In this document: positions 1-64,000 of the stretch, one piece after another | Layout: each line of letters begins with the position of its first letter | Position numbering within the stretch: position 1 is the first letter of the stretch | Virus record (IMG/VR): IMGVR_UViG_3300017739_000005 | Span: 25,713-89,712 of that record | Length of the DNA: 64,000 nucleotides | Strand: one strand, 5' to 3' | DNA from: a virus | The notes under the pieces: model-generated | What the model was told of the DNA's origin: nothing | Databases searched by the model: none | Seen by the model: the letters and a program-made list of their open reading frames with translations, nothing else | Made by a program: the position numbers and the translations under genes

Positions 1-106
1 TTGCCATCTGTGCGAAGTATGCGACCTTAGGATACTTTGCCAGAGTGAAGCGAAACCCACCTGGACTGAGGAAATTCCTATTGCTTATTTGCGTTTGAAA
101 AGACAT
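1..106 (-). CDS. N-terminus of an unidentified virion-type protein (cut by window edge)
   Basis: The reading frame opens with ATG at 106 and stays open for 35 codons to the window edge. The product starts MSFQTQISNRNFLSPGGF and continues to AKYPKVAYFAQMA. I recall similar N-termini on small structural (tail-tube-like) proteins downstream of gp23 in cyanophages, but this is memory only. A GATAAATA late-promoter-like octamer lies 28 nt upstream, within the last codons of the preceding gene. The rest of the gene is outside the window, so no function is assigned. Confidence 0.75.
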   Translation of the reverse strand, partial: MSFQTQISNRNFLSPGGFRFTLAKYPKVAYFAQMA

Positions 107-134
107 TATCTAAATGATTGGGTTCCGCCAATTC

Positions 135-142
135 TATTTATC
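135..142 (-). promoter_or_regulatory. Late-promoter-like octamer GATAAATA
   Basis: The octamer reads GATAAATA on the minus strand and ends 28 nt before the ATG at 106. It overlaps the final codons and TAA stop of the 54-residue gene. It differs by one base from the T4 late consensus TATAAATA. Function is inferred from sequence and position. Confidence 0.5.
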
Positions 143-302
143 CACGATACTCTTGCAGTATATCGATAACACTATTGAGCATAAAATGTGCACCCTCCTC
201 CCATTCTTCCGATTCCTCTTTATACTTCTTATCGATAATTTCAGTTTTTAGTTTTAGAACTCGGACATTTATGTCTTCTTTAGTGACGAAGTTCCTAGAC
301 AT
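138..302 (-). CDS. Small conserved acidic/basic protein, 54 aa
   Basis: ATG at 302 gives a 54-residue protein starting MSRNFVTKEDINVRVLKLKT and ending DILQEYRG. It is highly charged and probably helical, with no membrane segment. A longer frame extends upstream into gp23, but the ATG at 302 lies downstream of the gp23 terminator and behind a promoter-like CTAAATA, so I chose it. I recall near-identical small proteins directly after gp23 in T4-like cyanophages; the function is unknown. The ribosome-binding site is weak. Confidence 0.8.
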   Translation of the reverse strand: MSRNFVTKEDINVRVLKLKTEIIDKKYKEESEEWEEGAHFMLNSVIDILQEYRG

Positions 303-322
303 TGTTCTTACTCGTACTGATA

Positions 323-329
323 TATTTAG
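323..329 (-). promoter_or_regulatory. Variant late-promoter-like site CCTAAATA
   Basis: CTAAATA on the minus strand lies 20 nt before the ATG at 302 and just downstream of the gp23 terminator. A new transcript would be needed at this point. It departs from TATAAATA at the first positions, so it is only a candidate. Confidence 0.35.
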
Positions 330-337
330 GTGTGGAC

Positions 338-366
338 ACAAAAAAAAGGACCCCGTAGGGTCCTTT
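338..366 (-). terminator. Rho-independent terminator after gp23
   Basis: On the minus strand a perfect 9-bp stem (AAAGGACCC with GGGTCCTTT, 345-366) closes on a UACG loop. This gives the very stable C(UACG)G tetraloop and is followed by a run of T residues. It begins 25 nt after the gp23 stop codon, so it should end the capsid transcript. Structure is read directly from the sequence. Confidence 0.93.
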
Positions 367-390
367 GAGTAAACAAATATAAGCGATCGC

Positions 391-1758
391 TTACATAAGG
401 TTGTCAACCAAACTACGTCTGTAGTAACGGTTAGCGTTAGCAGTAAGAGCACCGCTACCTTGAGTTGTACCTTCAGCAAATGGGTTTGCAACAAGACCGT
501 ATCTTGTCTTAAATCCAATTTTTGGTTGGAAGGTGTCCTGACCAACCGCACGAACCATCTGAAGAGGAACGTATGGGCAGTAGAACAGTCCAGCATCATA
601 TGCAGAACTACCTTTGTATCCAGCAACGTAGAAGTGTCTGTCACTTACGTTTGCAGAATATGGGTCAACATAAACCTTGATTCTACCGTTCAACGTACCA
701 GCAAGAGTGCTGCTATTGTCGTCAGGAAGTAGTCCACTGTTGCCAGCAAGAGCAGGAGTATAATCAAGAACGCCTGCCATTGACAATGCAGATGCAACGT
801 CAGCAGAACAGATCAAGATGTTACCCTTCCCGCGTCTAGTCTCGTGACCAATCGCGTTCATATCTCTTTCGATGTTGAAAAGAAGACCTTTGAACTTCTC
901 TACAGACCATCTACCGTTGGAGTCAACGTCAAGATCGAATACACCAGCAGTTGCAGTGTTTGACTGAGAACCAGGTCTTGCAACCTTGTACACAGTACGA
1001 ACAACTTCACGGTTGATTTCAGCAAGAACCTCAGTAGACAAGATGTTTGCCAACTCAGATTCAGCGTCCAATCCGTGAACTGCCTTAAGATCTTGAGCAA
1101 GTTCCAAACTGTACTCTGCCTTGAGTGCTCTGGACTTCGCAGTCACAGTAACTTTCTCAATGCTGAAGTTCATTTCAGCGAAGGCATTAGAACCAGTACC
1201 TAGAGTCTCTGACTCATCGGTTCTCATTCCTGTACCGTTGGTATATGTACCAGAGTCGTTAAGAAGACCTGGGTTTGAACCTGCTTGTGCAGATCCTTGT
1301 GATCCGAAACCAGAAGTCTGTGCTGCGTCAGTTCCAGAGAACTGTGAATCTGATTCGTTGAAGAACGCTTCAGAACCAGATGCTCTGTTAGTACCGTATC
1401 TAGATCTCATTGCGAAGATCAGACCAGTAGGACCAGTCATAGGTTGAACACCAGCAATGTCATAAGCAATAAGCTTAGGCATTGAACGTCTAATCAATGA
1501 GATTAGAACTGGGTCGAAACCTGCAACAGGACCAGTTGCTGTAGCACCTGCAGAGAAACCTGCAGCGCCTGAAGTGGATCCAGAAGAGTTTGTAGGAGCA
1601 GCTTCGTTAAGGATGCCTGCTTCTTCTCTTAAAAATGATTCTTGGTTTTCGAGCAGAATTGCGGTGACCGCTTTCTTGTAGTTGTCCTTGATGGAATCAA
1701 GACCCTCACAATTAAGAACGGGTGACCACTTCTCCTGCAGATGTTCGGATTTGAACAT
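391..1758 (-). CDS. gp23: Major capsid protein gp23
   Basis: This 455-residue protein is a T4 gp23-family major head subunit. The N-terminus (residues 1-52) is a charged propeptide ending in GILNE followed by Ala-Ala-Pro; this fits the (L/I)xE site cut by the gp21 prohead protease, giving predicted cleavage after Glu52. A Ser/Gly/Ala-rich stretch follows at about 53-75, then the conserved body (LIRRSMPKLIAYDIAGVQPM and the TGLIFAMRSRYG region). It is the last gene of the gp20-gp23 head block and is followed by a strong terminator. The ribosome-binding site is GAGGT, 10 nt before the ATG. It is shorter than T4 gp23 (521 residues), as I recall for cyanophages. Confidence 0.97.
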   Translation of the reverse strand: MFKSEHLQEKWSPVLNCEGLDSIKDNYKKAVTAILLENQESFLREEAGILNEAAPTNSSGSTSGAAGFSAGATATGPVAGFDPVLISLIRRSMPKLIAYDIAGVQPMTGPTGLIFAMRSRYGTNRASGSEAFFNESDSQFSGTDAAQTSGFGSQGSAQAGSNPGLLNDSGTYTNGTGMRTDESETLGTGSNAFAEMNFSIEKVTVTAKSRALKAEYSLELAQDLKAVHGLDAESELANILSTEVLAEINREVVRTVYKVARPGSQSNTATAGVFDLDVDSNGRWSVEKFKGLLFNIERDMNAIGHETRRGKGNILICSADVASALSMAGVLDYTPALAGNSGLLPDDNSSTLAGTLNGRIKVYVDPYSANVSDRHFYVAGYKGSSAYDAGLFYCPYVPLQMVRAVGQDTFQPKIGFKTRYGLVANPFAEGTTQGSGALTANANRYYRRSLVDNLM

Positions 1759-1807
1759 TGCTTTTTACCTCTTTGGGGTTATAGAAAAAATAGTTTAATG
1801 ACTAAAA

Positions 1808-2797
1808 TCACTTAGTCCAGCGTCTGATAGCGTCAACGTACTTGGACATTGAATCAGACATATCTGTTTCCACAACTGGTTGAACATCTTCGGCAATCGT
1901 TTCAGATGCAGTTTGTGGTTTGCTGCTAAAATATGACTCCTTGAGAGTTTCAATTTTGCTGCGGAATGACTCTTCATCTTTAAACTCAACACCTTCTGAG
2001 AGACTTCCAAGTTTCTCTTTCTCGGTTTGGGCGAGACCTTCTGCGATCTCAGTCACGATTCCATTCTTACGAAAACCTGCCACTTGGTGTGTAAGGTCAA
2101 CGTTCTTATCAATTTGTTCGTTGAGTTTTGCTTCCATCTGATCAAGTTCAGTCACCATATCAGTAATGATGTCTGCCTTCTCCTCGGGAACCTCAATGTG
2201 GTTCTCGACGAAAACTTTTTTGAGACCTGCAACCACGCTCTCAGCGATCTCTGCTTTGAGACCAGTTTCAACTGCGAGTTGGTTGGCGTCGATCCACTGC
2301 TGAGTAGCGTAAGTTAGATACTCGTCTACTTGCTCAGCAAGTGTGGTCTTAACTGCTTCGACTTCCTCAGAAAGTGTACCTGCGTATTCCTTATGAACAC
2401 GGTCAAGTTCCTCGTTGAGGCGTGATACAACAGCGGCTTCGAAGATAGTCGCTGCTTTTTCTTTGAACTCTTCAGAAAGATCTTCGCCTTCTGTAAGAGC
2501 GGCAACGTCAGCAGAAAGGTCGATCTCAATAAGATCTTCGCCTTCAGCGTTTTCTGCTTCCACTGATTCTGCCTTCTGAGGTGATGCTGCAGAAGGTTTT
2601 GTCTTAGGTGATGCTGCCTGTGTTTGTGATGGAGTCTTCAGTTTGTTAGACTCATCATCAGGTTTTGAGTTCTGAGGTGTAGGACCTCCGAGATTCTCAA
2701 CGCCACCCAAAGAAGAACCATCAGCAACAGCACCGTCGAATTTTGCTTCGGTGACTTGCTTTTCTTCGGATGCCATTACTTCATTCTCTTGTGACAT
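1808..2797 (-). CDS. gp22: Prohead scaffold core protein gp22
   Basis: This 329-residue acidic protein lies between gp21 and gp23, the T4 position of the scaffold gp22. Residues 1-100 are low-complexity (Glu, Ala, Ser, Pro, Lys). Residues 100-240 are long charged helices likely to form coiled coils, as expected of an internal head scaffold that is degraded by gp21. The C-terminus ends SKYVDAIRRWTK. The start has a good Shine-Dalgarno AAGGAG and a TATAAATA late-promoter octamer 38 nt upstream, so capsid genes gp22-gp23 can be made from their own promoter. Assignment is by position and composition. Confidence 0.93.
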   Translation of the reverse strand: MSQENEVMASEEKQVTEAKFDGAVADGSSLGGVENLGGPTPQNSKPDDESNKLKTPSQTQAASPKTKPSAASPQKAESVEAENAEGEDLIEIDLSADVAALTEGEDLSEEFKEKAATIFEAAVVSRLNEELDRVHKEYAGTLSEEVEAVKTTLAEQVDEYLTYATQQWIDANQLAVETGLKAEIAESVVAGLKKVFVENHIEVPEEKADIITDMVTELDQMEAKLNEQIDKNVDLTHQVAGFRKNGIVTEIAEGLAQTEKEKLGSLSEGVEFKDEESFRSKIETLKESYFSSKPQTASETIAEDVQPVVETDMSDSMSKYVDAIRRWTK

Positions 2798-2835
2798 TAG
2801 AGTTGTCTCCTTAGTAGTCTTTGCTATTCGTAAAA

Positions 2836-2843
2836 ATATTTAT
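2836..2843 (-). promoter_or_regulatory. Late promoter TATAAATA for gp22-gp23
   Basis: A perfect T4-type late promoter octamer in the 48-nt gap between gp21 and gp22, 38 nt before the gp22 ATG. The high demand for gp22 and gp23 fits an extra promoter here. Confidence 0.75.
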
Positions 2844-2845
2844 AA

Positions 2846-3496
2846 TCACAGGGTATTTAGAAAATTTGAAAACGCGGAAATTTTCCGCTCTTCAAGTACC
2901 TTGAGATTAGCAGCGTTGTCGATTTGCTTCTTCATAGTGGCAATTTCAGACTCTTGCATAAGTCCGTTGTTCCAGACCCATTCTTTGCCTTCCATAATTC
3001 CATTAACAAAAGCATCTGGTGCTGAGGGATCAGCAACAATATCTGCTGCAGTTGCTAACATAAAATCATCAGCAACGACTTTCGATCCATCTCTTGTTTC
3101 TTGGAGTGATCCAATACCACGAGATGAAACGCCTAGTTTCACACCTTCATCTAAAAGTGAACGTGTAATGTTCCCCATAGGGGTATCTAGGATTCTTGCT
3201 CTGCCCTTAAAGTTATTACCTTCTTGAACTAGAGAGGTGATCAAATGTGAAACTCGATCAAGGTTCACAGTAGGACCATCGGGATGACCCAACTCTCCTA
3301 GTGCGCGACCGCTTTTAACGTATGACTCGTTATATTTAGCAACTTCGCGTACCAGAGTATTAATAGGGTACATTCTTCCGTTGCGATTTTTGATCTCGCC
3401 TTGTAGGAATGTTCCTTCTATGTATAGGTTTTTCTTACCGTTCTTTTCCTCAGTAAGGATCTGAACGTCTTCAATCTGTTCCGTGATCAGTTTCAT
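2846..3496 (-). CDS. gp21: Prohead core protease gp21
   Basis: This 216-residue serine protease is of the T4 gp21 / herpesvirus assemblin type. It degrades the scaffold and trims capsid proteins at (L/I)xE sites during head maturation. Candidate catalytic residues are visible: His71 in ELGHP and Ser124/Ser125 in GVSSRG. The N-terminal part (YIEGTFLQGEIKNRNGRMYP) is typical of the family. The start has AAGAGGA upstream and overlaps the end of the gp67-like gene by 26 nt, suggesting coupled translation. The predicted target in gp23 is present (see gp23). Confidence 0.95.
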   Translation of the reverse strand: MKLITEQIEDVQILTEEKNGKKNLYIEGTFLQGEIKNRNGRMYPINTLVREVAKYNESYVKSGRALGELGHPDGPTVNLDRVSHLITSLVQEGNNFKGRARILDTPMGNITRSLLDEGVKLGVSSRGIGSLQETRDGSKVVADDFMLATAADIVADPSAPDAFVNGIMEGKEWVWNNGLMQESEIATMKKQIDNAANLKVLEERKISAFSNFLNTL

Positions 3497-3668
3497 CTGT
3501 GGGTTCCTCTTGAGTTTCGGGTTTCATCCAATCACCTGCAATTTCTTTCTTCTTTGCTTCTAGAGCATTAGCAGTCATTGCTTTCATTGCGTCATCAACC
3601 TCTCCACTGAGATCTTTGTTCCCAGAAAAAAGTTTGTTGACAATTTCTTTCGCTTGGATGGATGGCAT
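3471..3668 (-). CDS. gp67-like prohead core protein, 65 aa
   Basis: ATG at 3668 gives MPSIQAKEIVNKLFSG and a 65-residue charged protein ending TDETDHGTD. A longer upstream frame overlaps gp20 by over 100 nt; the ATG here is preceded by GAGGA and follows the gp20 stop, so I use it. The position between portal gp20 and protease gp21 is that of T4 gp67/gp68, small prohead core proteins. The function is inferred from position and acidic helical composition; the sequence alone would not identify it. Confidence 0.75.
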   Translation of the reverse strand: MPSIQAKEIVNKLFSGNKDLSGEVDDAMKAMTANALEAKKKEIAGDWMKPETQEEPTDETDHGTD

Positions 3669-3690
3669 AATAAATGTCCTCGTATAATAA

Positions 3691-3697
3691 TATTTAG
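3691..3697 (-). promoter_or_regulatory. Variant late-promoter-like site TCTAAATA
   Basis: CTAAATA on the minus strand lies 22 nt before the ATG at 3668, in the same spacing as the better octamers of this window. It overlaps the gp20 stop region. Weak candidate. Confidence 0.3.
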
Positions 3698-5316
3698 AAT
3701 TCTCCGCGTTTATAGTCTGCTGGAGCGACTGATTCGACACCGCTTGGACCTTCTTCTTCCTCGACTTCACCTTCCATTCCCATTCCACCTGCCATCGGTT
3801 CACCTGTCATAGGATCAATCGAAGCGGGGTCAGGAATCTTACCTTCTTCAATTTCTTTTTCAATCTGTTCGTCGATCTCAGTGATCTCCGCTTCAGTATG
3901 TCTTAGAATTTGACGACGGATATAGTCAGCAGAGAAGTATCTACCAACGAAAGGATCCATTGATTGAACAAGATTCAAACGCTCTGTTAGAATCTCTTTC
4001 TCTTTTAGTTCAGAGAAATAGTTGTCAGCAATAAAATCATATTGAATATGCTCTGACATCTCATCCCACTCTTCAATGCTGATAACACCTTTTAGAATGA
4101 GTTGAGTTTTAAGTAGATCGTGAAGTAGTTCAGAGAACTTCTTACGCAAACGAGTTACGAACTTTTGGAACTTAATCTCGTCACGTGTGATCTCTGCTGC
4201 GCGACCTAGGTTAAAGGTTGACTCTGATTCCAGTCTTGATTCTGGAACGTTGAGTGCACGGTAAAGTTTCTTCTGGAAGTATTTGACATCCTCAAGTTCT
4301 CCAAGGTTTTGTCCACCTGGGAGAGTAGTGATCTCAGTTCCTCTTCCACCTTCTCTACGTGGCAACCAGAAATCTTCGAGCATTGACATAAATTTTCTGT
4401 CATCTCTGATCTCTCCTGTGTCTGCGTTATAGACCAATTTGTTTCTATAACGAGACATTACCTCACGGAGATATTGTTCTGCTTTTTGCTTAGGGAGATT
4501 ACCAACATCAATGTAGAAAATTCTACGTTCTGGTGCTCTCGATAGTCTGTAGATAACAAGACTATCTTCGATCATCCTTAGTTGGTTGAGCGCTTTGATT
4601 GACTTGTGCAAATGTGACATAATCACATTCTTGTTCATATCTTTCAAACCACTGTGGGCGAAAGCAATTGCATCAGGAGCAACCTTGATACCAGAGGTTT
4701 CCATTGCTCTGAGACCTTTGGGATTATAAACATAATACTCTGCAGACTTGCCAGCAAGTTGCGCTTCCATTGTCCTTGGATCTTGGAACTGTTTATCCTT
4801 AGGACGCTCCATCTCCACGACCTTACGGATTTTTCGTGGATCAATATATCTTAGTTCTGTGATACCACCTCTAGGGTTCTTGGTATCAATCATCTTGTGA
4901 TAGTAGATCTTCCCGTCAATATACCAGCGACGGAAAATATCATATGCTTTCTTGTCAAAGTCAAGCAGACGGAGGATGTTAAAGAACTCCTCTCTAATTC
5001 TTTTCTTGATAGTACCACTGACTTTAAGATTAGATAACTCCACGTCTACGGGACTATCATCTAACTCACCAGCGATTGCTTCGTTTACTACATCGTCAAT
5101 AGCGCGATCACATTCAGGATGAATTGACATTGCGCGATAACGACGAATTAAATCGTTTTCATCTTTGTATGTTCCATCAAGATCGATTGCAGTACCGAAA
5201 TACCCACCACCCGAGACTGGTGTCGCTGCATCATCTGACTCTTTACGCACGAAAGAAGGACCCTTCGCAGAGTCCTTCTTAGCACGTTCAAGAGAATAAC
5301 CAAAAAGTTGGGACAT
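3694..5316 (-). CDS. gp20: Portal vertex protein gp20
   Basis: This 540-residue protein is the gp20 portal, the dodecameric ring at the head vertex through which DNA is packaged and to which the neck binds. T4 gp20 has 524 residues. The conserved portal core is present (RRYRAMSIHPECDRAIDDVV at about residues 54-73; RIFYIDVGNLPKQKAEQYL near 260; FWLPRREGGRGTEITTLPGG near 316). The C-terminus is acidic with Gly/Met/Glu repeats. A TATAAATA octamer lies 26 nt upstream. It begins the head gene block gp20-gp67-gp21-gp22-gp23. Confidence 0.97.
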   Translation of the reverse strand: MSQLFGYSLERAKKDSAKGPSFVRKESDDAATPVSGGGYFGTAIDLDGTYKDENDLIRRYRAMSIHPECDRAIDDVVNEAIAGELDDSPVDVELSNLKVSGTIKKRIREEFFNILRLLDFDKKAYDIFRRWYIDGKIYYHKMIDTKNPRGGITELRYIDPRKIRKVVEMERPKDKQFQDPRTMEAQLAGKSAEYYVYNPKGLRAMETSGIKVAPDAIAFAHSGLKDMNKNVIMSHLHKSIKALNQLRMIEDSLVIYRLSRAPERRIFYIDVGNLPKQKAEQYLREVMSRYRNKLVYNADTGEIRDDRKFMSMLEDFWLPRREGGRGTEITTLPGGQNLGELEDVKYFQKKLYRALNVPESRLESESTFNLGRAAEITRDEIKFQKFVTRLRKKFSELLHDLLKTQLILKGVISIEEWDEMSEHIQYDFIADNYFSELKEKEILTERLNLVQSMDPFVGRYFSADYIRRQILRHTEAEITEIDEQIEKEIEEGKIPDPASIDPMTGEPMAGGMGMEGEVEEEEGPSGVESVAPADYKRGEF

Positions 5317-5342
5317 CTAATTATTAGAATTTTCTTCCCAAC

Positions 5343-5350
5343 TATTTATA
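5343..5350 (-). promoter_or_regulatory. Late promoter TATAAATA for gp20
   Basis: A perfect octamer in the gap between gp19 and gp20, 26 nt before the gp20 ATG. Confidence 0.75.
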
Positions 5351-5379
5351 AGGTTTCAAATTAACTTTATTTGACCTGA

Positions 5380-6054
5380 TTAACTGCCTGAGTTTCCAGT
5401 GTTGACATCGTTGTCATAAGTCCAGTATTGAACTTGGAATTCAACGGTGTATTCCTCTGGAGTATCTGTGGTTCCCCAGTCAAGATCGATCGCAGAAATG
5501 TTAGATGGCCAGATACCTTCGAACTTGTATGTACGAATGATCTTACCTTTTCTATCCATCTGTCTAACTTTTGCCATCGCTTGATAATCAGCGATAGTGT
5601 TAGCATTTTGGAAGTTCTGCTGTAGTGCTTGAATGTTGGTTGACCAAGATTCAAAGAACGCTCTCATCTTGAATGACTGATCGTTTAGAACAGTAACGGT
5701 CCAAGGTTCGAATGTTCTGTCGCCAGCAACCTTGAGGATTCTTCCTCTATAAGGAACTTCCACAACACCAACTGTTGATGCAGGAATGTTTGCTGCCTTC
5801 ACGAGGAAGGTACCGAATGCGGATGCTTCGGAAGCGTTTAGTTGTGACTCACCAGCGGAGTTTTCAGATGCTTCTGCTGAAGAACCTGCTACTCCACCTG
5901 ACTGAGGTGATACCCCATCCTGAAGGATTGGGGGTGCATAGATTTCGCATTGAAATAGATTCGGGCGGGCGAAATCTTTGACTTGATCTCGGAAGGAGAA
6001 GATCGGAGCTCTTACCGAGCTCTGCTCCACCTGTCCTGGTTGTTGTTCTGCCAT
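5380..6054 (-). CDS. gp19: Tail tube protein gp19
   Basis: This 224-residue protein occupies the gp19 place after the sheath gene. It would form the inner tail tube. T4 gp19 has 163 residues; the extra length includes a Ser/Gly/Ala/Glu-rich stretch at about 47-75 that probably forms a surface loop inserted after the first strand. The body includes FLVKAANIPASTVGVVEVPY and FEGIWPSNISAIDLDWGT, in line with the tube fold. It has a good ribosome-binding site (AGGAGTT). It is followed by the gp20 promoter. Confidence 0.93.
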   Translation of the reverse strand: MAEQQPGQVEQSSVRAPIFSFRDQVKDFARPNLFQCEIYAPPILQDGVSPQSGGVAGSSAEASENSAGESQLNASEASAFGTFLVKAANIPASTVGVVEVPYRGRILKVAGDRTFEPWTVTVLNDQSFKMRAFFESWSTNIQALQQNFQNANTIADYQAMAKVRQMDRKGKIIRTYKFEGIWPSNISAIDLDWGTTDTPEEYTVEFQVQYWTYDNDVNTGNSGS

Positions 6055-6082
6055 TGTTTTAACTCCTAGTTAGACTCTTGAA

Positions 6083-8863
6083 TCAGGATGTTACTTCAGC
6101 GAAACTAGAACCAGTTCTAGTTGCCGTGAAGGTTAGGGTGATGAAGTTGATAGAGCGAGTAGGTTTCACGAAGATCTCCGCGAAGAATTCTCCTCTGTCA
6201 ATACTTTCAGGTGGGTTGTTGCTGCTGTCGCAAACAACTAAGAAATCGATGATGCCTCTGCGAGACTGAACCGATCTGAGGAAAGGTTCCACAATGTTCT
6301 TGAATGAAGCACGAGTAAACTCGTCATTCAATTCAAAGAGTTGTGTCTTTGCTGCTACTGAGATTGCATCTTCAAGAACCAAGAACAAGCGACGAACGTT
6401 GATTCTGTCGAATGCAGATTGGTAAGAAAGTGCAGTCTTATCTCCGAAAAGGACGATGCCTTGTCCAGGGAATGCAACCACAGGGTTTACACGTGCAGCA
6501 TATAGTCTGTCCCTGTGATCCTTAAGAGGTGAGTAAGCAAGTTTAATTGCATTTCTCAATTGTCCTCTGTTGAATCCAGCAGGTGAGAACCACGCTTCTG
6601 AATTAAGAGTTGCGCTAAGTGTTAGACCTGCAAGGTCAGCGTTACAAGGAATGTAACGGTACTTATCGTTGTACTTATCGTAAATGTACTTATAGTTGTT
6701 ATCGAAGACAGCGTATGATGTGCTAGAGAGTTTATTGAAATAATCAATACATCTGTTAACAATCACGTTGGTATCGCTAAGACCGATCACGTCGTTACGT
6801 GAAGGTGAAACGTATGCCAAGCAATCCTTACGGGTTGCAGCGATGTCGATGATCTTCTGTGCTTTAGCAATTGTATCGCTAGTGTCTGCCATTGAAGGAC
6901 CCATCAAGATGTAATCTACATCGATGGTTTCTTTGTCAGCAACTAGATCGTATGAACCAAGGATCTCAGATCTTGAAAGTGTGTAACCGTCAGTACCACC
7001 TTGAAGTGAGTATCTGAGAGTTGAACCCTTTGCAGTACCGATGATCTCACGACCAAGGGCAGTTTCTGTAGTCTTGATTGCAGCAACTTGCTTGATCAAG
7101 TCGAAGTGTCTTGAAACACCAGATCCACCAAAGTCACCGTTAGCACCAGAGTCAATATCATAGATGCTGCCAGTCTCGTGTGATCCCCAATAAACGTAGG
7201 ATGAGATGTTTTTAATAACGTCTCTGTAGAACACAGTCTCGCCCTGAACGCCTTTTGCGTCAGATGACTTAGACACGAAGAGGAACTTCTCTAGAACCGC
7301 ACCAGGTGTACCAGTGAGTTTGCCATCTCCATCAAGGACAAGGATGTGCATTTGGTCTTTAGAACCACCACGATCCGCAACCCAAGGTGAAGTGCTTGGT
7401 CTAGGAGCAACGTTTGACCACTTCTGTGAACCACCGAAATATCTTTCGTCGTATTCTGATCTTACAGAAGCAACGTTCACATTAGGTGAACCTGCAACGT
7501 TGTCGTCAGATACAGTATAGTTTGCTTCGAATGCTTCGCTAGATGCATTAGTAATAGTAAGAAGTTGTCTTTCGACTGCATCTACTTTACCTTTGTCACC
7601 AGTTCTGGATCCACCAGACTCAGCACTCCAAAGAGCGATTACGTCACCAACTTCAAGAACGTCAGATGAGAGTGAGTAGTTAACATCAATCTCGACCTTT
7701 CTTGTAAGAGGATCGTAAGCAACAATTTGACCTTGAACAGGAATACTTACAGGTGAGGCAGCATCAGTTTCTGCTCTCCAGTATTGTCCGTTTTCAAAGT
7801 CGCCTGCGATGGATGCAGAATCCAATGTGACTACGACTCTGTAACCGTAAATCTTAGCACCTGCGTTAGCACCAGTGTAAGTTACGCTAGTTGTAGTTTG
7901 GAATTCCCATTCAGCAGTAGTAGGTTGTGCAAGAGAAAGGATCTGGTCAGGACCAGCGTCAGTCATTACAACTCTTACAGAGTTACCGTAAAGACCAGGG
8001 TGTCTAGCAGCGAACTTCCAGTTATTAGAAGCGCCTTCAACATTACCTTCATACTCTTCAAGATTTCTAACCAAAGGAGCAGACACACCAGTTGAGGTCT
8101 GTTCGTTGATTGTAGTCTTACCTGCTGTAACAACAAGTCTCTTAACTGTTTGTCCGTCTGTCTGTGCAGCAGCAGTTGTTTCCAACTTACCACGCTCAAC
8201 AGTTAGATCGTTACCAACAATCGCTGTAACCTTGACAATCTCGTCAGAGACCAAAAGGTGATCGTTGATAGAAACAGCAAGTGATGCTGATGAAGTAATA
8301 GTCAGTGTAGTACCACCAGCAGCAAGGGTTCCACCTTGGTTCATTGTGGTGCTGTTACCCGACTCTTCGATCAAGGTGATGCTTGCGCCAGCAGCGTGTG
8401 AAGTTGCTGCAGTTGCAAGTTGACCACGCTGTACAGTAAGGTCATTACCTGAAACGTTAGTCACTCTAAGAACTTCAGCGTCGATCAACAGAAGATCGCT
8501 TGTCGCGAAGTCTGTCGCTGCTGTTACTGTAAGAGTAGTATCTGCACCAGAGAAAGTAGTGACAACAGTTTGTGCTGTGTCAATAGCGTTCTTAAGTGAA
8601 GAACTGTTCGCACGAATAACCTTAAGTGTACCACCGTACAGTAAGAATTGTGCTGCTGAATACCAGTATTCGTAGTTGTAGTCGTTAGGACGACCGAAGA
8701 CTGCTAGGAGTTCCTTCTCGCTAGTTACGTCTACAATCTTATTAACGGGACCCTTTTCAAAGGAACCGACTATCACTGCCACATTATCTAGAGTTGCGTT
8801 AGCAACCGTAGTCAGATCCTTTTCAAGTACCACGACCCCTGGCGAAAGTTGGGTAGATGCCAT
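6083..8863 (-). CDS. gp18: Tail sheath protein gp18, enlarged
   Basis: This 926-residue protein is the contractile tail sheath subunit. The N-terminus (STQLSPGVVVLEKDLTTV) and C-terminal domain (NPVVAFPGQGIVLFGDKTA; INVRRLFLVLEDAI) are typical. T4 gp18 has 659 residues; much of the surplus lies at about 100-265, where a domain of about 80 residues is tandemly duplicated (TTLTVTAATDF and TTLTITSSASL copies, each with a GNDLTV(Q/E)RG motif). Such insertions would decorate the outside of the sheath. The start has AGGAG; a weak CTAAATA lies 38 nt upstream. Confidence 0.97.
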   Translation of the reverse strand: MASTQLSPGVVVLEKDLTTVANATLDNVAVIVGSFEKGPVNKIVDVTSEKELLAVFGRPNDYNYEYWYSAAQFLLYGGTLKVIRANSSSLKNAIDTAQTVVTTFSGADTTLTVTAATDFATSDLLLIDAEVLRVTNVSGNDLTVQRGQLATAATSHAAGASITLIEESGNSTTMNQGGTLAAGGTTLTITSSASLAVSINDHLLVSDEIVKVTAIVGNDLTVERGKLETTAAAQTDGQTVKRLVVTAGKTTINEQTSTGVSAPLVRNLEEYEGNVEGASNNWKFAARHPGLYGNSVRVVMTDAGPDQILSLAQPTTAEWEFQTTTSVTYTGANAGAKIYGYRVVVTLDSASIAGDFENGQYWRAETDAASPVSIPVQGQIVAYDPLTRKVEIDVNYSLSSDVLEVGDVIALWSAESGGSRTGDKGKVDAVERQLLTITNASSEAFEANYTVSDDNVAGSPNVNVASVRSEYDERYFGGSQKWSNVAPRPSTSPWVADRGGSKDQMHILVLDGDGKLTGTPGAVLEKFLFVSKSSDAKGVQGETVFYRDVIKNISSYVYWGSHETGSIYDIDSGANGDFGGSGVSRHFDLIKQVAAIKTTETALGREIIGTAKGSTLRYSLQGGTDGYTLSRSEILGSYDLVADKETIDVDYILMGPSMADTSDTIAKAQKIIDIAATRKDCLAYVSPSRNDVIGLSDTNVIVNRCIDYFNKLSSTSYAVFDNNYKYIYDKYNDKYRYIPCNADLAGLTLSATLNSEAWFSPAGFNRGQLRNAIKLAYSPLKDHRDRLYAARVNPVVAFPGQGIVLFGDKTALSYQSAFDRINVRRLFLVLEDAISVAAKTQLFELNDEFTRASFKNIVEPFLRSVQSRRGIIDFLVVCDSSNNPPESIDRGEFFAEIFVKPTRSINFITLTFTATRTGSSFAEVTS

Positions 8864-8901
8864 TGGTTAGCTCCTGAAAAAATCTCAATCTATGCTGATA
8901 T

Positions 8902-8908
8902 TATTTAG
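8902..8908 (-). promoter_or_regulatory. Variant late-promoter-like site CTAAATA before gp18
   Basis: CTAAATA on the minus strand in the 84-nt gap between the 77-residue gene and gp18, 38 nt before the ATG. It does not match TATAAATA fully; it is listed because the gap is one of the larger ones and gp18 is an abundant protein. Confidence 0.3.
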
Positions 8909-8947
8909 TAAAAGGTACTGTTCAAGCGGGGAAACGGAACGTGAACA

Positions 8948-9181
8948 TTACCAGTCGGGATAGTCAAACTCCTTACGCTGCTTTGGTTTTGAATTTCTAG
9001 TCTTACTTATTCTTTTCTTTGTACAGTATTTGCATTCATACGAATATGCAGAGGGGTTTTGTCCTCTGTCTTTTCTAGTCTTATAAAAATTATCAGTGAG
9101 CGAGAGAGTTCTCAGGCATTTTCTACATTGCCTATCAACAAAGAGGAACTGCTCTAGACCCAGTTCGTCTTCTATACTCAC
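8948..9181 (-). CDS. Small zinc-ribbon-like protein, 77 aa
   Basis: GTG start at 9181, overlapping the stop of the 36-residue gene as GTGA. The product has two CxxC pairs (CRKC at about residues 19-22 and CKYC at about 51-54) spaced like a zinc ribbon, then a Lys/Arg-rich tail. This layout resembles the zinc-binding part of HNH or endonuclease-VII-like proteins, but no nuclease residues can be made out in so short a protein. It sits between the packaging gene gp17 and the sheath gene gp18. Function not recognised. Confidence 0.78.
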   Translation of the reverse strand: MSIEDELGLEQFLFVDRQCRKCLRTLSLTDNFYKTRKDRGQNPSAYSYECKYCTKKRISKTRNSKPKQRKEFDYPDW

Positions 9182-9288
9182 TGTTCCTCACTCTTCCTTG
9201 CTGCGTAACCTAGTACGAATCCAAAAGAAAACAACACTAAGGTTATTAGTGCTGTTGCTAGGTTAAGTAAAATGCCTTCCGTACTCAT
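9178..9288 (-). CDS. Small single-pass membrane protein, 36 aa
   Basis: ATG at 9288 overlaps the gp17 stop as ATGA, and the TGA stop overlaps the next GTG start. The product begins MSTEGILLNLATALITLV, is hydrophobic over about residues 5-30 and ends with the charged tail ARKSEEQ. This is one membrane helix with the tail probably in the cytoplasm. It fills the 103-nt space between gp17 and the 77-residue gene. Stop/start coupling on both sides and the clean hydrophobic profile support it as a gene. Function unknown. Confidence 0.75.
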   Translation of the reverse strand: MSTEGILLNLATALITLVLFSFGFVLGYAARKSEEQ

Positions 9289-10931
9289 TTGTAATCCCAC
9301 ATATAGGAGCGATCGCCATATTCATCGGTATGCCAGACTTGTCCTTCGGGGTCTACGAATGATTCGTTAGTGAGACCATCATCCATAAATCCGAAGGGTG
9401 CCATATCCGCTTCAATTGCTTCGCGTTGTTCTTGATACATTCTAGCACGAATGTCGTTATCGTGGAGTTCTTTAAAATAATCCTGTACTGCCAACCAAGA
9501 GAACATCACAAGACACATAGCAAGGTCATCGTTGCAACCTTCTTCTGCTGCCCACGACTGCCCTTTTTGAATGAAGGTAGTTAGTTCAGAGATAATATCA
9601 TAATCACATAGAACTAACTTATCATCTTCTAGCAACTGCTTCAGGTTAGAACAACCAATCTTTTTAACAGAGGTTGACATCTTGACACCCAGTTGTACCT
9701 TACCACCAGAGAATCCTTGACCGACAACTTGTCCTGCTCTACCACGCATTGCTGCCATTAGTAGATTGTCATACTCAAGATCATACTGTATAATATCTGC
9801 AACCTGACCACCAATGTCATTTATTTCTACAAGAATGTAAGCGTGGTTATATGCTCTTGCAACCTGACAAATAATATCAGGGAATAACATAGGTTTAACT
9901 TCATTATTTCTATACTTAGCAACTAACTTATATGGAACGGTAGTTGTATCGAACAGTGTGAATGCACTGTAGTCTCCATCAATACCTCTTGCTACGTCCA
10001 CTGTCATCGTATAATTATGTTCCGCTTCTGGTTTACTGAATACATCAAGACCATTTTGTTTTTCTATTGGTTCGTCATATGTCATCACTCTCAACTTACT
10101 GGGAGAGATCAGAGTATCTACAGATCCAAGGAACTCACATTCAAACTCAACACGGAACTGTTGTTCACTTGTGTTACGGATTGTTTGTGCTTTCCAATCA
10201 GCATCTCTTCCTGGTACCTGAGACCAGTGAACTTCTGTAGGGATATATTCATTAGTACCACGCTCTGCATCGTGCCAGAGTTTGTAGTACATATTCATCC
10301 CGTGAGGGGTAGAGATGATAATAACCTTAGTGGATTTACCAGAAGAAATAGTAGGATAGACAGAACTAAAAAACTGATCTGCAATGTTATTCGGAACGAA
10401 CGCGAATTCGTCCAGAAATATGACGTTAAAAGACATACCCCTGACGGCACTAGCGCTAGTAGATGCAGCAAGGAGTTTACTTCCGTTCTCCAATTCCACT
10501 GACCCTTTGTTCCAACCAATAATACCTTGCTGCATCCATTTAGGAAGATTCTCATAACTGAGTTGTAAACGTCCAAGCATTTCTCGTGCAGTTGCTGCTT
10601 TGTTTGCGAGGATTGCGACATTGACGTTATCGTTAAAGATTACATACCATAATAGATATGCGGTAACAACCGTTGACTTACCACTTTGTCTTGGTAACTT
10701 AGCAATATTAAATCTATTCTCGTGGAATCTATCTACCATCTCCTCTTGGAAATCGTACAGATTAAATGGGATGACACCCTCATCCAGCGACACAATTTTA
10801 ATGTATGTCTTAATAAAGTAAATAGGATCACCCGCACATTTAATAAACTCCTTCACCTGTTTGGGTGTGAAGTTAGTATGTACGTTTGCCTTCTTTAAAT
10901 TGGGGTTGCCTAGATATGCATCAAGACCCAT
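9285..10931 (-). CDS. gp17: Terminase large subunit gp17
   Basis: This 548-residue protein is the DNA packaging motor: an N-terminal ATPase and a C-terminal RNase-H-fold nuclease. Visible motifs are Walker A PRQSGKST (residues 80-87), Walker B VIFLDE (170-175), the coupling motif STPHG (208-212), nuclease Asp312 in VDVARG, a second acidic site at VEINDIGG (about 368-375) and a late acidic site in CNDDLAM. Shine-Dalgarno is GAAGGAAG. The start overlaps the preceding gene by 11 nt. In T4, gp16 and gp17 are adjacent, whereas here about 4.1 kb of small genes separate them. Confidence 0.98.
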   Translation of the reverse strand: MGLDAYLGNPNLKKANVHTNFTPKQVKEFIKCAGDPIYFIKTYIKIVSLDEGVIPFNLYDFQEEMVDRFHENRFNIAKLPRQSGKSTVVTAYLLWYVIFNDNVNVAILANKAATAREMLGRLQLSYENLPKWMQQGIIGWNKGSVELENGSKLLAASTSASAVRGMSFNVIFLDEFAFVPNNIADQFFSSVYPTISSGKSTKVIIISTPHGMNMYYKLWHDAERGTNEYIPTEVHWSQVPGRDADWKAQTIRNTSEQQFRVEFECEFLGSVDTLISPSKLRVMTYDEPIEKQNGLDVFSKPEAEHNYTMTVDVARGIDGDYSAFTLFDTTTVPYKLVAKYRNNEVKPMLFPDIICQVARAYNHAYILVEINDIGGQVADIIQYDLEYDNLLMAAMRGRAGQVVGQGFSGGKVQLGVKMSTSVKKIGCSNLKQLLEDDKLVLCDYDIISELTTFIQKGQSWAAEEGCNDDLAMCLVMFSWLAVQDYFKELHDNDIRARMYQEQREAIEADMAPFGFMDDGLTNESFVDPEGQVWHTDEYGDRSYMWDYK

Positions 10932-11190
10932 CTTCTTCCTTCTCTTTCAAACTATCTATACGCTTCTTCAGTTCTTGATACCCGTCGTACTCTTCCTCAG
11001 AAACCTCGATCTCTCTAAACCTTACAGACATTAGTTCTTCACCTGGTTGGGGTGCTTCAGGATGCTTTGGTGTGGGAGGTTTACTCATCTCTATATTAAT
11101 AGATTGAATATTACTCCACATCATTGCAAACGCAGCACCACCAATAGCGACTAAACATCCAAGATAAAGAAATGCTTCAAAGTTGTTCAT
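10921..11190 (-). CDS. N-terminally anchored small membrane protein, 89 aa
   Basis: One membrane helix lies at residues 5-27 (FLYLGCLVAIGGAAFAMMW), followed by a Pro-rich linker (KPPTPKHPEAPQPGEE) and a highly charged helix at about 55-89 (IEVSEEEYDGYQELKKRID). The cytoplasmic part is probably a short coiled coil. It overlaps gp17 by 11 nt. I recall similar proteins upstream of gp17 in cyanophages. No known function; the membrane anchor makes a role in the particle itself less likely than a role in the infected cell. Confidence 0.85.
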   Translation of the reverse strand: MNNFEAFLYLGCLVAIGGAAFAMMWSNIQSINIEMSKPPTPKHPEAPQPGEELMSVRFREIEVSEEEYDGYQELKKRIDSLKEKEEDGS

Positions 11191-11394
11191 TTAGTTTTCG
11201 ATATACTTTTCTAGTACCTCTAGTTGATCGTGATAATGTGAGATTTGATCTAGTTCACTTTCAATCGCTGCCATAATATCTGGATGCTCTCCGATACCAA
11301 CAGGATTGGTAAGATAAACTTCGACGTTCATCTTATGCTTTTCAATGTTCCCTAGGGCGTGCAGTTTAACTGCTTCAATTAGTTTCTGTTTCAT
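11191..11394 (-). CDS. Conserved small helical protein, 67 aa
   Basis: The product begins MKQKLIEAVKLHALGNIEKH and continues with VYLTNPVGIGEHPDIMAAIE. It is probably all helical and soluble. It directly abuts the next gene with no gap, so it is part of the terminase-proximal operon. I recall this sequence type as common in T4-like cyanophages, always without a function. Confidence 0.88.
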   Translation of the reverse strand: MKQKLIEAVKLHALGNIEKHKMNVEVYLTNPVGIGEHPDIMAAIESELDQISHYHDQLEVLEKYIEN

Positions 11395-11398
11395 TAGA

Positions 11399-11860
11399 TT
11401 ATTCAGTAAGTGTGCCTCGTGCTCTACGAAGTTGTCTTAATTCTTCAAAGTCTTTTTGTTTTGTGCCGCCATCATATGGCCAAGCATAACCCTCACCAAT
11501 CATTTCTTCGTTGATTGACACTGACTCGTCCCCAATATATAACCATCCAAGAAGACGCCCATACTTACCGACACCACCAACAAGTTCAGTCCTAATAAAC
11601 AACTGATCATCACCAGCAATGGTTGATTCAAGTTTACCTTTGAGCCAATTTGTTGCATCGATACCAAGTGCTTTCTCTTCTAGATTACGGGTTCTTTTCT
11701 CAGGAGTATCGACTCCTGCAATTCTTACCCGTTCTTTTTTATATAGTTCGAAACCAAGATCGATTGTTACGTCAATAGTGTCCCCGTCAAGGACTCTGTT
11801 GATCTCCGTCACTCGGAAGTTGTAACAACTCTTCCTGCTCGGGGGCACCATTTCTGCCAT
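11399..11860 (-). CDS. Staphylococcal-nuclease-like (thermonuclease) protein
   Basis: This 153-residue protein has the SNase OB-fold signature: VLDGDTIDVTIDLGF, then VRIAGVDTPEKR with the Arg, Asp, Thr and Glu of the Ca-dependent active site, and GKYGRLLGWLY with the third catalytic Arg. Such enzymes cut DNA and RNA. No signal peptide is present, so it would act inside the host, possibly on host nucleic acid; that role is inferred. Start at 11860 has AAGGAG eight bases upstream; the gene overlaps the end of the preceding membrane-protein gene by 74 nt. Confidence 0.92.
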   Translation of the reverse strand: MAEMVPPSRKSCYNFRVTEINRVLDGDTIDVTIDLGFELYKKERVRIAGVDTPEKRTRNLEEKALGIDATNWLKGKLESTIAGDDQLFIRTELVGGVGKYGRLLGWLYIGDESVSINEEMIGEGYAWPYDGGTKQKDFEELRQLRRARGTLTE

Positions 11861-11996
11861 CGTTCATCTCCTTGAATGATCCTTTCAATATGTAGTAGAT
11901 ATACCAACTTACTATTATGAGAAGGATTGCAACCATCCAGATAACACCCCATACGGGGTCACCGTAATTTTCGTGAGTCCTAAGAACTAGTTCCAT
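11787..11996 (-). CDS. Small membrane protein, 69 aa
   Basis: One membrane helix lies at about residues 16-38 (VWGVIWMVAILLIIVSWYIY), with a short N-terminus and a polar, Gln/Glu-rich C-terminal tail. Its last 74 nt overlap the start of the nuclease gene in another frame, and it begins one codon after the preceding stop. Function not recognised; it belongs to the group of three membrane-anchored proteins near petE. Confidence 0.75.
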   Translation of the reverse strand: MELVLRTHENYGDPVWGVIWMVAILLIIVSWYIYYILKGSFKEMNDGRNGAPEQEELLQLPSDGDQQSP

Positions 11997-12341
11997 CTAA
12001 CCCATTATGTTTACATCTATTCCTAAGAATGGTGCGATCTTTCCAATGACTCTCAGAAAACCATCGACAAACGCACCAAGGAATGCGAATCCAAGCAACA
12101 TACTAATAAGTGAAGCATTACGATTATGCCTACGAATCTTATCTTCAATCATTTCATCCACTTCATCACGTGTTGGATGGTTGGGTAGAATTTCTTTAAA
12201 ACGATTTGTCATTGGTTCGTCTCCAAGTTCGGGTAGATGGAAATCGAAGTCTATAATATCTTCGGATGCCCAAAAATCTTCCCAATCTTTTGGTGAATCG
12301 GTTACGTCTTTTATCTCTGGTTTTTCTGGTGTTTGAGTCAT
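11997..12341 (-). CDS. C-terminally anchored membrane protein, 114 aa
   Basis: An acidic N-terminal half (WEDFWASEDIIDFDFHLPEL) is followed by a charged helix (TRDEVDEMIEDKIRRHNR) and a hydrophobic segment at about 78-105 (LISMLLGFAFLGAFVDGFLR). It is probably tail-anchored with the acidic domain in the cytoplasm. It starts directly after the petE stop, so it is likely co-expressed with plastocyanin. I recall homologues in cyanophages; the function is unknown. Confidence 0.85.
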   Translation of the reverse strand: MTQTPEKPEIKDVTDSPKDWEDFWASEDIIDFDFHLPELGDEPMTNRFKEILPNHPTRDEVDEMIEDKIRRHNRNASLISMLLGFAFLGAFVDGFLRVIGKIAPFLGIDVNIMG

Positions 12342-12342
12342 T

Positions 12343-12666
12343 TTAGTTTACGTGAATTGTTCCAGTCATTCCTGCTCCTTGATGTGGACCACAAAAGAAT
12401 TCGTAGTCTCCAGCATCAGCAAAAAGGATGTCTTGAGATTCACCAGGGGAGAACATAAGAGACTCTCTGGATAAATCTGCTCGACCTTCTACAATGATAT
12501 TATGTGGAGGCAACATATTATTCACAAAGTGAACAGTATCACCTGCAGATATGGTAATATCGTTAGGTTCGAAAACTAGGTTTCCATTGCTTCCCATAGT
12601 TACATCAACAGCATACACAGGGAATGCAAAGAACAACGTAGCAACGAATGCTAAAATGAACTTCAT
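12343..12666 (-). CDS. petE: Plastocyanin (photosynthetic electron carrier)
   Basis: This blue copper protein carries electrons from cytochrome b6f to photosystem I in the thylakoid lumen. The 107-residue product has a signal peptide (residues 1-19, cleavage after VYA) and all four type-1 copper ligands: His55 (PPHN), Cys92, His95 and Met100 (FFCGPHQGAGM). The mature part of about 88 residues is slightly shorter than host plastocyanins. I chose ATG at 12666 because it starts the signal peptide; a TTG start five codons upstream also exists. Phage-borne petE is an established auxiliary metabolic gene of marine cyanophages, where it is thought to keep electron flow running during infection. Confidence 0.95.
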   Translation of the reverse strand: MKFILAFVATLFFAFPVYAVDVTMGSNGNLVFEPNDITISAGDTVHFVNNMLPPHNIIVEGRADLSRESLMFSPGESQDILFADAGDYEFFCGPHQGAGMTGTIHVN

Positions 12667-12688
12667 ACTTAAGTTTATCAACTAGAAG

Positions 12689-12696
12689 TATTTAAC
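12689..12696 (-). promoter_or_regulatory. Possible degenerate late promoter before petE (GTTAAATA)
   Basis: GTTAAATA on the minus strand lies 22 nt before the petE ATG, the same spacing as several better octamers here. It has two mismatches to TATAAATA, so it could be chance in AT-rich DNA. Confidence 0.2.
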
Positions 12697-12723
12697 TGTG
12701 TACAAAAATGAGTTTATGGTTAG

Positions 12724-12981
12724 TCAGGAATCCCTGTTTTTACCAAACACACTGATTGCACCGTCAACAAAACCACGTCGATAATCCCAAGTATCACCAC
12801 CTATTTGCCCTCTCTTAGGGTTGATGCACTTGTCGTAATCTGGATCGGTATCACTAATATTATTGCATACTAATCCTGCTAAGTCTAGTTCGTTACCTTT
12901 AGCGCCAGTACCAGTCCAACGGTGTTCACCGTTTAACCAAGTAGCACCACATTTGTCACAAACCTTTTGCTCAAATTGCAT
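12724..12981 (-). CDS. Conserved Cys-rich (zinc-binding-like) protein, 85 aa
   Basis: The product has a CDKC pair at about residues 8-11, a TGAKGNELDLAGLVC segment and a further Cys in DYDKCINPKRGQ, giving four cysteines placed to bind one zinc ion. There is no membrane segment or signal peptide. Shine-Dalgarno GGGAG precedes the ATG. A near-consensus sigma-70 promoter ends 28 nt upstream, so this gene and petE may form a unit. I recall this protein as widespread in cyanophages with no known function. Confidence 0.85.
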   Translation of the reverse strand: MQFEQKVCDKCGATWLNGEHRWTGTGAKGNELDLAGLVCNNISDTDPDYDKCINPKRGQIGGDTWDYRRGFVDGAISVFGKNRDS

Positions 12982-13001
12982 TGGTGGTCTCCCACAGGTT
13001 A

Positions 13002-13103
13002 CTAGAAGAATTTAGGATAATAAATGATATATGTCAAGAAACTCTTTGCGAAGAGATCCGTTACCGCAAGGTGAAACTTTGCTCTACCAATATTTTTATC
13101 CAT
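13002..13103 (-). CDS. Very small ORF, 33 aa
   Basis: ATG at 13103 overlaps the TAA stop of the 178-residue gene (TAATG), the coupling seen across this region. The product begins MDKNIGRAKFHLAVTDLFAK and ends in a hydrophobic, aromatic tail. Its 3' half contains the sigma-70-like promoter. It may be a real micro-protein or a chance ORF around a promoter; the stop/start overlap is the only positive evidence. Confidence 0.45.
   Translation of the reverse strand: MDKNIGRAKFHLAVTDLFAKSFLTYIIYYPKFF
13009..13037 (-). promoter_or_regulatory. Sigma-70-like promoter ahead of the Cys-rich gene and petE
   Basis: On the minus strand a perfect -35 box TTGACA (13037-13032) is followed by exactly 17 nt and TAAATT (13014-13009), a four-of-six match to TATAAT. 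The next ATG is 28 nt downstream (12981). A host-type promoter inside a late structural block could let petE be made earlier than the virion genes. Read from sequence; activity is inferred. Confidence 0.55.
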
Positions 13104-13639
13104 TAGCACTTCCACTTGCGTAATGCTAATGCTTTACGAGTGGGTTTACCTTTCTCATCTTTCATCGGTCCTTTGACTCCACCCATTCTAGCGCAGAAAG
13201 ATCTTTTCCTAGGACCCCCTTCAGGTTGAGGTGCTTTAAGATCAGACCCAGGATTTTCTCTCTCATAAGATTTTCTGCCCTTTTCGTTGAGTCCACCTTC
13301 TTTATTCTTTCCTTCCTTTCTTTGCCAAGCACTTTCATTTACGTCCTTGTCCTGTAGGAAGGAGACAGGAGATTTTTCTGGTTTCTTTTTCTTCTTACTA
13401 TCCTTACCACCAAGTGCTGCCTTAGCAACTTTACCTGCTGAGTATGGATTATCTTTCTCTTTATTTCTCTTCGTATCATTACGAATCTCTCTCATCTTTA
13501 ATGCGTGAGAGATCTTTCTTCTGGCAGAAGGTCTACCAATAGGAGGATTAGTTTTATCAATTGCTCGCGCTACAGAGAGTCCCACACCTTCTTCGATGGG
13601 GTCATCTTTAGTGTCTTGGAATTCTCTGAACGATTTCAT
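13103..13639 (-). CDS. DUF6321-type basic protein, 178 aa
   Basis: The C-terminal 75 residues match, from memory, the domain called DUF6321: SAWQRKEGKNKEGGLNEKGR, then the Arg/Lys-rich RKSFCARMGG-like segment (here RKRSFCARMGG) and the end KALALRKWKC. The N-terminal half is a Lys/Arg/Asp-rich, probably disordered linker. Such charge suggests binding to nucleic acid or an internal virion protein, but no function is known. The ATG overlaps the previous stop as ATGA. Confidence 0.88.
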   Translation of the reverse strand: MKSFREFQDTKDDPIEEGVGLSVARAIDKTNPPIGRPSARRKISHALKMREIRNDTKRNKEKDNPYSAGKVAKAALGGKDSKKKKKPEKSPVSFLQDKDVNESAWQRKEGKNKEGGLNEKGRKSYERENPGSDLKAPQPEGGPRKRSFCARMGGVKGPMKDEKGKPTRKALALRKWKC

Positions 13640-13779
13640 TTTTCCTTGTTGTTTTTAGGGTTGGATGCACAATTTGCTTCGTGCTTTTCGATCCAGGTTT
13701 TAGGACGCCAATGTCCTTGGGGTGAAGTTAATCCACAATACTGGCATACCCACTGTGCGTTGTCGTTTTGATCAGCCAT
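13636..13779 (-). CDS. Small zinc-finger-like protein, 47 aa
   Basis: ATG at 13779 gives MADQNDNAQWVCQYCGLTSP, with CxxC at residues 12-15 and a later HEANC, giving a CC...HC zinc finger. A longer frame runs upstream, but it would overlap the preceding basic gene by over 100 nt, whereas this start overlaps by only 8 nt. The stop overlaps the next start as ATGA. Probable nucleic-acid or protein-binding micro-finger; function unknown. Confidence 0.75.
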   Translation of the reverse strand: MADQNDNAQWVCQYCGLTSPQGHWRPKTWIEKHEANCASNPKNNKEK

Positions 13780-14455
13780 AATGAAACTTTCTGTCCTTAG
13801 ATTTAGATGGTAGTTTGCCTGAACGCACCTTAGTGGATGATGTTTCACCATATCCTGCAGGGTGCTTTCCTGCTTTTGTTTTGCCAACGCTGTCAGACTT
13901 TGCCTTACTTCCCTTATCTGTGTAGTGAAGTTTAGCAGACTTGTCCTTGTCTTTAGTAATCACAGATTCTTGTCCGTGCTTACGACCCAGACGGCGCATC
14001 ACTTTGCCGAATCTACGTTTCGACATTTTATCGGGTTTGGTAGTGTGGTACGAAACCTCACGACCTGTCTCACCTGAATCATATTTATATTCTCCAACAC
14101 CTTTCTTGTGACCAATACCGTGCTTCTTCAGACCTTTCTCAAGATCTTTTCTTTTACCACGGTTCTTCTTTTCATCAGAACCACGGTCAGCACTGATATG
14201 TCCAGTCACTTTGGTTTTGGATTTATCCATAGCACGGGCGAGACCACCCTCGGAGATAAACTCTCCGAATCCCATTATAGCATACGATTGTGTTTGTAGG
14301 TGCATATCGGTAGAACCCTTTTGCTGAACAGACTTTCTTTGGAGTTGCAACTTCCTAAGGTTGATCATAAGTTGCCTGCGGTCTAGAAGTTGTTTGGTCT
14401 TCTTGATCGCCTGATTCTTTGGATCTTTAACTTCTTTGTTGGGTTGCGCTTCCAT
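13772..14455 (-). CDS. Very basic conserved protein, 227 aa
   Basis: ATG at 14455 gives MEAQPNKEVKDPKNQAIKKT. A TTG-initiated form five codons longer would overlap the preceding stop. Residues 10-50 are a Lys/Arg/Gln-rich helix. A conserved-looking EFISEGGLARAMDK motif follows (about 65-80), then a long Lys/Gly/Arg-rich stretch (GKVMRRLGRKHGQESVITK) ending RKFHYG. The EGG(L)...RK style also appears in the 178-residue neighbour. I recall it as a cyanophage protein with no function. The charge fits a DNA-associated role; this is inference. Confidence 0.82.
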   Translation of the reverse strand: MEAQPNKEVKDPKNQAIKKTKQLLDRRQLMINLRKLQLQRKSVQQKGSTDMHLQTQSYAIMGFGEFISEGGLARAMDKSKTKVTGHISADRGSDEKKNRGKRKDLEKGLKKHGIGHKKGVGEYKYDSGETGREVSYHTTKPDKMSKRRFGKVMRRLGRKHGQESVITKDKDKSAKLHYTDKGSKAKSDSVGKTKAGKHPAGYGETSSTKVRSGKLPSKSKDRKFHYG

Positions 14456-14456
14456 A

Positions 14457-15008
14457 TTAACCACCAATTACTTGGACTTGCTCGACAACAACATCGGCAC
14501 TACCAGCAGTGAGTTTCACAGTTCTCTTGATCATAGGAACAGTGTTTGCAACGATGTCTGCATCGCTTAAGACATATGCAGAACCTGCACCAGATGCATC
14601 AATATCAGTTGTGATTGTCTGGTCAGTTACAGCAGTTACCTTCTTACCACCTGAAGCGGCAGATTCAAAGTCTGTTCCAAAACCATTTGTATCACCACCA
14701 TCAACTGTTTCGATATAGTCACCGACTGAGAATGTATGTCTTCCCCCTGCTCCTGTACCGTTGCCCGCTCCACCAACGCTGAAAACTGCTGTGGCAGCAT
14801 TAGTAGCGGCGTGGACGCTAATGTTTTTTGATTTCCCACAGGAAAGTAATACTGCTTCACCTGCTGCAAGTGTGATTGCAGGACCAGCATTGAATTTAAT
14901 GGTTGAAGCGGAAGCAGCATACGCCCGTACAACACCAGTTTTAACGACAATATAAGCGGTACCTGATCCACTCACTGTCGTAGTATCTAATACATTTAAT
15001 ACAGACAT
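14457..15008 (-). CDS. Beta-rich protein of virion type, 183 aa
   Basis: The sequence (MSVLNVLDTTTVSGSGTAYI) is rich in Gly, Ala, Thr, Val and Ser, with alternating hydrophobic residues and almost no long helices, typical of small virion surface proteins. It follows gp16 and is preceded by a GATAAATA octamer 25 nt upstream embedded in the end of gp16. Possible decoration or structural protein; not recognised beyond that. Stop TAA overlaps the following TTG/ATG start region. Confidence 0.78.
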   Translation of the reverse strand: MSVLNVLDTTTVSGSGTAYIVVKTGVVRAYAASASTIKFNAGPAITLAAGEAVLLSCGKSKNISVHAATNAATAVFSVGGAGNGTGAGGRHTFSVGDYIETVDGGDTNGFGTDFESAASGGKKVTAVTDQTITTDIDASGAGSAYVLSDADIVANTVPMIKRTVKLTAGSADVVVEQVQVIGG

Positions 15009-15031
15009 CGACTTTTTAATACTTGTTTTTA

Positions 15032-15481
15032 CTATTTATCAGATTTTTGTTGCTTCAGGAACTTTGCGAGTTCCGCTGTTGAACCAACGAACATTGTATT
15101 GTTAGTAACGTTCTGTGCTGCTTTGTTCTTCGGTCCTTCTTCAATCTCCATCATTTTCTTATGAAGGTCCGCTAACTTATCCGCAGTATCGGCAACGTTC
15201 TTAATTAAATTACCAGCAACTTCGTATGCTCTAGGTGAGTCAGACTCTTGTGCCAACTCAAGAATACCATCAACTGCCTCCTGACCTTTCTCGATCAGTG
15301 CGTAAAAGTTTCCACGAGAATACTCATAGTCCTTGACCTGATGATCAGTGACATTTGGTACAATTGAATTATTCTTTTGTGGTTTACCTTGTTCTACCAA
15401 GGATGTTTCCACATCAAGAGCATCTTCAATACCGTCGTATTTACTCGTCTGCCCCTGTGACTGGGTTTCTTGATTTGCCAT
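15032..15481 (-). CDS. gp16: Terminase small subunit gp16
   Basis: The protein matches T4 gp16 in the helical middle (SRGNFYALIEKGQEAVDGIL, then ESDSPRAYEVAGNLIKNVAD) and in the C-terminal TNNTMFVGSTAELAKFL. gp16 forms the ring that recognises phage DNA and regulates the gp17 motor. ATG at 15481 (MANQETQSQG) gives 149 residues and a 41-nt overlap with gp15. An ATG at 15523 would give 163 residues, close to T4 (164), with an 83-nt overlap. Neither has a clear Shine-Dalgarno, so the start is uncertain. Confidence 0.9.
   Translation of the reverse strand: MANQETQSQGQTSKYDGIEDALDVETSLVEQGKPQKNNSIVPNVTDHQVKDYEYSRGNFYALIEKGQEAVDGILELAQESDSPRAYEVAGNLIKNVADTADKLADLHKKMMEIEEGPKNKAAQNVTNNTMFVGSTAELAKFLKQQKSDK
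15033..15040 (-). promoter_or_regulatory. Late-promoter-like octamer GATAAATA inside the gp16 end
   Basis: The codons GAT AAA TAG that end gp16 form GATAAATA, 25 nt before the ATG of the 183-residue gene. This is one of three cases here where the last codons of a gene double as a promoter-like octamer. Confidence 0.5.
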
Positions 15482-16238
15482 CTGAGAATTCACTATAGAG
15501 TTCATTAAATCCGAAGTTATCATCTGGATCTGCAGTGAGAGGATCAGGTTGAACTGTGTACCTCATCTCGCGTGCTGCAGTTGTCTTGGAATCCAGTGCA
15601 GTATCCACGATCGATTTCTTAATAAGTTTATTGGTAACGTCAGAGACAGGACCATAAACATATGTTTTAGCAGAGAACGAAAGTGTATAGATTAGAGTTC
15701 TACGTGTGGTGTAATCACCTTCATAGTCATCTTCATAAACAACTGAGTTCAATGTGACTGGAAAGTCTTTAACTTCGCCGATCGCTTCCTGAAGATTCAG
15801 GGTTATGTTGAACATCGGTTGAAAGAATGGTAAGATCTGTTCAAGAATCTGGAGACCATCATCTTGGTTCTTTGCCATAATCGATAGTTCAAAGTCCACA
15901 TTGTATGGGACTGGCATAAACGATTTTCTAGTCTTGCTGTCAGTACCCGTATAACGAATCACCTGTGTGGGTGATACTTTTCTGGTAGCATCATAAGCAA
16001 AACCAGAGATCTCAAAAGAGATTCTAGGTAGTGTGATCTGTACAGCATCTTTAGTTGTAAGATCTCCTACTTGCTTAAGACGTGCAAGGAACTTATCTTT
16101 AGGACCATATGCCAAGGGTACTTTCATAACCTCACTTCTACTACCTTCCGTACGCTTGATTTCAATATTATTGAACAGTGTACCGAAAGCAATAACAGTC
16201 TTTCTAAAAATTTCGTTGTAAGAATAGGTTCCTAACAT
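15441..16238 (-). CDS. gp15: Tail sheath stabiliser / tail completion protein gp15
   Basis: This 265-residue protein is the gp15 family hexamer that caps the tail and joins it to the neck. T4 gp15 has 272 residues. Conserved features include YSYNEIFRKTVIAFGTLFNN at the N-terminus, VPYNVDFELSIMAKNQDDGL in the middle and FPVTLNSVVYEDDYEGDYTT. The start overlaps the gp14 stop (TAATG). The C-terminal region overlaps gp16. Confidence 0.96.
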   Translation of the reverse strand: MLGTYSYNEIFRKTVIAFGTLFNNIEIKRTEGSRSEVMKVPLAYGPKDKFLARLKQVGDLTTKDAVQITLPRISFEISGFAYDATRKVSPTQVIRYTGTDSKTRKSFMPVPYNVDFELSIMAKNQDDGLQILEQILPFFQPMFNITLNLQEAIGEVKDFPVTLNSVVYEDDYEGDYTTRRTLIYTLSFSAKTYVYGPVSDVTNKLIKKSIVDTALDSKTTAAREMRYTVQPDPLTADPDDNFGFNELYSEFSDGKSRNPVTGADE

Positions 16239-17104
16239 TACTGAGCGCCTCCAATTTCACCAAAAGGGTTACCTTCACTAAAGTCAATTAGAGCGTCCCC
16301 AAGAGTCTCAAAGGATGAATTCGCTTCAAACTCTGAGTTCGTATTATTTAGTGTATTGTAACTTGCAGTAGTCCAGGCAGCACCTGAAGTTTGACCAGTT
16401 ACTGTTTCAGGAATGGTGAAAATACCAGACCTGTTGTACACTTGTAGTTGTCTATTAGTTGAATCCCAAGACTTAACTTCGGCAGTAACATTAGATGTAC
16501 CACCTGCGATCTCTTCACCAACTGTAAATGTACCAGTACCACCAGTAGCAAAGTTGACAGTGATAGTCTGTGCAAGGTTTCTCTCGATAACATCGATTGC
16601 TTCGACGCCAGTATCGAGGTCCTCTCCACTGTATTCGAAGAGTTCACACTTGAGACCCCATACGTGGATCTTATTTAATTGATAGAATGGTTGTTCGTGC
16701 TCAACATATTGAATAGAAAATAACTTATTAGCAAGAGGGAAGTAAATCAAATCTCCTTCATTTGGTCTACCTTCTACAACCAGTGTTGTATTATCATCTA
16801 CTAGATCTTGAAATCTTTTACGTGCAATAATAAAGTTAACTTGATCAGCAATCCTTACACCAAATTTACTGAACAGATCTCCATCTCCACCAAACCCCTG
16901 TACGTTTTCTAGGTATCCTTCGATTTGATATGCAGAGTCAAATGAATTCAAAGAATCTTCTCCAAGAACTGTATCCTCAGAAACCAATGTCTTAGGGATG
17001 TAGTAAAGTTCTACACCAAACATTTTAATTTGTTCTACGACAAGATCTTCAACGAGTTGTTGCTCGCCGCTTGTCCCTTGTGTGAAGTAAGAATTAGTAG
17101 GCAT
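16238..17104 (-). CDS. gp14: Neck protein gp14
   Basis: This 288-residue protein is the gp14 neck subunit that, with gp13, closes the filled head and receives the tail. The conserved part spans residues 1-170 (EQIKMFGVELYYIPKTLV; YFPLANKLFSIQYVEHEQPF). Residues about 180-245 hold a beta module (GTFTVGEEIAGGTSNVTAEV) of the kind also found in the baseplate proteins of this window. T4 gp14 has 256 residues. It is coupled to gp13 and gp15 by TAATG overlaps. Confidence 0.96.
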   Translation of the reverse strand: MPTNSYFTQGTSGEQQLVEDLVVEQIKMFGVELYYIPKTLVSEDTVLGEDSLNSFDSAYQIEGYLENVQGFGGDGDLFSKFGVRIADQVNFIIARKRFQDLVDDNTTLVVEGRPNEGDLIYFPLANKLFSIQYVEHEQPFYQLNKIHVWGLKCELFEYSGEDLDTGVEAIDVIERNLAQTITVNFATGGTGTFTVGEEIAGGTSNVTAEVKSWDSTNRQLQVYNRSGIFTIPETVTGQTSGAAWTTASYNTLNNTNSEFEANSSFETLGDALIDFSEGNPFGEIGGAQ

Positions 17105-17922
17105 TACCCGATCATATCTAGAGGTGGCATTTCGTATGTGCTACGGAGTTTTTCATCTAGTTGTTCTAGTTCAGTAATCGCATCACTGTAAATCTTTTCT
17201 CCGTTCAAGGTGACACCACCAGGAAGTTGCACGTTCTGGAACTTCGTAAGGTTCTGTCCCCAATACTTTTTAATCATTGCTGTAGTATAATCTTTCACCC
17301 AAAGTGTTCCATAAATCTTGCTCCAGTTCAAAGGATCAAGAGCACGAACACAATCAATAACAACATACGAACCCTCGTGAGCATCAGTCTTAGTATCAAA
17401 ATCAATGAAAAGACGACCTTGTGTGGCATTAAACCTAGTAGGTTTCATACCTTCCAACAAGAAGTTGATTGTTTCAAGGTGGGTCTGAATCATATAGTAG
17501 TGATAGAACTGTGTTGATGTAAAATCAAACAGGTCATTCAATCTCATTTGATAACGAATATCAAACATATTACGAGTGCCTTTATCAGTAAAGGTAAAAA
17601 TACCATTCACTGCCAAGACGTGTTCTGGCAAAATCAAGTAATTGCTCTGTGTCTTAAACACAGTTCCTGTGTTACCTGCCTGTAAAGTATCAGTACCAGT
17701 CTCAGATTCATCTGCTTGGAATCTTGTAATATCCTCAGCAGTGAACTGATGCTTTAAAAATACTTTTTCCGATCCTCCATAATGAAATTCTTGAAACGTT
17801 TCGATTGTATAATCGATAGCGTCATCAATTTGATCGTCAGATACGTTCACCTCCAAGACTGGTTTACCAAGTCTACGGAGTGCGTATTCTTTTAATTCTG
17901 CTTTGGAGGTGGGATTTGCCAT
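17104..17922 (-). CDS. gp13: Neck protein gp13
   Basis: This 272-residue protein is the gp13 head-completion/neck subunit; T4 gp13 has 309 residues. Typical features are an N-terminal helix (SKAELKEYALRRLGKPVLEV), the DDAIDYTIETFQEFHYGG segment, YYMIQTHLETINFLLEG and the C-terminal LEQLDEKLRSTYEMPPLDMI. It is the first of the gp13-gp14-gp15-gp16 coupled set. Confidence 0.96.
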   Translation of the reverse strand: MANPTSKAELKEYALRRLGKPVLEVNVSDDQIDDAIDYTIETFQEFHYGGSEKVFLKHQFTAEDITRFQADESETGTDTLQAGNTGTVFKTQSNYLILPEHVLAVNGIFTFTDKGTRNMFDIRYQMRLNDLFDFTSTQFYHYYMIQTHLETINFLLEGMKPTRFNATQGRLFIDFDTKTDAHEGSYVVIDCVRALDPLNWSKIYGTLWVKDYTTAMIKKYWGQNLTKFQNVQLPGGVTLNGEKIYSDAITELEQLDEKLRSTYEMPPLDMIG

Positions 17923-18248
17923 TACTTTCGATTTTGTAGTTGTTGAACAACAGATTCTTTGCCCATAGGAGCAATGTCTCTAAGACCATTAGCATCAAAC
18001 CAAGGAGCAGTCTCCCAGTTGAAACCTTCACCAAATGTATTATCAGGTGCTACGACATACCAATGACATTTAGAGTCAGGTATATCAACAGCACACACTG
18101 CCCAGTCATCTGCCCACTGAGGTACTTGCACATACATCACTGGTAAGTGATCAGCAAATACAGGTCCCACACTTACAAAGAGTGAAACTAAGCAAGAGAA
18201 CACAAATAACAGTGGAACGAATTTAAGTGGGAATGGTGTCTTATTCAT
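17922..18248 (-). CDS. Exported 108-aa protein of unknown function
   Basis: A clear signal sequence lies at residues 1-32: a basic N-terminus (MNKTPFPLK), a long hydrophobic core (FVPLLFVFSCLVSLFVSVG) and cleavage after VFA. The mature part of about 76 residues has two cysteines (AVCAVDIPDSKC), likely a disulphide, and is rich in Trp. It would act in the periplasm or thylakoid lumen, or be exported. It lies between the tail fibre and gp13. Not recognised; export is unusual for a gene among virion genes. Confidence 0.82.
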   Translation of the reverse strand: MNKTPFPLKFVPLLFVFSCLVSLFVSVGPVFADHLPVMYVQVPQWADDWAVCAVDIPDSKCHWYVVAPDNTFGEGFNWETAPWFDANGLRDIAPMGKESVVQQLQNRK

Positions 18249-18250
18249 TT

Positions 18251-21200
18251 TTATAAGGCAGCGATTGCCGCTTGGAATGCAGCATAAGTAGCGGAGTTTG
18301 CAGCAGCAGTTTTGAGTGCCGCTAGTGTAATTGTCTCTGCCTGTAATGCAGAGTCAGCAGTTGCACCTTGTGCAGCAGTAGCGTATGCAGTAGATGCAGT
18401 CGCAGCAGCAGTTCCTAATGTAGGTTTGCCAGTTAGGTCTGCGTATGCACCAGAGAATAGTGTAGGCAGGTTACTAAGATCATTATAAGATCCACTGGTT
18501 GCAACTGTGGCAAGGTCTCCTGGTTGTGTAGCAGAAGCAGCAAGTGTACCCTGTGCAGAAGTTGCATATGCAGTTGCCGCAGTGGTAGCAGCAGTGCCAA
18601 GACCAAGAGTTGTTCTTGCAGCAGCAGCGTCAGCATCATCAATCAGGGTTCCACCGAAGGTGCTGACATCAGATGCGTCAAGTTTTCCAGTGATACCAGC
18701 AACAACACGAGCATCAGCACGTGCGTTTGTGTAGTATAGATTTGTGCCTTCACTTAAATTACTTGTTGACTTACTGGATAGGTCTAAGTTTGCACCTGTC
18801 TGTAAGTTAACTCTTGCATCAGCACGAGCATTGGTGTAGTAAAGGTTAGTGCCTTCAGCAAGATCAGCAGTATCGTGGTTAGATATAGATGCAATCGTTG
18901 TTGGAATTGTGTATGAGATAACACCAGTGCCACTGTTGTATCCTAGATCTCCACTGACTGAGATGTGTCCACGAGTTCTGGCAGCAGTAGTAAAGAGATT
19001 GGTTGATCCCTCAGTAATGTTGTCAGTATTAATGTCTGCTTGAGTTGCACTCAAAGTCAGTAGGTTACCTGCGTCATCGTATGATGCAGTAATACCTGTA
19101 CCACCAGAGATAAGAGCAGCAACGCGATCATCAACTCTCTCATCAGTGAAGTAAAGGTTAGTTGAACCCTCAGCAAGAGCGTTAGTATTATGGTTCGCGA
19201 TAGAACCAACCTGTGACTGACCGAAAGTAATAGTTCCAGTAATGTTCAAGTTACCCTGAACCTCAAAGTTCGTTGTAGAAACGAAGTTAGTAACACTCAG
19301 AGTGTTAGAGAATGGGTTGTATGTAAGGTTGGCAGAGTCAACAAACATTCCTGTATGCCCTGTGTTAGAGGAAGAGAATGTTGGATAGAATGTAGTATTA
19401 TTATTTGTATTGTTAACGTCAATATTATTTGCGTTCGTTGCAGTTCCTGTAACATCACCAGTCAAGTTACCAGTAATCTGTCCAGTAACATCCAAGGTGT
19501 TGCCCATTGTGACAGCATCGGTAAATGCACCAGTACCAGAAGTAACCAAGTTACCCGCCATAGTGACGTGTCCAGTTGTGGATTCAAGAGTAATCTTGTC
19601 CTGACTGTTACCGTTCTGTAGTTTCAGTGTCTTAGTAGCACCTCTGATAACCACATTATCTTTGAACAGTGAAGTGCTGTTCTGAGTAAGAGCATCATTA
19701 AGTGTGGTTGTACCATCAACATTCAGTGTGCTATCAAAGTCAACACCCTGAGTCACATTCAATGTGTCATCAATAACAGTTGCACCAAGAATATCAAGTG
19801 AACCGTCGATGTCAGTGTTACCGTTGGAAGAGTTAACGTTGAACTTGTTAGAACCAATCGCGAGGTTACCACCGATCGTTACAGTAGACTGAAGATCAGC
19901 AATACCAGATGCAGTGATAGTTGAAACGTTAGTAGCAGCAGTAACACCAAGTGTACCTACGATTAGAGTATTACCTGTAGGTCCGTCAACAGTAAAGTTA
20001 CCGTTACCAACATTAAGATCATCGCCAATATATGCTTTCTTAGATACCGCCAAACCACCAGCAGTGAATACTGAAGCGACATTGTTGGATGCACTAACAG
20101 CATCTGCAGTATCATTGAATCTTACATTCTCAGCGTAAGTCTGAATACTTGCGTAACTTACAGTTCCATCAATTACTGAGTTACCATAGACACGAACATC
20201 ACCTGAAACAACCAAGTTGTTTCCGATTGATGCACCACCCGTAACTCTAAGAGCACCGTTTCCTGAATAAGATCCAGTCGTGGTTGCTACTGAGTTATTT
20301 GTAATTGATGTAACACCTGTTACACCTAGAGTGTTTGTAATGTTTGTAGCATTCGTTACATCCAGTGTTCCACCGATTGTGGTATTGGATGTCACGTCAA
20401 GGGTGCTAGAAAGCGTTGTAGCGTTCGTAACTCCCAAAGTACCACCGATAGTGGTATTGCTGGTTACTGCCAGTGTAGAGGACAGCGTAGCGGCACCTGA
20501 GGAACCGAATGTACCTGCTACTTGTGTATCACCTGTTCCTGCATCTACAGTAAACTTATTATTATTGACTGCTAGATCATTAGTAACATCAAATGTTCCT
20601 GTTACTGAAAGGTTACCACCGAAGGATCCATCATCTGTAACAATGAGATCGTCACCGACATAAAGATCCATACCGATGCCAGCACCGCCACCAACGATAA
20701 GAGCACCAGACCCTGAGTTAGTTGCGTTGGTTGTATCGAATAGTTTGACTGATCCTGCATCGATGCCTGATCTGGTTCCTGCGAATGCTTCACTTGAGTT
20801 TGTTGCATCGTGATAAAGAGCGAATCTGGAAGCGGAGTTATCCCAACCGAAGAATCCAATTTTACCAGATCCATCGTAATATCTGAACTCAACACCACGA
20901 TCCTTAGTATCTGATGACTGAGGAACAGTGTCTCCACCCAGTGTAATAACTGGATCATCAAGTTGTGTTGTGGTTGAGTTAACAGTTGTTGTAGTTCCGT
21001 TAACAGTCAAGTTACCTTCGATCAAGGTATTTGAATTGACTGTCAAGTCACCATCAACAGTTACGTTGTCAGTAAACTGAGAGACTGCATTAACTGTCAA
21101 GACATCAGTATTTGCATCACCAATAGTGGTCAGAGGACCATTGATTGTAACGTGACGGTTGAATGTGCTATCACCGTGAACAGTGAAAGTACCGACAGTG

Positions 21201-24169
21201 CTTGAACCCTGTCCAGTTCTACCAATCTCAGTGTTACCTGATTCACCAAGTACACTAAACTCAACAGTATCATTAGAGTTAAGTTTACCGATGTATAGAT
21301 CATCACCAATGTGAAGGTCAGTAGCAATACCTGCACCACCATAGACTCTCAAGTTAGAGTTGTTATGTGTAGCGTAGGAAGGAGTATATGCAATAGATGT
21401 ACCAGTTCTAAACTTATATCGTACTCTCAAATAGTTCTGTGTACTGAATGTTTCAGTCGTAGTACCTTGGTCTTTCTGGTTGATAGCACCGTTGATATAG
21501 AGGTCATTATTGAATAGAGTATCTCCTTCAATATAACCACCACCATCAAATCTAAATGCACCGTAGTCAGCACCACTGATAACAAAGTTATTATTACCGT
21601 CAGTAGAGATTGTAGGTGTATCGGTATCCTCAAGATATACAAACTGAGCAACGTTTAGAGTTCCTTCAATATCAGTGTTACCATTTGTGCTAGTAACTTG
21701 GAACTTATTGACTGAACCATTTGTAATGGTCAGTGTCTTAGCAGTTGTATCAAGAAGAATGTTGTTGTGGAAAGTTGAATTGCCGTCAACATCCAGTTCA
21801 GCATTCAATGTTGTGTTCTGATCAACATCAAGAGTGCTATTAAATGTTACGCCACTATCTACATCTAATGTGCCGTCTGTGTGTGTATTACCATTATCTG
21901 TGTCTACATCAAATACACTTACACCTGCAGCAGTTTGAATATCAAATTTCTTATTGTCTGCTTGAACGATCAAGTTATCAGTAACTGTGGTCTCTAGTTG
22001 TACATCAAGAGTACCTTCGATAACTGTGTTACCTGTGTCAGTATCAACTGTAAACTTATCTACACCTGCTGCAGTTTGAATCTTGAAGTCTTCGTTATCA
22101 GACTTGATGATAACAGTGTCATTAATTTCTGTCTGACCCGCGATGGTTACTTCACCACCGATATGTGCATTCTCAGAAAGACCCAAACCACCAGTTACAA
22201 CAAGCGTACCTGTAGTAGTTGAGGTAGAACCAGTATTTGTAGTTAGAGAAAGACCACCTGCTTTGATGTAAGCATCAGTTCCAGTAAATGTCTCGCTACT
22301 ATTTGTTGCATCATAAAGGAATGCATAACCACCAGTACCAGAATCAAGACGTGTTAGATCTTCATCCCATCCGAAGAAACCAACTCTTGCCTGCGAATCG
22401 TAATATTTAAACTCAATACCACGATCTAGTCCATCATCAGACCCAGGTGCAGTGTCTCCACCAAGGGTAAAGATAGGGTCATCAATAGTAACAGTCGTGC
22501 TGTTAACAGTTGTTGTTGTTCCATCGACTTGGAAATCTCCGTGAACTCTGACAGTACCTGTGATTGCTCTGTCATCACCAGGGTCAAGGTGAAGAGTTGA
22601 GTCAGTCGTAGCAATGTAGTTCTCTTGAATTCTTACATCTTCGACCCAAATTTTACCTGCAGCATCAGATGCACTGATCTGTACTGTATCTTCTGCTGTA
22701 ATGATTACATTAGAAGTTCCTGATCCTGCGTTAGTAGCAAGGATACTTAAGTTTCTATTAGATGTACTATTTTGTGTAGTCTGAAATATTAGGTTACCAT
22801 CGCCAGTCTTATCCAGTGTCTGAGCAACTGTTCCATCAAGAGTAATATCAGGATCAGAAAAATAGGAACGGACGTTAACATCAAACTCACCAGCGCCACC
22901 ATCGCCTGTATTATTAGCGCCAACAAGTAAGTTGCCGCTTGTATCATTAACTTTAACATAGTTGAGATAATTAAATCCTCTATAACCTGATGTAGCAGTT
23001 AGTTCGTTATCAAGTTCAAATGTTTCAACAGTATTTCCGTCTGCAAATCCAAGTACATTATTCTGAAGTTGTGTATTATCTACTGCTGCGGCGGCAATGG
23101 TGACGTGCCCGCCACTGTCAACGTCGAAATCTTCCTGTGCAAATGATGCCAGTCCCTTCTGCTCCGTCGCCTCAGCCGCGAGGTAGCGCCAACTTCCAGT
23201 ATCGCCAGTGGTATGAGTAGGAGCACCAAGACCACTACCAATGTCCGCAATTGCTTGGTAAACTTTTGAGGCATTCTTGATGATGTCATATCTGCTGTAT
23301 GCTGTACCTGCATCATAGTCTGGCATCTTTGTGCCTTCAGTTGCAGTAGCAATAGGCACAGTTAAGGCAGCGCCTAAGCGACCATACCTGTCTACACTAA
23401 ATTTAGTTGCATTGACAGTTTCACTAGACCCATTTCCAGTGACAGATGTCAGGGATTCCGTATTATAATTACCAACAACCACTGCAGTATCTGCAAGGTC
23501 GATGAATGGGTTTTGAGATGTTCCGTCAGGAACTGTGAACACAATTCGTCCACCACCACCAGTTAACTGTCTGGTTAAAATATTTCCTTGAGATGCACGA
23601 ACAAGAATACCAACGTTCGTAAGTTGAGCAAGTGAGGTTAGGTCATCATCCAATGCCTGAGCATCAGAGATACCATAGTCAGCAAGTGTAGATGCAAGTT
23701 CAGCACCAACCACACGACCTTGTGAGTTAACTCTAACCCTTGTGTAGAGTGCTTCAGCAGTAGGGTTAGCAGGATCGTAGTGAGGCAAACTCGTCATAAG
23801 TGACAAGTCGGTGTTCAATGTAAGGTTAGAAGAACCGTCGAATGAACCAGAACCTGTTACCTGACCTGATAATTGTATTTGACGTGCGTTTGATAATCTA
23901 GTGGCAGTTGAGGCATTACCGATAAGAGTCGCAGTGACAGCACCCGCTTGGAAGTTACCGTCAGCGTCTCTCTTTACAAGAGTATTTGCAGCGTTTGATT
24001 CTGTTTCTAGTGGTCGCTCATATTTCAGCGAGTTCCACGGGGTAACACCGTCACCAATCTTGATACGTGAAGTATCAATTTCGATTCCAAGTTCACCCTG
24101 TGCCAGGATTGGATTGATGTTTGCCCATTGCTGAGCACCATCACGTCTTAATTGTAGTCTATTTGCCAT
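18251..24169 (-). CDS. Long tail fibre protein, 1972 aa
   Basis: The N-terminus (RLQLRRDGAQQWANINPILA and LGIEIDTSRIKIGDGVTPW) is the known phage fibre attachment-type motif. A segment near 250-400 carries a GTKMPDYDAGTAYSRYDIIK unit. The middle and end are many short beta repeats (TLDVTSNTTIGGTLGV type) that would form a trimeric shaft. A cassette of about 120 residues occurs twice (VDGTTTTVNSTT... GFFGWD), at about nt 22560-22190 and 21070-20590. Near the end LYYTNARADARV-type units recur three times. No recognisable chaperone or peptidase domain is seen. It has a TATAAATA promoter and its own transcript start after a terminator. Likely receptor binding. Confidence 0.93.
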   Translation of the reverse strand: MANRLQLRRDGAQQWANINPILAQGELGIEIDTSRIKIGDGVTPWNSLKYERPLETESNAANTLVKRDADGNFQAGAVTATLIGNASTATRLSNARQIQLSGQVTGSGSFDGSSNLTLNTDLSLMTSLPHYDPANPTAEALYTRVRVNSQGRVVGAELASTLADYGISDAQALDDDLTSLAQLTNVGILVRASQGNILTRQLTGGGGRIVFTVPDGTSQNPFIDLADTAVVVGNYNTESLTSVTGNGSSETVNATKFSVDRYGRLGAALTVPIATATEGTKMPDYDAGTAYSRYDIIKNASKVYQAIADIGSGLGAPTHTTGDTGSWRYLAAEATEQKGLASFAQEDFDVDSGGHVTIAAAAVDNTQLQNNVLGFADGNTVETFELDNELTATSGYRGFNYLNYVKVNDTSGNLLVGANNTGDGGAGEFDVNVRSYFSDPDITLDGTVAQTLDKTGDGNLIFQTTQNSTSNRNLSILATNAGSGTSNVIITAEDTVQISASDAAGKIWVEDVRIQENYIATTDSTLHLDPGDDRAITGTVRVHGDFQVDGTTTTVNSTTVTIDDPIFTLGGDTAPGSDDGLDRGIEFKYYDSQARVGFFGWDEDLTRLDSGTGGYAFLYDATNSSETFTGTDAYIKAGGLSLTTNTGSTSTTTGTLVVTGGLGLSENAHIGGEVTIAGQTEINDTVIIKSDNEDFKIQTAAGVDKFTVDTDTGNTVIEGTLDVQLETTVTDNLIVQADNKKFDIQTAAGVSVFDVDTDNGNTHTDGTLDVDSGVTFNSTLDVDQNTTLNAELDVDGNSTFHNNILLDTTAKTLTITNGSVNKFQVTSTNGNTDIEGTLNVAQFVYLEDTDTPTISTDGNNNFVISGADYGAFRFDGGGYIEGDTLFNNDLYINGAINQKDQGTTTETFSTQNYLRVRYKFRTGTSIAYTPSYATHNNSNLRVYGGAGIATDLHIGDDLYIGKLNSNDTVEFSVLGESGNTEIGRTGQGSSTVGTFTVHGDSTFNRHVTINGPLTTIGDANTDVLTVNAVSQFTDNVTVDGDLTVNSNTLIEGNLTVNGTTTTVNSTTTQLDDPVITLGGDTVPQSSDTKDRGVEFRYYDGSGKIGFFGWDNSASRFALYHDATNSSEAFAGTRSGIDAGSVKLFDTTNATNSGSGALIVGGGAGIGMDLYVGDDLIVTDDGSFGGNLSVTGTFDVTNDLAVNNNKFTVDAGTGDTQVAGTFGSSGAATLSSTLAVTSNTTIGGTLGVTNATTLSSTLDVTSNTTIGGTLDVTNATNITNTLGVTGVTSITNNSVATTTGSYSGNGALRVTGGASIGNNLVVSGDVRVYGNSVIDGTVSYASIQTYAENVRFNDTADAVSASNNVASVFTAGGLAVSKKAYIGDDLNVGNGNFTVDGPTGNTLIVGTLGVTAATNVSTITASGIADLQSTVTIGGNLAIGSNKFNVNSSNGNTDIDGSLDILGATVIDDTLNVTQGVDFDSTLNVDGTTTLNDALTQNSTSLFKDNVVIRGATKTLKLQNGNSQDKITLESTTGHVTMAGNLVTSGTGAFTDAVTMGNTLDVTGQITGNLTGDVTGTATNANNIDVNNTNNNTTFYPTFSSSNTGHTGMFVDSANLTYNPFSNTLSVTNFVSTTNFEVQGNLNITGTITFGQSQVGSIANHNTNALAEGSTNLYFTDERVDDRVAALISGGTGITASYDDAGNLLTLSATQADINTDNITEGSTNLFTTAARTRGHISVSGDLGYNSGTGVISYTIPTTIASISNHDTADLAEGTNLYYTNARADARVNLQTGANLDLSSKSTSNLSEGTNLYYTNARADARVVAGITGKLDASDVSTFGGTLIDDADAAAARTTLGLGTAATTAATAYATSAQGTLAASATQPGDLATVATSGSYNDLSNLPTLFSGAYADLTGKPTLGTAAATASTAYATAAQGATADSALQAETITLAALKTAAANSATYAAFQAAIAAL

Positions 24170-24217
24170 TGGTTAACACACGTGGTATCCGTTAACGGAG
24201 ATAATCTGCCTCTCAGA

Positions 24218-24225
24218 TATTTATA
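24218..24225 (-). promoter_or_regulatory. Late promoter TATAAATA for the long tail fibre
   Basis: Perfect octamer 48 nt before the fibre ATG, located just downstream of a terminator, so it should restart transcription for the fibre and neck genes. Confidence 0.78.
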
Positions 24226-24231
24226 CAGCAA

Positions 24232-24254
24232 ATAAAAAGGACCCTTTCGGGTCC
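24232..24254 (-). terminator. Rho-independent terminator after the 75-aa gene
   Basis: On the minus strand GGACCC-GAAA-GGGTCC forms a perfect 6-bp stem with a GNRA tetraloop, followed by TTTTTAT. It begins six nt after the stop of the 75-residue gene. The stem is the same as that of the gp23 terminator. Confidence 0.93.
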
Positions 24255-24259
24255 AAAGG

Positions 24260-24487
24260 TTATGCAGCGTCTACGTTATCCACTTCTGGAGCAGGTTCCG
24301 CTTCATTCTCTGTACCGAGGCAGTATTCTAGAGTCTCAATAGCACCTTGTAATTTAAGTGCTTGCTGTTCATTGCCGCGAATCATCTTCGCCATTCTTTG
24401 ATTGTCTTCAATAAGACGCTTGTAGCGATCTTTGAAATCACCAAGAAGTTTATCTTGGTCAATTACTTCAGGTTGGTCTGCAGGCAT
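24260..24487 (-). CDS. Small coiled-coil protein, 75 aa
   Basis: An Asp/Glu/Lys/Gln-rich helix spans about residues 10-58 (LLGDFKDRYKRLIEDNQRMA), likely a coiled coil, followed by an acidic tail. The ATG overlaps the previous stop (TAATG), and a terminator follows directly. I recall homologues next to the DUF4815 protein in cyanophages. Possible fibre assembly helper, judged only from position. Confidence 0.85.
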   Translation of the reverse strand: MPADQPEVIDQDKLLGDFKDRYKRLIEDNQRMAKMIRGNEQQALKLQGAIETLEYCLGTENEAEPAPEVDNVDAA

Positions 24488-24708
24488 TAATTTTTCTCCA
24501 ATAATGTTTTCAGTAAGGATTTGATTTCCGACATATCTGATTTTAACACATCTACGTCAGATTTCAAGTTATCGAGGGTTTCAGCACTCATTTTACGCTT
24601 CTTAGCAGCGTTCCCAGGAGGTGTGGGTTTCATATTTAGGACAGCGTTGGTATCGGAATCCCGAACTAAATCGGGATGTCCTTTAACGGGAATGTAATCA
24701 GAGGTCAC
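24487..24708 (-). CDS. Small coiled-coil protein, 73 aa
   Basis: GTG start at 24708, overlapping the end of the DUF4815 gene by 11 nt. The N-terminus (TSDYIPVKGHPDLVRDSDTN) has a conserved-looking GHPDLVRD, then a helix (LKSDVDVLKSDMSEIKSLL) with clear heptad spacing. The GTG start keeps the GHPDLVRD motif, which I recall in cyanophage relatives, so I prefer it over the internal ATG. Function unknown; probably associated with the neighbouring fibre or baseplate proteins. Confidence 0.83.
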   Translation of the reverse strand: MTSDYIPVKGHPDLVRDSDTNAVLNMKPTPPGNAAKKRKMSAETLDNLKSDVDVLKSDMSEIKSLLKTLLEKN

Positions 24709-27700
24709 TTAATGCCATAACACGAAGGTTTTTGAGTTCAGGAACGTATGCTTGGTTCCTAGAGGTCATAATAATTTTGATCTGTGCAGAACTAAACTCG
24801 GTTCCTTCGAACGTATATTCGAGGTCACGATATAGAATGCCTTCTGTCTTAGCGACAGTTTTGTCTTCTTTACCGTTTCCGTTAAAATATGTATAACCGA
24901 TCTCATCAAACGTTAATGATGTACCAACAGGCATTGTCCTGTACATCACGTGGATCTCGGTATCTGGGTGTCTCCACGCTTCAAATGAAACTCTCAAGGA
25001 GTTGGCAGGTTGAAGCAGGTTCATAACCTTAGAAATATACACTGCTGAGTTTAGATCACCTGTTCTATCTTCAGCATTAGAATTAGAAGCAGCAATCTGA
25101 TTAATTCTATTAGATGTTGTAATGAGTGAACAACGATCACGGTCAACGATTGGTGACAAGTTTTTGTTAGTTGTACTCATCAACAACTGGAAGTTGAGTG
25201 ACTTAGAACCAGATAGTTTGGCATCTTCATTAACTTGTGAACAAACCATCTTGGGGAATCCAAGGTAGTTGTCTTCGTTAGCAATACAGTCGATATAAAC
25301 ACCATCATTAATGAATGATGCTTCGTTTGTATTGTTACCATCCAAGAGAGAAGTTGCAGATACAACGTTAATTCTAGGATCAACATCAGTCTCAGGATAA
25401 ACAGTCATCTGAATTTGAGGATAGAACTGTTCAAACTGTATATTCTGTGTTGATGTAACTCTTGATCCACCATTTCTAATACCATTGCTAGAAACAGATG
25501 TAACTGCAATCTTGTAAGTATCAAGTGTGGGTGAACCAATCTGGGTATGAAGTTTGTTGATTTCTACTAATGGAATACCATCAAGGTTGTAACATTCAAC
25601 AATCGTGCTGGCATTGTGAACCAGAGCAGCAGTTCCTGCTTGACCACGAGAACCAGAAGGTAGAGTTAGAATCTTACCATCTGAAGAGATGCCATTGTAT
25701 TGGACAATCTCAAAATGTTTCTGTCCAATTTCAGGATCACGAAGAATGATATATCCAGGGTTACTAGTAGAAACTGCAGAACCATTGATAAGTGGGTGGA
25801 ATGCAGATGCATCAGCAACGTGTAACTGGAATGTACCAGACACACCGTCAGAGGCAGTGATACCGTTTGTATGGTATGCAGAGTCAATAATTGTAGGAGC
25901 AACTTCTGAGATACATCCTTCAATCTTCACGTTGTTAGCAACGTCGTGCATACAGTGGTTAGCGTGATGAATAGTAACCTCAGTTGCTTTGTTGAAGTAT
26001 GAGATAGGAGCAGAAGCATAATCATTGATGTCATCACCACTTGATGCCACACCACCAGAACCAATCGTACCAGAACCAGTTGTCTGAGAGGCGATTGTTT
26101 GAGTGATAGGATCAGCAGGAGCAAATGTACCCGTGACAGACTTAACTGTTAAGAGTCCTGAACCTGCGTTCCAAGCGGTAACCATACCAGATGCACCAGT
26201 ACCATTAACGATTGGTTCGTTAACTGTGAATGTACCTGTTACACCAGTCAGAGTGATGTTAGCAATAGATCTAGATGAAACCAATCTATAGATGTAATTT
26301 GCACCAGATGCAACACCTTCTCTAAATTCACCCTGAACATCATCAACAATAATATAAGAGTTAGATGAACCTGAGATACCTTGAACAACTTCTCTAACGA
26401 TCGCAGAAGGAACTGGGTTAGTATCAGTCTGAGTAATTTCAGCACCGATAGTAAAGTTAGCAACGTGATCAGAAAGAATAATCTTAAGTTGTGGTTTCAG
26501 TGTTTCAATAGGATTGTGACGCAATCTGCTAATACCACCATTACCAATAGCAAGTTGAGAGTTATTGAATACAGCAGTACCAGTTGAGTTTGCTGTAAAC
26601 TCTGCCTTATGAAGGATAAACTTAAGATCCTCATACTGGTCAGCAGTCCAAGTAGAAGCGTTCTGTGATTTAAAGAGCACACCTGCATATGGTTGCTCAG
26701 AGATCGTTCTATCGTTTGTAATATCATCTTCACCCATTCTGGAAATCCAGAGTTTATATTCGTTGGAGTCAGAAAGAACAACCAAACAATATTCTCTATT
26801 CTCTGTCACATAGATTGGTGACGAGAATGTAAATCTAGTAGAAACTGTTCCGTTTTCAGATAGATTAATCTGTGAAGGAAGAAGTGTAACATCAGAGAAT
26901 GCAAGAACTTTAGTGGTTGGATAACCATTTGCCATCTCTCTAACCTGTACAGATACTGGGATTCTCTCATCCTTAGTATTAAAGTACAAGTCAGCACCAG
27001 TTATAAATGCACCACCTTTAGACTCAACCAAGAAGGACTGAGCAAGAGGGTCGTACCAACCTGTGTCTCTTGTTGATGTACTTGAACTGTTAACGGTTCT
27101 ACCTTGAGTAACAGTATCTCTAACAACATCGGCGTTTCTAACAGCAAGAATAGTTGTCTGCTTAGTCTCGATGACACCAGATGCAACGTAGTTAGCAGAT
27201 GCAGCAGAGTCAACCTGACCAGGAACTCTAGAGTCAGTTGATGAAGTTGTAAGACGGATAACACGTGTACCTGTAGCAAATCTTGGGTTGGTGTCAACAC
27301 CAGGATTAGGAATCCACATAATACCTTCAAGGTCACCGTTGGTGTTAGCAACAAGACGCTTAGTCTTAACAACAGCACGAGCACCAGATGTTTGACCGAC
27401 AAGGATCTCACCCTCTAGAGGGTTACCATAGTAAGCACCTGCAACTGTCTCCGACATAATTTTAGTGTCGATATTAAGGAGAGGTGTAGTTGATGCATAG
27501 GAACTAGGAAGTTCACTAGAATCAAATGGGTTTAGATCATCATCAAAACCAGTGTTAGGATCCATCAACTTGAGATGACAATCAGATGACTGACCAACTA
27601 CTGTCTCTCCAACAACGAAAGGTGTATTGTTTGTTCTTGTATCATCAATAGGATTCTTAATAACTTCAATCAATCGAGGCGTTGTGTAGAAATTAACATT

Positions 27701-30700
27701 AACGTTATCGATGAAAGCATAGAATCTGGTGTTTGGTTTCAGACGCTGGATCTTAAATGCAATATTTCTTGATCTAATGAAAGGAATAACTGTACGCTCA
27801 ATAACTCTATCACCAAGAGATTGGCGATCAATTCTAGGAACAACGTTAGTTCTAAGACCAGATCTAGATTGGTTACTAACAGTATTTGTGGTGTTAGTGT
27901 TAATTCTTCTGATAAACGGCCAAGAACCTCTTCTCATAAACTGAGATGAAGAAGAACTGTTACTGGAAGACCAGTTAGTTCTCCAAGAGTTCCACTGTGT
28001 AGGAACAAAACCTGTGTTGGTGTCACCACCAAGTGCTTGAACCTGTGCAGTAAAGTCACCTTCAATGTTCACAACTCTATCTGGTTCTCTCTCTTCTGCT
28101 ACCCAGTCGTCAGATGATGGGAATAGATCCAATCTACCGATGTAAGCAAACACGTTGAATGGGTTTACATTCTCAACTCGTGATGCATAAGGTTGAACAA
28201 TAAACTGAATTTCGTTATATGGGAGAGTCAGTGTACCAACACTATGGTTAGTAACAGCATTAGATGCAACTTCGTTATACTCAAGAGCAACGTTTGTTGT
28301 ATAATGAGACGCTCTCAAGATACCTTCAGAGAAGTCCAGAGCACAAGCAAAGTCTTCGTGTCTAGTTTGAGCAGAATCGAATGATGTAAAGTTATCAACT
28401 AAGAATCCATTCTTGAATTTATCAAAACCATCAGCATCCTTAACAGAGAATGATGCAGTTTCCATCTCAAGAAGGTTTAGAGATGTGTAATACTCAAGGT
28501 TATCAACTCTCTTTTCAATTCTACCGATGTCACGCATTGTGAAACGTCGGTTGTTTTCTCTAGAAATTCTTACATCTGCAGGACTATAACCATATGGTTT
28601 ATGGAAGAATGTTGCCATTAGCATTGCATTATCCATATCACCTGGAAGTTCTTGGTTCTCACCAGAAATACCTCTGGCAATCTTAAACTCTTGCTGGTCA
28701 GTTAGGAATAATTTGTCAACTCTACCAAGGTAGTAGTCATAGTCACAACGAAAATCTGACTCAGGTTTTGGAATATCAATGACCGTAGCATTATTTGCAA
28801 CACCACCAGAAGAGAATCCTCTATCTTTAAAGTCGAGTGATGCACAGTTTACATAGTATGGTGAACCTACAGTACCAGATCCTGAAAGAACAGGAGTAAC
28901 GGCAGGTCTAAAGTCAAGAACATCTCTAAGTTCTCTTGTTTCACCGTCAAGAGTTACAGAAGGAATCCTACCATAGTCAATACCAACATAAGATTGAGCA
29001 GCAAAATAGTCACCCGTTGCTTCGTGAGTGAATCTATCAAACACAATCATCAACTTTCTAAGAGGTTTAGTTGATGATGCATACCTAACAAGTTTAGAAA
29101 TATCGTAGAAGTGACCTTTCTGGTTAGCATCAAGGAAGAAATCTGTAGTAATATTTCTAGAACCATTATCGATAGATCCTTCTGCATCATTTGAAAGACC
29201 AGAGATAACTTCATCGTTAGCATCAAAACCACGAATAGTTTCACCTAACTGGAAGAATGTATCGTTTTCATATACAAAATGGCAGACGTATGAAACAGCG
29301 TTGAAGTTTACAACACGCCCTTTTGCTTTAGATGTCTGACCTTCAATAATAGTACCTTCTTTGAAGATGGTTGCATCTTGCATTTGAAGGTTGGGAATTA
29401 TAGCAGCATTATCGTCTGATGATTCATAGATGGCGTGAACGTTATAAACGTCAGTAGATCCAAGTGAAATCTCTTCGTCTTCAATACGAGTTCCAAACAA
29501 TGAACCATATGTAAGACCATACTTAACAGCATCAGATGAGTTAGTGGTTCTCTCAACCTTCATAACTTCCATCTGAGTAGCATTCTTCAACTTCTTCTCT
29601 GCTTGGTTTTTAGAGATAGAAGCAATCAAACGACAAGATGTAACACCAGTTAAACCAGAAACAGTCAATGATGTTCTTGGAGTACCAGTTGTGTTAAATG
29701 CAAGATTTGATTCGATGTCAATCAGTGTACCTGGGGTAGGTGCAAGAGATACTAACTGATAGTGATCCTTATCATATGCAAGGAACTGTTCATCAGCAGG
29801 TAAAGAAATCGTAAAGTCATTAGCACCAGTAACTGTGATGTCGTCAAAAGAACGTGCAACAATAGCAGATTCATCACTAATATTATTGATCGATTCTTTT
29901 GGCATCTCGATCATAAGATCAGCAGTCTCTCTATCATAAATCTGAGGACGCAATCTAACTAAGAATCCATAATCCCCTGCTGGAATATTGTTACCAGAGT
30001 AGGTAGCAGTAGTAGCAGTTGTAATCTTATTATCGATATTACCTGAAACAGTGCTAATTCTATCAGCGAACAGAGCGTTTACTCCGTTCTGAGTAAAGAT
30101 GTCATTTGGTCTGATGTCTAATGTGAAGTTAGATTGTGTACCAGTTAACGTACCAGTAGCACCCGCAGAACTTACATTAAAGTTTGTACCAAGAATAACA
30201 ACCTGAGCATCGTTGATGAGGTCTCCAGCAAATCTAATGTTGTTTGTATCTGGATCTCTACCGATCATTGAACGTGCATCGGTAACTTGGAATGAGAAAT
30301 GGTCGTTTAGAGTACCGATTTCAATACCATCACGCTCAAGAATCTCCCCATTTCGGAATGAACCATAAACTTGGTAAACGTTGAATACTGAACCACCTGA
30401 TACATCGCCTTCAACAAATGCTTTTGCCCTAGAAGTTCTACCTCTAATAACGTGTCCTTGAGTAAGTGTGACTGCAGCATCTGTTTTAAAGATTGTTAGA
30501 GGTTGTAAGTCAAAAATATATGCTTTAAAAACTGTTGCTGTAGAAGTTACATTAGTACCACTATGATATTCATATGCAGCAATACGACCAAGTGCAACAA
30601 TCTGACCATTACTGGAAAGGTTATTACTTTGTGCTTGATCTCTAAACTCAATAACTTGATAGTTGGCAGTAATATTATTACCGTTGATGATAGGGGACCC

Positions 30701-31909
30701 CTGTACATTATTCATCAACATATACTGACCCAACTCAAACGGGATGATTGAGTTCTGTAATGCAAGAGTTTCTCTTGGTTTGATCAAGTCAATGAAACTA
30801 GGAACCAGAGTTTCTGATTCGTAACCCTTAACGTATGCTTTACCAGGTCCAATCTCTACAGCATAGTGTGCAGTAGATGCATTATTACCTTGAGGTGAAG
30901 TCTCTCCAGGAAGATATACACCACCATTAGAACCATCATTATAATGTTCTCTAACTCTTACATCAAAATCACGAACAGTATAATCACCAGACTCGTCAAA
31001 TGTTCTTCTAGCAAGTTCTTTTGCAAGTTCGTTATATGCAGATCTTTCTACAAAACTTTCAATCTGAGATTTATTAATTCTTAAAAGTTCGATGAAGTTT
31101 TTATCAGTATCATCATCGATAACTTTTTTAACTAGACTGGTTCTGATCCTAAATCTGTGAGCACCAGGAGCAGAATAGTTGGAAGTACCAGTAGCATTAT
31201 CGTTTAGATTTGGATCATCTTCTGGAGTAACAATAGATTCGAAAATTTCTAGACCAATCCTATAAGAAGGATTGTTTGCATATTGATCAAGAATGATAGT
31301 CTGTTCAAGAACATCTACAAAGTGTCCTCTAATAAAGTAAACACCATTAGCAATACTAGCAGTAGAACCTACAGCAGTAGAGTTAGTAGGAAGCAACTGA
31401 GAGAAAGGAGTGCCGATCTCAATCAGAGAGTTACCATAAGTAATCTCAGAAGCACAAATCAACTGTTCGTTATCAACAAACTCTCTTGTATCTGAATCTG
31501 AACCACCAGATGTTAGATACTTAACGTATAATGTAATATAACCACGCTCAGATGTAGTAGAAGAAATACTGAATATAACTTTTGCTTTGATACCAGTGGT
31601 AAGACCTTCAATAATTTTACCAGTAATTTGTTGTCTATATTGTTCAACGTCTGCACCCAAGAATGATCCTTGGAGGATAACTGCTTTAGCATCAAGGTCA
31701 TAACCAATCTGACCAGGGATGACCATACTGCCATCCTTAAACATATGCGTACCAAACGACTCAACCTGATTTTGCATCAGAGATTGAAGCGTCGTTAGTT
31801 CACGAGCTTGGATAGGGTACCCAGGGCGGAACAGCACTCGGTAAAAATTATTCGCCTTATCGAAATCATCGAAATAAGGAGCGATATTCAGATTGGTATT
31901 CTGAGGCAT
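24698..31909 (-). CDS. DUF4815-type virion structural protein, 2403 aa
   Basis: The N-terminal 200 residues fit the DUF4815 family as I know it: NLNIAPYFDDFDKANNFYRV, then LFRPGYPIQARELTTLQSLM and FKDGSMVIPGQIGY. A later YDPLAQSFLVESKGGAF segment (about residue 1620) is also typical. Between them are many beta modules, including copies of the GTFTVNEPIVNGTGASG type near 1900-1960. It sits where T4 has gp9-gp12, so it is probably a baseplate or proximal fibre component. It is a single uninterrupted frame. Confidence 0.9.
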   Translation of the reverse strand: MPQNTNLNIAPYFDDFDKANNFYRVLFRPGYPIQARELTTLQSLMQNQVESFGTHMFKDGSMVIPGQIGYDLDAKAVILQGSFLGADVEQYRQQITGKIIEGLTTGIKAKVIFSISSTTSERGYITLYVKYLTSGGSDSDTREFVDNEQLICASEITYGNSLIEIGTPFSQLLPTNSTAVGSTASIANGVYFIRGHFVDVLEQTIILDQYANNPSYRIGLEIFESIVTPEDDPNLNDNATGTSNYSAPGAHRFRIRTSLVKKVIDDDTDKNFIELLRINKSQIESFVERSAYNELAKELARRTFDESGDYTVRDFDVRVREHYNDGSNGGVYLPGETSPQGNNASTAHYAVEIGPGKAYVKGYESETLVPSFIDLIKPRETLALQNSIIPFELGQYMLMNNVQGSPIINGNNITANYQVIEFRDQAQSNNLSSNGQIVALGRIAAYEYHSGTNVTSTATVFKAYIFDLQPLTIFKTDAAVTLTQGHVIRGRTSRAKAFVEGDVSGGSVFNVYQVYGSFRNGEILERDGIEIGTLNDHFSFQVTDARSMIGRDPDTNNIRFAGDLINDAQVVILGTNFNVSSAGATGTLTGTQSNFTLDIRPNDIFTQNGVNALFADRISTVSGNIDNKITTATTATYSGNNIPAGDYGFLVRLRPQIYDRETADLMIEMPKESINNISDESAIVARSFDDITVTGANDFTISLPADEQFLAYDKDHYQLVSLAPTPGTLIDIESNLAFNTTGTPRTSLTVSGLTGVTSCRLIASISKNQAEKKLKNATQMEVMKVERTTNSSDAVKYGLTYGSLFGTRIEDEEISLGSTDVYNVHAIYESSDDNAAIIPNLQMQDATIFKEGTIIEGQTSKAKGRVVNFNAVSYVCHFVYENDTFFQLGETIRGFDANDEVISGLSNDAEGSIDNGSRNITTDFFLDANQKGHFYDISKLVRYASSTKPLRKLMIVFDRFTHEATGDYFAAQSYVGIDYGRIPSVTLDGETRELRDVLDFRPAVTPVLSGSGTVGSPYYVNCASLDFKDRGFSSGGVANNATVIDIPKPESDFRCDYDYYLGRVDKLFLTDQQEFKIARGISGENQELPGDMDNAMLMATFFHKPYGYSPADVRISRENNRRFTMRDIGRIEKRVDNLEYYTSLNLLEMETASFSVKDADGFDKFKNGFLVDNFTSFDSAQTRHEDFACALDFSEGILRASHYTTNVALEYNEVASNAVTNHSVGTLTLPYNEIQFIVQPYASRVENVNPFNVFAYIGRLDLFPSSDDWVAEEREPDRVVNIEGDFTAQVQALGGDTNTGFVPTQWNSWRTNWSSSNSSSSSQFMRRGSWPFIRRINTNTTNTVSNQSRSGLRTNVVPRIDRQSLGDRVIERTVIPFIRSRNIAFKIQRLKPNTRFYAFIDNVNVNFYTTPRLIEVIKNPIDDTRTNNTPFVVGETVVGQSSDCHLKLMDPNTGFDDDLNPFDSSELPSSYASTTPLLNIDTKIMSETVAGAYYGNPLEGEILVGQTSGARAVVKTKRLVANTNGDLEGIMWIPNPGVDTNPRFATGTRVIRLTTSSTDSRVPGQVDSAASANYVASGVIETKQTTILAVRNADVVRDTVTQGRTVNSSSTSTRDTGWYDPLAQSFLVESKGGAFITGADLYFNTKDERIPVSVQVREMANGYPTTKVLAFSDVTLLPSQINLSENGTVSTRFTFSSPIYVTENREYCLVVLSDSNEYKLWISRMGEDDITNDRTISEQPYAGVLFKSQNASTWTADQYEDLKFILHKAEFTANSTGTAVFNNSQLAIGNGGISRLRHNPIETLKPQLKIILSDHVANFTIGAEITQTDTNPVPSAIVREVVQGISGSSNSYIIVDDVQGEFREGVASGANYIYRLVSSRSIANITLTGVTGTFTVNEPIVNGTGASGMVTAWNAGSGLLTVKSVTGTFAPADPITQTIASQTTGSGTIGSGGVASSGDDINDYASAPISYFNKATEVTIHHANHCMHDVANNVKIEGCISEVAPTIIDSAYHTNGITASDGVSGTFQLHVADASAFHPLINGSAVSTSNPGYIILRDPEIGQKHFEIVQYNGISSDGKILTLPSGSRGQAGTAALVHNASTIVECYNLDGIPLVEINKLHTQIGSPTLDTYKIAVTSVSSNGIRNGGSRVTSTQNIQFEQFYPQIQMTVYPETDVDPRINVVSATSLLDGNNTNEASFINDGVYIDCIANEDNYLGFPKMVCSQVNEDAKLSGSKSLNFQLLMSTTNKNLSPIVDRDRCSLITTSNRINQIAASNSNAEDRTGDLNSAVYISKVMNLLQPANSLRVSFEAWRHPDTEIHVMYRTMPVGTSLTFDEIGYTYFNGNGKEDKTVAKTEGILYRDLEYTFEGTEFSSAQIKIIMTSRNQAYVPELKNLRVMALSDL

Positions 31910-31913
31910 TGGT

Positions 31914-33449
31914 TTAGAACTCTACTACGATCTTAATGTCTTCAATTTGGTCGCCAGCACGGGAGATTGCTCTCCTATTGTCTATGTAGATGACTTTTCC
32001 AGAGTCCTTTTTCACCTCGGATTTGGCGTAACCAGAAGTGAAAGACATACCTAAGTCATACTCAGTGTTATTAATAACACGAGTTGCTTCACCAGGTACG
32101 ATAGGGAAGTTAATATCAGGGTCGGCAGAAGTACCAGAACCTGAACCAACAACGGTGTTACCACCATCAAAGACTGTTTTATTACCAGAGATTTCAGGGA
32201 AGATACCGTCAACTCTGTTTTGGTAATACTTAAGAACTTTTGTTGTTGAGTTCCAAGATACAACTCGACCTCTAGCAGTCACTTGTTGACCACCAACAGT
32301 ACGAGTTTGAGTAATAATTTCGTCAGTATTAAATGAACCTGTGAAATCTGGCGCGAAAATCACAGCGTTAGTAGCAGACAAAGTAATAGCGTCTGCCAAT
32401 TCTTCAGTACCATACTTCAGAGGATTCAGAACCAAACCGATACGTCTGTAATCGTTATCAGTTGGGAAATCTCCAGAACCTTCATCGTATGTGAACTTAG
32501 TGTTGATCATAGTACGGAACCCACCCAATTCAATTTGGGGACCTGAACCGTGTCCACCTTTCGGAGGAATGATAACGTCGATAGCACCACCAGATCCAGT
32601 ACCAGCACCGATACCGTTAATCTCATCAATGATGACTTTACCAAAGGAATAGTTGGCACCACCAGAAGTTACAGTAGCAGAGACGATACGACCACCGTCA
32701 ACCACAACAGATATTCTTCCACCAGTTCCATCACCTTTGATTGGGATGTTCTCGTATGTACCGTTGTTATATCCAGAACCTGCAGATTGGATAACAACAG
32801 TGTCAATCTCACCACCAACAGCGTCAGACACAACAGCAGTATCAATCAACACAGGCATATAATCACCTGAGAAGAATTTCAGTACCTGACCCACAGGGAT
32901 CGTGTACATATACTTCCAACGATAACCGTCAGCAGTTGTGATAATAGATGTAGATGTACCTGTCGGTTCAACCGTTGATGGTTTACCGTTAGGATCACTT
33001 GGTGATGTTCCATTGTAAATGCACTTATACGTTTGATAAGATGAGTTAACAACGTAGAAGTCAGCATCATACAGTTTGGTAGCACCAGACGATGCAGTCT
33101 TACTGGATGAATAATCGTGACGATACATATCGTACACATAACCCAAACCACCAGTGGTTTGCTCGGGTGGGATCCAGTCAATACGACGAATAACCTGAAC
33201 AGCGTCGTTCGCAAGAACACGCTTCATCGAGATCATATCATCGAATGAATCAGAAAACTCTTGGAAAGAGTCAACGGGGGTCGGAGGGTTATTCTCGTTA
33301 TCCCATTCCTGAGGACGCCCAATGTACACATACAGACGATCTCTGTTTGCACCAGCAGCTATGTCACTCTGGTTCTTGTCAGGACCTTCCAGTGATTTGA
33401 TGAATTTTTCCGCAGTAAAAATTCTAAATTGGTCAGTGAGTAGTGCCAT
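31914..33449 (-). CDS. gp8: Baseplate wedge protein gp8
   Basis: This 511-residue protein aligns by eye with T4 gp8 (334 residues): GPDKNQ and YVYIGRPQEW near the N-terminus (GPDKN and FITFGRSEPW in T4), VIRRIDW, GYRWKYMYTIPVG, and the C-terminus YIDNRRAISRAGDQIEDIK (YMENRPPIIMAMDQTEEIN in T4). The extra length is an internal insertion with GSGY-type repeats at about 205-290 and a GSFNTDEIITQ-type module at about 365-440. It has a perfect TATAAATA promoter 22 nt upstream. gp8 joins gp7, gp10, gp6, gp53 and gp25 in the wedge. Confidence 0.93.
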   Translation of the reverse strand: MALLTDQFRIFTAEKFIKSLEGPDKNQSDIAAGANRDRLYVYIGRPQEWDNENNPPTPVDSFQEFSDSFDDMISMKRVLANDAVQVIRRIDWIPPEQTTGGLGYVYDMYRHDYSSSKTASSGATKLYDADFYVVNSSYQTYKCIYNGTSPSDPNGKPSTVEPTGTSTSIITTADGYRWKYMYTIPVGQVLKFFSGDYMPVLIDTAVVSDAVGGEIDTVVIQSAGSGYNNGTYENIPIKGDGTGGRISVVVDGGRIVSATVTSGGANYSFGKVIIDEINGIGAGTGSGGAIDVIIPPKGGHGSGPQIELGGFRTMINTKFTYDEGSGDFPTDNDYRRIGLVLNPLKYGTEELADAITLSATNAVIFAPDFTGSFNTDEIITQTRTVGGQQVTARGRVVSWNSTTKVLKYYQNRVDGIFPEISGNKTVFDGGNTVVGSGSGTSADPDINFPIVPGEATRVINNTEYDLGMSFTSGYAKSEVKKDSGKVIYIDNRRAISRAGDQIEDIKIVVEF

Positions 33450-33471
33450 TGGACAGTTTCTACCTTCTCTT

Positions 33472-33479
33472 TATTTATA
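33472..33479 (-). promoter_or_regulatory. Late promoter TATAAATA for gp8
   Basis: Perfect octamer in the 34-nt gap between the 624-residue gene and gp8, 22 nt before the gp8 ATG. Confidence 0.78.
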
Positions 33480-33483
33480 GGGG

Positions 33484-35358
33484 TTAGTCTGGTTCGTTTC
33501 TAATGTATGAAAGATATTCAATTTTCAAGGGTGTACCAACTACTCCTGTCGAACCGCCAGTGAGAGTTTCGTTAGCATTCCAAAGATAGTTTCCAGCGTT
33601 TGCAACAACTGTTTTAACTACCAAAGTTTTGGATGCATTATCCCAAGATTTCACAGTCGCAGTAATACCTGTGATGGATCCCGTAACAGTTTCATCAACT
33701 GTAAAGTTACCATTAACAGGGTCAGTGCTACGCATTTTAAATTGCACCTCAGCAGGGTGCAAATCACCATCTCCTAGTTCTCCAGCAATGGAAACTGTAG
33801 GAGATAATGGAGGACTGGAACCATCAGTCATTTGGTCTCCAATCGCAAACAGAGTAGTATTGGTACCACCAACGGTTTCCTCAATACCATAAAGTGATGA
33901 TGCAATACCACCATCAAGACTTATCTCTCCTTGGAAGTCAGTGTTTGTATTGATCAAATCGGGAATACCATCCCCGAGACCACCAACTTCATCATCATCT
34001 TCGAATGCTTTATCTTGAATGTAACTAATAGGAACAGTCAAGGTAATGATTCTAGAATCTGCAAGGTCAATCAGAACGTGAGGTTCAACACCAGTGGAAG
34101 TTGCTGAAGCAACACCACCACTGAAGTCAATCACCTGTGATTTAACTTGAGAAGATCCACCATCAATGAAAGCAAGTTCATCAACCTCGAAGACGAGGTA
34201 GAGCGCTCTCTCAGATGGGACCCAATCATATACTCTCGCAATCTTATTACTGGAACTTTCTGTTGTTCTAGTAACCCTGTCTCCCACGTTAAAGGTATAT
34301 CCTGAGACACCGTTAGAATCATTTGCTAATGAATCTATCAGAACCTTTTGATCGTATCGGAAGTTAAGAGCACGGTCGCAACCAGTGAATGAGGTAAGTG
34401 TTTTACCTGTATATCTAATAACCTCTCTACCGATAAGAATCTTACCTGAACCAGGATAAGGAGTAGTCGTCTGTACATAGATTGTTTGATCGTTCTCATC
34501 TACATCTGCAAGTAGACCAGATATGTTATATAGATTTGAATTATAAGATTGACGGTTACGTGCCTGTTTAGTAAGGTCGGTGTTCCTCGTGAATAACACT
34601 TGAGGAGCAGATGAATAACCGCCTCCAGGATTAACAACATCAATAGTTGTAATAGAACCTAAATTGATATTTGCTTTTGCAGTACCACCAGATCCACCAC
34701 CTCCATTAAGCAAGATCGTAGGTGCAGTTTCATAGAACTCACCGACGTTAGAAACATCGACAGATTTGATAACACCAAATTCATCGACTTCTGCAACACC
34801 AGTTGCACCTTGACCCCCGCCACCAGAGACAACTAAATTGATGTCTCCCAACTCATAGTTTGCACCAGGAACTTCTAGTGACAAACCAGTAACAAGACCA
34901 ACAACGGGACGGAGTTCAGCACCTGATCCACCACCACCTTTTACTTCGGCAGTTGTGGGAGATGAGAAATACTCGTCACCGTTAGACAAAACTTGTATGT
35001 ATTGAATAGATCCAGCAGGAGCAATGATAGTACCATCAGGTGCAACTTCATCCTGCTCATACAGGATTGCCTTTGCTACTGCACCGTTACCTACACCAGT
35101 TGTTTCTAATTCAATTCTAAATGGATCGTACCCTTCACCAGGATCCAAAACTCTTACTGAAGCAATCTGACCATTTGAAACTACTGGTTGTAAGACTGCA
35201 TCTCTAATTGGGGTACCACAGTTACCGATTTTAAGTTGAGGAGGATCGGAAGAATTATATCCAGTTCCACCATCCACCACATAAACCTCTCTAACCCCAA
35301 ATATGGAGTTAAAGATAGGTTCAATAATAGCGCCGCTTCCTGGTACTGTTCTTGGCAT
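33484..35358 (-). CDS. Baseplate/fibre protein with GSGY repeats, 624 aa
   Basis: Residues 20-270 are about six repeats of the type YVVDGGTGYNSSDPPQ followed by a Gly-rich turn (GGGGSGGTAKANI). Residues about 285-350 hold a module with IGREVIRYTG, similar to modules in the giant protein and sheath. The C-terminus (about 540-615) has the NGNFTVDETVTGSITGIT module. The N-terminus (MPRTVPGSGAIIEPIFNSIF) is short. It begins five nt after the fibre gene stop and precedes gp8. Its wedge or fibre role comes from position; no T4 counterpart was recognised. Confidence 0.88.
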   Translation of the reverse strand: MPRTVPGSGAIIEPIFNSIFGVREVYVVDGGTGYNSSDPPQLKIGNCGTPIRDAVLQPVVSNGQIASVRVLDPGEGYDPFRIELETTGVGNGAVAKAILYEQDEVAPDGTIIAPAGSIQYIQVLSNGDEYFSSPTTAEVKGGGGSGAELRPVVGLVTGLSLEVPGANYELGDINLVVSGGGGQGATGVAEVDEFGVIKSVDVSNVGEFYETAPTILLNGGGGSGGTAKANINLGSITTIDVVNPGGGYSSAPQVLFTRNTDLTKQARNRQSYNSNLYNISGLLADVDENDQTIYVQTTTPYPGSGKILIGREVIRYTGKTLTSFTGCDRALNFRYDQKVLIDSLANDSNGVSGYTFNVGDRVTRTTESSSNKIARVYDWVPSERALYLVFEVDELAFIDGGSSQVKSQVIDFSGGVASATSTGVEPHVLIDLADSRIITLTVPISYIQDKAFEDDDEVGGLGDGIPDLINTNTDFQGEISLDGGIASSLYGIEETVGGTNTTLFAIGDQMTDGSSPPLSPTVSIAGELGDGDLHPAEVQFKMRSTDPVNGNFTVDETVTGSITGITATVKSWDNASKTLVVKTVVANAGNYLWNANETLTGGSTGVVGTPLKIEYLSYIRNEPD

Positions 35359-35362
35359 TTAC

Positions 35363-37036
35363 TTAACGAATATCGAGGGTTCCTAGCATTCCACTATGGA
35401 TTGTGCACTGGTAATACAATGTACTAGGTGCATCCATAGGAACTGTGAATGATTGCATACCTGTATTTGAACCAGTAATACCTGTGGTATATGCAGATCC
35501 ACCTGATGCAGTTCTAATTGCTAGTGGATGTGCTCCTCCTGCTTGGTTGTGGAGATCATATGTAAATCCACGATAGAGAACAACAGTAGGACTACTGGTT
35601 CCACCTGATGCAGGAAATCCTGGTCCTGATACTGTGTAACTACTGCTGCCAGCAGCAGTAAATCTGAACAGGATACAAGGAGAGGGTTTATGAATTGTGG
35701 CGTTATTATATCCCTTAATAATTGATGCACCTGCAGGAGCATTATTGATCTGAGATTGGAATCCTCCACCAATTTCATTGAAGGTAGTACCATCGTTTGC
35801 AACTTCCAACTCACCATTGGAACCAATTTTCATTCTCTTGGTTCCAATTTTGATCTCAGTATCAGTAGGAAGTTCTAAGTTATTAGAAGCATCAAACTTT
35901 AGTTTCTTAGTTCCACCAGATCCGAAACGAATTTCTGCAGTATCTGGAACTTCAAGGTTACCACTTCCATCAAATTTGATTGATTTAGCAGCATCACCGC
36001 CAAAACGGATGTCAGTACCAGTAGGAAGATCCAAATTACCACTACTGTCCATAGCAATGACTTTCGTAGACCCACTATCACCAAAACGAATAGAACTGTT
36101 TGAAGGAAGTTCAAGGATGTCATTACTAAATTTAAGTTCTTTACCTGCAGCGAACTTCAGTGATTGTCCACCCAACTCAATGTTGCCTCCTTCATCCTCA
36201 GAAACCATACGGTTGTAGGATGTAATCTTGACAGCACTAGAGACAGATAATTCTTGTGACTGATCAGCACCTGCAGCAGTTGTTGTTATATAGCCACGTG
36301 CTCCACCATTCTCAGCAACGAAGGAAGCAAACATAACTGTTGCCTTAGCACCAGTTGCATCTTCAATGTTGAGTTTAGTACCAACTTTCATTAATGAGAA
36401 TCTAAGTCTAAACTTCTCTTCTTGAGTAGAATCTTCAGAAGCAAGTTTTGATGCAATAGTTCTGGTAGCACCAGTGTCAATACTATTAACAGTATGCTCT
36501 TGTCTCTTTCTACGATTTAATTCTTGTGTTACTGTGTCAGTAGAAATACCAGTATCTCCCATCCAAATGGTGGATGTATCAAGGTACAAGTCTCTGAATT
36601 TCAGTGAGGGTGAACCTAGATCATAGGTTGCATCCGAGTTTGGTAGAAAATGAGTGTCAATAACAACGTTACCCGATCCGTTGTTAGAAAGATTAGTGAT
36701 CGAAGAACCACCGCCTCCACCACCTTGTAGATCATCACCTGCTTGCCAACGAGCATTTGCCTCGTTCCACTTCAGAACTTGACCGTTACTGACACCGCTA
36801 ACATCAATATCGGTAAGATTGGAAACAGAAAGTTGACCTTCAGTGAATACTGAACCATTCCATTTTAGAACCTGATTAGTTGACGGACTTCCGACACTAA
36901 TTTGCAGATTAGTATTGTCTCCAAGATAGGTGTATAACTCATTAATAACATTGTTGAGTTTAATAGCACCATCTCTTAAGGTATCACCAGTGCCATCGTT
37001 TGCCGATACACCAATGTTAAGATTTTGCTTAGCCAT
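35363..37036 (-). CDS. Tail fibre protein with C-terminal cupredoxin-like domain, 557 aa
   Basis: The N-terminus AKQNLNIGVSANDGTGDTLR is a common fibre or baseplate attachment motif of T4-like phages. A Gly-rich hinge lies near 105-112, then shaft-like repeats (LPTGTDIRFGGDAAKSIKFD, four to five copies at about 310-410). The C-terminal 100 residues look like a copper-binding cupredoxin: His503 (GAHPLAIR), then YYQCTIHSGM with Cys544, His547 and Met550, all type-1 copper ligand positions. A CATAAATA octamer precedes the gene. Copper binding is inferred. Confidence 0.88.
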   Translation of the reverse strand: MAKQNLNIGVSANDGTGDTLRDGAIKLNNVINELYTYLGDNTNLQISVGSPSTNQVLKWNGSVFTEGQLSVSNLTDIDVSGVSNGQVLKWNEANARWQAGDDLQGGGGGGSSITNLSNNGSGNVVIDTHFLPNSDATYDLGSPSLKFRDLYLDTSTIWMGDTGISTDTVTQELNRRKRQEHTVNSIDTGATRTIASKLASEDSTQEEKFRLRFSLMKVGTKLNIEDATGAKATVMFASFVAENGGARGYITTTAAGADQSQELSVSSAVKITSYNRMVSEDEGGNIELGGQSLKFAAGKELKFSNDILELPSNSSIRFGDSGSTKVIAMDSSGNLDLPTGTDIRFGGDAAKSIKFDGSGNLEVPDTAEIRFGSGGTKKLKFDASNNLELPTDTEIKIGTKRMKIGSNGELEVANDGTTFNEIGGGFQSQINNAPAGASIIKGYNNATIHKPSPCILFRFTAAGSSSYTVSGPGFPASGGTSSPTVVLYRGFTYDLHNQAGGAHPLAIRTASGGSAYTTGITGSNTGMQSFTVPMDAPSTLYYQCTIHSGMLGTLDIR

Positions 37037-37060
37037 AGCGGTGGGGTTTTTCTACAGTTT

Positions 37061-37068
37061 TATTTATG
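37061..37068 (-). promoter_or_regulatory. Late-promoter-like octamer CATAAATA
   Basis: CATAAATA, one base from the T4 late consensus, lies 24 nt before the ATG at 37036 and overlaps the stop codon of the preceding gene. Confidence 0.6.
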
Positions 37069-38803
37069 TGAGGTCGAACTCAAAATTAGTCAAGTCAAAT
37101 CTAACGTTCGATGTAGTGAAGTCGGGATTGTTATTATCCCTATCAAAAGGAACGGCGGTCATATCGTATCGTCCTATATTACTATCCCATTTTAAAACAC
37201 CTGATGTATCTGTACCACTGGTTCCACCAGTGACAGTTAAGATACTCAGATTAGATGCTAGAGGTGAGTTTAGTGCCTGTTGAGATTCACCAACAGGACC
37301 TATTAGCACTACTCTATATCTATAACCAGTCATATAAGATAGTGCTACCAAAGTGTAAGTATTTGAAGTAGCACCAGTAATATTAGACCAAGCAAACCCA
37401 CCATCAGTAGAGACCTGCCACTGATAATTTATAATTCCTGCTTGCGGTTGGACTTCTGCCAGAACAGTGAATGTTTGTGATCCACCGTTAGCAATAGTTG
37501 CATTGGTCGGTTGACTGTTAATAATAATATTGGGTGGTTCAGTATCATCACCACCACCTGAATCTCCTCCTCCACTAGATGACTCTTGTTGGATACCTTG
37601 GTTTGCAGGAACATTAACCTGCTGTTTTGATACTAAACCAAAGATGAATGGAAATTTAGGTTCATAACTCATATCTGCGATCACAGTACCGATCGCATTG
37701 TTCGCCATACCTGAGTGATTCAGGCAATAGTAATATAGATTTGCAGGTGCATCTTGGGGTACTGTAATTACAGTTTTAGCACCCGCCTGCCCAGGAGTTC
37801 CAAAATATGTTACTCCTGAATTGTATTCTGTACCTAGGTTCCAAGGTCCGTTCAAGGTTGCTGAGATACGAATATTGTGTGAAGCGTTTGAGGGATCTGA
37901 CTGATCAAATGTATAGGTAGAACCTTTGGTAAAGGTTATGTCAGGATATAAAACGCCATCAAGTCTGTATTTGTTGCCATCACTTTCTGCACTAACAGTG
38001 ACAACATAAGTCTTATCATCCGAAAGATCGTCGTGAATCGACATAAAGTACGCAAAGGTACCATTCGGAAACTCGGGAGTATGACAATAACGCCCGTTAT
38101 ATGCATCAAGATTTCTTCCAGTTATATCAGCATTGTATTCATAGTCTTGAATAAATGCACCTTTAGGGTATGTTGAATCATATGCAGGTCTATTGACAGC
38201 AATCTGATCACGCATCTTATACCCTGTGACCATAATTTTAACCGCTGATGTATTATCAGTCGGGTTATCATATCCATATGGTCCGTAAATAGGATACCCG
38301 TCAAAGCAAAAACCGATGATCTTAGAGTGACCATCAGGGTGACGCATATTGTCACTTTGATATTGAGTAGAACCGTAGTAATCATTATAGTTTGACATTA
38401 CCTGATTTGCTTTCCAGCAGTTCAAGAAATGCGAATCACGATAATGATATTGTCCTGTGGTTTCAGGATAACCTCCACAGTTGTCTTCACCAAAGTCAAC
38501 AGCAGTGTTTGTTGCTGATCCAACCCAGTTAAAACCCTGTGGTGGAGTGCCATCTGGACCACCTGAGGCATTGTAGATAGCAACACCGTTAGCACTGATA
38601 CCAACGATCCCTACAGGAAGTGTTCCTGAAGCAACTGTGTCATCTCCACCTCTATATGTAAAATTATGTGAGAAAGTATATGATGTAATTGTATTAGAAT
38701 TATCACTATTCGGGAAAGTACCAGAAAGCACAGGCGTTGGAAGACCATTACCTGTGATAGTCAGAACATCTGTTACTGCGTTGTACTGTCCGTTTGCTGC
38801 CAT
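37064..38803 (-). CDS. YHYH-domain, cupredoxin-like and Ig-like virion protein, 579 aa
   Basis: Residues about 40-260 form a YHYH domain: GQYHYRDSHF (118-127), GFCFDGYPIYGPYGY (164-178) and YNGRYCHTPEFPNGTFAYF (235-253). Residues about 282-376 look like a cupredoxin with His309 and YYYCLNHSGM (Cys360, His363, Met366). A Gly/Ser/Asp linker (408-423) leads to an Ig-like domain (about 426-525, INYQWQVSTDGG). The end has SGVLKWDSNIGRYDM. No signal peptide is present, and the gene lies among fibre genes, so it is probably on the virion. The substrate of the YHYH domain is not known. Confidence 0.88.
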   Translation of the reverse strand: MAANGQYNAVTDVLTITGNGLPTPVLSGTFPNSDNSNTITSYTFSHNFTYRGGDDTVASGTLPVGIVGISANGVAIYNASGGPDGTPPQGFNWVGSATNTAVDFGEDNCGGYPETTGQYHYRDSHFLNCWKANQVMSNYNDYYGSTQYQSDNMRHPDGHSKIIGFCFDGYPIYGPYGYDNPTDNTSAVKIMVTGYKMRDQIAVNRPAYDSTYPKGAFIQDYEYNADITGRNLDAYNGRYCHTPEFPNGTFAYFMSIHDDLSDDKTYVVTVSAESDGNKYRLDGVLYPDITFTKGSTYTFDQSDPSNASHNIRISATLNGPWNLGTEYNSGVTYFGTPGQAGAKTVITVPQDAPANLYYYCLNHSGMANNAIGTVIADMSYEPKFPFIFGLVSKQQVNVPANQGIQQESSSGGGDSGGGDDTEPPNIIINSQPTNATIANGGSQTFTVLAEVQPQAGIINYQWQVSTDGGFAWSNITGATSNTYTLVALSYMTGYRYRVVLIGPVGESQQALNSPLASNLSILTVTGGTSGTDTSGVLKWDSNIGRYDMTAVPFDRDNNNPDFTTSNVRFDLTNFEFDLT

Positions 38804-39000
38804 TAGTCTATTTCAGAAAGGTTATATTCACAAATCATCGCAAAAGTTTGCTTCTTTAATGAATCCAGAAACAATTGCTCCTCAGCGGGACGAGCAGGTG
38901 ATCCTGGCCACATTCTTATCGAGTAATCTAAATGGGAGTAGAGCATCCGAAGAGCGTCTATTCCCATCTTTAACTCGCAATAGAATCCTTCATCTTCCAT
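38803..39000 (-). CDS. Conserved small protein, 65 aa
   Basis: The product begins MEDEGFYCELKMGIDALRML and contains RMWPGSPARPAEEQLFLDSL. The PGSPARPAEEQ motif is one I recall in short cyanophage proteins next to fibre genes. It is probably helical and soluble. The stop overlaps the next ATG (TAATG), and its ATG is four nt from the giant gene stop. A helper or accessory role in fibre assembly is possible from position only. Confidence 0.82.
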   Translation of the reverse strand: MEDEGFYCELKMGIDALRMLYSHLDYSIRMWPGSPARPAEEQLFLDSLKKQTFAMICEYNLSEID

Positions 39001-39003
39001 TAT

Positions 39004-42000
39004 TTAGTTATCGTCGAAGATTTGGTCTGGTGTGAAGTTGTCAACAGTAGTTGCTCCTATGTTAATTGTAAGAATTGCAGCGTTAGAAAGTGTTGGTGTT
39101 GCTCCAGCAGCGGTGAGTCCACATCTGAATTCATCTCCACCATCTGCCTGTGTAGTAGCAGGAGAAGTGAATGTAGGAGATGTAGCACCATTGACGTTAT
39201 TCCAGTCACTCTCACCGTAGTTCTTCTTCTGCCACTGATAGGTTATTGATCCACCAGCAGGGTTAGTAGACGCGATCACGGTGAAGGATGCCACCTGACC
39301 TTGGTTAACGGTTGTGTTAACTGGTTGTGATTCAATGACGATTGCTTGCTCACCCTGTGCCTGATCTTGACCTGGAGGAACGTAGTTTGGATCATAGATG
39401 TCGATACCACCGTTGACTCCAACACCTGAAGGTGCGAAGAAGTTATCAGGAACAGTGGTGTTCACATTGATTGTTGGTTGTGCATAACCTTGACCTGCGT
39501 TCTTCACGTCAACACGTGCAAGACCAACAAGTGCCTTGATGCGTGCACCAAAACCTGAGGATGAAATCACATCCACGTTAGGACGTGAATCGTAACCATC
39601 ACCAGAGTTTGTAAGGATTGCTTCTGTAACACGTCCTTTCTCGATGATTGCAAGAGCGTCTCCATTACGTCCCTTAACAGCACCCGAATATTCGAATGTG
39701 ATTAGTGAGTTAGAAGATTCAATTAGAGCAACCTCTCTAGTCTCGTCCTCACCTTCGATCTGTAGGATGTCACCTGATTCGATTGGAGGAACAACGGTTG
39801 CCGCGATAACGTCAACGTCAGAACCAATGTAAGAGAAGGCGACGAAGGTTGAACCTGCACGAGGAACTTCAGAGAAGATGATTCTAGAACCAACGATCTC
39901 GAAACCAATTCCAGGTTCCTGAATAACACCGTTCAACTGACAGATGATATTGTTTTCAGGGAGGATAGTGTTGGACTGTACACCATCAGTTAGTGTAAGT
40001 GAGTAGAACACACCACCAAGTTTCAAGTTGAAGGAGTTCCTCAAGGAGTCAAAGTCGAATGAGATGTCATCCAACTGTCTCAACTTACCGACGTACACAC
40101 CGTGGAATGTAGATCCAACAGCAGGTGCTTCAGTGAATTGGATGTTGTCAGAGAATGCTGTGTAAGCGTTGTTACCACCAGGAGGTTGGAGGATACCATT
40201 CACGAAGATCATCATATGACCTGCTGGATCTGGGAAGTATGCAGTACCGTTTTCTTGTGTTAACTTGAAGTTCTGCTGAACACCATCAAATCCTCTGAAG
40301 AATCTCTTCACACGCCCGCGTAGGGTCTTAGCGACTGAACACGCTGCTCTGAATCCTGCATCACCAATGATCTGAGCATTCTTGAGGAATGTACCAGAAG
40401 TATCACCAAGGTGAATAATCAAGCGAAGACCGATTTGTTGGATCTTCTCAATCTTACCGTAGGCAGATGTTGTGGTGATATTGACCTGTGTAATACCAGA
40501 TGTATAAACAGATGGGAAGTTAGATCCAGGTGGAATCTTAGCAAGTTGATATGCTGAGTCGTTTGCGATAGATGAAAGGTTATCACCGATACTTACGAAA
40601 CGTCCAGTCTCATTTGCTAGGAAGATTGTATTGTTATCAAGGTCGTGTTCAGTAACAACGAATGTGTGACCAACAGACTGACCTGAGTTTTGGAGTTGTA
40701 GAACATCACCAACTTGGAATGTATCAGTAACACCAGTGTCAGTAATCAATCCTGCGTACACGAAGGAAGTAATTTCAGTGGAGTGGATGTATTCACCAAA
40801 TCCAGGAAGGAGTGTGAATGCTTCAACTTCGATAATCTGATCGGTAACAGAACCGTAGATAACATCGTTAGGAGCAAATTCTCCAACAACAGTTTCAATG
40901 TCGTAGGTAATTCTACCTGATTGGTTATCGACTAGAGAACCATCATTGTTTCTAACGATAAGGGCGTTTGCTTTACCTGTATCTTCCTTAGAATAAAGGA
41001 TGTCAGTAGCAATAAACTCACCTTGCTTGAAGTTGACCAGTGCTCTATCGTGAATTCCTGCATTCACAGTTGCAGTTGCACCTGTTGTGATTCCTTCGAT
41101 ATTGTCAGAAGCGATGAAATCACCACCTGTCATCTCTACCTTGATGTAAGTTGAGTTGTCAGTTGCGATAATTTTACCAGTGTTTGCTGAAGCACCAGTC
41201 TTAACAATCATCTCTCCGTTAGTGAATGGAGTTCCACTACTTGTAACGGTGATAGGAAGGTACTTAACCTTGTAGTTAACAGCAGCGAGGTTATCTTGAA
41301 TTCTGATAACTTCAGCATATGCACCTGATGATGTTCCGTAGAATATATCAGCAGGTTCAATACCACCAGATGTAGGTGTAGGAATAATACGATCGCCATA
41401 TGTGGTTGGAATCCTATTGATACCAGTCTCTCTCGCGATTGCAAGTGTATGAATTTCTCCTGGAAGTCCAGGTGTTAGAGATGTAAGTTTGTCTCCATCA
41501 ATGTATTCTGCCAAGTAGATTTTGGAAGAAGTAGTGTCTGGGTGGATGTAGTACGACTCCCTGTCAAGTTCCACAATATTTGTACCCAAGACAGTGTAAT
41601 TAACTCGGTCATATGCTTCGAATGGATGATTGTTTTTAGAGATAGAACCGTCAGAGTTTACATCAACACCAACGTCAATTGTTTGTTTGAGGTAAACAGT
41701 TGGCAACTTCGATTCTGCAAGAGCAGTATATACCAAATGCCACAACTGCTGAATCTTATGTACAGCAGTCATCGTAGGACGCATCTCTCTATCTTTGTAG
41801 AGAGGTTCGAAGTTGTAAGTTCCAGGTTCGGGAGCAGTACCAGAAAGGATATGTGTGATCATATCTGTGGTTGCTGTCGCGTGGAAGATTAGATAGGTTC
41901 TAAAGATATTAGGGAATGCGACGAAATTACCCTCGGCATCAAACCAAGTATTAATTAGTTCGATTGTTTTAGCGTTACTATCAGTCAACAAGTCATAAAT

Positions 42001-45000
42001 GTACGCTTTTCTGATTATATCGCCAAATGTTTGATCACCAGTGTATCCAGAATACTGGTTCACTGTCTTATAATATGCTTCTCTATTAATATAGAGATCA
42101 TTGATTGAAAGTATGCGTGATGCCTGACGATACATTTCAGGAGCAGATCCTAATGTATCCTCAAGAAGATCAAACAGAATGTTGGAAGCAGATGTTACGT
42201 TGTAGCAAACACCACCACCAAACAGTAGAGTGTTGTTTAATACAGGTGCGTTTCTACTAATGCCTTGGTTAGTGAAGTAACTACCATTTCCAGCAGCAGC
42301 ATCTTTAACAATACCAATAACGATGTCGAATAGAGAACTGATAGTTGAGGATTCAACATTACAAGCACCAGATCCTGCCTGATCATATGTGATAGTGAGA
42401 TCACGAACAGCGGCACGTTCACCTGTCAGTGGCCACTCGCCTGGTAGCGTACGTGAGATGCCATCTATGTAATTTTGTGGGTTACTTGTACCACTGTTGA
42501 ACAGATCTACAGTGATTCCCATCAATGTTGTGATAGCAGATGCTTGAGTAGCACATCTTGTTGCTCCACCACCACCTGTGATCCAACTGATTGAATTAGT
42601 TGTAGAACTAACGAACGTGTGGTTATAGTTACCACCACCCTGTACAGCATTAGATACAGCGGATACGAATGTATGAGGATACTGTTCACTAGAAGGTGAA
42701 GGGTTAACATTAACCTTGATTCGACCATTCTTAAACTTGATTCCGTTTGCAACTGCACTGGTAAATGTGTGAGTGTAGTTACCACCAGCAGAGATTGCGT
42801 TAGGTGTAGCACTTACAAATGTATGAGAAGTTGTGTTGGTTGAAGGAGTTCTGCCAGAAGCAAGAACGTTGACTGTGACTGTAGTTGCAGTTGCAGCAGT
42901 AACTTCAAGAGGAACATCGTATGCTCTATCCTTCTTCCAAGTAACACCACCAGATGTTGCTGAAACAAAGGTGTGTGCAGTAACGTTAGTTGAAGGAATA
43001 CCATCAGAAAGGAGAACCTGAACTTTAAAGGTATTGGCAGTTACGTTAGAGATTTCCAACCAAGATCCTGATGCAGGGTCACTGCTTCTTGGATATGCGT
43101 GGTTAGATCCATCACCATCTTGAGCACAAGTAAATGTAACTCCATTATCAGCAATCTTAATTTGATCACCATTAGAGAACCCGTGCTGAGGAATAGTCAG
43201 CGTCATAATACCAGATGTGCCATTGTAAGCAGCATCAGTAACTGTATGAGTTGTAGTTGTAGTTCTAGGATACGAATGGTTGGTTGCGTTATCGTCTTCC
43301 TCACAAGTAAATGTAAGTGAATTGGGTTGAATCTTAAGATGTGAACCAGTAACAAGACCGTGACCATTACCAAGGGTCAAGATCATCAATCCTGTAACGG
43401 GATTGTATGCAACGTTTGAAGGCGTGAAGTTAACTGTGCCTGTAGTACCAACGTTTACAGTAAATGTATTTGTAGCAACGTTTCCAATAGGAAGGTACTT
43501 GTTAGCAGCAGGATCAGATACACGAGGATATGAATGAACAGTATAGTTGTTGTCCATATCACAAGTGAAGTTCAGGGAGTTGCTAACAATCTGAACGTTG
43601 TCCCCGTTGGCGAACCCGTGGTTAGGAACCGTAAGAGTTAGAACACCAGTTGCAGGAACATATGCTGCATTAGTTGCAGTAAATTCAGAATCACCAATCT
43701 CAAGAACAGTTAGAGATTTACCTGATGCATAGTCAGTGGCACGAGGATATGAATGGTTAGTAGCATTACCATCCTTAGTACAAGTAAATGTAACTGCATT
43801 GTCAGGTAACTTGACGTGTCTACCAACATCCAAGGTGTTGGAACCGATGTCAAGGAACATATCACCAGTTGTTTCATTGTATATTGCGTTCGTTACATCG
43901 TAGTTAACGTTACTAGTTGTACCAACATTGACTGTAAATGTAGAAGAATTAGAAGATGTGACTGGAAGAAGAGCACCGTTTGAAGGATCAAGAGGTCTTG
44001 GATAAGTATGCTCTGATTGATTACTGTCAAAGTCACAAGTAAACTTCAATGCATAAGTTGCAATCTGAACAGCGTCACCTGTCACCAGACCGTGACCAGT
44101 CTTAGTTAAGACCAAATCACCTGTTGCTGCATTATAAGTTGCGTTTGTAGGAGTTAACTGACCAGTTGTTGAACTGCTAGAGTCAATAGTAATACCATTA
44201 TCATATTGAGGATAACCTTCAGTGTAACCATTAACATTAACTAACTGCTGTCTCATCACCTCAATAGCGATGTCACGTGCCTGTTCGAAGATGTACTTAA
44301 CTTCAGTAGCCTGTGAATTGATGTGCTGGATAGCGTTTGCATCAGTGATATAGAACTCAGTTGCATACCAGACCTTATTATTACCACCGTGCTTGAGGTT
44401 CCACGCCATTGCTTCAAGGATGTCAATAACATCATCGATACAAGACTGGTAACCATAACCACCAAATGTAAGGTTAGGGTATTGAGCATATCCACGTCCT
44501 ACAGCAGTAGAAGCGATGAATCTCATATTATTGAGGATCTCATTACCTGCGTCGTAGTCCTTATTAGTAGTAGCGTTACTATCATAATCACCACGTGGAA
44601 CTCCACCACCAATAGCATTTCCACCGCCACCACCAGCACTGACATCTTCGAAGGGAGTAAACCCAAGTTTATTGCGGATCGCGAGAACTGACATATCTCT
44701 CGCCATCTTATAAGCGTAGATTGTCTCTTGTGATTGACCAGTGACGTGACTGAGACCCATATCTGTATTCAGATAGAGTGCTGCAGCATCATATACTTCA
44801 CTGTTAGAAGAGAATCTCAAATCGTGAGCAACAGAGTTGATGAAATCAACGATGTCATCCTCACAATGAACCTTACCACCAGGAACTCTGAAGTTGTAAT
44901 GCTTGAATGCTGATGTCTTAGTTACAATGTCAACTGCTTCAGCAGCAATAGTACGAGCATTTCTTTCAATGATGTTTGCAGAATCAAGTGCTCTATGTGA

Positions 45001-48000
45001 TCCTTGGAAGATCTTAGGATCGGGAGGATAGAATGTGCTTTCGGTAATTACTGATCCAGTTAGATCGTAGTTGACAGTAGCATCATATTCTTTTCTGTAT
45101 GCAGTCAGGTCACTATACTGAAGTTGATAGAAATCATCGATAGTATTAGGAGTTGTACCTACAATATTAGCAATGTTCTCGTTTCTACCTACCAAGAGGT
45201 TCTGAAGTGCTTTATTTGCAAGGAACTTGACGTGCTCAAGAGCATCAAGCATTGCAAGCAATTCGTGCTCAATATAGTTAATATTACTCTGTGAATCAAG
45301 ATAAGAATCAATCATACCCTGAATATTAGAGTTACCACCAGTGATCAAGTCACCTGCAACAGCGGGTACGATGTGATCTCTAATGTCTCTAACACACTTC
45401 TCTCTACTAGGAATGTCAATCTTATCAATCTGGATAAAGTTGACCATAACGTTCCATTCTTGCTCCATCATAGAGACTGCTTCATCAGCAATCACACCAC
45501 GGTTGAAGTAAAGAAGATCAGCACCATCTCTAAATCTATCTCCTGTTGGAGACATAACTTCCAACATATTGTCAATCAAGTCAGAGATGAAACCTGTAAT
45601 TGTAGATGCTGCAGGAGATGCGAAATAATTAGGAACTCTAATTCTGTTTGTGTACTCGCCAGTCAGATCAGTTGCATCTTTAGTGATGATGTCATTACAG
45701 ATCTTACCAACTTCACGCCAAGTGTAGATTGACTGTAGAAGTTCACCGTTGATATGCTTCAGAGCACCAGATCCTTCCAAGTATCCTCTACCTGCAACGA
45801 TTGTGTGATAGTTACCACCCAACTTAAGGTCATCGATAATAGCAGGGATTATAAAGGAATGAGTATCGCGAATACACTTATCAGTACCTTGAGTTGAAGT
45901 ACCTGTGTCACCTGGAATATTAAATGCAGGATATTTCGCCTTCATTCTACCAACTGCTTCTTCAGCGATCCAATAACGGTTCTTATAGATGATGTCACCA
46001 CAGTCTCTATAAGCATCACGAGAAACATCAACTTCCTCTGTCATAATCTCTTCACGCCAGAGTTCTACTCCATCGGCATTAGCAGAAGAGATGATAGTCT
46101 GTTCATATGTCGCGTAGACAGCAGAGAGTTCTATTGGGAATGGTGCTTCTCCGTTGAAACCAAACGAGATGTCAAGAGCACGGAAATCATAAACGGTGGG
46201 GGGTATAAACCCACTAGAATAGCTGGCGGTTCCTTTTCTGATAATAAGGTTATCCATATTACCTGTGAAAGTCTCACCATTGTTCCAAGATGCACCAACA
46301 CTGATAGGACTATTACCATAGTCTGAAGCGTCAGTGTAATCTGATCCAACCTGTTGTCCCGCAACGAACAGTTTGGTCACATTAGATGCTCTGGAAATAG
46401 CAATGTGATACCACTGATTTGCATTAGGAATAGCACCTGCAGCAGTGATATGGTCAGTTGTGGCAATACCAAACTTCAGTGATGTACCCTGTAAGAAGAT
46501 TGAACCAGCACTGCTGCTGGATGCAGTTCTGAAATCAATAAGTCTTTGTGTTCCAGATACAGTTGTAGGATAGATCCACATCTCGATCGTATAATCACCA
46601 GTACCAAAAGCAAAGGCGGCATTAGAAGCGTGGTTGATTCTAGAAGATGTACCAGAGAAATCTAGTGATCCTGTACCAGTTCCAGGGTTCAACTTATCAA
46701 CAGTAACGTTGTTATAAGTGATTGTGGAGTTTGTGATGTACTCAGCAGTGGTGAATGCACCAGTAACACCTTTTGTATATGCCCATTTAGAACCAGCGTT
46801 GGTTCCGATGATCTCTGCAACAGCACCTGAAGATATACCTTTCAGTGTTTGACCGAAGTTGAAGAATCCACCAGATGATTTGTCCTTATAAGAATGCTTG
46901 ATAGAACGGATTGTCTCACCTTCAGTGAAGGTGTACGCTGGTGCAATTCTAGGAACATTACTAATAGACCACTGATAAGTTGCAGGATTAGCACCAGTAG
47001 GATCTTGTAAGGTGTCAGTAACAATTTTGAAGAAGTTTGCAACAGCAGATGTTTGAGCAACACAAGCATTTACATTAGGAATTGTAGTTCTACCTTGTGA
47101 GTAGTCTGCCTGAGGTGCAGTTGATGTAACTGCTGCTTGGAATGCCGCTCTAGTGCCTGGAGATGCAGTTGTACCAAGGTTTGTAATCAGAATGTCCATC
47201 AGTGTAGTGATGGCAGCAGCAACCGCCTGACAGGTCGGAGACGCAGTGTCAGCAGTGATAGAAATAGTTACTTGGTTCCAACCGTGTGATCCTACCTTAG
47301 TGACAGCAATATTTCTCATAATATCGAGAGACATTGCCTTTGCCTTAGTAAAGGAGTTGACAATAGTGTCTCTATCACCAGATGTCACACCATAATGAAG
47401 GATTCTGTCTGTTGCTTCCCAGATGAAATCGTTACCACCGTGTGCAACGTTATAAGCAAGTGCTTCAATAACATCAACGATGTCTGATAGACAATGCTCA
47501 TCTCCACCAGATACGTTATATCCTGGGTTCTGAGTCTTAGCATAATGAAGTGCTTCGTAAGCAATGTACCATTTGTTAGCAAGTAACAAGGTTCTAGCGT
47601 CACCGTGACTGTTGCTTACAACTTCATATTCTGGAGTGATGGTAAGATCTTTCCACTGAGACAACGTTGTGTGCTCTGTGGTGATGTTAACCATATTAAT
47701 ACACTGGTTAGCGAGGTCTCTCGCAGCATTCATTGCATATACAGTCTGTGCTTCCTGTCCACCAACGTGATAGACAGTATTATTCTGAACATAGAAGTTT
47801 GCAGCATCCCAGACTTCAGAGTTACCATCGTGCTCAAGTTGCCAAGCAATTAGGTTGAGCATATCAACGATGTCATCCTCACAATTAGCACTGCCTGTAG
47901 GAATGGTAAAGGAGGGGTAGAAAGCCAACATTCTGCCCACCGCTTCTTCAGCGATGAAGCGATTATTCTTCACAATCGCTTCAGCAGCGTTATTAGCACG

Positions 48001-51000
48001 AGTATCGTGTACTGTTCTGATAGAAGAGTTACCGAAGTAGATCTTCTTAAGTCTGATATTTGTTCCAGGTGCAAAGTCATTACCAGTTAGACTGTCGTAA
48101 CGAATCTCTTGGTTTCTAACTGCTTCGAAATCTAGGAAGTCTTGGTTGTTAGTTGTCTCAGGATCGTATAGTTCAGTTGGGTTAATAACAGTTTCACCGA
48201 TGTCATCAAGAATGACGTTCGGGAATGTGATTGAAGGAACTCTCTGGAAGACAAGAGCAAAGAAACTAGATGAAGGTGAAAGGTCAACAGTATCGATAAT
48301 CTGATTAGATATTTCATCCTGATAAGGTGAGATAGCAGAAACAGTTGCTGCAATGTTAGATCTTGCAGAGTAGATTATGTCATTGAACTTGATCTCAAAT
48401 TCACCAGTTTCAAACTTAGAAGTACCAGATGTTCTAGAAACAACCAGAGAGGTATTGATGTTACCTTCATCAAGGTTGTTCTCCTCAATGATTGCAAACT
48501 TACCAGATAAGTTAGTAACTCTCTCACCCTGTTCAAAGATTGTCTTAGATGAAACTGGGAAGATACCACCAGTTCCTTCTCCAGAATCACCGATTCTAGA
48601 GTTAAATCCAGTAGCACTGTTAAGAATAAATTCGCCCTCTTGGAATCCTCCGCTTGGTCCGTTCTCAATATTAAGAAGGTCAATGTAGTCAGTACCAGAA
48701 TCCACAACAATACCAGTTGCTTCAGAGATAATACCTCTGACCCTGTTACCAACTAAGGGGAAGATACCACCGAGTTCAGAGAACTGAACACGAGTAATTA
48801 AAAGTTGAGTGAATGTAATATTTCTGAACTTAATTCTAGAAGGTGCCTTTGGAGGTTCAGAGAATACAATAGAAGGACCTGCTGTAGAGAATGAATCTCC
48901 AGGTGCCTGTGCGACACCATTAAGAAGAACAAACATCTGATCTTCAGTCGCAGTAATAGAACCACCCTCAACATTCAGTGGGAATTGAGTTCTGATACCA
49001 TCAAAGTCTTCGGAAATGTTATCAATCTTCTTAACGATAGAAGTTAGAATTTCCTCAGAGTTAGTAAGTCTCTTCTGTCTGAATAGGACTTCAGTGTTAT
49101 TAAATTGTGTGTATATTGGTTGTGCGTTAGCAAATGATGTAATCTGGTTAATATTAGTGAATGCGTTGATATTAACTTCTTTAACAAGATCAGATACAAC
49201 CTTTCTTCCAGAAATATCCTTACCACCAGTGATTGATAGTTCACCAAATAGGTTGAATCCAACAGGGTGGTTTGTTTCTAGTACAGGTTTTCTCCACTGG
49301 TTGATAGGTGTTTCAGACTTAATAACGTAGGAGAAGTTCTGATAGAAGTAACTATCTTGAATTTTCTGAACGATTTCAGATGGTTTACCAACGTCATCGA
49401 TAAACTGACCTGGAGTATTAGTTAGTGAGTCAATATTAAGAGTACCACGAGCGATTGAAAGGTTATCAATCAAACCAGAAGCACGAGAAACTTCACCAGT
49501 TACACGCTCACCTGGGGTCCAAACACCGTCATAGTTCTCAAGTTTAAGGATTCTAGGTCCAATCTGCCAACCTTGGTTAGTAGAAACATAACCTGTAGCA
49601 GATGCAAGTTCAAGTGAAGAACCTTGATAAACAAGTTCACCTTCTAAGAAACGAGATGTTTCAACGATAGCAGTTGCTTGACCACCAAACACTTCGGTTA
49701 AGAGAATCTGTCTACCTTCACCTTGTGTCAAGAATGTGATGTAAGAACCAGATTCAGCGTCAAGTTTAGTAAGTGAGATTCTAAGTTGGTCAGATTCAAG
49801 ACCATTTGCCTCTCCAGCAATAGCATAGTAAGTCTGAGTAGAAGATAGACTGACCAAACCAGCAGAACTTGGTTTTGGTAGAATACCAACTGTAGATCCA
49901 AGATCTTCTGCTCTCAACTGGATTTCAGCACCAGTCGTAATACCGTGTGGGAAGTTAAACTGTAGGTAACCGAGGTCAATGTTAACAACGTAGTTAAATT
50001 CTGACTTAAGTGTGACTGAAGGTTCAGAACTGTATCCTGCACCAGGATCTTTGATGATAACTTCACTAAGACGATTATTCTTAACGATCGCTTCAGCAGC
50101 AGCACCTGATCCACCACCACCAGAAATAACAACAGCAGGTGTAGAGGTGTAACCAGAACCAGGGTTTGTGATCTTGATTTCTGCAAGAATAGCGGTATTA
50201 AACAACTGAAGGTTCACTGGGAAAGTGATTTCAGGTCTCAAAGTATAGTCGTGAGAATAACCGAAACCAAATTCGTTGTTCTTAAGTTTCTTGATACGTC
50301 CGATACTCTTACCTTGTAGGAATACAGAAGCACCTGAACCTTCAGAAGGAATCACAACATCAAGAATACCACCTGAACCAGCAAGTAGAGGTCCAAGAAT
50401 TCCAGAAATAGAGTCAATATCTATAGATGCTGTTGTATATCCTTTACCAGCAGAGGTTAAAACAACGCTAGTGATAACACCAGTGAAGTCTCCATCATCA
50501 GTAACAGTGATATTACAACTTGCACCTTCTCCATCTCCTGAAATAGGTACGTTATAGTACACACCATTAACATATTCAGTACCACCATTGGTGATACGAA
50601 CCTTTTCAATCTCTCTGTTAGACGCAATATCAGTAACGATAGGTAATTTCTGATAGAATCCACCTGGATTCACCAATTTAATGGTTGAAATAGGTCCAAT
50701 TGCCTTAATTGATGTTGTAGAGTAGATAGAACGTGGAAGTCCAAACTCATTATTGCCTACAGGAGCGTTAGATTTCTCTGGTTCAACAAGAAGTGGGAAG
50801 TCAAACTCCAATCCATCACTAGAAACGTTAGAAATAGTGAATGTTCCTGCATAAGGAGACTGAATAACGTCAATAAATGATCCCTCACCAACAGGAGAGT
50901 TGTCTGCTGAGGTTCTAGATGGGTCAAAGTAGTATGAGATGTTAGTAATATCTTCATTGATGATAAATTTAACCAACGGAGTCGGTGAATCATCATCAGT

Positions 51001-54000
51001 AAATCCAGGTGTACCCTCTCTAATGATGTTAATGAATGGATATTCCAGTTTATACTGGTTATCTCTAGAGAATGACAGGAAGTATCCAAGGTTAGAAGGA
51101 TCGTCAAGGTCAAAGAGATACTGATGTCCTCTAACAAATAGGAACTTAGGATGCTTAGCGTAGATATTAATGTTAGAAACAGAAGAACCTGTACCTGAGA
51201 AGGTAGGATCCTGAACAGCAGTGCTTCTTATACGGAATGTGAAGTCTCTACTAGTAAATATTTCCTCAACAAAGAATGAACCGTTATATTCATTAGTAGC
51301 GAATCTCTCAGTAAAGATAATATCATTTACTTCATAGTTGTGTCTGCTAGTAGCAGAGCAGTAAACAAGGTCAGTATTTGTTAGTGCTTGTGAAGGAACA
51401 ACGTCTTTATTGAGTTTTGCCTGAAGATTGAATTGTTTAACACCAACAAGACCACCAAATGTTGCAATCTTACCAGTTGCATCTACAGCAAATGTCAAGT
51501 TAACAGCATCAGCATCAATGGTGTCTCCTTTAATAAAGGTGGAGTCAGCATAGATCTGTTGAATTCTAATAGTATAGTCAGCAGAATTGAAAGGTTTCCA
51601 AGATGCAAATGCTGCAAGAGTACCAGATCCGTGAACACTGTTCGCCAAATCTACTTGGAATGAACCTGCAGTCGATGTGAATGCCCAGTTGATATTACCA
51701 TCAGAGACAGTACCTGATGTGTGTACAGGAGCAACAGCACCTGCAGTAGCAGTTGTACCAGATGTATAGATCTTACCGTTACTATAAACAACATCACCAA
51801 CTGTATAGTTCTGATTTTCCTCCCAAACAGGAGTTGTGGTAAGAACGGTGAACTCTTTGTCCATCTCGTTCACATCACCAACAGTTGATTTTAGAAGTTT
51901 AGAGGTATCAAACGTACCAATAATCTTACCGATCTTACAAGAACTTGTTCCAACCTCAACGACAGTACCGTATGCAGATACAACATCATTACCACCAATC
52001 ACAGAATACTGTTGAAGTATTGACCCTTTAGTAAAGGTAGCATTCTGATTGAATGTGAGTGTCTTAACAAGGTCAATAGTAGAGTATTTTGCATCTCTAA
52101 TATAGAACTTAGGAATAACCTTAGTAGTAAGAAGCAATTTCTTACCACCCTGTGTAGGAATAGTTGCAGTTCTAGTTGCGTATGACTGGTCAGTAGATGT
52201 AACTGTATAAACTCCAGGGACGTGGGTTGATACAACATCTGAGTAATCAAGGATCTGAATACCAGCAGGACCTATTAACCAGGGGTTAACAGCAACCGAC
52301 TGGGTATTAAACGTATAACTGCTGCTGGCGGCGACGTTTATGGTATGTCCTGTCTCTACATCATTCAGGGTGAATGAACCAAGTTTTGTCTTATCTTTGT
52401 CAATCTTATAAATGAATGCTTTATCAACTGAGTTTGTTCCAGTAACAAGACCAGCAGTGAATGCATCTATGTACTTAGCAGAAGGTGTAACAACAAAGTT
52501 GTCAATCCAACCGATCCAGTTGTTAGTAGAACTTGGAGTTGAGATAGGACCAAGTGTTGCCTGCATCATATTAACGTCAACAGTAGCACTGTTAACTGAA
52601 TGTGCTTCTACACCATTAATGTAGATACGATAGATGTAAGAACCAACTCCAGGGCGTTGCTTAGAAATAGCAACGTGAACCCACGCTTCAGAGTTAAATG
52701 TAGTCCAGAATGTTGTACCAGTAGAATATGAGGTAGATCCATTAAGATCAAGGAAGATCTTACCGAAATTAGCACTACCTGAAGTACCATCGACACCAAC
52801 CTTGACTTCTTGACTTAACTGAGAGACAATACCGAAGAATTCTGGGTTAGATGCCTGTGCAGCATATTGAGTATTGCCAAGAGCAAACCAACCTTCCATT
52901 GTCCACTCAACACTAATATCAGCAGTTGTACCATACTGAAGGAGCATTGAGTTAGAAGCATCAAGTTTCAGTGAAGATGCACCATTGTAGAACTTAGTAT
53001 TATCAATAACAGCGTTGCCTGTGGCAGCCCACTGCTTGTTTGTACCAGTTCTTAGAGTGTCATTGTATGTTTCATCAAAGATGTTGTCTGCAGTGTTCCA
53101 GTTGAAGATAGCAAGTTGATCTGCCTCAACTTTATTACCAGCAATCAAAGTATCGCCAGAGTTGTCATTTGCAACACAAGTGGCGTGATAACCAATACCA
53201 TTTGTCTCCGATACTTCAGCAGCAGAGAGAACAGAACTAGTATTCCAAGAAATCTTGACACTAATTGATTGAACAGCGTTGAAATCTCTTTCAACAACTG
53301 CACTGAGGTCAATATTACCAAATACATCAAAAGTGACCCCTGCATTCTTGATAGAAGTGTAAGTTCCAGTAGGAACGTAAATTTTAGCAGTTGCTACTTG
53401 TGTATAGTCTGCATTATCAAATTTAGCGTAAAGAACACCGTAGTTCTTAGCATTTGTATCAATAGCAGTTGCAGTTACATAAACTGAACCATATTCATCA
53501 ATAGCAAATGTAGGATCAGCAAACTGATAAGCACCAGATTCGATTTGCTTAGACCACTGTACTTCAATAGTAGCAGTATCGTAGTATGTCTCACCAATAA
53601 TGATATTGGCGGCACCTGCAGGATCAGAGATACCACAGAAGAGGAATGTATCATTGGTTCTCCACTCAATCTGATGAAGATGCTCACTTGCAGCGGCAGA
53701 AGCGATCTTACGCTTCTCCATAACAGATCCATCAATATCCATCAATGCAACCCACATATCGTCAGGTGCAGTGGAGTTTGAGTCAGTATGACCAGCAATC
53801 ATCACACGACCATCTTGGTCGAGTCTGATATTAGAAGCATAGTCTCTTCTGGTAGATCCAGAGATACCAGCAATGTCACGCTGCCACTGAATAAGACCAT
53901 CAGGATTGTTGGCATTGTCAAAACCTGACTGATACTTAGCAACAACAATGTCAGGGTTGTGAGTTAGGTTACTAATATTTGGAACAGTCTCACCGACAAC

Positions 54001-57000
54001 ATAGATGTTATGAGGATTAGAGTTCTCAATATGAAGTGACTTCCACTGCAATGACTTATCATCAGTTGCAGGAACGGTAGGAATTAGAGTACGCTTCCAA
54101 AGCAATCTACCATCACTATTAAACTTAGCAAGAACACCTGCTGTATCGCCACCTACAACTGTTGTCTTACCACAGACATAGAAAGTACGATCATCAGCAA
54201 CTTTGATGTCATTGATAGTAAGAGTAGAACCTGCTTCTTCAAGGAATGCTAAGAAGTAAGTTGCTTTCTTGAATCTCTGAGGATGAGAAACACGAATCTG
54301 TGGAGGATTAGTTTCAGAGTATCCTGAACCAGAGTTAATAATACTTACAGTTCTTACAGCACCACCTTCATCTCTATTGATGTCAATATTGAAATCTTGA
54401 CCAGAGTCAGTAATGATCTCATATGTTGGAGGAATGTCCTCAGAATATCCAAGACCTTCCTGATCAACAGTAACTCTTTCAACACCATCGATCACTTTCA
54501 CTCTGAAAGTCTTATTGGTGTCATCAAGAATAGGTGTGGAGTTAATAATGATCTGATCATCTACACGCAGTTCGTGCTCAGTTGCAGTAGTGATACGTCC
54601 ATATGGGCGATCATTTGAGATATAAGAGTTGAAACCTGCAATATCTAAACCTTTAACCGCTTCAACTTTTGCGGAGGCTCCGAAACCATCAGTTCCCTCG
54701 TTATCAAAGTATAGTTTATCATTGACTTTATATGATATACCTGGGTTCTCAACCACGAATCCGTCAACTTTAGCGTCTTCGAACTTGGTCGTAGTCTCAA
54801 TATCAATATCAACAACTGATCTTGTAGAAACTTTAGGGTAGTAATCAAATAATTGTAGTACGGGTTCTTCAGTGATCTGAATAGGTGTGGTGTCTTCAAG
54901 GTTATTGATAAGACCATCTCTATTAGTATCTTCAATTTCGAAGATAAGATCCTCACCAAGTTCAGTAACAAGAGTATCAGTTGCTTGGTTAGGTGTACGA
55001 TCAATATCAATATCCACATCCTCATAAGGATCACGGAATCTAACCACATCAGCAGGGATATTGGTCTGTACAGCATCTTGAGAGAAGTTCCACTCATCAG
55101 GTGATGAATACAACTGAGGTCCACAAATGTATGGGAATATAGGATTACCAGCATCAGTTGCGTCGATTGCTACGAAATAAGCGTAAACACCCTCAGGGAA
55201 CTGAGGAGTCTTACAGAAACGACCGTTATACTGGTCTAAATCACCCTCTTGGAAAACATATTCATAATCATCAATGAATGATCCTGCAATATAATTGCTA
55301 AGAAGAGGACCATCTGCGCGAATTGGGGTAGGGTTAGTATCAACATCGTACAGAAGTACAGGTTTAATTCTATAAGATGAACGAATTCTTCTAACACCAG
55401 ATGACTGGTCAGTAGCATCAATGTAACCGTAAGGTCCGTAGATAGGGTTACCATCGAAAGCCCAACCCAAAATAGGAGAGTGTTGGTATCCAGTCGAAAG
55501 TTCTTGTAATTGCTGTGTTGACTGATTCTTGAATACGTTATCACCAAGAACATATCTTAGTTGCTTAGGATCTGAAAGGTGTGCATATTCACCACCATAT
55601 TGTGTATTATATCCTGCAAACACATAACCACGTGCTGTATCAAAGTTTGCTCCAAGTTCATCCTGAAGGTTTCTAGTCCACTCAAATACAGTTGCAGTAA
55701 ATGCTGCTAGTTCACCAACCGCTCCCAAGCGAATAGTAGTATTACCAGTAGTATAACCAATACCTCTGTTTATAACAGTAACACCAATAACTTTACCTCT
55801 ATCCTCACCAACAGTACCGATAGTTGCTCTTGCAATGGCACCGTAACCGTCTCCATTGATTACAATCTCAGGAGCAGTTGTGTATCCTCTACCTGCAGCA
55901 ATGATAGCGATAGAAACGATTCTACCGTTAATGATGATTGATTGAGCAACAGCACCTTCACCAGAGTTCAACTTAATAGTAGGAGAGGCAGTGTAAGTGG
56001 AACCTGTGTTATCAATACTTACAGATTGAATAGGACCACGTACCTGCGCGGTAGCAGTACATCCAGTACCACCCCCACCAGAGATGGAAACATCAGGTTG
56101 TGATGTATATCCTTGACCTGGGGTCTCAACAAGGATCTTAGATACTATACCATTGGTAATAACAGCGGTAGCAGTAGCACCGAATCCACCACCACCCACG
56201 ATAGAAACAAGAGGACTAGAAGTGTAACCAGTACCCCCGCTAGAAACTGAGATCTCACTTAATGCACCGTTAACAACAACACTTGCGCTGGCACCACTAC
56301 CGCCACCACCATTGATTTCAATAACAGGAGGATTAGCAGCATCATACCCAGTACCAGGGTTATCAATAGTTATACCAGTCAATCCACCAAACTTAATCTT
56401 AGTCTGTGACTTATAAGACCAAGTAGATACACCGTTTACCCAAGCACCAATAGGACCAAAGGATGTGTCTGTACGTCTAGAGATTGTATTGATAACTCTA
56501 GGAATACGGATCAATTTACGCTGGTTTCCAGGAAGTAGCGCAGATCCTAAGAAAGGACCAACCTGATAGTTTGGAATACCAGAGGATGCAATGTATGCAT
56601 ACTGATCATTGAAGAATGTATTCTGTACGTTGGTAGTAAAGTCTCTGATAGCAACGCTAATACCCTCTTCAGGTGACTTACCTTTGTTGAGGTCAACAGA
56701 AAGAAGGATATTACCCTGTGGTGAGTTAGGGGCAGGGGCAGGAATATTATATTCAAACAGTGTATTACTAATACGGGAGGTTACAAAGAAGGTACCGTTA
56801 AACACAGTTGGGTTTGCACCGTAGATTGTAACAGTGTCACCAACCAGTAGACCGTGGTTATTAGAGCAAGTAACCGTCGCAGTCTGATTATTAAGACCAC
56901 CAGGGACGATATTGGCAATATTGATTAGTTTTTTAACGTTGTACAACCAAGAAGTGACTCTTTGGTCATTAGAAGTCGAACCAAGTGATGCAACGTTTAG

Positions 57001-59784
57001 TTTGTCACCAGGAAGATAGTATGAACCATTGTCAGACAATACAGTGGATTCTGCATCAGCAATACCAAGAACACGTAGTTTACACTCAGTTTCAGTGCCA
57101 CGGTTTACATAAACGAAGATGTCAGAGTAAACAATAGTACCAGCATCCCAATCTTCAACCACACCGTTCTTAGAACGAGTACATTCGATGAACTGGTTTA
57201 GTGTTTTCTCTTTATACTGTACAACTTCATCGTCATTGATACGGATTGTACCGTTTCTTTCTGGCCAACCGATAGTAGAGTCAACTGTAATAATGGACTC
57301 AGTAGTAGAAAGTTCCTCAACAAGGAGTGTTCTGTATGGGATAGTAAAAGAACCCTGCAGTGTTTCCTCAGAAATTGCAAGTTCATATACAGTACCAACA
57401 CCAGTATCGATGGCAATAACGTTCTCAATCAGTGCAGATGCACCTTTTACACCAGTATCAACAGGATCAACATACTGAATCAACTGTGAATCGAGTAGAT
57501 TCTCAAGTGAACCTTCCAAAAGTTCTGCTCTGAGAACGGTATCTACGTTCCAAGTTGCAGCAGATGGTTTGATAATCTCATCTTTAGGATAAGAAACATC
57601 AACATTTTCAGAGTAAAGTATCTTAAAGAGGTACTGTGTGGAGATTTTCGTACCTTTCGATGCGTAAAAATCACCAATAGTCTTAATAATCTGCGGAGCA
57701 TTAACTTTATTGTAGTCAATTTCCGCGTTTGGAAGATATTGATTTACGAATCTTCTGTATAATTCCTTAGCAAAAAGATTATCTAGATTACTAATAGTGC
57801 TTCCAACAGCGTGAGAAGACTGTTGTAGATCGGATTCTTTGCTGTATATCTGATGACCTGCTTGGTCAAAGGAAGTAACGGCAGATACTCCGCGTTTTAC
57901 GTTGACGAATGCTGATGGTTCGTATCCTACTCCAGAACTATGGATAGTAAAACCTGTAATCTCTCCAAAACCAACGTCACAAGACGCTTCTGGTGCAGGA
58001 GGAGCAGCGATAAAGACCTTAGGAGGTTCTGTATCAGAGTATCCAGTACCAAAGTCAGTGATATTAATGTCAGTTATTTCACCGTTGAAGATGGTAGCAA
58101 CTGCTGTTGCACCAGTACCACCAATAGGTTGATTGTTAGAATCCTTTCTATTATCAACGATATACACAGATGGAGCATCGGTATAACCCTTACCACCTGT
58201 CAATAGTTCAATATTAGTAACTCTACCACCAGTACAAGATACATCAAGGATCTGTGCACCAACAGGGTCAATAATCTTTGCCCTGATGTTACCTTCATAT
58301 CCTTGACCTGAAGAAATAAGATTAATGCTTGTTACTCTACCGTCAGCATCAAGAATTGCCTGAGCAGTTGCATTAATAGCATTATCTCCAGTAGGAGGAT
58401 CCATATACACCAAAGGTGCAGTTGTGTATCCTGAACCATTGTCTACGACTGAGATTGATCCTGCAACGATTGATCCGTTTTCGACTGTAGGATTGGTGCA
58501 AGTAGCACCACCAGGATTAACAAACTTAATTGAAGGAATGCGGTCATATCCACTTCCTGAAGAAGTAACACGCAGTTCTGTAACACCTTCGATTTCATCA
58601 GATACAATTGCTGTAATAGTTGCTCTACTGCCTTCTGCATCAGAAGGTGCATCCACAATTACCACAGGAGGATTGTTAGATGAATAACCTTGACCAGCAA
58701 ATAGAAGTTGAGTGTTCTTGATACCATTTACAAGTGCTTCGGCAGTAGCACCAGAACCAGGACCTTTATTTGACTGAATAGTGATCTTGGGAGCAAAACT
58801 TACTCTGTAACCACTACCACCATTTCTAACAAGGATGTCATTAACTGATGCATTTACGATTTGGGAGACTGCTGACGCACCTGAACCAAATTCAGGAGCA
58901 ATCAGTTCAACAGATCTTACGTCAATTGTAGCATTTTGTGAAACAGGTTGCTTGAAGATGATCTTATCTTCAAAAATTGTGAATTCTTCGAACGGTCTCT
59001 TCTCTGTTCTGTTGACAACAACGATCGCTGCCACAGTAGAAAGAGGACTGTATGCTTGAGTGTTCAGTTTTAGTGCAAACTCAGTAGCATCAACAGCAAC
59101 TGTAATGGTGTCCAGAGAACGGACTGGAACGCTTGTGTAACCAATCAGATAACGAATGGTATTGACTGCACCTGTCAACACCCCTGTAGTCGGTGCTGGA
59201 GGGTTTACAAAGCGTATCTTGTCTCCTTCAACGAAGTAATCCCTGTCAGGGAACATAAAATCGTTATTTACGATCACCAAAAGGTGATTTGAAGACTGAG
59301 GTGAAACTGGTTTACCTAACTGTCTTAAATTAAATTCTGTCTTTGCACTATCAAACTGAGTATTGATAGGTTCAAATTCTTGTACTTTTCTATCAAATTC
59401 TTGTTTATTGACCCCTGGAGTGAAAACAATGTCAGGAGAATGTGTTACAGACTCGTAATATAGAACTTCATTGTCAATTTTTATAGTACCATCTTTCTCT
59501 AAGAAGTAGTTTACATTCTCAGCAATAATTTTATTCTCTGTAGCATCAACCGCTTCTAGTACAGCAGATTCAGACGACAAGAAATTTGGATCGAATTCAC
59601 CCGACCCAATGTCAACATATGAAAGTATATTGTTTAAAATGTCGTAAGGACGACCTGATTTCTCCTGCGACTTGTAGTATTCTGTCAACAAGTTCACGAA
59701 CTGGTCGTGATCCTCCTTGATAAACGCAGGAATCTGACTACTCAGTCTTTGAGAGACCTTAATTGCTGTGTTGTGTGCAACCAT
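39004..59784 (-). CDS. Giant gp7-like baseplate wedge protein, 6926 aa
   Basis: A single frame of 20.8 kb. gp7-like core motifs are at about 700-735 (IGDFYASKGTKISTQYLFKI; T4 gp7 has DFYSTKGIEASYKFLFKVLY) and near 3505 (ETNHPVGFNLFG; T4 VHPVGFGF). Added segments in order: GSGY repeats (about 300-630, 1130-1350, 3200-3260, 6720-6780), YHYH-like (about 1425-1555), propeller-like (about 1840-2230), LamG-like (about 2245-2440 and 4370-4530), a helical module in six copies (about 3930-5190), SYPR repeats (about 5220-5615) and a C-terminal Ig-like domain (about 6820-6915). It lies directly between gp6 and the fibre genes, the T4 position of gp7. No frameshift is seen. gp7 identity is inferred. Confidence 0.85.
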   Translation of the reverse strand: MVAHNTAIKVSQRLSSQIPAFIKEDHDQFVNLLTEYYKSQEKSGRPYDILNNILSYVDIGSGEFDPNFLSSESAVLEAVDATENKIIAENVNYFLEKDGTIKIDNEVLYYESVTHSPDIVFTPGVNKQEFDRKVQEFEPINTQFDSAKTEFNLRQLGKPVSPQSSNHLLVIVNNDFMFPDRDYFVEGDKIRFVNPPAPTTGVLTGAVNTIRYLIGYTSVPVRSLDTITVAVDATEFALKLNTQAYSPLSTVAAIVVVNRTEKRPFEEFTIFEDKIIFKQPVSQNATIDVRSVELIAPEFGSGASAVSQIVNASVNDILVRNGGSGYRVSFAPKITIQSNKGPGSGATAEALVNGIKNTQLLFAGQGYSSNNPPVVIVDAPSDAEGSRATITAIVSDEIEGVTELRVTSSGSGYDRIPSIKFVNPGGATCTNPTVENGSIVAGSISVVDNGSGYTTAPLVYMDPPTGDNAINATAQAILDADGRVTSINLISSGQGYEGNIRAKIIDPVGAQILDVSCTGGRVTNIELLTGGKGYTDAPSVYIVDNRKDSNNQPIGGTGATAVATIFNGEITDINITDFGTGYSDTEPPKVFIAAPPAPEASCDVGFGEITGFTIHSSGVGYEPSAFVNVKRGVSAVTSFDQAGHQIYSKESDLQQSSHAVGSTISNLDNLFAKELYRRFVNQYLPNAEIDYNKVNAPQIIKTIGDFYASKGTKISTQYLFKILYSENVDVSYPKDEIIKPSAATWNVDTVLRAELLEGSLENLLDSQLIQYVDPVDTGVKGASALIENVIAIDTGVGTVYELAISEETLQGSFTIPYRTLLVEELSTTESIITVDSTIGWPERNGTIRINDDEVVQYKEKTLNQFIECTRSKNGVVEDWDAGTIVYSDIFVYVNRGTETECKLRVLGIADAESTVLSDNGSYYLPGDKLNVASLGSTSNDQRVTSWLYNVKKLINIANIVPGGLNNQTATVTCSNNHGLLVGDTVTIYGANPTVFNGTFFVTSRISNTLFEYNIPAPAPNSPQGNILLSVDLNKGKSPEEGISVAIRDFTTNVQNTFFNDQYAYIASSGIPNYQVGPFLGSALLPGNQRKLIRIPRVINTISRRTDTSFGPIGAWVNGVSTWSYKSQTKIKFGGLTGITIDNPGTGYDAANPPVIEINGGGGSGASASVVVNGALSEISVSSGGTGYTSSPLVSIVGGGGFGATATAVITNGIVSKILVETPGQGYTSQPDVSISGGGGTGCTATAQVRGPIQSVSIDNTGSTYTASPTIKLNSGEGAVAQSIIINGRIVSIAIIAAGRGYTTAPEIVINGDGYGAIARATIGTVGEDRGKVIGVTVINRGIGYTTGNTTIRLGAVGELAAFTATVFEWTRNLQDELGANFDTARGYVFAGYNTQYGGEYAHLSDPKQLRYVLGDNVFKNQSTQQLQELSTGYQHSPILGWAFDGNPIYGPYGYIDATDQSSGVRRIRSSYRIKPVLLYDVDTNPTPIRADGPLLSNYIAGSFIDDYEYVFQEGDLDQYNGRFCKTPQFPEGVYAYFVAIDATDAGNPIFPYICGPQLYSSPDEWNFSQDAVQTNIPADVVRFRDPYEDVDIDIDRTPNQATDTLVTELGEDLIFEIEDTNRDGLINNLEDTTPIQITEEPVLQLFDYYPKVSTRSVVDIDIETTTKFEDAKVDGFVVENPGISYKVNDKLYFDNEGTDGFGASAKVEAVKGLDIAGFNSYISNDRPYGRITTATEHELRVDDQIIINSTPILDDTNKTFRVKVIDGVERVTVDQEGLGYSEDIPPTYEIITDSGQDFNIDINRDEGGAVRTVSIINSGSGYSETNPPQIRVSHPQRFKKATYFLAFLEEAGSTLTINDIKVADDRTFYVCGKTTVVGGDTAGVLAKFNSDGRLLWKRTLIPTVPATDDKSLQWKSLHIENSNPHNIYVVGETVPNISNLTHNPDIVVAKYQSGFDNANNPDGLIQWQRDIAGISGSTRRDYASNIRLDQDGRVMIAGHTDSNSTAPDDMWVALMDIDGSVMEKRKIASAAASEHLHQIEWRTNDTFLFCGISDPAGAANIIIGETYYDTATIEVQWSKQIESGAYQFADPTFAIDEYGSVYVTATAIDTNAKNYGVLYAKFDNADYTQVATAKIYVPTGTYTSIKNAGVTFDVFGNIDLSAVVERDFNAVQSISVKISWNTSSVLSAAEVSETNGIGYHATCVANDNSGDTLIAGNKVEADQLAIFNWNTADNIFDETYNDTLRTGTNKQWAATGNAVIDNTKFYNGASSLKLDASNSMLLQYGTTADISVEWTMEGWFALGNTQYAAQASNPEFFGIVSQLSQEVKVGVDGTSGSANFGKIFLDLNGSTSYSTGTTFWTTFNSEAWVHVAISKQRPGVGSYIYRIYINGVEAHSVNSATVDVNMMQATLGPISTPSSTNNWIGWIDNFVVTPSAKYIDAFTAGLVTGTNSVDKAFIYKIDKDKTKLGSFTLNDVETGHTINVAASSSYTFNTQSVAVNPWLIGPAGIQILDYSDVVSTHVPGVYTVTSTDQSYATRTATIPTQGGKKLLLTTKVIPKFYIRDAKYSTIDLVKTLTFNQNATFTKGSILQQYSVIGGNDVVSAYGTVVEVGTSSCKIGKIIGTFDTSKLLKSTVGDVNEMDKEFTVLTTTPVWEENQNYTVGDVVYSNGKIYTSGTTATAGAVAPVHTSGTVSDGNINWAFTSTAGSFQVDLANSVHGSGTLAAFASWKPFNSADYTIRIQQIYADSTFIKGDTIDADAVNLTFAVDATGKIATFGGLVGVKQFNLQAKLNKDVVPSQALTNTDLVYCSATSRHNYEVNDIIFTERFATNEYNGSFFVEEIFTSRDFTFRIRSTAVQDPTFSGTGSSVSNINIYAKHPKFLFVRGHQYLFDLDDPSNLGYFLSFSRDNQYKLEYPFINIIREGTPGFTDDDSPTPLVKFIINEDITNISYYFDPSRTSADNSPVGEGSFIDVIQSPYAGTFTISNVSSDGLEFDFPLLVEPEKSNAPVGNNEFGLPRSIYSTTSIKAIGPISTIKLVNPGGFYQKLPIVTDIASNREIEKVRITNGGTEYVNGVYYNVPISGDGEGASCNITVTDDGDFTGVITSVVLTSAGKGYTTASIDIDSISGILGPLLAGSGGILDVVIPSEGSGASVFLQGKSIGRIKKLKNNEFGFGYSHDYTLRPEITFPVNLQLFNTAILAEIKITNPGSGYTSTPAVVISGGGGSGAAAEAIVKNNRLSEVIIKDPGAGYSSEPSVTLKSEFNYVVNIDLGYLQFNFPHGITTGAEIQLRAEDLGSTVGILPKPSSAGLVSLSSTQTYYAIAGEANGLESDQLRISLTKLDAESGSYITFLTQGEGRQILLTEVFGGQATAIVETSRFLEGELVYQGSSLELASATGYVSTNQGWQIGPRILKLENYDGVWTPGERVTGEVSRASGLIDNLSIARGTLNIDSLTNTPGQFIDDVGKPSEIVQKIQDSYFYQNFSYVIKSETPINQWRKPVLETNHPVGFNLFGELSITGGKDISGRKVVSDLVKEVNINAFTNINQITSFANAQPIYTQFNNTEVLFRQKRLTNSEEILTSIVKKIDNISEDFDGIRTQFPLNVEGGSITATEDQMFVLLNGVAQAPGDSFSTAGPSIVFSEPPKAPSRIKFRNITFTQLLITRVQFSELGGIFPLVGNRVRGIISEATGIVVDSGTDYIDLLNIENGPSGGFQEGEFILNSATGFNSRIGDSGEGTGGIFPVSSKTIFEQGERVTNLSGKFAIIEENNLDEGNINTSLVVSRTSGTSKFETGEFEIKFNDIIYSARSNIAATVSAISPYQDEISNQIIDTVDLSPSSSFFALVFQRVPSITFPNVILDDIGETVINPTELYDPETTNNQDFLDFEAVRNQEIRYDSLTGNDFAPGTNIRLKKIYFGNSSIRTVHDTRANNAAEAIVKNNRFIAEEAVGRMLAFYPSFTIPTGSANCEDDIVDMLNLIAWQLEHDGNSEVWDAANFYVQNNTVYHVGGQEAQTVYAMNAARDLANQCINMVNITTEHTTLSQWKDLTITPEYEVVSNSHGDARTLLLANKWYIAYEALHYAKTQNPGYNVSGGDEHCLSDIVDVIEALAYNVAHGGNDFIWEATDRILHYGVTSGDRDTIVNSFTKAKAMSLDIMRNIAVTKVGSHGWNQVTISITADTASPTCQAVAAAITTLMDILITNLGTTASPGTRAAFQAAVTSTAPQADYSQGRTTIPNVNACVAQTSAVANFFKIVTDTLQDPTGANPATYQWSISNVPRIAPAYTFTEGETIRSIKHSYKDKSSGGFFNFGQTLKGISSGAVAEIIGTNAGSKWAYTKGVTGAFTTAEYITNSTITYNNVTVDKLNPGTGTGSLDFSGTSSRINHASNAAFAFGTGDYTIEMWIYPTTVSGTQRLIDFRTASSSSAGSIFLQGTSLKFGIATTDHITAAGAIPNANQWYHIAISRASNVTKLFVAGQQVGSDYTDASDYGNSPISVGASWNNGETFTGNMDNLIIRKGTASYSSGFIPPTVYDFRALDISFGFNGEAPFPIELSAVYATYEQTIISSANADGVELWREEIMTEEVDVSRDAYRDCGDIIYKNRYWIAEEAVGRMKAKYPAFNIPGDTGTSTQGTDKCIRDTHSFIIPAIIDDLKLGGNYHTIVAGRGYLEGSGALKHINGELLQSIYTWREVGKICNDIITKDATDLTGEYTNRIRVPNYFASPAASTITGFISDLIDNMLEVMSPTGDRFRDGADLLYFNRGVIADEAVSMMEQEWNVMVNFIQIDKIDIPSREKCVRDIRDHIVPAVAGDLITGGNSNIQGMIDSYLDSQSNINYIEHELLAMLDALEHVKFLANKALQNLLVGRNENIANIVGTTPNTIDDFYQLQYSDLTAYRKEYDATVNYDLTGSVITESTFYPPDPKIFQGSHRALDSANIIERNARTIAAEAVDIVTKTSAFKHYNFRVPGGKVHCEDDIVDFINSVAHDLRFSSNSEVYDAAALYLNTDMGLSHVTGQSQETIYAYKMARDMSVLAIRNKLGFTPFEDVSAGGGGGNAIGGGVPRGDYDSNATTNKDYDAGNEILNNMRFIASTAVGRGYAQYPNLTFGGYGYQSCIDDVIDILEAMAWNLKHGGNNKVWYATEFYITDANAIQHINSQATEVKYIFEQARDIAIEVMRQQLVNVNGYTEGYPQYDNGITIDSSSSTTGQLTPTNATYNAATGDLVLTKTGHGLVTGDAVQIATYALKFTCDFDSNQSEHTYPRPLDPSNGALLPVTSSNSSTFTVNVGTTSNVNYDVTNAIYNETTGDMFLDIGSNTLDVGRHVKLPDNAVTFTCTKDGNATNHSYPRATDYASGKSLTVLEIGDSEFTATNAAYVPATGVLTLTVPNHGFANGDNVQIVSNSLNFTCDMDNNYTVHSYPRVSDPAANKYLPIGNVATNTFTVNVGTTGTVNFTPSNVAYNPVTGLMILTLGNGHGLVTGSHLKIQPNSLTFTCEEDDNATNHSYPRTTTTTHTVTDAAYNGTSGIMTLTIPQHGFSNGDQIKIADNGVTFTCAQDGDGSNHAYPRSSDPASGSWLEISNVTANTFKVQVLLSDGIPSTNVTAHTFVSATSGGVTWKKDRAYDVPLEVTAATATTVTVNVLASGRTPSTNTTSHTFVSATPNAISAGGNYTHTFTSAVANGIKFKNGRIKVNVNPSPSSEQYPHTFVSAVSNAVQGGGNYNHTFVSSTTNSISWITGGGGATRCATQASAITTLMGITVDLFNSGTSNPQNYIDGISRTLPGEWPLTGERAAVRDLTITYDQAGSGACNVESSTISSLFDIVIGIVKDAAAGNGSYFTNQGISRNAPVLNNTLLFGGGVCYNVTSASNILFDLLEDTLGSAPEMYRQASRILSINDLYINREAYYKTVNQYSGYTGDQTFGDIIRKAYIYDLLTDSNAKTIELINTWFDAEGNFVAFPNIFRTYLIFHATATTDMITHILSGTAPEPGTYNFEPLYKDREMRPTMTAVHKIQQLWHLVYTALAESKLPTVYLKQTIDVGVDVNSDGSISKNNHPFEAYDRVNYTVLGTNIVELDRESYYIHPDTTSSKIYLAEYIDGDKLTSLTPGLPGEIHTLAIARETGINRIPTTYGDRIIPTPTSGGIEPADIFYGTSSGAYAEVIRIQDNLAAVNYKVKYLPITVTSSGTPFTNGEMIVKTGASANTGKIIATDNSTYIKVEMTGGDFIASDNIEGITTGATATVNAGIHDRALVNFKQGEFIATDILYSKEDTGKANALIVRNNDGSLVDNQSGRITYDIETVVGEFAPNDVIYGSVTDQIIEVEAFTLLPGFGEYIHSTEITSFVYAGLITDTGVTDTFQVGDVLQLQNSGQSVGHTFVVTEHDLDNNTIFLANETGRFVSIGDNLSSIANDSAYQLAKIPPGSNFPSVYTSGITQVNITTTSAYGKIEKIQQIGLRLIIHLGDTSGTFLKNAQIIGDAGFRAACSVAKTLRGRVKRFFRGFDGVQQNFKLTQENGTAYFPDPAGHMMIFVNGILQPPGGNNAYTAFSDNIQFTEAPAVGSTFHGVYVGKLRQLDDISFDFDSLRNSFNLKLGGVFYSLTLTDGVQSNTILPENNIICQLNGVIQEPGIGFEIVGSRIIFSEVPRAGSTFVAFSYIGSDVDVIAATVVPPIESGDILQIEGEDETREVALIESSNSLITFEYSGAVKGRNGDALAIIEKGRVTEAILTNSGDGYDSRPNVDVISSSGFGARIKALVGLARVDVKNAGQGYAQPTINVNTTVPDNFFAPSGVGVNGGIDIYDPNYVPPGQDQAQGEQAIVIESQPVNTTVNQGQVASFTVIASTNPAGGSITYQWQKKNYGESDWNNVNGATSPTFTSPATTQADGGDEFRCGLTAAGATPTLSNAAILTINIGATTVDNFTPDQIFDDN
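42930..44130 (-). repeat. Tandem SYPR repeat coding region inside the giant gene
   Basis: About five units of roughly 75 codons. Each unit has A.YN..TG.M.L, then HG...GD.V.I, FTC..D.N.TNHSYPR, DPA.G and NTF.VNVG. The FTC cysteine recurs in each unit. A shorter HTFVSA-type repeat (five copies) follows. Read directly from the translation. Confidence 0.85.
44230..48010 (-). repeat. Region with six helical repeat modules inside the giant gene
   Basis: Modules of about 100-120 codons start near nt 47990, 47600, 46020, 45530, 44990 and 44550. Each has N.(R/W).IA.EAV (RFIAEEAVGRM in the first), a C..DI.D or C..D.. site, (H/L)GGN or equivalent and an A.D/A.. helix. A LamG-like domain interrupts between the second and third. 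Confidence 0.8.
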
Positions 59785-59801
59785 TTTTTCGTATTACGGT
59801 C

Positions 59802-61880
59802 TTAGAAACAGGAGTTAAACTCGGGAAGTTCAAATACTGTTGTTGGATAATCAATGATATTTAGTGGAGTTCCGTCAAAGTTAATTGCAGTAAAGTCATA
59901 TGGATCAAATGCTCCAATGTTACTGCCATCAATTGTGTAATCAACTGTTGTGACAATCGGGTTAAAGATTGATGGGTCAACACCAGAACCAATGTTGATA
60001 TTTGGTGATTTTGGAATCACAGTAACTGGAATACGATTTGTTCCGTCAGGAGTAGAATGTACATCTACAGGACCGACACAAACGATTCCATTCTTGTAAT
60101 CTACAGTTCCCACTGAAGATTGAAGTGTAACTTCTTTTTCATCCTGTTTTGTAACCATAATGAGGTTGCCATAACCGTCATCACGGATATTTACAGGTAA
60201 AAGTGCCGAAGTATCATTATCAATGAACGATGTTGATGAAATTGAGTTGGAATCTGTACCTTGAATGGCAATAAGGTTCTCTGTGTATCCAGTAGCATAG
60301 AATGTGCCAGTTTTTACACTGGAATACTTGGGTAAACAAGTTCCGTCACCACCACCATTACCTTTAGTTCCTCCAGAGAGGTCATTGGGATTCTCAATCT
60401 CATTTTCAAAGTCAACACACTTGGAGAATGTTTGACCAAATTCAAATCCATCAATGTTCATACCAAGTGTCATATGAGTGATGTTACCGCTAATAGCAGG
60501 ATCTGAATCATCAATCATTCTCTGATAAGCAGAGATGTCAATACGACCACTGAATCTGGATGAAGAACCCTGCTGATTGTACTGATCTACAGATCCAAGG
60601 ATAGTTGTTGCAACTTCGTTGTTAGACAGGTTAGTCTTAGTGCCATCAAAGAACGCCCAAGTCTTAGGTCTGATATAAAGTGAAATAGGATCAATAATTA
60701 CTGGTTCAATAGCAGCAATCGCATATTTCTGTAAATCATTCTTGATACGCTTCTTCGTAGTGGTGTTTAGTGCAGCACCAGACTTAGTACGGATAGCAAC
60801 GTACACCTTTCCGTACACAGGAGGATTAAGACGCTCTCCACCATATGCAGTCACTGATCTTGCAGGAGGATATACTTTCTTAGTGATATATTCGTAATCA
60901 GACTCAGTAACTGCTCTATTCTGACTGTTAAACGCCCTAGGAGCGTTGTATTTGATGGATAGGGTATTCTCTAACGCTTCACCGTCTTGAGACCCGTCTA
61001 TGGTCACCAGAGAGATGCCTGCATTGTTGATAAAACGCCCTTCACTGTCCTGAACTCTACCAATGAAGTTAAATCGCTTACATCCGTTTGCATCAGGACC
61101 ATCAGTGCGAATATACTTCATACGGATGACTTCACCAGAAATCAACCTACGACAAATAACACCATCACCAAAGATGACGTTATAACGTAGATCATCAGTC
61201 TCTTCTAAGAAATAACCACGAGTTGTACCGTCTACATCAACAATATTCTGTACAAGATTGTAAGTATCGATTTCTGTTGACTGTGCATTAGGAGAAATTG
61301 ACACAAACAGCAAAGAAGTATCAACACTCTCTGCAGGAACTAGGTATTCTCTTTTGTTAACGTCATCAACTGTGTAAGAGAACTCAAGAGTGTTTCCTTG
61401 ATAGATGATAACCTTATCAAACGTCGCAACACCATCAGATTGATTAACAGTTGCTCTGATCTCGTTAGGGAGAGTGAACGTGAATGGATCACCATTAGTA
61501 GTAGATACAAAAACATCTCCTGCTTGGAGAGAGACTTGCGTCGGATATGAGGTACCATCACCAAGTGCTGCGGTTTGAACACTGAATCTAACACACGCTT
61601 TACTTGCTTTGATTGATCTTGGGGTATAGTTTAGTTGCTTTGCGACCTTGACAACGTTGTCTCTAACAGTTGCACTCTCAAGGAACGCCTCATTCATCGC
61701 CATATTAGCGTTGAAGGCAGCATCGTATGTGTTATATGATAATACGTCCAATAGATATGACGCAGAACTACCATCAAAGTCATAGTCCGTGAACTCGTTT
61801 CTCGTTCGCAGATATGATCTAATAGATTCTCTGATTTCTGTAAAATCTAATGAGGTTAAATTTGAGGGAATTGCTGCCAT
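59802..61880 (-). CDS. gp6: Baseplate wedge protein gp6
   Basis: This 692-residue protein is the gp6 / J-type wedge subunit that forms the inner ring of the baseplate; T4 gp6 has 660 residues. Conserved features include the N-terminal LDFTEIRESIRSYLRTRNEF and AFNANMAMNEAFLESATVRD, followed by the LNYTPRS motif, and YNAPRAFNSQNRAVTESDYE in the middle. The C-terminal half has a SSFIDNDT-like beta region. It follows gp25 by two nt and precedes the giant wedge protein. Confidence 0.95.
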   Translation of the reverse strand: MAAIPSNLTSLDFTEIRESIRSYLRTRNEFTDYDFDGSSASYLLDVLSYNTYDAAFNANMAMNEAFLESATVRDNVVKVAKQLNYTPRSIKASKACVRFSVQTAALGDGTSYPTQVSLQAGDVFVSTTNGDPFTFTLPNEIRATVNQSDGVATFDKVIIYQGNTLEFSYTVDDVNKREYLVPAESVDTSLLFVSISPNAQSTEIDTYNLVQNIVDVDGTTRGYFLEETDDLRYNVIFGDGVICRRLISGEVIRMKYIRTDGPDANGCKRFNFIGRVQDSEGRFINNAGISLVTIDGSQDGEALENTLSIKYNAPRAFNSQNRAVTESDYEYITKKVYPPARSVTAYGGERLNPPVYGKVYVAIRTKSGAALNTTTKKRIKNDLQKYAIAAIEPVIIDPISLYIRPKTWAFFDGTKTNLSNNEVATTILGSVDQYNQQGSSSRFSGRIDISAYQRMIDDSDPAISGNITHMTLGMNIDGFEFGQTFSKCVDFENEIENPNDLSGGTKGNGGGDGTCLPKYSSVKTGTFYATGYTENLIAIQGTDSNSISSTSFIDNDTSALLPVNIRDDGYGNLIMVTKQDEKEVTLQSSVGTVDYKNGIVCVGPVDVHSTPDGTNRIPVTVIPKSPNINIGSGVDPSIFNPIVTTVDYTIDGSNIGAFDPYDFTAINFDGTPLNIIDYPTTVFELPEFNSCF

Positions 61881-61882
61881 TT

Positions 61883-62290
61883 TTACGCCTTCTCTAAGAG
61901 GAAGTCAATAGTTTGAACTAGTTGTTCACCGATGATTGTGTAATCAATCTCAACTTGTAGTTCATTGTCGTTATCAACATTACAACGAACATCATTAACT
62001 ATCACTCTTGGTTCTAAACGCTTTAGGGTATTCCTAATTTCGTCATTTAGACCTTCAATCATAAAAATATCGAAGTTCTCAAACAACATTGATCTAACAC
62101 GAGAACCTGTGGTTGGTTGGAACGGTCTTTCACCGAACTCTGTCAACAACAGGTTCTTCATAGATTGTTTGATTGCGTTCTCGTTCTTAACCACAGAAAA
62201 ATCTTCAGTATTGGGATTTGATTTCATCCCAATACCTAAATCTCTAAACTGTCTGCTTAGATTCCTGTCTGCTTTGAACCTGTACGCCAC
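61883..62290 (-). CDS. gp25: Baseplate wedge protein gp25
   Basis: This 135-residue protein is the gp25 family, close in length to T4 gp25 (132). It contains the conserved EPR motif (residues 93-95, RLEPRVIVND), which starts sheath assembly in T4 gp25 and TssE-like proteins. The N-terminus (MAYRFKADRNLSRQF) and KNLLLTEFGERPFQPTTGSR are typical. A GATAAATA octamer lies 20 nt upstream, in the end of the preceding small gene, whose last 47 nt overlap gp25. Confidence 0.96.
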   Translation of the reverse strand: MAYRFKADRNLSRQFRDLGIGMKSNPNTEDFSVVKNENAIKQSMKNLLLTEFGERPFQPTTGSRVRSMLFENFDIFMIEGLNDEIRNTLKRLEPRVIVNDVRCNVDNDNELQVEIDYTIIGEQLVQTIDFLLEKA

Positions 62291-62387
62291 GATCTGATAC
62301 TTGTTTTAAGTATTTATCAGCTCTAGGATCAGTTACTAAACATCTGCCCGATCGGATGAACCAATCTGCTTGATCAACCTTAACCAT
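62244..62387 (-). CDS. Small protein overlapping gp25, 47 aa
   Basis: ATG at 62387 is preceded by GGAGAACAAA, a good Shine-Dalgarno spacing, and gives MVKVDQADWFIRSGRCLVTD followed by PRADKYLKQ. A longer frame starts at 62435, but without a ribosome-binding site. The gene overlaps gp25 by 47 nt and its codons carry the GATAAATA octamer for gp25. Function unknown; it is the least certain of the three small genes here. Confidence 0.6.
   Translation of the reverse strand: MVKVDQADWFIRSGRCLVTDPRADKYLKQVSDRGVQVQSRQESKQTV
62311..62318 (-). promoter_or_regulatory. Late-promoter-like octamer GATAAATA for gp25
   Basis: GATAAATA lies 20 nt before the gp25 ATG, within the codons GAT AAA TAC of the 47-residue gene. 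Confidence 0.55.
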
Positions 62388-62443
62388 TTTGTTCTCCGTT
62401 TTTAAGTGAAGAACTTTTATAGTGGTTCCTATCACTGGTCATT

Positions 62444-62578
62444 TTATTTAGTATCCTTCCAAGTAGGAGGGTGAAATGAGCAATATTCGTTGAAGGTGAT
62501 TTTCATCTCCTTGTCTGTTAGATTACAGTTCTTCGCTGCTTTAGGTAAGTTCCATTTCGCCTCGAATAACATTTCCAT
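62444..62578 (-). CDS. Conserved small protein with HPPTW motif, 44 aa
   Basis: ATG at 62578 gives MEMLFEAKWNLPKAAKNCNL, then KEMKITFNEYCSFHPPTW. I recall LPKAA..C.LT..EMK..F.EYC..HPPTW-type proteins in many T4-like cyanophages, which supports a real gene in spite of the short length. It looks like a small helix-turn-helix, but DNA binding is not shown. It lies 20 nt after the stop of the 48-residue gene. A second ATG lies two codons in. Confidence 0.8.
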   Translation of the reverse strand: MEMLFEAKWNLPKAAKNCNLTDKEMKITFNEYCSFHPPTWKDTK

Positions 62579-62598
62579 AGATTCTCGGGTTTCTGGTC

Positions 62599-62745
62599 TC
62601 ACTTACCCTGACCCCTATACCTCTTGGTCTTACCATTCCGAGAGGTTGCTGTATATTTTGTGTGCCTTCCATTTCCTTGACGAGTCTTTTTAGGATTTGA
62701 CTCAATAAAGACGCCTCCAGAGAGACCTGTTTTTGAACGTGCCAT
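62599..62745 (-). CDS. Conserved very basic small protein, 48 aa
   Basis: ATG at 62745 gives MARSKTGLSGGVFIESNPKK, then TRQGNGRHTKYTATSRNGKT, ending KRYRGQGK. It is strongly basic and rich in Gly/Arg/Lys, like nucleic-acid-binding or ribosomal-type peptides. I recall MARS.TGLSGG...RYRGQGK proteins in cyanophage baseplate regions. A longer frame over the same DNA (to 62780) is an overlapping shadow without such motifs. Function unknown. Confidence 0.82.
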   Translation of the reverse strand: MARSKTGLSGGVFIESNPKKTRQGNGRHTKYTATSRNGKTKRYRGQGK

Positions 62746-62780
62746 ACGTGTTTTGAAACTACTCTAGAATTATAGCACAA

Positions 62781-63323
62781 TTATCCTGCTAGGACATTAG
62801 GAGATCCATAAGCGATCTTAGACATACACGGATACCCTATGCTGACGGGCGGCAGACTGCCTTTACCTAAGTTATCACCCAATCTACCGATGGGTATCTT
62901 AAACGCCCTTACAGACTGATAGAACCCAGTATCAAGAACTCTAGGGTGACCACCTGCAAGATCCTCTGCAGTCAGAAGTGAACACACTGTTGGAGTTGGA
63001 ATAATACAAGTCGCTTTACCACAAGGACACAAATAGTTAATAATATTCGTTGTTGGTGACAAATGAGGTGTAAAAGCGTCACCCAAAACCATAATAGGCA
63101 GTCCATTGACAAGAACCATCGCTCTAGCAGGGTTCAGAGCAGTCAAAGGTACCAAAGGAGTTGGTGGCCACAGGCAAGTCAGGTTTTTCATCACAATTCC
63201 TAACCTAACAGGAGGTGATTTACAAGGTTGTGTTGAGTGAATAGTAGCAGGAATTGGAATACCGTGTCCTGTACAAGGTAATCCATTATGATTTGCTACT
63301 GGTTTGTTTAATCCTAGTGCCAT
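62781..63323 (-). CDS. PAAR-like tail tip protein
   Basis: This 180-residue protein is rich in Pro, Gly and Cys and begins with the PAAR-type pattern (KPVANHNGLPCTGHGIPIPA), with VLVNGLPIMVLGDAFTPH in the middle, a His/Cys-rich core (YLCPCGKATC) and a Pro-rich end. PAAR proteins sit at the sharp tip of contractile tails (T4 gp5.4) and bind a metal ion through His and Cys. It lies next to the gp25-gp6 wedge genes. T4 gp5.4 has about 97 residues, so this has an extra C-terminal part. The ATG overlaps the preceding stop (TAATG). Confidence 0.75.
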   Translation of the reverse strand: MALGLNKPVANHNGLPCTGHGIPIPATIHSTQPCKSPPVRLGIVMKNLTCLWPPTPLVPLTALNPARAMVLVNGLPIMVLGDAFTPHLSPTTNIINYLCPCGKATCIIPTPTVCSLLTAEDLAGGHPRVLDTGFYQSVRAFKIPIGRLGDNLGKGSLPPVSIGYPCMSKIAYGSPNVLAG

Positions 63324-64000
63324 TAGTAACTTCCTAGATCACATTCGTCGAAATAAGGGTTCCCAAATCTATCTAGTGCCCTATCCATAAGAATAGTTGC
63401 ACCTGTTAGGTAGTTTGTATAGTTCAATCTACCTCCAATCGGAGCAAGTTGGATGTTATTCTCGTTATCTGAGATAGCACCTGGGTCAAAAGAGATGGTT
63501 GAGTAGATCACATTTCTTAATGCAGCACAGTTAGTGAAGTAATTACTGAATGGAGCACTAGTACAAAGGTTACTTGCCCAGTTATCATTCGCATTTCCAC
63601 TACTATCCCAAGAGTTATAGGTATCCAACACACCATCTACCACAAAATTATGCCAACAGGGTTCTGGGAACTTGCCTCCAGAGCAACTTGCGAGTTGAAT
63701 TGTGTTGTATGTAAGGGAGTATGTAGTCTGAGCACCCGTATTTGGGTCAGTAGTAGTGTGTGTAGAGGTGCCTGTACCATAAGAACTGAAGTTTCCATTA
63801 CCTAACCACGTCTCCAACTGCTCTAATTCTGTACCATAGAAGTCAAAAGTGTTCTCATCACCCGAATCTGGGACGAATGTGTACTGACCTTTACCAGTTT
63901 CATAGCATTTACCCTCTACATTTGACCCTCTCTTACAAGAATGCGACTTTCCTTTGCCTGGGGCACCCACAAAACGCGGTGCAGTAAGAGTTGGTTTGGG
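63323..64000 (-). CDS. C-terminal part of an unidentified baseplate-region protein (cut by window edge)
   Basis: The frame is open to the window edge, 225 codons. A GTG at 63970 could be a start, but the frame continues upstream without a stop (PRFVGAPGKGKSHSC), so the gene is probably longer. Visible features: six to eight cysteines (SCKRG, GKCYETG, LASCSGG, PCWHNF, LCTSAP, NCAAL, ECDLGSY) and a Thr/Ser-rich middle. It sits before the PAAR gene, where T4 has the hub gene gp5 region. No family was recognised. Confidence 0.7.
   Translation of the reverse strand, partial: PKPTLTAPRFVGAPGKGKSHSCKRGSNVEGKCYETGKGQYTFVPDSGDENTFDFYGTELEQLETWLGNGNFSSYGTGTSTHTTTDPNTGAQTTYSLTYNTIQLASCSGGKFPEPCWHNFVVDGVLDTYNSWDSSGNANDNWASNLCTSAPFSNYFTNCAALRNVIYSTISFDPGAISDNENNIQLAPIGGRLNYTNYLTGATILMDRALDRFGNPYFDECDLGSY

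Follow-up and report, generated by a model that had tools for sequence, protein, structure and literature searches.

A giant gp7-family protein of a T4-like cyanophage and its phycobiliprotein-like repeats

The giant reading frame and its gp7 core

The window, that is, the whole stretch of 64,000 nucleotides analysed here, is part of an 89.7-kb virus record (G000) and carries on its minus strand an open frame of 6926 codons, with its ATG at 59784 and its stop ending at 39004. The calculated mass of the protein is 746.8 kDa. A preliminary description had reported this uninterrupted frame, without its strand, and we recovered it unchanged. The ATG sits 17 bases past the gp6 stop, and inspection by eye of the sequence upstream of it revealed no clear Shine-Dalgarno sequence. 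Genes run in the order gp25-gp6-giant. Three genes, which encode a YHYH protein, a gp9-like connector and a protein of 624 aa, then separate the giant from gp8, so that in this baseplate operon it has gp6 on one side and gp8 on the other. The features of this region are as follows:

61883..62290, minus strand: gp25, baseplate wedge
59802..61880, minus strand: gp6, baseplate wedge
39004..59784, minus strand: giant gp7-family protein, 6926 aa; residue i starts at base 59784-3(i-1), running down
59605..59757, minus strand: gp7 core piece 1, aa 10-60 (weak, i-E 0.0014, alone no better than the best control)
57508..57756, minus strand: gp7 core piece 2, aa 677-759 (i-E 1e-17)
55159..55680, minus strand: YHYH domain, aa 1369-1542, in the second insertion (PF14240, E 1.8e-29, overlapping piece)
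49228..49401, minus strand: gp7 core piece 3, aa 3462-3519 (i-E 1.1e-18)
39469..40293, minus strand: C-terminal region common to P-HM1 gp7, aa 6498-6772 (i-E 3e-43)
31914..33449, minus strand: gp8, baseplate wedge (PF09215, Phage-Gp8)

Stop-free counterparts with the same domains were found in 3 other virus records (G002, 6929 codons and near-identical to the window; G001, 6919; G003, 6921), and PHROG 701 (6136 positions) matched all five overlapping pieces of the window protein, in several separate stretches in pieces 3 to 5. The frame, intact in 4 records, is therefore not an assembly accident. The near-identical record G002 (181,945 bases), the best segments of which are 100% identical to two compared stretches of the window giant, encodes psbA, a bilin reductase and CpeT, and on these genes the window virus is assigned to the cyanophages; no psbA was found in the window's own, shorter record.

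Some neighbouring genes are worth recording in their own right. The giant and the gene immediately downstream of it (37064-38803) each contain a YHYH domain, and both genes match PHROGs 25852 and 2576, so that neighbours share a domain. The same operon holds further giant virion-type genes at 24698-31909 (2403 aa, PHROG 358) and 18251-24169 (1972 aa, PHROG 697, "structural protein"), while a 153-aa staphylococcal-nuclease homologue (PF00565; 11399-11860) lies among the virion genes.

In one direct comparison T4 gp7 matched the window protein with an E-value of 5.9e-7, its residues 729-759 aligning to aa 701-731 and its residues 830-892 to aa 3453-3514. Profiles built without cyanophage sequences gave a concordant picture: that of T4, phiM12 and DLP6 gp7 matched aa 677-759 (1e-17) and, weakly, aa 10-60 (0.0014), and that of five small gp7 proteins matched aa 3462-3519 (1.1e-18), against a best full-sequence E-value of 0.0017 among 29 controls (20 shuffles, 1 reversal and 8 other window proteins). 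We retain piece 1 solely for its colinearity with the two strong pieces and for its better scores in relatives (i-E 4e-7 in S-SZBM1 and 1e-6 in S-WAM1). The preliminary description had staked its gp7 reading on a match within the N-terminal 3600 residues, and both strong pieces lie there, so that the reading survives on this point.

The small gp7 proteins (T4, 1032 aa, as the preliminary description correctly stated; phiM12, 1007; HTVC008M, 1016; Melnitz-3, 896; DLP6, 1288) resemble the window giant in their place between gp6 and gp8 and in their colinear core pieces. In contrast to them, the window core is interrupted by insertions of about 600 and 2700 residues and has 3400 more residues appended after it. 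No convincing match to the first 642 residues of T4 gp7 was detected in the window protein (one segment, 0.097); these residues are also absent from the gp7 of phiM12 and DLP6, which begin at the core. Because the T4 N-terminal part is unmatched and the core, the only part in common, is cut apart by insertions, the giant is not T4 gp7 made longer.

Neither is its size exceptional. All nine T4-like cyanophage relatives fetched have between 3048 and 8573 aa in the gp7 place (S-PM2, 3048; S-RSM4, 3515; P-HM1, 4446; Sf-CH8, 4878; S-SM1, 6180; S-SZBM1, 6619; S-WAM1, 6737; P-SSM4, 7312; P-RSM6, 8573), although not all cyanophages have so large a gene, that following gp6 in S-CREM2 being given as 5814 bases in Table 3 of PMC10665884. 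The first 1500 aa of the giant matched 478 phage records, 290 of them over at least 80%, with an identity to the gp7 segment of at most 64.6% in the best record and 36-57% elsewhere. Some of these giants are already annotated as gp7 (P-SSM4, P-HM1) or as "baseplate wedge initiator". The PHROG 701 giants of S-SZBM1, S-WAM1, S-SM1, P-SSM4 and P-RSM6 share gene place, size class and domain order with the window protein, and differ from it in repeat number and order. Judged by its sequence, then, the window giant is a T4-like cyanophage's version of the wedge protein gp7 and belongs to a known cyanophage family (PHROG 701). Of the earlier claim that it takes the place of gp7, the place and the core homology hold, whereas its standing as an exceptional, lengthened T4 gp7 does not; the gp7 reading was right, and already known.

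Its predicted status as a virion protein, also proposed earlier, is supported by orthologs: Table 1 of PMC9146016 reports S-SZBM1_208 (6619 aa, 724.20 kDa) in virions with 71 peptides, 13.5% coverage and an emPAI of 0.41, and T4-GC969, which corresponds to the giant SSM1_102, is reported from S-SM1 virions (PMC3037559). Presence of the tail in the virion is predicted, the 13.5% coverage of the S-SZBM1 ortholog being insufficient to prove one uncut chain. That coverage is compatible with a chain cut after translation, such that the virion would hold a normal-size gp7 plus separate tail proteins. Parts of the chain also match the shorter PHROGs 19630 (1266 positions, N-terminal) and 18802 (3007 positions, C-terminal), so that the pieces may be separate genes in some phages. 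Nevertheless, we consider such cutting improbable, since the frame is uninterrupted in all four records and the gp7 core pieces extend to residue 3519 and would be parted by cleavage near residue 1000.

Phycobiliprotein-like repeats in the tail

Comparing the whole chain with itself by BLAST revealed no repeats, but they appeared when the same chain was cut into shorter stretches. Six cysteine-bearing copies were found by self-comparison and a motif scan, and a seventh was added by profiles; none had figured in the preliminary description. The tail is laid out as follows:

47629..48054, minus strand: phycobiliprotein-like domain 1, aa 3911-4052, Cys3968 (CEDD; repeat profiles)
47245..47643, minus strand: phycobiliprotein-like domain 2, aa 4048-4180, Cys4098 (CLSD; repeat profiles)
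46240..46641, minus strand: Laminin_G_3 (lectin-like) domain, aa 4382-4515 (PF13385, E 7.6e-18)
45610..46071, minus strand: phycobiliprotein-like domain 3, aa 4572-4725, Cys4637 (CIRD; Pfam, profiles, AlphaFold model)
45133..45597, minus strand: phycobiliprotein-like domain 4, aa 4730-4884, Cys4797 (CVRD; repeat profiles)
44629..45051, minus strand: phycobiliprotein-like domain 5, aa 4912-5052, Cys4974 (CEDD; repeat profiles)
44182..44619, minus strand: phycobiliprotein-like domain 6, aa 5056-5201, Cys5115 (CIDD; repeat profiles)
41788..42192, minus strand: decayed seventh copy, aa 5865-5999, without the cysteine (i-E 8e-9)

Immediately after the array comes another repeat family (43015-44160; aa 5209-5590), apparently unrelated to the first, whose copies reach 47% identity.

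The Pfam family Phycobilisome (PF00502) matched aa 4598-4645 with 29.5 bits against a cut-off of 22.2, a cut-off that single repeat copies exceed only in part. When the second half of the chain was searched against PDB sequences, 3 sequences were retrieved at E <= 1, all of them phycoerythrin alpha chains (E 0.096-0.98), while the other half gave one unrelated match (E 0.31). We then used three repeat profiles, A1 (44 repeats), A2 (77 repeats, taken from viral contigs as well as the window) and A3 (65 rows, the subset of A2 without the window's clade), which are not independent tests since the repeat sets overlap. Profile A1 retrieved 145 distinct PDB sequences at E <= 1 (best E 5.2e-8), the best 60 being 58 named phycobiliproteins and 2 entries named "bacterial fluorescent protein"; A2 retrieved 136 (best 8e-6), with 58 phycobiliproteins, 1 "bacterial fluorescent protein" and 1 engineered smURFP among the best 60; and A3 retrieved 127 (best 5.3e-5), the best 60 of which were without exception phycobiliproteins. 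Taken singly, 21 of 44 repeats (E <= 1) and 19 of 65 (E <= 0.1) matched PF00502, as compared to 1 and 3 for the next family.

A profile-profile comparison with 19 phycobiliproteins reached 96.2% (E 2.1e-9 over 67 columns), while 7 reversed or column-shuffled profiles, in 3 comparisons each, gave at most 1.7%. Conversely, a search of 117 cyanobacterial genomes with A1 (E <= 1e-5) matched 13 places in 12 genomes; the 10 places that were read all encode alpha phycobiliproteins, and nine of them, together with one further locus (L170), all match PF00502 almost end to end. These controls and the reverse genome search make a chance likeness unlikely. The repeats are thus very likely homologous to phycobiliproteins, the sequence match spanning only about 60-70 residues of the repeat.

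AlphaFold models were obtained for aa 4570-4725 with A2 (pLDDT 86.9, pTM 0.80) and for an S-WAM1-like repeat with A3 (pLDDT 89.2, pTM 0.83). For both, the 50 Foldseek matches listed were all phycobiliproteins or their derivatives or fusions with a probability of at least 0.98, at modest E-values (best 8.6e-3 and 8.5e-3, none <= 0.001), TM-scores of 0.40-0.65 and, in some cases, an rmsd above 9. The 50 matches listed per model by VIA-align were the same kinds of protein, with Z 12.1-13.8, 116-141 aligned residues and rmsd 2.0-4.7 for aa 4570-4725, and Z 12.4-13.7, 112-125 aligned and rmsd 1.7-3.5 for the S-WAM1-like model; the tool itself warns that a Z near 13 is possible among unrelated helical proteins. 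A globin-type phycobiliprotein fold is therefore predicted for the repeats, the claim being carried by its agreement with the sequence.

Between about residue 20-31 and 150-165, the predicted fold agrees with that of phycobiliproteins (PF00502) and the related bilin-binding globins (BBAGs, photoglobins; PMC10151467). Positions common to the repeats and phycobiliproteins include an Asn, a Pro-Gly and the C-x-R-D. Unlike phycobiliproteins, the copies form a repeat array within one virion chain; the matches leave out the first N-terminal helices, and bilin binding is only putative. The N-terminal helix pair, which serves alpha-beta pairing, is a light-harvesting feature of phycobiliproteins; the VIA matches start at chain residue 13-33, and the repeat profiles cover no such pair in the nearby sequence considered.

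At E <= 1e-3, a tblastn search with a two-repeat query matched 356 of the 50,697 phage records, named Synechococcus (n = 280), Cyanophage (n = 59), Prochlorococcus (n = 16) and Marine (n = 1), so that the module is, by name, confined to cyanophage records except for the one called "Marine". Repeat profiles were positive in 12 of 17 records and then in 3 of 7 in a second set; all 15 positive records come from cyanophages or resemble the window, and two of them, G000 and G002, represent nearly the same virus. No copy was found by these profiles in P-SSM2, P-SSP7, S-CRM01, T4, KVP40, phiM12, HTVC008M, Melnitz-3 or DLP6 (n = 9). All five PHROG 701 giants named above carry such repeats. The module is not an intrinsic part of gp7, however: S-PM2 has it in d088 and d218 and not in its gp7 (d081), P-HM1, P-HM2 and S-RSM4 have it partly in other giants, and ACG-2014f and Sf-CH8 only in other ORFs.

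The low identity, the short match and the modest Foldseek E-values could also be explained if the six helical repeats had converged on a helical hairpin without homology. This we hold to be very improbable, given that all three overlapping repeat sets retrieve phycobiliproteins or derivatives in their best 60, that the reversed and shuffled profiles fall so far short, and that the cyanobacterial matches read are alpha phycobiliproteins while the module is found only in cyanophages. Within this already known giant, it is the phycobiliprotein-like array that is new. A tail protein partly built from relatives of host light-harvesting proteins is unexpected; no published report of phycobiliprotein-like domains in a virion tail protein was found in the open-licence literature.

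The bilin-attachment cysteine and phage bilin genes

When 60 non-redundant copies are compared, no column carries more information than that of the bilin-attachment cysteine. Cysteine was present there in 48 copies, Asp at +3 in 50, both in 47, Arg at +2 in 25 and the full CXRD in 24, and this column accounts for 48 of the 78 cysteines in all 60 copies. In the window, Cys and Asp are kept in 6 of the 7 copies and the full CXRD in 2 of 7 (2 of the 6 bearing the cysteine). According to PMC10151467, the chromophore motif of phycobiliproteins is frequently CXRD, and globins related to them bind bilins. CXRD was found in 8 of 9 copies in S-PM2 and 8 of 11 in S-RSM4. Outside P-SSM4 the cysteine is kept in 59 of the 62 copies covering the column, whereas P-SSM4 has it in none of 3 yet retains a bilin reductase and CpeT, and so provides a natural control.

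CpeT was detected in 12 of 23 records, comprising 12 of 15 with the module and none of 8 without it. The link to bilin reductases is weak (7/15 module-bearing versus 1/8 module-free records, G003 being counted as bearing), P-SSM2 having a reductase and no module. No CpeS-type lyase was found in any of the 23 records, and, according to PMC10452541, the site served by CpeT-type lyases is Cys-153. In S-PM2, cpeT (154408-154935) lies about four short annotated genes before d218 (156384-167723), and in S-RSM4 cpeT (176523-177047) precedes SRSM4_214 (175569-162121, "short tail fiber") with one gene and five tRNAs in between, in each case on the same strand as this module-bearing giant. Strong matches to full-length CpeT (1e-40 or better) were confined to these two related phages; wherever else CpeT was detected, its position is tens of kilobases away from the listed matches of the module. 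A tRNA gene cluster beside cpeT, just before the module giant, was seen in both S-PM2 (154000-162500) and S-RSM4 (160000-178500).

Host contact and a possible role of light

Overall, with a probability of roughly 0.7, we read the window giant as the wedge protein gp7 of a T4-like cyanophage, with inserted and appended parts that include, on either side of a LamG domain, six domains sharing ancestry or fold with phycobiliproteins. Its core would sit in the baseplate wedge with gp6 and gp25. As in T4, a virion would probably contain six copies, with a combined mass of about 4.5 MDa, and the insertions and the tail would stand outward as a host-contact surface. The tail domains, very likely homologous to cyanobacterial bilin-binding globins and multiplied by duplication, are present also in other giant tail proteins of cyanophages and would serve by default as structural and adhesive beads. 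A head or neck component, as the PHROG 701 category "head and packaging" would have it, is hardly tenable against the gp7 core, the gene order and the gp7 annotation in P-SSM4 and P-HM1.

For this gp7 protein, the preliminary description had proposed host contact as the use of the added part, and this is likely. S-PM2 grown in chemostats with Synechococcus WH7803 is reported to have acquired non-synonymous mutations in d081, d088 and d218, among 18 ORFs affected early (PMC9910659), that is, in its gp7 and in both its module carriers. These mutations, taken here at the level of whole genes, suggest host contact, as does the LamG domain between copies 2 and 3, and the confinement of the module to cyanophage records is consistent with it. 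The giant, including its tail, is most likely a host-contact apparatus. Even without pigment, the protein illustrates the growth of baseplate giants, in which a small core is split and loaded with domains, some shared with the host, that change under host selection.

A further reading is that cyanophage tails carry bilin pigments, the repeats binding a linear tetrapyrrole at C-x-R-D during assembly in the cyanobacterium and the pigmented tail acting as a light sensor for adsorption. We regard it as possible though on balance unlikely. It is favoured by the conservation of the cysteine, by the restriction of CpeT to module-bearing records and by the place of cpeT close upstream of the module giants of S-PM2 and S-RSM4. 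Against it, CpeT-type lyases serve another cysteine and the CpeS type was missing, P-SSM4 keeps the domain, reductase and CpeT with none of the cysteines, P-SSM2 has a reductase and no module, the cpeT neighbourhood did not recur by position in other records, and the genomes compared are related. Some cyanophages fail to adsorb in the dark (PMC7112961, PMC7238727), and of two phages compared P-HM2 is reported not to adsorb in the dark and P-SSP7 to adsorb (PMC7112961). P-HM2 has six module matches and P-SSP7 none, which fits but does not demonstrate a light-sensing tail, as the two phages, a myovirus and a podovirus, are unlike in almost all other respects. S-PM2 is a light-dependent phage; the adsorption class of P-SSM2, light-dependent or not, was not found in the literature searched.

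Were the tails pigmented, the module could underlie light-dependent adsorption of cyanophages, and the puzzling phage bilin genes would gain a phage-made target; many cyanophages are described as carrying such genes of unclear use, including phages of Prochlorococcus, which lacks standard phycobilisomes (PMC2984593). Spectra of purified virions would be a cheap test of both old puzzles, the failure to adsorb in the dark and the bilin genes.
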